Position numbers and translations under genes: made by a program
The notes under the pieces: generated by a model
What the model was told of the DNA's origin: nothing
What the model saw: only the letters and a program-made list of their open reading frames with translations
Databases searched by the model: none
Assembly: GCA_030753015.1 (NCBI GenBank)
Contig: JASMDC010000047.1
Span: 1-26,847 of the forward strand
Source: Candidatus Undinarchaeales archaeon
GTDB lineage: Archaea; SpSt-1190; JASMDC01
Reading direction: 5' to 3'
DNA length: 26,847 nucleotides
Part shown: positions 1 through 26,847 of the stretch, piece after piece
Layout: each line of letters begins with the position of its first letter
Numbering within the stretch: the first letter of the stretch is position 1

Positions 1-1
1 C

Positions 2-175
2 AAGAAGGTCGCCCCCAAGAAGGCCCCTCCCAAGAAGGTCGCCCCCAAGAAGGCCCCTCCCAAGAAGGCCCCTTCCAAGAAGGTCGCCCCCAAGAAGACC
101 GCCCCCAAGAAGGTCGCTCCCAAGAAGGTCGCTCCCAAGAAGGCCGTTCCCAAGAAGGCCGTTCCCAAGAAGGCC
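2..175 (+). repeat. 15-bp coding repeat (KKxxP pentapeptides)
   Basis: About 11-12 tandem 15-bp units read AAG AAG then three codons, giving KKVAP, KKAPP, KKTAP and KKAVP. Codon choice is almost constant, so the DNA repeats as well as the protein, which points to expansion by slippage or unequal recombination. The array continues past the left edge. Confidence 0.9.
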
Positions 176-2290
176 GTGGTAGGGGGTGCCCTTGAGCGGA
201 TCCTTGCAAAGTCCGAGGCCGCAGCCGATGCTTCAAGCGTAGAGGTCCGTGCATCTATGGATTCGTCCCTTGAGGACTCCTTCAACCTACTCGAGCGGCG
301 AGTTGAGGCCGCTTCGATGCTTACCAACGATTTGCAATCACGAGAAGAACCTTGGAAGCTCGCGACCTTCGCGCTCGGTGCCATCCTCATCCTTATCGCA
401 TTTGCTATTGCTACAGGGAACCTCATAGGGGGTGGTCCCTCGTCCTCATCGCCCTTCACACAAGAGGACATTGCTGCTTTTACGACCTTTATGCGAAGCA
501 AGGGAGTTCCTGATGCAGATATCGCTCAAGAGCTCACACTCGTGGGTGTAAGCGCGTCGCTCCCACGCTCCACAACCATAGCTGTGCCGAGGGCCACGGT
601 CAAATCTACAAGCCCCACGACCTCGCCAACACCTACAACTACGGCCATACCCGTTGACGAGAAGTGCGAAGCTTTCATTGATCCTCCCCGGAACATCGGA
701 GAGGGTTATCAGCTGACACCACGCACGACGAACGAAGCGTTCTGCTGTGGTGAGGGTCGCGTCCACATCCTTCAGTTCACCTCACCATCGTGCCCATATT
801 GTGATGCGCAGGAGCCTGTCCTCAAGGAGCTCGAGCGTGAGTTGGAAGGTAGGTTGATCCTAGAGACCCTGTGCGTACCCTCTGTTGAGGGTGATCGTGA
901 GCTCTGCGAGCAGCGAGCTGGCAGCAAGGACGCCGTGACTGCGGCTGAACGTCTCAAGACGAAGTACGAGCTCACGGGTACGCCAACCCTCATCATCAAC
1001 TGCAAGTACAAGCGCTCCGGCACCCTCGCTCTGAGCAAGGGCACCGAGATGGAGAAGGAAGAGATTAAGCGTTTGGTTTGCGCTCTGCTCAAGGACAAAC
1101 CAGCAGCATGCACACCCAAGGATGTTCTTCCTGCGCCACCGGTAGAGATTCACGACATGGGCGGACAGTGGTGCGATCCGGCTGGTAAGTTGTCCATCAT
1201 GGCTTTCTATGATTACAAGTGTCCTTACTCGGAGCGTGCACATGCCACGCTCAAGGAGGTTCTTCCTGCCTTCGGGGACTCTATATCGATCGTGTATAGG
1301 AACTTCCCGCTACCCTTCCATACCGGAGCGGAGAAGATCGCCGCGGCCGCGGCCTGTGTTGCCGACCAGGGGCGGTCCGAGGCCTTCGCTGAATGCGCCT
1401 TCAAGGGATACTTCACCGACAATAAGGACACGGCTGCCGATGACACACTGGAGGCCTGTGCAGTCGAAGCGGGCGTTGACATCGATACCTACGCTATGTG
1501 CCTTGAGACCGGACGGGGCAAGTCCGTTGTCGAGGATGATATGAAGGCCGCAGCGGGCTACGGTATCCTCGGAACTCCGTCGCTTGTCATGGGCTGCACT
1601 CATCGTTTCTCCGGCGCCTATCCCGCCGAGTACTTCACCGTTGTGCTATGCCATCTCCTAGGTGATCAAGGTAAGGCTCTGGAACCGTGTATGAAGGTTT
1701 CCACCAAGAACATCGTTGAGAAGGATGTGTTAGGTCCCTACGAACTCCTGCCTGGACGGGACTCGTGCCACGAGCAGGGCAAGATCAAGCTCGAGATGTA
1801 CATCGACTTCATGTGCCCCTATAGCAACCAGGCGTTCGGTACGCTCCAAGCGCTCCGAAAGGAGATGCCGACGATCATCGAGCTCAACTTACGTACGTTC
1901 CCCTTGCCTTTCCATACGAATGCCGAAGTTATTGCTCAGGCAGCGGTCTGCTCCATCCGCCAGGGAGTTGATACTGAGTTCGCTCAGAGCGCGTTCGATG
2001 CGTACTTCAAGGAAAACATGGACACAACCGATCCCAGCGTGCTCAACGATATAGTCAGTGACCTGGGACTCGACATGGGCGAGTACTCCTCGTGTGTGGG
2101 TGATGCTACCATCGGAGATGTCATCCAGGCCGAGGTCGACCTCGCCAAGGAGCTCGCGATCACAGGAACACCAGCATTCATCGTCGACTGCGACAAGAAG
2201 TTGGTGGGCGCCCTACCGAGGGAGATGTTCCTCGACGCCTTCTGTCTGCTGTTCGAGGAGAGCGAGCGTCCTGAGCTCTGCACGGCCTGA
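2..2290 (+). CDS. Membrane-anchored triple thioredoxin/DsbA-like protein with Lys-rich N-terminal repeat tail (5' partial)
   Basis: The frame is open to the left edge, so the start lies outside the window; the GTG at 176 is not a convincing start because repeat and frame continue upstream of it. Counting from base 2, residues 1-58 are KKxxP pentapeptide repeats, about 120-142 are one transmembrane helix, followed by a Pro/Ser/Thr linker and three thioredoxin-fold domains. Active-site motifs are CPYC (about 264), CPYS (about 407) and CPYS (about 605), each followed downstream by a cis-Pro type motif (GTPTL, GTPSL, GTPAF). Domains 2 and 3 look like DsbA/Thioredoxin_4 members. By the positive-inside rule the basic tail should be cytoplasmic and the thioredoxin domains outside, suiting disulfide formation or isomerisation in secreted Cys-containing proteins. 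Only domain 1 keeps both active-site cysteines. The gene converges on the OB-fold gene, 4 nt apart. Family assignment is firm; substrate is unknown. Confidence 0.85.
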   Translation, partial: KKVAPKKAPPKKVAPKKAPPKKAPSKKVAPKKTAPKKVAPKKVAPKKAVPKKAVPKKAVVGGALERILAKSEAAADASSVEVRASMDSSLEDSFNLLERRVEAASMLTNDLQSREEPWKLATFALGAILILIAFAIATGNLIGGGPSSSSPFTQEDIAAFTTFMRSKGVPDADIAQELTLVGVSASLPRSTTIAVPRATVKSTSPTTSPTPTTTAIPVDEKCEAFIDPPRNIGEGYQLTPRTTNEAFCCGEGRVHILQFTSPSCPYCDAQEPVLKELERELEGRLILETLCVPSVEGDRELCEQRAGSKDAVTAAERLKTKYELTGTPTLIINCKYKRSGTLALSKGTEMEKEEIKRLVCALLKDKPAACTPKDVLPAPPVEIHDMGGQWCDPAGKLSIMAFYDYKCPYSERAHATLKEVLPAFGDSISIVYRNFPLPFHTGAEKIAAAAACVADQGRSEAFAECAFKGYFTDNKDTAADDTLEACAVEAGVDIDTYAMCLETGRGKSVVEDDMKAAAGYGILGTPSLVMGCTHRFSGAYPAEYFTVVLCHLLGDQGKALEPCMKVSTKNIVEKDVLGPYELLPGRDSCHEQGKIKLEMYIDFMCPYSNQAFGTLQALRKEMPTIIELNLRTFPLPFHTNAEVIAQAAVCSIRQGVDTEFAQSAFDAYFKENMDTTDPSVLNDIVSDLGLDMGEYSSCVGDATIGDVIQAEVDLAKELAITGTPAFIVDCDKKLVGALPREMFLDAFCLLFEESERPELCTA

Positions 2291-2301
2291 GACGTCAGGC
2301 C
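2284..2301. terminator. Inverted repeat holding both stop codons of a convergent gene pair
   Basis: Perfect 7-bp arms ggcctga (2284-2290) and tcaggcc (2295-2301) surround a 4-nt loop. The TGA stop of the plus-strand gene lies in the left arm and that of the minus-strand gene in the right arm. A hairpin could form in either transcript. There is no clear T-run, so a terminator role is inference. Confidence 0.4.
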
Positions 2302-2933
2302 CGCTTGAGTTCGCAGGCACGCAGTTCGAGGTCGCCCCTACGGATGCGGAGGATCCCTTCCACAACGAGGCGCTCACCTTCCACGGGGTTCTCGTCTATC
2401 GCGAAGACGCGAACCGTTCGGCCTGTATCGTCCACGAGATCGAAGGAAGCATAGGGTTTGTCCCAGCGTGTCGTACCCGTAACGACATTACGTATTATAC
2501 CGGTGAGGCTGAGAGCGGAGCCATCTCGAGAAAGAGCGTCTAAGGCCCGGTCGGTCAGGACGGCGATTGGCTCAACGGCAACAGTGGTACCCTTATCATC
2601 ACCAAGGAGCACGACGGTCTTTCCCTTCCACAGGGCCTCCAACCGGTCCGCCATGAGAACAAGTGATCCCGGGCACCGTGTATCTGCCAAGAGGCGTCCG
2701 GTGACCCGCACGGCGTCATCGGGTTTTATCGCGCAACCTTCGAGGACAAGGGCGCGTAGGCCTCCAGTAGCGTCAGTGAGCTCGACCGATTGGAATAGAG
2801 CGCCCTTTCTGCTCACGCCGCCGGTCACCGTCATCACCGTCCCATCAACGCACACTATGGCACCGATGGGCCCCTTGGCGTCATCGACCATACATGGTAT
2901 GAACGGGCCTTTTACCTTGCGTGTCCTGCCCAT
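2295..2933 (-). CDS. Tandem OB-fold nucleic-acid-binding-like protein
   Basis: About 212 residues with two OB-fold-like segments. The first (roughly residues 20-90) contains SVELTDATG and a VRVTGRLL strand. The second (roughly 135-205) contains SFDLVDDTG, VRVFAID and LVVEGILR. The pattern of a strand, D-x-TG turn and 'V-V-x-G' strand is typical of tRNA_anti/RPA-type OB folds, so single-stranded nucleic acid binding is likely but unproven. No signal peptide is seen. The frame extends up to an ATG at 2957, but the only upstream TATA (centred about 2976) is just 20 nt from it; the ATG at 2933, preceded by GAGG, gives a normal short leader and is preferred. It is divergent from the CARDB-like surface gene and convergent with the thioredoxin gene. 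Confidence 0.7.
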   Translation of the reverse strand: MGRTRKVKGPFIPCMVDDAKGPIGAIVCVDGTVMTVTGGVSRKGALFQSVELTDATGGLRALVLEGCAIKPDDAVRVTGRLLADTRCPGSLVLMADRLEALWKGKTVVLLGDDKGTTVAVEPIAVLTDRALDALSRDGSALSLTGIIRNVVTGTTRWDKPYASFDLVDDTGRTVRVFAIDENPVEGERLVVEGILRIRRGDLELRACELKRA

Positions 2934-2971
2934 CGAATGCGTCCTCGTGTCCTTCATCAGGGAGGAGTATC

Positions 2972-2981
2972 ATTATAAATC
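2972..2981. promoter_or_regulatory. Shared TATA region of a divergent gene pair
   Basis: The sequence cattataaat reads as a TATA box in both directions. On the plus strand its centre is about 33 nt before the ATG at 3010, predicting a leader of a few nucleotides with GAGGT. On the minus strand it predicts a start near 2949, ahead of the ATG at 2933. No other TATA-like sequence is visible in this short spacer. Confidence 0.55.
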
Positions 2982-3009
2982 ATGTCCGCGCATTATCCGA
3001 TAGAGGTAC

Positions 3010-5094
3010 ATGAAGAATTCATTACTCCCAGCGCTCTTCATGGTGTTGCTGCTAGGATCTGCAGACATAATCGTCGATGCCAACTGGGACACACTGGGTG
3101 GTGGTAAGGCGTGGCCAGGCATGACCTCGTTCTTCAAGGTGACTATCAAGAACACGAACCGTGACGAGACACCTCAGGTCAAGGTCCTCATCACGGTCGA
3201 GGACAAGAGCCTCCACCTGTCCGGTCCACTGGACTGGCAGAATCTCCTCTTGAACAGGGCCGAATACACGGTACCCTTCCACCACGGTGCCGAGGTCAAC
3301 ATCGAGAAGAAGACAGAAGCAGTCGAGCTCGTGTACAACGAGGACGAGGTGTACTACTTTGGTATCGAGGCCGATGAGCAGGCCGATCCCCAGACCTACA
3401 AGGTCAAGATCGCCGTTCAGGTGAAGAATCCTGATGGTACGTTATCCATCCCAACATACAAGACCGCTCAGAAGGAGCTTCGGCTCCAAGTGGAGGAGAC
3501 AATCCGGATGACATTCCCGTCCATCGATCTCATCGTCGGGGGAGAGATGAAGTCCGTGAAGATCAGGCTCAACAACCAGGGCAAGGTCCTAGAGAAGCTC
3601 ACGGGTGTCTCCACCACGTTCGAGGTAGTTACTCCTGAATGCGAGGGGAAGATCCTCTTCTGCGACTTCAACGACCGACAGTGCAAGGACAGTGAGTGGG
3701 TGTACAAGCCCAAACGGAAGTCCATCGACGGTTCCATCGAGCAGGACGCTAACATCGAGTACCGTATGCGGGTGGACGACCGTTTCTTCTGTGATGACGA
3801 GGAGATCTGCGGGCAGTGTCAGGTGAGGATGAACGTGACGTTCACCACTGACAAGACCGACTTGCTCCTGAAGAGGAGCTACTCGTCCCTCATCACCGAC
3901 GACAACATGCGTTCTATCAATATCCGGGCAGGCGAGAAACCCAAGACATCTATCAAGATTTCCAGGTTCAGCGAAGTGAAGGGCGAGTACTATTATGAAG
4001 GCCGTATCGACGAGGTCATCGAGGTCCCGATACTGATCAAGAACATCGGCAAGGTGTACGGGCACAAATGCCGGGTACTGTGGGACATAAAACGCCTGGG
4101 TGATCAAGCGGCAGGCGACCTCTTCGAGTTCCAATCGCCCGCCAAAGCGACAGCTGACGGTTCCGACCTGAAGAGCGATGCGGTCGTCATCGAGGAGCTC
4201 AAGCCCAGTGATGAGAAGGAGATCACCTACAAGATCAAGGTAAAGTACGAAAAGGCCGAGCCTGGGCCTTGGCCCATCCTCATGGACGTGTTCTGCCAGG
4301 ATGCCTTCGCCAAAGACGCCAAGGCGCAGAAGGAGGGAGATTGGTCCCGATTCTACTTCAATGTGACCTTCCCGCCGCTTCCAGAGGTCGACCTCATGGT
4401 GGAGACTATCACCACGGAGGTCACGGAGGGGGAGAGCATATCGGTTGACCTCATCGCTTCGAACAGCGGAGAGTATCCTGCCACGAACTGCACCATCTCA
4501 GCGACATGGTCGGGAGAGGGTACGGTGACAGGAGAGCGCTCGATCAAGTTGAAAAAACCCCTGGAGAAAGGCAAGGATTTTACCAAGAGCGTCGAGTACA
4601 AGGTCTCGATACCGGACAGCGCAAAGGATGAATGGAACACCCCGGACGACGATCCGAAGGAGGACCCGCGCATAAACCGACAATCGGTCAGCGCCACAGG
4701 GAAGTTCAACCTCAAATGCAATGATAAGTTCGGTAAGACCGAGGTACGTGGATCGAACTCCTTGAGCAGTAATATCCGCGAACCCGAGGACGAGTTCACG
4801 AAGAGGAAGACGACTACAGAGGACGCTGCGAAGATGAAGATGTATATCCTCGCCGGAGTGGTCGTCGTCGTCGTCATCATTATCGCCGTGGTCATGCTCC
4901 AGCGGCAAAAGAAGCAGAGGTTGCGAGATGCTGGTGGGGGGGGTGCGCCCGGTGCAGCGGCAGGTGCCGCGGCCGGAGGTGCAGGGGCCGCAGCCATGCA
5001 ACAGCAGTACGGATCGTACTACGGGAACCGATATGGTGGAAGCCAGTACTACGGCCAACAGGGCTACCAACAGTACGGCTACCAGCAGCAGTGA
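3010..5094 (+). CDS. Secreted Ig/CARDB-like surface protein, single C-terminal TM and Gln/Tyr/Gly-rich tail
   Basis: 694 residues. An N-terminal signal peptide (hydrophobic about 5-18) is followed by a long extracellular region of beta-rich segments. Several resemble CARDB/NEW3-type adhesion or protease-associated domains, for example 'EVDLMVETITTEVTEGESI...VDLIASNSG' style strands near residues 460-500. Two Cys-rich patches occur near 210-225 and 260-275. A strong transmembrane helix lies at about 611-634, then QRQKKQR as stop-transfer. The last 60 residues are low complexity: Gly/Ala (about 640-664), then Gln/Tyr/Gly-rich to the end, which would be cytoplasmic. The start is chosen at ATG 3010 behind GAGGT and a TATA box. 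Function is unknown; an envelope structural or adhesion role is inferred. A G8 run lies just after the TM segment. Confidence 0.8.
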   Translation: MKNSLLPALFMVLLLGSADIIVDANWDTLGGGKAWPGMTSFFKVTIKNTNRDETPQVKVLITVEDKSLHLSGPLDWQNLLLNRAEYTVPFHHGAEVNIEKKTEAVELVYNEDEVYYFGIEADEQADPQTYKVKIAVQVKNPDGTLSIPTYKTAQKELRLQVEETIRMTFPSIDLIVGGEMKSVKIRLNNQGKVLEKLTGVSTTFEVVTPECEGKILFCDFNDRQCKDSEWVYKPKRKSIDGSIEQDANIEYRMRVDDRFFCDDEEICGQCQVRMNVTFTTDKTDLLLKRSYSSLITDDNMRSINIRAGEKPKTSIKISRFSEVKGEYYYEGRIDEVIEVPILIKNIGKVYGHKCRVLWDIKRLGDQAAGDLFEFQSPAKATADGSDLKSDAVVIEELKPSDEKEITYKIKVKYEKAEPGPWPILMDVFCQDAFAKDAKAQKEGDWSRFYFNVTFPPLPEVDLMVETITTEVTEGESISVDLIASNSGEYPATNCTISATWSGEGTVTGERSIKLKKPLEKGKDFTKSVEYKVSIPDSAKDEWNTPDDDPKEDPRINRQSVSATGKFNLKCNDKFGKTEVRGSNSLSSNIREPEDEFTKRKTTTEDAAKMKMYILAGVVVVVVIIIAVVMLQRQKKQRLRDAGGGGAPGAAAGAAAGGAGAAAMQQQYGSYYGNRYGGSQYYGQQGYQQYGYQQQ

Positions 5095-5139
5095 GCGGAC
5101 TCCACCCGCGACGTCAAGCTTTTATTCCTTGAGCGGGAA

Positions 5140-5484
5140 ATGATTCTTGTGGTAAAGTCCGCCGATCCGGTGGCTCATCTGATCGATACCTATTCCCATG
5201 AGCTCGATGTACAGCTCGAAGGAATGCAGGACGAGCTTAGGGCCCTCAATGCCGAGGTGCGTGATATCCGGGGCCATGCCATCCAAGAGCTCGAACAGCT
5301 ACGTGTCCAGGCGATGCAGGAGCTCAAGGAGATCCTCTCGATCGAGCAGTCGCTCCAGACCATGCCACGCTTCTTCGAGGGCCACATCGCTCAGATCCAC
5401 GGTCAGATGAGAGTTCTGGGCCAGCGGCTCGACGGCCTCGAAGCCTACCGCGAGGTAAAGGACAACCAGGGCTGGTTCTTCTAG
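5140..5484 (+). CDS. Small coiled-coil protein of unknown function
   Basis: 114 residues, not recognised as a known family. Residues 20-75 are Leu/Glu/Gln-rich with heptad spacing (ELDVQLEGM, ALNAEVRDI, ELEQLRVQAM), predicting a long helical coiled coil. The C-terminal third (GQMRVLGQRLDGLEAY) continues the helix and ends in GWFF. No signal peptide or membrane segment is seen. A weak TATA-like tract (cttttatt, about 5119-5126) lies only 18 nt before the ATG at 5140 but 27 nt before an in-frame GTG at 5149, which could be a leaderless start. It follows the surface-protein gene by 45 nt on the same strand. Its stop overlaps the stop of the convergent metallophosphoesterase gene in the palindrome CTAG. 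Confidence 0.65.
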   Translation: MILVVKSADPVAHLIDTYSHELDVQLEGMQDELRALNAEVRDIRGHAIQELEQLRVQAMQELKEILSIEQSLQTMPRFFEGHIAQIHGQMRVLGQRLDGLEAYREVKDNQGWFF

Positions 5485-6362
5485 AGCCCTATCACGGGCC
5501 CGAGTTCGATGATAGATACCTCGGGTCTGCAGTTGAACCGAACCGGGAGGAGCGACGTACCGATCCCACGGGTCACATAGAGCGGAGGGTCACCCGGATA
5601 GAGCCCTGTGTAATAGGGACCGCATCCCTCGGGGAGCCAGATGGGTCCAATGAACGGGAAGTTCACCTGTCCTCCATGAGAATGGCCTGCAAGCACGATG
5701 TCCACGTTGTTTCCTAGTGGAAGGCGATCACGGGCCAACGGCTCATGGCAGACCATCACCGATGTCCCCGATGTGGGTGATGAGGCGAGCGTTCCTGCTA
5801 TGTCGCCTGCGCCCCAGAAGAGGTCGTCGATGCCGTATACCGTGACGGGATGGCCGTCGACCTCGATGCTCCAGGACTCGTTCGCAAGGAGCCGAGCACC
5901 CTGGTCGGAGAACGTCCGCGCAAGGGAAGGACTGCAATTACCGGTCCAGTACTCCCAGTTCCCGTGGACACCGACTACTGCAGGGACGTTACGCAGTTCT
6001 TCCAGCACTGGGACGAGAAGGTCCGTCCTCCCGGCCACCTCCAGATGGTCACCTGCAAGAACAGCGATGTCGGGTCGCTGTTCGTCAACGATTCTCGCTG
6101 CCCTGACGGCCTTCTCTACGTCGTCGTTGATGTGAAGGTCAGCGATAAGAGCAAGGCGGATCCCTTTGTGGTCCGAAGGGATGCTCGGAGTGGCGACTTT
6201 AGTGTTAGTGACCTCAAGCCAGCCCGGCTCAAGAAGGGCGTCAAGACCGAGTGAGGCCGCGACAGCGGAGGCAGCGGCAAGACCAAAGAAATCACGTCGG
6301 TTGACGATGAAATCTTGTCCCGAGGCCTGTGGAGCGCGCTCCGGCACCCCGTTCTCCTTCAT
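5481..6362 (-). CDS. Tat-exported calcineurin-like metallophosphoesterase
   Basis: About 293 residues. Metal-site motifs of the metallophosphatase fold are present in order: DLH (in LIADLHIND), GDH (in LAGDHLE), GNWEY where many relatives have GNHE/GNHD, CHEP, and GHSHGG near the C-terminus. This matches the YaeI/YkuE-like phosphohydrolase group. The N-terminus carries a twin-arginine signal: NRRDFFGL followed by an Ala-rich hydrophobic stretch. It therefore probably folds in the cytoplasm and acts outside. The frame also allows TTG at 6377, but a TATA-like box 27 nt before the ATG at 6362 favours a leaderless start there. The phosphodiesterase gene lies 63 nt upstream on the same strand. Substrate is unknown; phospholipid or phosphodiester cleavage is plausible for this group. 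Confidence 0.85.
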   Translation of the reverse strand: MKENGVPERAPQASGQDFIVNRRDFFGLAAASAVAASLGLDALLEPGWLEVTNTKVATPSIPSDHKGIRLALIADLHINDDVEKAVRAARIVDEQRPDIAVLAGDHLEVAGRTDLLVPVLEELRNVPAVVGVHGNWEYWTGNCSPSLARTFSDQGARLLANESWSIEVDGHPVTVYGIDDLFWGAGDIAGTLASSPTSGTSVMVCHEPLARDRLPLGNNVDIVLAGHSHGGQVNFPFIGPIWLPEGCGPYYTGLYPGDPPLYVTRGIGTSLLPVRFNCRPEVSIIELGPVIGL

Positions 6363-6384
6363 GGTCGAACGAGGCAATGGCAGG

Positions 6385-6394
6385 CTTAAACGTG
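6385..6394 (-). promoter_or_regulatory. Weak TATA box for the metallophosphoesterase gene
   Basis: The minus strand reads CGTTTAAGCC here, centred about 27 nt before the ATG at 6362, the distance expected for a leaderless archaeal transcript. The match to a TATA consensus is weak and read-through from the upstream gene is possible. Confidence 0.35.
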
Positions 6395-6425
6395 TTTCGC
6401 AACGGAAGTGATCGGACCGGGATCG

Positions 6426-7922
6426 TCAGGCATCTGCGCCGGAGTGTCGCTCCTTCAACCGCTTGAGGGGTTCGTAGAGGTCCATGGGCACGGTCGTCTC
6501 ATCGACATCGAGCCCGAGCTTTCGCGGAGCGAGGATGAAAGGCCGGGTCTGTGGCCCGCCCAGGCCACCGTGGAGGGACACCATCGAATAGACATCGTTG
6601 AAGTCGATGATGCGGTCGCCAGCGTAAGTACTAACGAGAACGAGGTCGCCGGTCTCATCGATCGTCGAGTAGTCACGAAGTATCTCAGCAAGGAAAGCAG
6701 TGTCACCATAGGGAGCGAGAGGGTCGTCACCCTCGACCGTCAGACCGTCCTGTGTGATGCTCACAGAGCCCTCCCTACCCTGGACCACGATACCGTCGTC
6801 GGTCCTGCCTACGACGAATCCCATGGACGGGTGCTGGACGAGAGCATCGACGAGCCCAGGATATAGCTCCTTCACGTCCGCGAGACTTGCGGTCCCTGGA
6901 AGCTGGTCAAAGTATACATTGGCCATCGAGTACGCATGGGCTACCTGGATGTCGCCGTCCTTAACATCAGTGGAGGGATCAGCTTCGCGGGCCATGTCGT
7001 AGATTGCCTCTTGGATGGGCTTCCCGAAGATCTCCTTGAACTGCACTGACGGCGTCTGGCCATGGTCGGAGAGTACGACGATGTCGTACTGGAGTCCCTC
7101 TCGCTCGACCTTGTCGACGATCTCGCCTATCTTCTTATCGACAATGCTCAAAGACTCCAGAGCCTCGGTGCACTCTGTACCATAGAAGTGGGCGCGCTCA
7201 TCATAAGATGTGTAATCGACATAAGCAACGGGAAGGCCCTGCTCCATCGCCTCCTTCACACCCTCGGTGGCCACAGTAGGGAACACGTTGTCCGCCATGG
7301 TGATGAGGTAAGGATAGTGCTGGTCCCACCAGGAGTTCCACTGGTCGTGCTCCTTGAGATAGGAGCGTGAGCTGAAGAAGTCACGAACGAGGTTATAGAG
7401 GGTTCCCGTGATGCTCTCGTCGCTGCGCCATATTAGCTTGATATCGTTCCACGCCTCCTTGGCGAGGGTCCTGAACATCCCCTTCTCGGCCTGCTCTTCC
7501 TTGAGAGTGCTCACGGTGATACCCACCTTTTCGGCCCCTCCACAGATCGGGCTCAAGTAGGTCGCACCGTCATGCATGAGCCCCAGTTCGCCGCGTTCCG
7601 CGGCACGCTCCCGGACCTCGGCCTCGTATGGGATGGAATCGATGTGCTCTCCCCGCGCTTTGCTGTACCAGTCGTTGGCGGGGATACGCTCTCCGTAGAA
7701 TATGTTGTTCAGGACGGGCAGAGTCTCGGCGGGGATGCCAGAGAAGAATGGTGAGAGGTCGTAGTCCTCGCTTTGGGCCAGACGACTGAGGTTGGGTGCG
7801 TACCCCTCTTCCATCGCCCGGGCCAGCGTGTCGTAGGACAGACCATCGATCTGAAGGAGCACGAGACCGCGACCGTCATCCTCCGGCTCGCACTGTACGT
7901 AATGCTCCTCTAAAGCGACCAT
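6426..7922 (-). CDS. Alkaline-phosphatase-superfamily phosphodiesterase / nucleotide pyrophosphatase-like protein
   Basis: 498 residues, full length for the type I phosphodiesterase/nucleotide pyrophosphatase family. Metal and catalytic signatures are visible: QIDGL with the first metal Asp (about 26), a candidate Thr nucleophile in PAETLPV (about 67), D-x5-DERAHFYG (about 232-246) and the SDHG metal motif (about 284). Expected chemistry is hydrolysis of a phosphodiester or phosphomonoester using two metal ions. No signal peptide or TM segment is evident, so it appears cytoplasmic unless the start is wrong, in contrast to the Tat-exported neighbour downstream. ATG 7922 is chosen because a palindromic TATA box lies 28 nt upstream. 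Members of this superfamily also act on glycolipid head groups or sulfate esters, so the substrate is open. Confidence 0.85.
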   Translation of the reverse strand: MVALEEHYVQCEPEDDGRGLVLLQIDGLSYDTLARAMEEGYAPNLSRLAQSEDYDLSPFFSGIPAETLPVLNNIFYGERIPANDWYSKARGEHIDSIPYEAEVRERAAERGELGLMHDGATYLSPICGGAEKVGITVSTLKEEQAEKGMFRTLAKEAWNDIKLIWRSDESITGTLYNLVRDFFSSRSYLKEHDQWNSWWDQHYPYLITMADNVFPTVATEGVKEAMEQGLPVAYVDYTSYDERAHFYGTECTEALESLSIVDKKIGEIVDKVEREGLQYDIVVLSDHGQTPSVQFKEIFGKPIQEAIYDMAREADPSTDVKDGDIQVAHAYSMANVYFDQLPGTASLADVKELYPGLVDALVQHPSMGFVVGRTDDGIVVQGREGSVSITQDGLTVEGDDPLAPYGDTAFLAEILRDYSTIDETGDLVLVSTYAGDRIIDFNDVYSMVSLHGGLGGPQTRPFILAPRKLGLDVDETTVPMDLYEPLKRLKERHSGADA

Positions 7923-7944
7923 GTCCTCGATCGCGGGGGGACGC

Positions 7945-7954
7945 CTTTATAAAG
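7945..7954 (-). promoter_or_regulatory. TATA box for the phosphodiesterase gene
   Basis: Perfect palindrome CTTTATAAAG, centred 28 nt before the ATG at 7922, predicting a leaderless mRNA. Being symmetrical it could also bind TBP in the other orientation, but no gene starts on the plus strand nearby. Confidence 0.65.
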
Positions 7955-8019
7955 ACTTTGTTTGGGGTGGACGTTCGATCCGCTTAATAAGACGTCGAAT
8001 GACCGTGGCGTCGACCACT

Positions 8020-8961
8020 TTACAACTTCAATTTCTCGCGCAGGTAGCCTGAGAGCATGATGCCCCCGTACTCAACGAGATTGACAGCACCGGCCGCCGG
8101 GTCGGCCGGAAGCCGAGCAAGGCTCTCAGCGAGCGCAGCACCTGACCCTACGGCCGTCTCTACGGGCTGGTGACGAGCGCGGGAGATGGAGGATGCGATG
8201 GACGAGCCGATGACCGTTGGGCTCGCATGACCCAGGGAGAACAAGGCGTAGAACGTAAGGGCGCTGAAAAGGGTTGCACCCGCTCCCTTCGCGAGCTCCG
8301 AATACCAGTGATGCTCCTCCGGTCCGCGGTCCATGTCATCCTCGGGGAGCGAGGGGACCAGGTCCAGTGCGAGCGTGTCTGTCGCTGTATCGGTGGGGAT
8401 CTCAGCATCTTCGCTCTCATCCTCCTTCTTTCTGAACAGTCGCTCCTTGAGCGAGCGGTAACCGTCCGCGATGGCATGTCCCGCCTTGGCCACTGGCGGA
8501 GCATATCGCTCGATGGCCTCGCCGGCCTTGTGGTACACTCTCGCTAACGGTTCCTTAAGATGCTCCTCGAAATATGGTCGGGCGTAACATGCTCCCAGGA
8601 CGACGGCGTATTCCCCGAGGCACTCGGCCGCCCCGATGAAGTTACCAGAAGCAGCGAGCGCACCAACCGCTCCCAGCTCAAGTGCGACCGAACCAGCAAG
8701 TCGCGCGTAGTTCTTTGTGTGGAGCGAGTAGGAAGAATCGATGGCAGCAGCGATAGAAACAGGCCAAAGGGGATTGTATGGGGTGTGTGCAGTTGCCGCC
8801 ACGTAACCTGCCAGGATCCCCGCATAATAACCGGTGCGAAGTGTTCCCTCGGCAAGATCACGTTCCAGGTCGCTTGCTCCGGGGAGATCCTCCGAGAGTG
8901 CGGTCCCGTCAGAAGAGAACGACTCTTCAAGGACCGCAGTGTGATCTTCCACCTCGTACAC
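8020..8961 (-). CDS. Unrecognised protein with hydrophobic Ala/Gly-rich segments
   Basis: 313 residues; no family recognised. An acidic N-terminus (about 1-37) leads to Ala/Gly-rich hydrophobic segments near 42-58, 66-75, 88-107 and 112-125. A charged middle follows (about 140-215) with a RKKEDESED patch and a low-complexity Thr/Asp/Pro linker. A further hydrophobic segment lies at about 228-250, and the C-terminus is amphipathic. The layout suggests a membrane-associated protein with two hydrophobic parts joined by a cytoplasmic linker, but helix limits are uncertain. It begins with GTG at 8961, 29 nt after a TATA box centre, so it is probably leaderless and separately transcribed. Neighbours on the same strand are envelope-related. 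Confidence 0.65.
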   Translation of the reverse strand: MYEVEDHTAVLEESFSSDGTALSEDLPGASDLERDLAEGTLRTGYYAGILAGYVAATAHTPYNPLWPVSIAAAIDSSYSLHTKNYARLAGSVALELGAVGALAASGNFIGAAECLGEYAVVLGACYARPYFEEHLKEPLARVYHKAGEAIERYAPPVAKAGHAIADGYRSLKERLFRKKEDESEDAEIPTDTATDTLALDLVPSLPEDDMDRGPEEHHWYSELAKGAGATLFSALTFYALFSLGHASPTVIGSSIASSISRARHQPVETAVGSGAALAESLARLPADPAAGAVNLVEYGGIMLSGYLREKLKL

Positions 8962-8985
8962 GTTGGACGCTCGCCTTGCCCCGCC

Positions 8986-8994
8986 TTTTTATAC
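8986..8994 (-). promoter_or_regulatory. TATA box for the 8020-8961 gene
   Basis: The minus strand reads GTATAAAAA, centred about 29 nt before the GTG start at 8961. It fits a leaderless transcript and supports the GTG start. Confidence 0.6.
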
Positions 8995-9049
8995 ATTCTC
9001 TTGATTCGACTGATATACCAGGGACCGTATGAGTGCTATTGTACGGTGC

Positions 9050-10789
9050 TCAATCCTTCTCACTGAACACGACCGCGCGGTAGGTCTCCACTATCGTGCT
9101 CCGGTCGCGCCAGCAGTCGGGCAACGAGCCATGCTTCGTGCAGAGCCGAGAGAGGAAGTCCTCCTTGTTCGGGAGCTGCTCCCATACCTGTGGGAGGTAG
9201 GTACTGCGGCCGATGCGTGTGGAGAGCACCACGCCGTGGACGTTCGGCTCGAGTTTTGCAAGAAGGTCTTCTGGCGAGCCGTACTTCAGCACCTCTGGAG
9301 GAGTGAGCACTGATACCTCCACGTCGATAGCCATTAGTTCATTGGTGGCCACCGGATTGAACCTCGGGTCATTGCGGGCTGCGTTCACGGCATTACCGAG
9401 CACGCACTTGATGAGCGAACGCTCGGGAATGATGTCGCCGATGCACCCTCGAAGGTCACCATACATATTGAGCGTGACGAAACACCCTCGATCGGCAGTG
9501 AGGCGCTCTGAGAGAGTGACATCTTCGAAAACCCTTTCTGCCATTGAACCTCCATTGACCGCGTCCTCAACCTTGGCCCGTGCCAGGCGAAGGAGGAAGT
9601 CCTTCTCTTCATTGGTGACAACGTCATCGTCGCTTTCAACGACCTTTCGGGAGATGGCTGCAGAGAGGTAGCCTACCACACTGCTCGTGTCACGGCTGGC
9701 ATCGCCAGAGTCCCCGTGCTTGAGTATGATGGATGTGTCAGCGCCAAGGAGCTTTGAGGCCCTGAGGACCGCAGCACTGGGACCTCCGCCGCACATGCTG
9801 CAGGCCTCGGTACCGAGATCGAGCAGAAGACGCTCGTCATCGAGCTGCTCGATGGATGCCATGCACGTCCGGTCCAAAGCGCCCCCCCGCTCCCGGGAGA
9901 GGTAGTGGGAGAGGTCCGTGGAGGCCACAACGAGCACATCATCCCTACCATCCAGGGTTGCAGCGAGTGCCTTGGCGAGGATGTCCACGTTGCGTTCAGA
10001 ATGCTCGCCCATAACGATGGGGACAAGGAGGAACTCACCGAGCATTGCCTGGAGGAACGGGAGCTGTACCTCGAGCGAGTGCTCCTGGACATGTGCAGCG
10101 GCCTCGTACCCGATGGCCTCGTGATGCCCGGCGATAGCCGCGGCGAGCTCCATATCTATCTCGATGACACCGAGCGGAGTGCGGTATCGTTGGTGGTCAT
10201 TGACGGAGATCCCCGGGAACCAATGACGGTGAGAGGGTGCGACGACCACTACGGATGTATAGCTCTTACCCTCTAGCAATGAATAACCGTATCCCGCGAC
10301 GGAGCCCGAGTAGACATAGCCCGCATGTGGCGAGATGAGCGCGATGAGCTCTCCGGGTACATCGGCGGGAACGGCCGCATCAAGGTGCTTACGTACAGAT
10401 GCACGTAGTTCGTCCGCGTCCCTGGGGTAGAACGTCCCTGCTACGGCTGGCGTGCGGACCGCAGTCGGTTGGAGGATGGTCGGTAAGGGAGCTGCCACGA
10501 TGGCGGTAGGCGATGGTTCCACGCTCGACGTACAGAAGTGCTCGGTGCCACACAGCAGCCCGTCGGGGCAGTGGGCATCCGAACCACAACAGGACCTCCC
10601 TACTTCGCAGCACACTCCGTAACGACAGTTACCGCCGGAACAATCAGATGATGACGAGCAAGACGATCCATCGGTGAGCCCCGTAACTCCATCCTGATGA
10701 AGGCAGCCGGTAACGAGTATAGCGACGGATAGGATGACTATGAGAACGCTCATTCTGCTCGCATGCGCAGGAACGTTCGGCGAGGTCAT
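9050..10789 (-). CDS. Memo-AMMECR1 fusion protein (AmmeMemoRadiSam B-A type) with lipoprotein signal and Cys-rich module
   Basis: 579 residues in four parts. Residues 1-29 form a signal sequence ending in a lipobox (LVTGC). Residues about 42-93 hold ten cysteines in CC and CxxxxC spacings, like a small disulfide-knotted extracellular module. Residues about 113-390 are a Memo domain (AGTFYP, SPHAGYVYSG, EHSLEVQLPFLQ, DLSHY). Residues about 400-577 are an AMMECR1 domain with the LRGCIGD signature near 446. Memo and AMMECR1 are known partners, with a radical SAM protein, in the AmmeMemoRadiSam gene set, and fusions are known. Export as a lipid-anchored, Cys-rich protein is unexpected because these domains are usually treated as cytosolic. 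No radical SAM gene is in the window. An alternative ATG at 10753 still keeps the lipobox. A TATA-like tract 27 nt upstream suits ATG 10789. Confidence 0.88.
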   Translation of the reverse strand: MTSPNVPAHASRMSVLIVILSVAILVTGCLHQDGVTGLTDGSSCSSSSDCSGGNCRYGVCCEVGRSCCGSDAHCPDGLLCGTEHFCTSSVEPSPTAIVAAPLPTILQPTAVRTPAVAGTFYPRDADELRASVRKHLDAAVPADVPGELIALISPHAGYVYSGSVAGYGYSLLEGKSYTSVVVVAPSHRHWFPGISVNDHQRYRTPLGVIEIDMELAAAIAGHHEAIGYEAAAHVQEHSLEVQLPFLQAMLGEFLLVPIVMGEHSERNVDILAKALAATLDGRDDVLVVASTDLSHYLSRERGGALDRTCMASIEQLDDERLLLDLGTEACSMCGGGPSAAVLRASKLLGADTSIILKHGDSGDASRDTSSVVGYLSAAISRKVVESDDDVVTNEEKDFLLRLARAKVEDAVNGGSMAERVFEDVTLSERLTADRGCFVTLNMYGDLRGCIGDIIPERSLIKCVLGNAVNAARNDPRFNPVATNELMAIDVEVSVLTPPEVLKYGSPEDLLAKLEPNVHGVVLSTRIGRSTYLPQVWEQLPNKEDFLSRLCTKHGSLPDCWRDRSTIVETYRAVVFSEKD

Positions 10790-10811
10790 GAGAGGGAAAT
10801 GATGTAAAAGA

Positions 10812-10820
10812 GATAAAAGG
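10812..10820 (-). promoter_or_regulatory. TATA-like tract for the Memo-AMMECR1 gene
   Basis: The minus strand reads CCTTTTATC, centred about 27 nt before ATG 10789. The same T-rich tract follows the S10 hairpin, so terminator tail and promoter overlap. Confidence 0.4.
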
Positions 10821-10847
10821 AGATCGGCGCCCTTAGACGCCGATCTC
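10820..10847 (-). terminator. Hairpin plus T-rich tail at the end of the ribosomal operon
   Basis: Perfect 10-bp arms gagatcggcg (10820-10829) and cgccgatctc (10838-10847) enclose 8 nt. The TAA stop of the S10 gene is in the loop and its last codons form the upstream arm. On the minus strand CCTTTTATCTCTTTTAC follows directly, as expected for an archaeal T-rich termination site. Confidence 0.6.
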
Positions 10848-11141
10848 TATCTCGATGTTCGCGCCTTCGGGGATGTTCACCCGCATGATATGGCGCATGG
10901 CACGCTCGTCCACATCGATATCGATGATCCGCTTGTGGACGCGCATCTCCCAACGTTCCCAGGTGGCCTTGCCCTCCCCGTCAGGCGACTTTCGCGTGGT
11001 TACGATGAGTCGCTGTGTAGGGAGGGGGATTGGTCCCGCCATGTGGGTTCCAGTTCGCTCGGCAATCTGAGCGATCTGCATGCAGATCTTCTCCAGCTTC
11101 TTTGGATCTGTGCTCTTGAGCTTTATCCTCGCCTTCTGCAT
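10833..11141 (-). CDS. rps10: Ribosomal protein uS10
   Basis: 102 residues, normal for archaeal S10, a 30S head component. The family pattern is clear: QKARIKLKS at the start, PIPLPT followed by a VTTRKSPDG loop, and the [11 protein letters not shown] strand. ATG 11141 is chosen over the in-frame GTG at 11150 because MQKARIKL is the usual N-terminus and GGTGA lies about 10 nt upstream. It sits 30 nt after EF-1A, the standard last gene of this archaeal cluster, so it is co-transcribed with it. Confidence 0.95.
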
Positions 11142-11171
11142 GCTAATCACTCACCCGGGACGTTCGTCCCT

Positions 11172-12434
11172 TTACTTCTCCAAGATGTCGATGACCATTC
11201 CGGCGGCCACTGTGCGGCCCATGTCCCGGATGGCGAAGCGGCCCATGGGCGGGATATCCTTGGCTCGCTCGATGACCATCGGCCTAGTGGGCATTATCTT
11301 GACGAGGGCAGCATCCCCGGTCTTGACGTAATCGGGGTTCTTCTCGACCTCTTGGCCGGTCTTGGGGTCCAGCTTGGAGATGATTTCCTCGATCTTGCAC
11401 GCTGTCTGGGATGTGTGGGCGTGGAAGACAGGCGTGTAGCCCTTCGTCATGACCGTGGGGTGGTCCAGGACGATGATCCTTGCGGAGAACATCTTGGCCA
11501 CGGTTGGCGGGTCGCCATCATGACCGATCACGTCGCCGCGGCGAATATCCTTCTTACCGAGACCGCGGACATTGAACCCGACGTTGTCTCCGGGCTCGGC
11601 CTTGGGCAGCTGCTCGTGGTGCATCTCGATGGTCTTGATCTCGCCCGTCGCGCCGGAGGGGGAGACGACGATCTTATCGCCAGGCTTCATGACGCCGGTC
11701 TCGACGCGGCCTACGGGCACAGTACCAACACCGGTGATGGTGAACACGTCCTGAATGGGAAGACGAAGGGGAAGGCCCGTCGGCTTGTCCGGTGGCACGA
11801 ACTCGTTGATGGCTTCCACGAGGATGGGTCCCTTGTACCAGTCCATGTTCTCGCTCTTCTTCACGACGTTCTCGCCGGTCAGTGAGGAGCCGGGGATGAA
11901 CTTCATCTCGCTCGGCTTGAAGCCGACCATCTGGAGGAACTTGGACAGCTGCTCCTTGACGGCATTGAACTTGGCCTCGTCGTATTTCACGGCATCCATC
12001 TTGTTGACGTAGAGGATCATCTGGCCGATACCGAGTGTCTTGGCCAGGAACATATGCTCCTTGGTCTGCGCCATCACGCCGTCCTTACAGTCGGTCACCA
12101 GCACGGCACAATCGGCCTGGCTGGCACCGGTGATCATGTTCTTGATGAAGTCCCGGTGACCAGGGGCGTCGATGATAGTGTAGTAGTACTTGTCGGTCTC
12201 GAACTTCTCGTGCATGAGGTCGATGGTGAGACCGCGCTCGCGCTCTTCCTTAAGTCGGTCCATGACGAAGGCAAGCTCGAAGGTCTCTTTACCGACCTGC
12301 TTGGCCATTTCCTTGAGCTTCTTCATCTTCTGTTCGCTCACGATCCCGGAATCATAGAGGATCCGGCCGACCGTCGTGGACTTACCATGGTCCACGTGTC
12401 CGATGAACACTAGGTTCATGTGCGGTTTAGCCAT
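11172..12434 (-). CDS. tuf: Translation elongation factor 1-alpha (aEF-1A)
   Basis: 420 residues. This GTPase brings aminoacyl-tRNA to the ribosomal A site. G-motifs are intact: GHVDHGKST (G1), DAPGH (G3), NKMD (G4) and a GSSLTG segment near G5, followed by beta-barrel domains 2 and 3 with [14 protein letters not shown] and the conserved FHAHTSQ region. ATG 12434 (MAKPHMN) is chosen: it follows GGTGAT and matches the family start, while the frame also allows GTG 12443. Unlike the rest of the operon it has its own TATA box, in the 182-nt gap after EF-2, so it can be expressed with S10 above the level of the polymerase genes. Confidence 0.97.
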
Positions 12435-12472
12435 AAGTATCACCTGCTGTGGTGCTGGCCTCTGACTTCAAA

Positions 12473-12480
12473 CTTATAAA
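12473..12480 (-). promoter_or_regulatory. TATA box for EF-1A and S10
   Basis: The minus strand reads TTTATAAG, centred about 42 nt before ATG 12434. The predicted start near 12449 gives a leader of roughly 15 nt containing GGTGAT. This is the clearest internal promoter of the operon. Confidence 0.7.
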
Positions 12481-12484
12481 CATT

Positions 12485-12578
12485 TCCACGAGGGGCCATC
12501 GCGGTCTCCCGTTTCTCGATAGAACTAACAATGCTCTTGCATGGGATCCTCAGAAATCCAAAACAGCTCCCTCGTGGA
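12485..12578. repeat. 10-bp inverted repeat upstream of the EF-1A promoter
   Basis: tccacgaggg (12485-12494) and ccctcgtgga (12569-12578) are perfect reverse complements, 74 nt apart. The first arm lies just upstream of the EF-1A TATA box, the second next to the EF-2 terminator hairpin. It could be an operator pair or part of a read-through RNA structure; function unknown. Confidence 0.4.
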
Positions 12579-12580
12579 GG

Positions 12581-12604
12581 GGACGGGCCTTCCCGCCCCC
12601 GTCC
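12581..12604 (-). terminator. GC-rich hairpin after EF-2
   Basis: Arms ggacggg (12581-12587) and cccgtcc (12598-12604) lie 12 nt beyond the EF-2 stop. The minus-strand sequence after it has only short T-runs (TGTTTT, GATTTC), so termination is possible but may be partial. Confidence 0.4.
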
Positions 12605-12616
12605 ACAATGGATTTT

Positions 12617-14800
12617 CTAATACACGCCGCCAGGGATTTCAGCCTTCATGCCCTTGCGCTTGCGGATCTCCAGGATCGTCTTCTTCTGGAGCTCGCGGGG
12701 CAATCGCTCGAAGTGCGAGTCGATGAGCGACCAGTGACCTCGCCCGGTCGTACCGGAGCGCACGTCGGCTGTGAATCCGAACATGTCGGCCACGGGCATC
12801 TTCGCCCTGATGATCATCATGGTGCCTTCGTGCTCCATGTCCAGGATCTGGCCTCGGCGTCCCTGGATGAGCTTGGAGACCTCACCCATGTAATCCTCCG
12901 GTGTATCGACGCGGATGATCTGACGTGGTTCCAGGAGGTAGGGATCAGCGTTGAGGAATGCGGTCTTGATACCACCACGGACGGCGGGGATGATCTGACC
13001 GGGGCCGCGGTGGATGGCGTCCTCGTGAAGCTTGCAGTCGTAGAGCTTGACCAGCACGTTGATAGCCTTCTCGTTGGCAAGCGGCGGTGTGTCCAACGCC
13101 TCATGGAATCCATCGACGATCAGCTCGATGATCTCGTGGAGGGCCACGACACCGCGCGTGAGGTCGATGAACATCGATCGGTTGTAGATGTCCCTGATCT
13201 TCTTTGCCTCGTCGCGGTCCATGCCCGCGTCCACCAGGGTCTGGGTGAGCTCGTTGTCCTTGGACTTCACTCGCCTCTCCGAGACGAATCCGTCGTCGAT
13301 GGCCTTGAGCACGCTCTCCGACATGGGCTCGACGGTCATGTAGAACTTGTTGTGCTTGTTGGGCGACTTACCCTCGACCTGTGGCGACTGCTTTCCGACA
13401 CCCTCGTGGTATACGACGATCGGGGCTGAGGTCTCGATCTCGATGCCCTGCTCGTTCTTGATGCGGTACTCCCATATGTCCAAGTGGAGCTCGCCCAGTC
13501 CCGAGAGCAGGTGCTCTCCGGTCTCGGGATTGATCTCGACCTTGAGGGTGGGATCCTCTCGGGAGATGCGACGCAGGACCTCGATGAGCTTGGGGAGATC
13601 GCGCATCTGCTTGGCCTCGATGGCCTTTGTGACCACGGGCTCGAAGATGTGCTTGATGGCCTCGAAGGGCTCGGTGTCGTCCTTATCGGTGATGGTTTCG
13701 CCAGAGTTGGACGAGCGAAGGCCCACGATAGCCACGATGTTACCGGCGGGCACTTCATCTACGGGGAAGCGCTGGGGTCCCTTGTACACACCCACCTGCT
13801 GGATGCGCTCGGTCTTGTCAACGCCGAGCAGCTTGACCGTCATACCCTTCTTCAGTACACCGGAGAAGACACGTCCTGTGGACACGTCGCCAGCGTGTGG
13901 ATCATTGGTGATCCGAACTATCACCGCGATAGCGGGGCCCTCAGGATCGCAGGAGAGCAGGTGCTTGCCGTCCGGGGAATCGAGCTCACCAGGCCACAGG
14001 CGCGGGATGCGGAACTGCTGTGCGACAATGGGGTTGGGAAGGTGCCGCACTACCATGTTGAGCACGACGTCGGAGAGCGGCGCCAGCTTGATCAGTTCCT
14101 CCTTCTTATCCTGTTTGTACATGTCCGTGATGTCCGAGAACTTCCGGCCGTAGGCCTGCATGTAGGGGATGGAGAGACCCCAGTTGTGGTAGGCCGAGCC
14201 GAACGCGACTGAACCGTCAGCCACATTGACCGTCCATTCGTCCTTCTTTTCCTTGGGAGCGAAGGCGCGGATGAGATTGTTGACATCCTTGACGATCTTT
14301 ACGATACGCTCCTGGATCTTCTCCGGGGGTAGCTTGAGCTCGTTAACGAGCCGGTCGACCTTGTTGATGAAGAGCACAGGCTTGCACCGGTCCTTCATGG
14401 CCTGTCTGAGCACTGTCTCCGTCTGAGGCATGACCCCCTCCACGGCACAGGCCAGCACGATGGCCCCGTCAACGGCCCGAAGGGCACGTGTGACGTCGCC
14501 ACCAAAGTCCACGTGACCTGGTGTATCGATGAGGTTGATGAGGTAATCCTGCCCTTCGATCGAGTGGACCATTGAGACGCTGGCCGAGTTGATGGTGATG
14601 CCGCGCGCCTGCTCCTGGTCGTCGAAGTCCAAGAAGAGCTGTTGACCCGCCAGTTCCTCGGAGATCATCCCAGCCCCTGCAAGAAGGTTGTCCGAGAACG
14701 TGGTCTTCCCGTGATCGATATGCGCGATCGTGCAGATGTTACGGATCTGCTTCTGCTTCTTCATCAGTTCGAGGATTTGGTCAACCTTATTTTTACCCAT
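12617..14800 (-). CDS. fusA: Translation elongation factor 2 (aEF-2)
   Basis: 727 residues, full length. This GTPase drives ribosomal translocation. Domain G carries AHIDHGKTT (G1), RGITI (G2), DTPGHVDF (G3) and NKVD (G4); domain II follows from about residue 290, and domain IV contains DAIHRGPGQ, whose His is at the site normally modified to diphthamide. ATG 14800 starts the usual MGKNKVDQILELM. It lies 37 nt after S7, with a run of eight Cs on the coding strand in the spacer and no strong Shine-Dalgarno, so translation may differ from its neighbours. A hairpin follows the stop. Confidence 0.97.
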   Translation of the reverse strand: MGKNKVDQILELMKKQKQIRNICTIAHIDHGKTTFSDNLLAGAGMISEELAGQQLFLDFDDQEQARGITINSASVSMVHSIEGQDYLINLIDTPGHVDFGGDVTRALRAVDGAIVLACAVEGVMPQTETVLRQAMKDRCKPVLFINKVDRLVNELKLPPEKIQERIVKIVKDVNNLIRAFAPKEKKDEWTVNVADGSVAFGSAYHNWGLSIPYMQAYGRKFSDITDMYKQDKKEELIKLAPLSDVVLNMVVRHLPNPIVAQQFRIPRLWPGELDSPDGKHLLSCDPEGPAIAVIVRITNDPHAGDVSTGRVFSGVLKKGMTVKLLGVDKTERIQQVGVYKGPQRFPVDEVPAGNIVAIVGLRSSNSGETITDKDDTEPFEAIKHIFEPVVTKAIEAKQMRDLPKLIEVLRRISREDPTLKVEINPETGEHLLSGLGELHLDIWEYRIKNEQGIEIETSAPIVVYHEGVGKQSPQVEGKSPNKHNKFYMTVEPMSESVLKAIDDGFVSERRVKSKDNELTQTLVDAGMDRDEAKKIRDIYNRSMFIDLTRGVVALHEIIELIVDGFHEALDTPPLANEKAINVLVKLYDCKLHEDAIHRGPGQIIPAVRGGIKTAFLNADPYLLEPRQIIRVDTPEDYMGEVSKLIQGRRGQILDMEHEGTMMIIRAKMPVADMFGFTADVRSGTTGRGHWSLIDSHFERLPRELQKKTILEIRKRKGMKAEIPGGVY

Positions 14801-14837
14801 GTCTTATCAACTCGCGGTGGGGGGGGCAGCTGGTCGC

Positions 14838-15866
14838 TTAATGGGAAGCAGACGCCTGCCGCTCGATGTTCTCCTTCTTGTTAATGGAATAGCACTTGAT
14901 GTCGTTGTTGTACGCTGCGATGAGTTCGTTGGCGATGGCTGACGCGAAGCTCCTCTTCTTGCGGATTGTGTTGTTGAAGGAACCATGGCTCAGGAACCTC
15001 AGGGAAATGTCGACGCGCCGCTGGGGCGAGACGTCCACAGGCTGGGGGCGCCTGACGCCACCGAACACAACAGCGGTGATCTCGCACTTAGGCGCAGCAT
15101 GGATCACTGCCTGGACGAGCACCTCAATGGGATTCTTTTTCGTCTTCTTCTCGATGATGAGGAAGGCATCCTCCATGGCGTTCACGACGATGGCGGCCTT
15201 GCCAGCGTTGATACCTGAGGAGAACTTATGGTGCTTGCCCTCGTGGCCAGTGACACCCATAAGCTTGTTGATGAACCTCTCCACGATGTGCTGCTTGCTC
15301 TTCCAGAACTGCTTGCGCGTGTGTCGACCACCTGACTTGGGGATGAGGATTGGTGTGAGGTTGATATAAGGCCGTAGTCCCGGATCCTCGATCAGGATGC
15401 CCGCGCTGTCCCAGCGCCCATAAAGCTTGATGTCCGAAGGGAATGGTGATGCCGGCTGGGGCTCGACGAGCTTGGGTGCTGATGGCTCTTCCATCCTGGG
15501 CACCGCTGCTTTTTCCACAGGTTCGGCCTTCTTCTTCTCTTCTTTTGGTCCAGCTTTCTCCTCGACGACCTCGGGTTCCTCAGCCTTCTTGGCCTTGGTC
15601 TTCTTCTCGACCTTCTCCTCGACGACCTTGGGTTCCTCGGCCTTGGTCTTCTTCTCGACCTTCTCCTCGGCGACCTTGGGTTCCTCGGCCTTGGTCTTCT
15701 TCTCGACCTTCTCCTCGACGGCCTTGGGTTCCTCAGTCTTCTTGGCCTTGGTGTTCTTCTCCGCGGCAGCCTTCGTGGTCTTGGTCGCTGTCTTCTTGGG
15801 CGCCTTGATCGGAGCGGCAGGAGCCTCCTCCGTAGCAGCCTCGATCTCCTTCTTCTTTGCTGGCAT
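14838..15866 (-). CDS. rps7: Ribosomal protein uS7 with about 145-residue charged N-terminal extension
   Basis: 342 residues, against roughly 190-220 for ordinary archaeal S7, a 30S head protein that binds the 3' domain of 16S rRNA. The S7 core begins near residue 145 (IKLYGRWDS) and shows GGRHTRKQF, GKHHKFSSG, and a C-terminal SFASAIANELIAAY helix. The extension is first Lys/Ala/Thr-rich, then repeats of EEPK..VEEKVEKKTKA, then a Pro/Glu-rich linker. ATG 15866 is chosen over GTG 15872 because GGAGGT, inside the last codons of S12, lies 7 nt upstream. The extension reads in one frame without stops and is not a fusion with a recognisable domain. Confidence 0.93.
   Translation of the reverse strand: MPAKKKEIEAATEEAPAAPIKAPKKTATKTTKAAAEKNTKAKKTEEPKAVEEKVEKKTKAEEPKVAEEKVEKKTKAEEPKVVEEKVEKKTKAKKAEEPEVVEEKAGPKEEKKKAEPVEKAAVPRMEEPSAPKLVEPQPASPFPSDIKLYGRWDSAGILIEDPGLRPYINLTPILIPKSGGRHTRKQFWKSKQHIVERFINKLMGVTGHEGKHHKFSSGINAGKAAIVVNAMEDAFLIIEKKTKKNPIEVLVQAVIHAAPKCEITAVVFGGVRRPQPVDVSPQRRVDISLRFLSHGSFNNTIRKKRSFASAIANELIAAYNNDIKCYSINKKENIERQASASH
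15591..15734 (-). repeat. 48-bp coding repeat in the S7 extension
   Basis: Three near-identical 48-bp units start at 15591, 15639 and 15687 (16 residues each, EEPK-VEEKVEKKTKA type). Differences between units are few. Diverged partial copies flank them on both sides. Confidence 0.9.
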
Positions 15867-15871
15867 GCTCA

Positions 15872-16309
15872 CTACCTCCTACCCTTCTCCTTCTTGCCCT
15901 TGAGGATCTCCTTGAGAGCGATATCGTTGACCTTGCAGACCTGCCAGCGCACGCCGGGGATATCGCCCATAGAGCGCCCCATGCGTCCACCGATGCCTTC
16001 TATAGTGACCTCGTCGTGTTCTTCGATCTGGTTGATAGCACCATCGCCGGGAGCGAAGGCCGTGATCTGCTTACCGTTCTTGATGAGCTGAATGCGAACA
16101 CACTTGCGGATGGCCGAGTTCGGTTGCTTGGCCTCGATACCGACCTTCTCGAGCACGATGCCACGAGCCTGGGATGATCCCTTCAGCGGATCCGTTTTCT
16201 CTTTGAGGTTCAAGTGAGAGCGCTTGAACACGCGATTGTACCATCGGTACTTCCTGTGATGTTCCCTGAGCTTCTTTCCTGCGAAAAGACCGCGAGTTTT
16301 ACGTGCCAT
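15872..16309 (-). CDS. rps12: Ribosomal protein uS12
   Basis: 145 residues, normal for archaeal/eukaryotic-type S12, the decoding-centre protein of the 30S subunit. Diagnostic pieces are [12 protein letters not shown] and the GDIPGVRW segment carrying the usual decoding-loop region. ATG 16309 (MARKTRG) is preferred over ATG 16315 because GAGGT sits 9 nt before it; the upstream ATG overlaps the NusA stop as ATGA and may equally be used through coupling. Its final codons contain the Shine-Dalgarno site of S7. Confidence 0.95.
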
Positions 16310-16311
16310 GA

Positions 16312-16752
16312 TCATCTTACCTCGATTAAGTCGAATTCATAATGCCGCCGCATAATTTCCCTGACCTTATTAAGTCTTTCTCCTTGTTTTGCGAGAAGGA
16401 AACGCTTTTCCTTATTTTCAAGAGTGAGATTGACCACTTTCTGACCATCGCTCTTCTCGGATAGATAGACGTTCTGTGGCTTCATGGGACGAAGGAGATT
16501 GCGGATGAACTGGAGTGGATCCTTTGAGTACTCGATGACATCGAGTTCCTTCTCCAGGACCATCTTTACACGTTTGATATTTGCCCCCTTCTTCCCGATT
16601 GCAAGGCCCAAGACCCCTTCGTTCACGATGAATACGAGCTTCGTGCTTTTCCCCTCGAGGAAGCAGTCCTTGACGGTCGCGCCAGTGAGACGCTCGAACA
16701 CGCTGATGTAGCGGATGAGTTCTGCAGTGAGCTTGATCCTTGCACGTGCCAA
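16312..16752 (-). CDS. nusA: Archaeal NusA-like KH-domain protein
   Basis: About 146 residues with two KH domains only; archaeal NusA lacks the bacterial N-terminal and S1 domains. The GxxG-type loop is [14 protein letters not shown] in the first KH and [12 protein letters not shown] in the second. Family knowledge suggests RNA binding in transcription elongation or termination; the exact archaeal role is not settled. The frame opens with TTG at 16758 overlapping the L30e stop, but TTG 16752 has AGGAG about 7 nt upstream and is preferred. A TTG start with strong overlap suggests translation coupled to L30e. Confidence 0.88.
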
Positions 16753-16754
16753 TT

Positions 16755-17030
16755 TCAATCTCCTTTGATGGCGAGGGCGGAGACCGAATAGGGCTTCCTG
16801 CAGAGCTCCCCCAGATCCATGTTATCGCCCGGGTACTCGAAGAGCGGAATCTCGGACAGCTTCGCTGCATGGATGAGGTCGTCCTTACCCTTGCAGTTAT
16901 TCGCAACGACCAACAGTTCGGCCTGGCCGAGCTTCGCAGCTTTCATTGACTTGTCGAGACCCCTGATGATCCGGCCCTCGGCGATGGCTTTCTTGATCGT
17001 ACGTTCGACGTTAGTAGTTGTGAGTTCCAT
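16755..17030 (-). CDS. rpl30e: Ribosomal protein eL30 (L30e)
   Basis: 91 residues, normal for the archaeal L30e family of kink-turn RNA-binding ribosomal proteins. Visible features are GRIIRGLDKSMKAAKLGQAELLVVANNC, split into a helix with the conserved Gly and a hydrophobic strand, and a PLFEYPGDNMDLGELC segment typical of the family. ATG 17030 is preferred over GTG 17036 because GAGGTG and GGAG lie upstream inside the rpoA'' end. It overlaps neither neighbour strongly and sits in its usual place between rpoA'' and nusA. Confidence 0.92.
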   Translation of the reverse strand: MELTTTNVERTIKKAIAEGRIIRGLDKSMKAAKLGQAELLVVANNCKGKDDLIHAAKLSEIPLFEYPGDNMDLGELCRKPYSVSALAIKGD

Positions 17031-17032
17031 TA

Positions 17033-18508
17033 TCACTCCACCTCGCTCAGTGGTCTGGCGAGCAATCGAATGCTCCCCGTTCCGGGGAAGACGGGCTGTC
17101 CAACAGCAACGTTCTCCACGACGCTGCTTAGGCGATCGACATCGCCTCTGATGGCTGCCTTCATGAGGTGCTTCATCGGCACCTCGAAGGATGCGCGCGC
17201 TAGGACGCTTCCCTTCTCTCCCGATACGCCGTACCGCCCGATTGCCTTGATGACACCATCTGAGGTCATTGTGTCGGCAACGAGCATGATGTGGCGGATG
17301 TCCACATTGGTTACACCTGCCTCGGACATTGTATTGGTGATCTCCCTGATGATGCCGTTACGCGCCGCCTCGATGCCCAACACGACAGCGATCTCCTGGA
17401 CGTTATTGGTCGTGGTGCGCTTAACATCAACGCCTTCCATGTTCAAGATCTCTGAGAGGTTCGAACCCTCTGTATAGATGATATACTCGTCCTCTCGCTT
17501 GCGGATCGTGGTGTGAGTGATGTTGGGGATGCCTATCACGTGTGCGTCGGCCAACCGTACTCGTACCGTTTGGAGGTCCTTGATCGTATACTCCTTCTTC
17601 TTGGGCTTGACGATGATCTTGCTCTCTTCGTCCTCCAGAGTAGTGGTGACACCGCGCACGCCTTTCTTGACCGCCTTGAGCACTTCCTTCGGATCTAGCT
17701 TGATGCTCTTGAGCTTCTTCACGTCTAGCTCAGCGACGATCGTGAGGTTGAGAAGGTCGAGACTAATGCCCGTGCAGATATCCTGTACAGCGGTGGACTT
17801 GATCCTTCCTGCGAGGACGATAGATTCGTCCCGGTTGGCACAACTTTTTTCGGTCATGTACACCGTCATGACGGGCGTGCTCGGTTCCTTCCGAGCGTCC
17901 ACGATTTCGATGATGCGCGGAAGACCCAGCGTGACGTTCATCTCCAGGACACCTGCATAGTGGTAGGTACGCATAGTCAGCTGAGTACCCGGTTCCCCGA
18001 TGGACTGTGCCGTGATGGACCCGATGGCCTCGAAAGGGTGGACCTGCATCCGAGCATAGCTCAAGAGCAGGCGCTCGGTCGCGTCCTTTGCCTGGGCAAG
18101 AGTGAGCTTCTCGGACTCGATGATGTCCGCGAATTCCTCTGCGAGCTTTGGTGGCAGGATGCTCCGCACCTCGTCCGTGACGACCTTATCGGCCATAGGA
18201 CGCTTCTTCCTAGGAATCTCCTTCTTCTCTTCGACCACGACGACATCCTTCTTCTTGCTCACCTTCTTTTCGGTGGTCTTCTTGGCCGTCGTCTTCTTGG
18301 CAGCGGCCTTTGTCACCTTCTTTTCGGTGGTCTTCTTGGCCACTGTCTTCTTGGCAGCGACCTTTGTCACCTTCTTTTCGGTGGTCTTCTTGGCCACTGT
18401 CTTCTTGGCAGCGACCTTTGTCACCTTCTTTTCGGTGGTCTTCTTGGCCACTGTCTTCTTGGCAGCGACCTTTGTCACCTTCTTCTCTGCGGTCTTTTTC
18501 TCGGCCAT
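17033..18508 (-). CDS. rpoA2: RNA polymerase subunit A'' with Lys-rich repeat N-terminal extension
   Basis: 491 residues, about 100 longer than typical A''. The subunit is the C-terminal part of the largest polymerase subunit and forms much of the cleft and jaw. The core starts near residue 105 and includes [27 protein letters not shown], a highly conserved segment next to the trigger/bridge region, and the terminal [16 protein letters not shown] segment. Residues 1-100 are almost only K, T, A, V and E in 18-residue repeats. ATG 18508 is chosen: its A is the last base of the rpoA' stop (TGATG) and GAGGTGG lies upstream; an open frame extends to 18562 but would run into rpoA'. Confidence 0.95.
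18260..18475 (-). repeat. 54-bp coding repeat in the RpoA'' extension
   Basis: Four tandem 54-bp units begin at 18260, 18314, 18368 and 18422. The last three appear identical base for base and the first differs at a few sites; a partial copy follows at 18476. Each unit encodes 18 residues of K, T, V, A and E. Confidence 0.93.
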
Positions 18509-21135
18509 CAGACACCACCTCGAACGTTCTCGATAATGTCCATGAGGTTGATCGTACCCCATTCGGACTGAGCGGGATTGATACCATCCTCGCCGTACTT
18601 GAACTGGATGATCGTGTCCCTATTGTCACGGACCGTACCATCGTAGTGCATGGTGAGGTCCTGGAGGGCGTTGGCGAGCCTGCGGTACATGTAACCGCTC
18701 TTGGGTGTTCTCATCGATGTATCGGTGAGACCCTCTCGACCGGACATGCATACGTAGAAGAACTCGAAGGGATCGAGCCCGCTACCGTAGGAGCGGCGAA
18801 CGAATCCTTTGGCTTTGGGACCGATGTCACCCACTTTGAAGTGGGGGAGGGAGCGGTTGCGGTAGCCTCGGCTGACGCGCTTCCCACCGATAGCCTGTTG
18901 TCCAAGGCATGCGGCCATCTGTGCCAAGTTGAGGAGCTTACCCCTCGCGCCCGTAATTGCCATTGTGATGGCGGGATTCGACTCGTCGGTGTACTCTCCA
19001 ACGACCTCGACGCACCTGTCACGGGACTTGTTGAGCCTGTTGAGGAGCTCGGTCTCGAAGGTCTCCTCGATGCTCATACCGGGCCAGGCCTCGAGCTTGT
19101 TGGCGCGGAATTCCTCGATGAGCTTGTTGGCATTGGCCTCGGCATCATCAAGGATGCCTTCGATCTTCTTTGTAGCTTCGGGGGGGATCTGGATGTCGGA
19201 GAGCCCGATGGACATACCCCGTTTCTTCAGCATCTCCAACGAGAGTTTCGTGAGGTGGTCGATGAAGTCCAGCCCCACTCCGGCCTTGATCACCTTGAGC
19301 AGGAGCTTGCCTGAGAATGCACCCACGGAGGACTCGTCAATGACTCCGGAAACGAGCTCACCGTCCTTGATCTCCACGTAGGTATCATACTTCTTGCAGT
19401 CCTCTACGGTGTCGTGAGGGAAGTAGCTTGACACCTTCGACTTGTAGGCAAGGTTGATACCTTTAGGAATAAGGGCCGAGAACACCTGCTTACCACTGTA
19501 ATACTCAACACCGTCCTCGACCTTCGCCGGCTTATCAGCGAACTTCAGGTCGTTGATGCCGATGTTGAACAGCATCTGCTGGGCCTCGTCCCGAGTGAGA
19601 TAGGTGTCCTTGTGGGTGAGGAAGTAGAGGCCTGAGAGGTGGTCCTGATGTCCGCCGATGACGGGTCCACCGAAGCGCGGCGAGATGAGCTGCGTCCTGA
19701 TCGACATCAGCATCTCTGCCTCCGCTCGGCCCTCAGGATTCTGGGGCACGTGAAGGTTCATCTCGTCCCCGTCGAAGTCGGCATTGTAGGGGGGACAGGC
19801 AGCGGGATTGACCCTGAACGTATTATAGGGCAGGATCCTGACCCGGTGGCACATGATGGACTGCCTGTGGAGCGAGGGCTGGCGGTTGAACAGCACGATG
19901 TCCCCGTTCCTCAGGTGGCGTTCCACGATGTAGCCCATCTCGAGCTCCTCGGCCAGCTGCTCTTTCACATCATCGGTGATGCGCTTTCGCCGTCCATCGG
20001 GGCGGATGACATAGTTGGCACCCTCCAGTTCCTTGGCACCGTCCATCACCAGGTGGCGGAGGTAGTCGATGTTCCTCTCGCTGACAATCTCTGGATAGGT
20101 CAGTTCCATGGCGATGCGCTCCGGCACACCCACCTCGCTGATGGAGAGGCGGGGATCGGGGGAGATCACCGTGCGCGCGGAGAAGTTGACCCGCTTACCG
20201 GCAAGGTTGTGCCTGAAACGTCCCTCTTTGGACTTTATACGCTGGGTGATTCCCTTGAGTGGTCGACCAGCACGGTGCCGCGCCGGCGGGAGCGTGGGGA
20301 TGTCGTTGTCGATGAACGTGGTCACATGGTACTGCAGCAACTCCCAGAGGTCCTCGATGATGACTCCGGGTGCGCCCGCGTCGATGGTTTGCTTCAAGCG
20401 CTGGTTGATGCGCACGATGTCCACGAGCTTGTGCGTGAGGTCGTCCTCTGCACGCTCACCGGTCTCCAGAGTGATGGAGGGGCGAACCGTGACGGGGGGG
20501 ACGGGGAGCACAGTGAACACGACCCATTCAGGTCTTGCGCTCTCGGGATTCATACCGAGAATCTCTAGATCCTCGTCGGGGATGCGCTCGAGCCGGTCCC
20601 TGATATCGGTAGGTGTCAGGGGCTGCTTCTCCCGGAAGTAGGAGTGTGGCTTCTCATACTTGATGGGATTGACCTTGGCATCGCAGTGAGGGCACTGTTT
20701 GATACCCGCTGCGGCCTTGTAGGCGTCCTTGGTGAGCGACCACGAGGCAAGCTCGGATTCGCGCTCCCGGACATGATCCATCTGAATGGCAAACTTCTCG
20801 ATGGCTGCGTCGTTGAGCAACAACCGACCACAGGCTTCGCAAGTCGAGTTGAGAAGCTTGTGCACGAGCTTGACGAACTTGATGTGGATGATGGGCCTGG
20901 CGAGCGTGAGGAATCCAAAGTGGCCCGGGCACTCACCAATCTTACCGGCACATGTCTTACACCTGAGACCCGGGTCGATAACACCCAGCCGTGAGTCCAT
21001 GAGCCCTCCCTCGATGGGGTAACCATCGGGGTCGTAGATCTCGCTGGTGATGACCTCGGAAGCGGCCATCTTGCGGATCATCTTCGGGCTCAAGAACTTG
21101 AACTGGATGCTTCCAATCTTCTTCGATGACTTCAT
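18508..21135 (-). CDS. rpoA1: RNA polymerase subunit A'
   Basis: 875 residues, usual size. It carries the active-site NADFDGDEM motif (about 451-459), whose Asp residues hold the catalytic magnesium, the N-terminal zinc site CKTC..CPGHFG (about 58-75), a second CxxC pair near 95-102 and CPHC near 146, the [17 protein letters not shown] segment and the [22 protein letters not shown] bridge/trigger region near the end. No intein or internal extension is seen. ATG 21135 starts the usual [17 protein letters not shown] and has GGTGA upstream. It begins 4 nt after the rpoB' stop. Confidence 0.98.
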
Positions 21136-21139
21136 GAGA

Positions 21140-22948
21140 TCACCCCTTATCCTCCAGCACGAGGCGTGGATAAATGCCTATGCTCAACAGCTCAGAGAGG
21201 AGGATGTGGAATGCATAGGACATCTCCACCGAATAGACTGTGGACGCTTCGCCGCACATCGGGCAGTAGAGCTTGTCCCGGATATGGTCATGTACTGCGA
21301 CCAGTCCGCATCCGCCGCACACGGGGATGACGGTCGAATCGGAGTCGAACCGCTCCTTGAGGAGCAGAGCAGCACCGTGGGCGATGAGACAGTCCTTCTC
21401 CATCTCTCCCATACGCAGACCACCTTTCTTGGCGCGACCCTCTGTGGGCTGACGAGTAAGGATCTGCACGGGACCACGAGAGCGCGCGTGGATCTTGTTC
21501 GAGACCATGTGGCGCAGCTTGTGGTAGTAGATAAGACCCTGGAAGATCTCCACCTCGTACTGCCTACCGGTCATGCCGTTGACCATGACCTCTTTGCCGT
21601 TGGGCTTGAGGCCGTATCGCTTAAGGATCTCGGCGACACCCTTCATGGGATCCTCGGTAAAGGCGGAGCCGTCGATGAACTCGCCAGAGAGGGTTCCGGA
21701 CTTCCCGCTCATGATCTCCATGAGCTGGGATACGGTCATACGCGACGGGATACCGTGGGGATTCGTGATTAGGTCGGGGACAACGCCGCTCTCGGTGAAG
21801 GGCATGTCCTCCTCGGGCACGATCATACCGACAACGCCCTTCTGCCCGTGACGAGAGGAGAACTTGTCGCCGATCTCTGGGATACGCTCATCGCGTACCC
21901 GTACTTTCACGAGGGTGTTGCCCTCGGAGTCCTCGGTGACGGCCACGAGGTCGACGAAGCCTCCCTCGCCGTGCCGAACGACCACTGAGGTCTCGCGCCG
22001 GTTCTCGATACCCATCCGGAGGGAGGACATCGATCCAAGGAACCTGGGCGGCGATGTGCGTCCGATGAGCACGTCGTCGGAACCAACCGATGACTCGAGC
22101 TCGGCGATGCCGTCCTCACCCAGGTGTCGGTACACACGCTCGACACGGTAGCCGCGCACACCCTTGTCCGGGATGCAGATCCCGTCCTCCTGTCCGCCAG
22201 GATAGCGCTTCTCCACGGCCGTGTACGGCCGGTAGAACGTGGAGCGGGCTAGGCCGCGATCGAGCGAGCCCTTGTTGATGACAAGAGCGTCCTCCATATT
22301 GTACCCGTCGTACGCGAGGATTGCCACGACGAAGTTCTGGCCGGCCGGGTGGCGGTCGAATCCGACGACGCTCGTGGTCTTGGTGCGGACGATGGGCGAC
22401 TGCGGGTAGTGGAGGATGTTCGAGTAGGTGTCCATGCGGAGCAGGTAGTTGAGGGCATAGAGCCCGAGGGCCTGCTTCACACCTTTGGATGCACCGTAGT
22501 TGACACGGTCACCGCGGCTGTAGTTGGCGTAGGGGACGTTCGACGCGGGGATGCCCACGATCGCCAGCGGATCCAGCTCGACATGGGTGTGCTCCGTCGT
22601 AATGACTGAGTTGTCCACCGCGATGAAGGAGTTCTCCTCCTCGTCGGTGTCCATGTACTCGACCTTACCGAGACAGATGAGGTCGGACCACTTGAGCTCA
22701 CCCTTCTTGATGCGCTCGATGTCCTTTTCATTGAGCTGGGGCTTCCCGTCCTTGTCAAGGATGATCAGAGGGCGCTGGATGCGGCCACCGTCGGCGTTGA
22801 TGCGGACCTCGTCCTCCTGGGGGAGGAAGGAGATGTTCAGCTCGGAGGTGAGAAGACCCTTTCGCCGGAGGTTCCGGACCTTCTCCGTGATCTCCTCGGG
22901 ACTATCAGTCTTTCCTACGAGCCGGCCGTTGAGATATACGTCCACCAT
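21140..22948 (-). CDS. rpoB1: RNA polymerase subunit B' (C-terminal half of B)
   Basis: 602 residues. Key motifs are GYNMEDALVINKGS, the GDKFSSRHGQKGV active-site segment, NPHGIPSRMTVSQ, GLRMGEMEKDC and a C-terminal zinc ribbon CGGCG..CPMCG. The split between B'' and B' follows the usual euryarchaeal position, B' beginning MVDVYLNGRLVG. ATG 22948 has GGAGG 9 nt upstream, inside the end of rpoB''. Together with B'' it makes the second-largest subunit that contributes to the catalytic cleft. Confidence 0.98.
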   Translation of the reverse strand: MVDVYLNGRLVGKTDSPEEITEKVRNLRRKGLLTSELNISFLPQEDEVRINADGGRIQRPLIILDKDGKPQLNEKDIERIKKGELKWSDLICLGKVEYMDTDEEENSFIAVDNSVITTEHTHVELDPLAIVGIPASNVPYANYSRGDRVNYGASKGVKQALGLYALNYLLRMDTYSNILHYPQSPIVRTKTTSVVGFDRHPAGQNFVVAILAYDGYNMEDALVINKGSLDRGLARSTFYRPYTAVEKRYPGGQEDGICIPDKGVRGYRVERVYRHLGEDGIAELESSVGSDDVLIGRTSPPRFLGSMSSLRMGIENRRETSVVVRHGEGGFVDLVAVTEDSEGNTLVKVRVRDERIPEIGDKFSSRHGQKGVVGMIVPEEDMPFTESGVVPDLITNPHGIPSRMTVSQLMEIMSGKSGTLSGEFIDGSAFTEDPMKGVAEILKRYGLKPNGKEVMVNGMTGRQYEVEIFQGLIYYHKLRHMVSNKIHARSRGPVQILTRQPTEGRAKKGGLRMGEMEKDCLIAHGAALLLKERFDSDSTVIPVCGGCGLVAVHDHIRDKLYCPMCGEASTVYSVEMSYAFHILLSELLSIGIYPRLVLEDKG

Positions 22949-22952
22949 GTGA

Positions 22953-24443
22953 TCATTCCTCCACCGGCTTCACGCCGGCATTATACAGCTCCTGAAGGAT
23001 GGTCTTGTCATCCTCGTCCCGTGTGAGGCGGGCGAAGAGGGCGAGGTTCTTCCTGAGCCCGATGTTCTGACCCTCGGGAGTCTCAGAGGCGCAGAGCCTG
23101 CCCCAGTGTGTGGGGTGGAGCTCGCGGGCCTCGAAGTGCGGCTGCGAGGTGGTCAGGGGAGACAGCACCCTCCTCAAGTGCGACAGGGTGTCCATGAAGT
23201 TGAGACGCTGGAGGTGCTGCGAGATTCCGCGCCGTCCACCTACCCAGTTACCGGTCGCCAGGGCCGACTCGACCCTCGAGGTCAGAAGAGCTGAACGTAC
23301 TATAGTCGCGATGCTCGGCTCCTTGCCGCGCTTGGCCACACGGGAGAAGTTGTACTTGATATCGTTGATGAGCACACGGAACGACACACGGAACAGAGAC
23401 TCCATGAGATCGCCCGCGAGCTTGAGCCGCTTGTTGGCGTAGTGGTCCTTGTCGTTCTCATCTACGAGGTTGAAGTGGAGGTTGACGACACGCCGCATCA
23501 TCTTGGCGATGTGGTGGGCTTTAGAGATGCGCTGATTGGGATTCTGGCCGATGTGCGGGAGGAGGTAGGTGTCGAGGATCTGGGAGACGCGCTGGACCCG
23601 GTACTCACGACCCTGGCCGATGCGCATATGGCGCCCGATGTAGTCGAGCGCGTCCTCGGTCGTTGGTGTCTCCGCACCTTCCTCGAGGTTGATGTACATG
23701 TCCTCCATCGTCCTCTGGTGAGGCTCGATGGCCTTGACTACCTGCTCGTCGGTCTCGAGCCCGAGAGCGCGCAAGATGATGATGGCAGGTATCTTGGTGA
23801 CCCGGGCGAAGGTGAGGGTCACGACGCCGTTCCTGCGCCGCTCGAATAGGTGAGGCACACGGTAGCCGCGCCGTTCGGAGAAGAGGCGTCCGATCGAAGT
23901 GATGGGGCCCTTGTTCTTCCTCTCCAGCAGGAGCCGGTTGGGAGTTAGATCCTCGATAGAGATGAGCACACGCTCCGTACCGTTGATGATGAAATAACCC
24001 CCCGGATCGAGCGGGTCCTCGCCGATGTCGATGAGCTCGGCCTCAGTCATCTTCGAGAGGGGGCAGATGTTAGATTTGACCATGACGGGCAGGTTGCCGA
24101 TGTTCACACGGACAGGGTCATCCTCGATATCGTCCCGAATGACGATGGTATCGAGCCAGATGGGGACAGAATAGGTAAGGTTGCGCATCCGTGATTCAAG
24201 AGGGAAGATACGCTCTATGGAACCGTCCGCCTCTTTCGAGATGGGCTTCTCCAGGTGGATCTTATCGAGCTTTATCTTGTATTCCTCGATCCCGGGTGGG
24301 GGGAGCGTGGGCTCGACGATCTGGTTCTCGTTGATGATCTGCTGGAGCTTGTTCTCCAAGAAGTCGTTGAACGACTCGATGTGATGGAGCGCAAGTCCGT
24401 GCTCACGGTAGAATCCAGTTGCAAGAGTTTCGAAACCTTTCAT
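22953..24443 (-). CDS. rpoB2: RNA polymerase subunit B'' (N-terminal half of B)
   Basis: 496 residues, usual size for B''. Family markers include the GYFIINGTERVLISIEDLTPN segment, the NLPVMVKSNICPLS segment and the C-terminal THWGRLCASETPEGQNIGL. ATG 24443 (MKGFETLATGFYREHGL) is chosen over a start at 24464 because GGAGG lies 7 nt upstream and the family alignment starts here. It is the first polymerase gene of the operon; rpoH, normally directly upstream in Archaea, is missing, and tRNA-Lys lies 109 nt upstream instead. Confidence 0.98.
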   Translation of the reverse strand: MKGFETLATGFYREHGLALHHIESFNDFLENKLQQIINENQIVEPTLPPPGIEEYKIKLDKIHLEKPISKEADGSIERIFPLESRMRNLTYSVPIWLDTIVIRDDIEDDPVRVNIGNLPVMVKSNICPLSKMTEAELIDIGEDPLDPGGYFIINGTERVLISIEDLTPNRLLLERKNKGPITSIGRLFSERRGYRVPHLFERRRNGVVTLTFARVTKIPAIIILRALGLETDEQVVKAIEPHQRTMEDMYINLEEGAETPTTEDALDYIGRHMRIGQGREYRVQRVSQILDTYLLPHIGQNPNQRISKAHHIAKMMRRVVNLHFNLVDENDKDHYANKRLKLAGDLMESLFRVSFRVLINDIKYNFSRVAKRGKEPSIATIVRSALLTSRVESALATGNWVGGRRGISQHLQRLNFMDTLSHLRRVLSPLTTSQPHFEARELHPTHWGRLCASETPEGQNIGLRKNLALFARLTRDEDDKTILQELYNAGVKPVEE

Positions 24444-24536
24444 GCGATCGCCTCCGGAGCGCACCTTGCGGTACAGGTGCTTCGATAATAAGAACTAGAA
24501 CCGCCTTCGCCAACCATGTCTCTCCAATCCTCCATG

Positions 24537-24544
24537 TCTTATAG
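24537..24544 (-). promoter_or_regulatory. Candidate TATA box for the RNA polymerase operon
   Basis: The minus strand reads CTATAAGA, predicting transcription from about 24514 and a leader of roughly 70 nt. A second weaker candidate (TTATTATC, about 24484-24492) would give a leader of about 20 nt. Read-through from the tRNA genes is also possible. Confidence 0.45.
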
Positions 24545-24552
24545 GCACCGGC

Positions 24553-24627
24553 TGGGCCGGGCAGGATTTGAACCCGCAACCGTCCGCTTAAAAGGCGGAC
24601 GCTCTAGCCAGGTTGAGCTACCGGCCC
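24553..24627 (-). tRNA. tRNA-Lys (anticodon UUU)
   Basis: 75 nt cloverleaf: acceptor GGGCCGG pairs with CCGGCCC, discriminator A, D-arm with AGCTCA..TAGAGC, anticodon stem TCCGC/GCGGA with loop CTTTTAA (anticodon at 24590-24592), and a T-arm with GGTTCAAAT. CCA is not encoded. No intron. It starts 10 nt after tRNA-Asp, so both are likely cut from one transcript. Confidence 0.95.
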
Positions 24628-24637
24628 GCGGAAATGG

Positions 24638-24726
24638 CGCCTTGGTCGGGATTTGAACCCGGGTCACGGCCTTTCTGCACGAAGTGTACGACAGGGCCGT
24701 ATGATAGACCGCTACACTACCAAGGC
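24638..24726 (-). tRNA. tRNA-Asp (anticodon GUC) with a 16-nt intron
   Basis: 89 nt including intron. Acceptor GCCTTGG pairs with CCAAGGC, discriminator G as usual for Asp. Anticodon stem CGGCC/GGCCG encloses 23 nt; removing 16 nt leaves loop CTGTCGA with anticodon GTC at 24690-24692. The T-arm is CCGGG TTCAAAT CCCGA with one C-A mismatch at its base. CCA is not encoded. Confidence 0.93.
24673..24688 (-). other. Bulge-helix-bulge tRNA intron
   Basis: Canonical position between nucleotides 37 and 38. CUGU pairs with GCAG as a 4-bp central helix, flanked by 3-nt bulges CGU and AAA; cuts after the second bulge base on each side release TACACTTCGTGCAGAA. The intron-internal helix is very short (2 bp with a 5-nt loop). 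Confidence 0.88.
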
Positions 24727-24770
24727 ACGTATTTCTCACAGAATAGCCCATCGACCCCGTTCGGGATTGA

Positions 24771-24785
24771 CCTTATATTTAAAAA
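24771..24785 (-). promoter_or_regulatory. TATA box for the tRNA-Asp/tRNA-Lys transcript
   Basis: The minus strand has an A/T stretch TTTTTAAATATAAGG about 50 nt before the tRNA-Asp 5' end, predicting a leader of roughly 25 nt to be removed by RNase P. Confidence 0.6.
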
Positions 24786-24809
24786 GGTTGTGAAAAGGCG
24801 AACACAACC
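24786..24809. repeat. Inverted repeat between divergent promoters
   Basis: ggttgtg (24786-24792) and cacaacc (24803-24809) are perfect 7-bp arms with a 10-nt spacer, lying next to the tRNA TATA box and upstream of the divergent membrane-protein promoter. It could be an operator; no family of regulator is implied. Confidence 0.35.
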
Positions 24810-24842
24810 CCTCCCCTCATTATAGGACTATACAGCATATCC

Positions 24843-24850
24843 TTTATATT
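24843..24850 (+). promoter_or_regulatory. TATA box for the right-edge membrane protein gene
   Basis: TTTATATT, centred 25 nt before the GTG at 24871 and 34 nt before the ATG at 24880, so the mRNA is leaderless or nearly so. Confidence 0.5.
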
Positions 24851-24870
24851 GATTTCGCGGTGGTGTGAGA

Positions 24871-26847
24871 GTGAGCACCATGGGGGGACTGACCGATGCG
24901 AACACCGATGTCCCAATAGGGGCGAACAGACCACGCCTAACGCTCCTTTTGCTGCTCGTGTTCCTTGTGGTGGCCCAGCCCGCTCTTGGTGCCGATGACG
25001 AGATAATCCTCGACACCCTCCCCTTTGTAGTACGCATCGCTCTCGTCCTCCTCTGGGCAGCGGTGTTCTACGTCGTTTTCCTGTACTGTGGTGTGCTCTA
25101 TGAGAGCGTTCGCTCACCCGACATCCCGATCCTCTGTGCTGGAACCCTGCTCTTCGTCCTGGGTCTCCTCATGCTCCAGACGGGGATGCTGGCGACACCT
25201 CCCTATATTATGGAACGCCTTCTTGAGGTGCTCCCTCCCCATATCTATGTCCTCAAGATGGTGCTCCTCCTTGCGATCATCGGGCTCACGCTCATGTTCC
25301 TTCGGGAGTGGGCTCGTGTGTTCATGGTCGCACCGATCCTCGATGAGCCGGGCTATATCCCATACGCCGCCGCGTCCGCCTCGCTCCTCATCAACGCGAT
25401 CGCCATCATGCTCCCCTACGTCTACAATCCCGTGATCCAGATACACGAGCGGATTCTGTTGTTCCCTGTGGTGGGTGGCGGTCTGTTCATCATCCTGGCC
25501 GGGTACTACACCTTGACAGGTCTCCTCGTTGCAAGGGAGACCCCGGTCCTTCGACGCTTCATATGGATCATCGCGGAAACGACGCTCATGACCGTGTTCC
25601 TCATCCTCTTCCTAACTGAAACGCTCTGGGTCCCTGCTAACCTCCGCGGAGTGGTCTTCCCCCACACGATCTTCTACTCATACGTGGGGTTCGCCCTCAT
25701 TCTCATCGGTTACGTCCTCAAGGTACGCTCCCTGGTCGCCTTCTCGAGCACGTTCATCGCACGGGAGGTCGCACGTTCCACAGGCACCAAGGGTGATACG
25801 ACCTTGTTCTGCAGGGTGATGGACCGCCTCGTGGACTACTTCGAGGACGTGCCTGCCCTTCTTGATGCTTTGAAGAAGGTGGGCGTCAGGACCTATCTCA
25901 CCTTCCGCCCGGCGGACCGGAGGTTCACGTACACCGGTCACGACCTTACTTCCTTCGAGATGGAGGAGGTCTTCACTAAGGCCTTCTTCGCATCGATCGA
26001 GCTCGCGACATCCTCCCATCCTCCGGTAACGCGAGGGGAGGTGGACGAGGACCGGCTCAAGGCTGATATCACCGATCATCTCGGTGATGACATCCGTGAC
26101 GTACCGCTCAGAGTGCGCTCCTACCTTCTCCCTGAGACGAAGCTCATGGAGCTCACAGTAACCGATACTATGAAGAAACTCCTAGAGATCCTGAGCCTGA
26201 CAAAGGGGATGTCCGGGGTTCTCATGAGGAGCCTTGGCCCCGCGTTCCCCCGGGGGACCTTCTCTCTGGAGGACGAGTTCATCACTTTCGATCCCGCTCA
26301 CATGCGTGAGCATATCCTCAGTAACAGCAGGACCGAGGATGACTTCGAACAGGGGCTCTCAACGGCCTATCTAAGATTCTACCGTATCGTCCTCACCAAA
26401 GGCCGGGGCCTTCTGAGCATAGACCGTCTCAGGTCGATCCTTGAGACCGTTGTCTCTCCGTACTCCACCGATAAGCTCTACGCCGCGACCGGTATCCCGT
26501 CCCTCCTCGCGAACGGCCTGTTCGCAAAGGATCATCCATGGGGCTACACCGAGCTCGACGAGGCTGCAGGAAGAATACAGAACAACTTCGCCGTGCTCCT
26601 GGCCCATACTCCGGACTTCCCCAAGGAGGACTTCCTCTCCCGGTTCATCTCGGGGAACATCAACGAGTATCGCAACGTCATCCTCGTGTCCCATATCAAG
26701 CCAGCAGTGCTCACCACGATGCTCGGGCCCGAGCTGGAAGCAGAGCAGCTCATGGACGAGGACCGGTTATGCATGCTGCTGCTCGATCCCAACCAGGAGG
26801 ACATGGTCACGGAGCGCAAGAACGTTGTTAGGATCAACACGTCCTTC
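24871..26847 (+). CDS. Multi-pass membrane protein with large soluble C-terminal region (3' partial, unrecognised)
   Basis: The frame is open from 24871 to the right edge (about 659 residues) without a stop, so the end lies outside the window. After an N-terminal hydrophobic stretch ending ALGA, which may be a cleaved signal, about seven further hydrophobic segments follow (approximately 49-71, 79-103, 122-140, 158-178, 190-212, 224-246 and 256-280, counted from the ATG at 24880). The remaining 375 or so residues are soluble and probably cytoplasmic, with a basic patch RSTGTKGD after the last TM. No kinase, GGDEF or transporter motif is seen. The seven-TM-plus-soluble layout resembles sensor proteins; the last part (RNVILVSHIKP..LLLDP) has alternating strands and helices, faintly like archaeal DUF835 sensory domains, but I do not claim this. 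Long open frame and high-GC codon use like its neighbours support coding. Confidence 0.75.
   Translation, partial: MSTMGGLTDANTDVPIGANRPRLTLLLLLVFLVVAQPALGADDEIILDTLPFVVRIALVLLWAAVFYVVFLYCGVLYESVRSPDIPILCAGTLLFVLGLLMLQTGMLATPPYIMERLLEVLPPHIYVLKMVLLLAIIGLTLMFLREWARVFMVAPILDEPGYIPYAAASASLLINAIAIMLPYVYNPVIQIHERILLFPVVGGGLFIILAGYYTLTGLLVARETPVLRRFIWIIAETTLMTVFLILFLTETLWVPANLRGVVFPHTIFYSYVGFALILIGYVLKVRSLVAFSSTFIAREVARSTGTKGDTTLFCRVMDRLVDYFEDVPALLDALKKVGVRTYLTFRPADRRFTYTGHDLTSFEMEEVFTKAFFASIELATSSHPPVTRGEVDEDRLKADITDHLGDDIRDVPLRVRSYLLPETKLMELTVTDTMKKLLEILSLTKGMSGVLMRSLGPAFPRGTFSLEDEFITFDPAHMREHILSNSRTEDDFEQGLSTAYLRFYRIVLTKGRGLLSIDRLRSILETVVSPYSTDKLYAATGIPSLLANGLFAKDHPWGYTELDEAAGRIQNNFAVLLAHTPDFPKEDFLSRFISGNINEYRNVILVSHIKPAVLTTMLGPELEAEQLMDEDRLCMLLLDPNQEDMVTERKNVVRINTSF

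What the first reader, a model, noticed from the sequence alone, without database searches (positions are those of the whole stretch)
2..18508. Lys-rich DNA-repeat tails on three unrelated proteins within 27 kb
A thioredoxin-like membrane protein (KKxxP, 15-bp units), ribosomal protein S7 (EEPK-VEEKVEKKTKA, 48-bp units) and RNA polymerase A'' (KKT/VAAKK, 54-bp units) each have a long Lys-rich N-terminal extension. Unit length and sequence differ, so they arose separately, yet all are nearly identical at DNA level. If all are real, this lineage repeatedly adds charged tails to cytoplasmic N-termini. The basic tails resemble histone H1-type or HctB-like nucleic-acid-binding tails; a role in binding DNA or RNA, or in tethering ribosome, polymerase and membrane near the nucleoid, is inference.
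Basis: partly seen in the sequence, partly recalled or inferred. Interest (0 to 1): 0.7.

Follow-up and report, generated by a model that had tools for sequence, protein, structure and literature searches.

The report
Lysine-rich repeat tails in an archaeon
An uncultured archaeon has long, recently expanded lysine-rich tails on an RNA polymerase subunit, on several ribosomal proteins and on the inner ends of membrane proteins, probably loose electrostatic handles for DNA and RNA of a kind known elsewhere, though one of the three reported tails (ribosomal protein S7) is nearly neutral and does not fit that role.

Summary
The window (a whole 26.8-kb contig of a 3.85-Mb archaeal MAG) encodes three unrelated proteins with in-frame Lys-rich repeat arrays (15, 48, 54 bp units). 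Starts are well supported for S7 (Shine-Dalgarno) and RpoA'' (stop-start overlap); the DsbA-like gene's first residues lie on another contig (C71), because the assembly breaks inside the repeat. The genome has more: ribosomal L5 (N-tail), L29 (C-tail, contig break inside it) and about a dozen other K-rich termini; membrane proteins place theirs on the predicted cytosolic side. Six of ten genomes of the class carry such repeats against 5 of 51 other archaea; class relatives carry K-rich or K/E-rich tails on L31e, S3, L22 and an H1-like winged-helix protein. The S7 and RpoA'' tails are absent from all orthologues read. Two corrections: S7's tail is K/E balanced (net +5), so it is not an H1-like basic tail; and many tails are C-terminal. 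Best reading: coding minisatellites repeatedly generate disordered charged tails, kept where cytosolic polycations help non-specific nucleic-acid binding, as in Streptomyces TopA or mycobacterial HupB. Tethering polymerase, ribosome and membrane is untested. Known kind, unusual carriers.

The parts
2..2290 (+). Membrane protein: cytosolic Lys-repeat tail, one TM helix, three DsbA/thioredoxin-like domains; 5' end missing (contig edge)
   Evidence: ORF open at 5' end; Pfam DSBA/Thioredoxin; single TM at residues 120-138 of the visible part; 5' half on contig C71
1..176 (+). 15-bp unit array coding KK(V/A/T)(A/P/V)(P/S)
   Evidence: same unit only at the end of C71 genome-wide
14838..15866 (-). 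Ribosomal protein S7 gene with 144-residue N-terminal extension, starting at ATG 15866
   Evidence: start by Shine-Dalgarno
15435..15866 (-). K/E-rich (polyampholyte, net +5) extension of S7
   Evidence: absent from the S7 orthologues read
15591..15734 (-). 48-bp unit array, EEPKxxEEKVEKKTKA x3
   Evidence: units differ pairwise by 4 nonsynonymous and no synonymous changes in all
15875..15879 (-). Shine-Dalgarno GGAGG 8 nt before the S7 ATG, next to the S12 stop
17033..18508 (-). RNA polymerase subunit A'' gene with about 104-residue basic N-terminal extension
   Evidence: core begins at residue 107 aligned to residue 4 of 4qiw chain C
18197..18508 (-). Basic extension of A'' (39 K of 104, net +31)
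   Evidence: weak match to HC2 histone H1-like nucleoprotein (below cut-off)
18259..18496 (-). 54-bp unit array, [18 protein letters not shown] x4.4
18506..18510 (-). Overlapping stop-start TGATG between A' and A''

Best explanation
In-frame coding minisatellites keep arising in this lineage, and at the exposed ends of cytosolic proteins or cytosolic ends of membrane proteins they have grown into long disordered Lys-rich tails. The strongly basic ones (A'', L5, L29, the DsbA-like protein) most likely act as non-specific electrostatic arms that hold nearby nucleic acid: DNA or nascent RNA for polymerase, rRNA for ribosomal proteins. The S7 tail, K/E balanced, more likely is a flexible spacer or self-associating segment. 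Shown: tails are real, in frame, begin at the gene's own start (S7, A''), are recent (near-identical units), lineage-specific at these sites, and recur in the genome and class. Inferred: disorder, nucleic-acid binding and any benefit.
For: Arrays and net charges. Additional basic tails on L5 and L29, and on membrane proteins, all eight examined with the tail at the predicted cytosolic end. Class relatives keep a K-rich L31e C-tail in three genera with diverged sequence but similar composition (43-56% K, net +32 to +46), and a winged-helix protein embedded in H1-like repeats in three genera; composition kept while sequence changes argues for selection on charge. In-frame patterns in 6/10 class genomes against 5/51 others. 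Precedent: Lys repeats raise DNA-complex stability and processivity of Streptomyces TopA and are needed for DNA binding by Ku and HupB tails (review PMC7398561); Lys-rich low-complexity regions are enriched in DNA-binding proteins and occur in archaeal ribosomal proteins (PMC6821194).
Against: No binding, expression or proteomic data. S7's tail has almost no net charge. Some K-tailed proteins have no known nucleic-acid link (JAB here, GH57 in a relative). Repeat units are too similar for a dN/dS test. Array density as such is ordinary (46 per Mb against 40 in other archaeal loci).
Confidence: 0.55

Rival explanations
1. Neutral or nearly neutral repeat growth: minisatellite slippage expands tails that happen to be tolerated at protein ends; composition reflects AAG-rich seed sequences and purging of toxic alternatives, with no function.
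For: Unit identity shows recent growth; tails at these sites are absent from orthologues; in unbiased samples the genome has many other in-frame arrays (54 of 61 periods divisible by 3) with PT, GT, E or Cys-rich content; S7's neutral tail fits.
Against: Lys-rich arrays sit on cytosolic ends and recur on ribosomal proteins across genera with similar composition; a 100-residue tail on polymerase and ribosome is costly (inference).
Confidence: 0.3
2. Tethering network: basic tails on polymerase, ribosomal proteins and the cytosolic ends of membrane proteins bring transcription, translation and membrane together near the nucleoid.
For: The same genome has such tails on A'', L5, L29 and eight membrane proteins facing inward.
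Against: No co-localisation or interaction data; positive charge inside is expected for membrane proteins anyway by the positive-inside rule; the S7 tail is not basic.
Confidence: 0.1
3. Assembly or binning artefact: collapsed repeats or chimeric contigs create the tails.
For: MAG with 5% contamination; contigs break inside two of the arrays (C71/C59, C96/C48).
Against: All arrays stay in frame, with ribosome-binding site or coupled start for S7 and A''; breaks inside repeats are what true long repeats produce, and C96/C48 overlap exactly by 44 bp inside L29; GC is nearly uniform over contigs; independent MAGs of the class show similar tails.
Confidence: 0.03

Closest known systems
Lysine repeats of actinobacterial proteins (Streptomyces TopA and HrdB, HupB/HupS, Ku)
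   Same: degenerate Lys-rich repeats resembling histone H1, GC-rich genome, on several DNA-handling proteins of one organism (PMC7398561)
   Different: there mostly C-terminal, on topoisomerase, sigma factor, HU, Ku; here on RNA polymerase A'', S7, L5, L29 and membrane proteins, in an archaeon, N- and C-terminal; no homology claimed
Low-complexity regions of archaeal ribosomal proteins
   Same: A/E/K-rich segments on ribosomal proteins; 15% of the archaeal ribosomal ones are at least 30% Lys (PMC6821194)
   Different: the archaeal carriers listed with most cases are L12, L10, S24e and S3; here S7, L5, L29, with near-identical DNA units of 45-54 bp
Chlamydial HctB / HC2 (PF07382) and eukaryotic H1 tails
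   Same: Lys/Ala/Thr composition of the A'' and L5 tails; weak HC2 hits
   Different: scores below the family cut-off (23.7 and 17.4 against 40 bits); fused to conserved enzymes and ribosomal proteins instead of free nucleoid proteins
KKE/D disordered domains of eukaryotic snoRNPs
   Same: K/E-mixed disordered tails on RNP proteins, as in S7's tail (PMC11528048)
   Different: eukaryotic, on snoRNP proteins; no relation shown

Membership tests
HC2 / HctB nucleoproteins (PF07382) | score above the Pfam gathering cut-off (40 bits) | tested here: not met
   A'' 23.7 bits, L5 17.4 bits, compositional match only
Ribosomal protein S7 (PF00177) | S7 domain above cut-off, in S12-S7-EF2 operon | tested here: met
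   120.5 bits against 24; S12 upstream and EF-2 downstream by their translations
RNA polymerase subunit A'' | Rpb1 domain 5 and full-length match to archaeal A'' | tested here: met
   PF04998 160 bits; 4qiw_C E 5e-102 over residues 107-483
H1-like basic nucleic-acid-binding tail | strong net positive charge (A'', DsbA-like, L5) | tested here: met
   A'' +31 of 104; DsbA-like and L5 Lys-rich with few acidic residues
H1-like basic nucleic-acid-binding tail | strong net positive charge (S7 tail) | tested here: not met
   net +5 of 144, local charge around zero in the repeat
H1-like basic nucleic-acid-binding tail | binds DNA or RNA | not testable with these tools
   needs biochemistry

The most novel reading that the evidence does not exclude
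This archaeal class uses Lys-rich repeat tails as a general, fast-evolving way to place transcription and translation machinery, and inward-facing membrane proteins, on nucleic acid, with the set of carrier proteins changing between families of the class.
Probability: 0.12. Interest if true: 0.75.

Novelty: new variant of a known kind. Interest (0 to 1): 0.42.

Why it matters
[quoted passage not shown] long, recently expanded charged tails on A'', S7, L5 and L29 of one archaeon give a case where disorder is being added to the information machinery now. If the basic tails raise nucleic-acid residence as Lys repeats do in Streptomyces TopA, the same trick has arisen independently in archaea and on the polymerase itself.

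Tried and rejected
Exact naming of the organism: the first genome-contig scan with EF-2 found nothing; the second, with an S7 alignment, named class relatives (G002 DYHY01000002.1, G003 JAAOXV, G004 JAUXGB, G005 JAAOXU by equal contig lengths; filed at NCBI as Candidatus Altiarchaeota or Micrarchaeum) but not the window genome. Synonymous/nonsynonymous test within arrays: too few differences. The first script for orthologue extension lengths used a wrong S7 motif, redone; an earlier one misread reverse-strand loci, redone. Idea that the genome simply has more minisatellites than others: density is similar. Idea that K tails replace histones: rejected, histones and Alba are present. An AlphaFold job for S7 was submitted but had not finished, so disorder is inferred from composition.

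Full report
Observation. The window is the whole contig C59 of a 3.85-Mb, 117-contig archaeal MAG (completeness 98.9, contamination 5.0). TRF finds three arrays at the stated places with units of 15, 48 and 54 bp. Pfam names the carriers as a thioredoxin/DsbA membrane protein, ribosomal S7 and RNA polymerase A''. The S7 start (ATG 15866) follows a Shine-Dalgarno GGAGG by 8 nt, and the A'' start overlaps the A' stop as TGATG, so these tails are read from the gene's own start. A'' matches Thermococcus A'' (4qiw chain C) from its residue 107 to that chain's residue 4: the tail is a clean addition of about 100 residues.

Is it more than chance? Lys makes up 3.7% of the sampled proteome; 15 in 40 residues has a probability near 6e-12 per position under independence (independence is crude). 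As a matched control, 80 archaeal S7 neighbourhoods (1.25 Mb, 1201 ORFs) hold three ORFs with such a stretch, against three of 18-20 in the window. Two of those three are real tails on other proteins, among them a TFE-alpha-like protein of a Nanoarchaeia MAG (naming by eye).

The missing N-terminus. The first gene is cut by the contig edge. Contig C71 ends in the same 15-bp repeat, after MATDKKKHRIPHGRATRRAALRERAHEDAA, and in the genome-wide pattern search this unit occurs only at these two contig ends. They share no long exact overlap, so the join is inferred by elimination. A second pair of contigs, C96 and C48, overlaps exactly by 44 bp inside another Lys array, the C-terminal tail of ribosomal L29. 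The assembly breaks at these repeats, so copy numbers are unknown.

More tails in the genome. A genome-wide pattern for KK-x3-KK-x3-KK gives hits in about a dozen genes. Reading 1.5 Mb shows Lys-rich ends on L5 (N-terminal, 45-bp units), CpXC, JAB and DUF7121 proteins and on eight membrane proteins. In all eight membrane proteins the tail is on the side predicted to be cytosolic, judged from simple hydropathy and signal-peptide-like N-termini. Extracellular repeats in the same genome are of other kinds, such as PT-rich or Cys-rich. Overall array density is ordinary.

Related genomes. The same class has nine other genomes held (0.6-1.1 Mb). A stricter pattern occurs in frame in 6 of 10 class genomes and in 5 of 51 other archaea, after discarding matches with stop codons by eye. 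Relatives carry Lys-rich C-tails on L31e (three genera), K/E-rich tails on S3 and a Lys-rich tail on L22, and a winged-helix protein surrounded by H1-like Lys repeats in three genera. The L31e tails keep 43-56% Lys while the sequence changes. L31e frames are long in many other archaea too. S7 and A'' tails are absent from every orthologue whose sequence was read: 34 S7 and 37 A'' sequences besides the window's. Frame lengths leave a few open cases elsewhere, such as A'' in G050 (529 aa) and G047 (445 aa), so uniqueness is not claimed.

Charge. The A'' tail has net charge +31 over 104 residues, the DsbA-like tail is similarly basic, but the S7 tail has 36 Lys and 32 Glu, net +5 over 144.

Mechanism. 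The most likely account is repeated in-frame expansion producing disordered tails, with basic tails kept because they add non-specific nucleic-acid affinity. The precedent is good: Lys repeats stabilise the Streptomyces TopA-DNA complex and raise processivity, and occur also on HrdB, Ku and HupS (PMC7398561); Lys-rich low-complexity regions are enriched in DNA-binding proteins and exist on archaeal ribosomal proteins (PMC6821194). A balanced K/E tail like that of S7 resembles in composition the KKE/D domains of snoRNPs (PMC11528048), which is an analogy only. Neutral growth remains a serious rival (0.3). Histones and Alba are encoded, so the tails do not replace them.

Limits. Only part of the genome could be read; an AlphaFold job did not finish; binding and expression are untested; the taxon is known only to class level through relatives filed as Candidatus Altiarchaeota or Micrarchaeum.

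Noticed in passing
L264:4259-4810 -, L266:3800-4504 -, L263:3941-4807 -, L269:3941-4459 - (class relatives): A small winged-helix protein embedded in H1/HctB-like Lys repeats, conserved in four genomes of three genera; a candidate nucleoid protein with linker-histone-like layout.
   Followed up: partly
window 9050-10789 -: Memo and AMMECR1 domains fused in one protein with a lipoprotein-like N-terminus.
   Followed up: no
window 2-2290 +: Three thioredoxin/DsbA-like domains in tandem on one membrane anchor.
   Followed up: no
G000 as a whole: Genome of 3.85 Mb while the class relatives held have 0.6-1.1 Mb; GC is near 0.6 on nearly all contigs sampled, but one contig over 4 kb has 29% GC.
   Followed up: partly
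L254:14701-15786 +: TFE-alpha-like protein of a Nanoarchaeia MAG with a long Lys-rich C-terminal tail.
   Followed up: no
G000:C40:70651-70848 - and G000:C11:41831-42019 -: L31e in an open frame of 214 aa and a histone-fold match in an open frame of 259 aa: possible further tails, sequence not read.
   Followed up: no
L169:2684-3136 -: Small two-TM protein with a 48-bp Glu-rich array followed by a KKKAAP tail.
   Followed up: no
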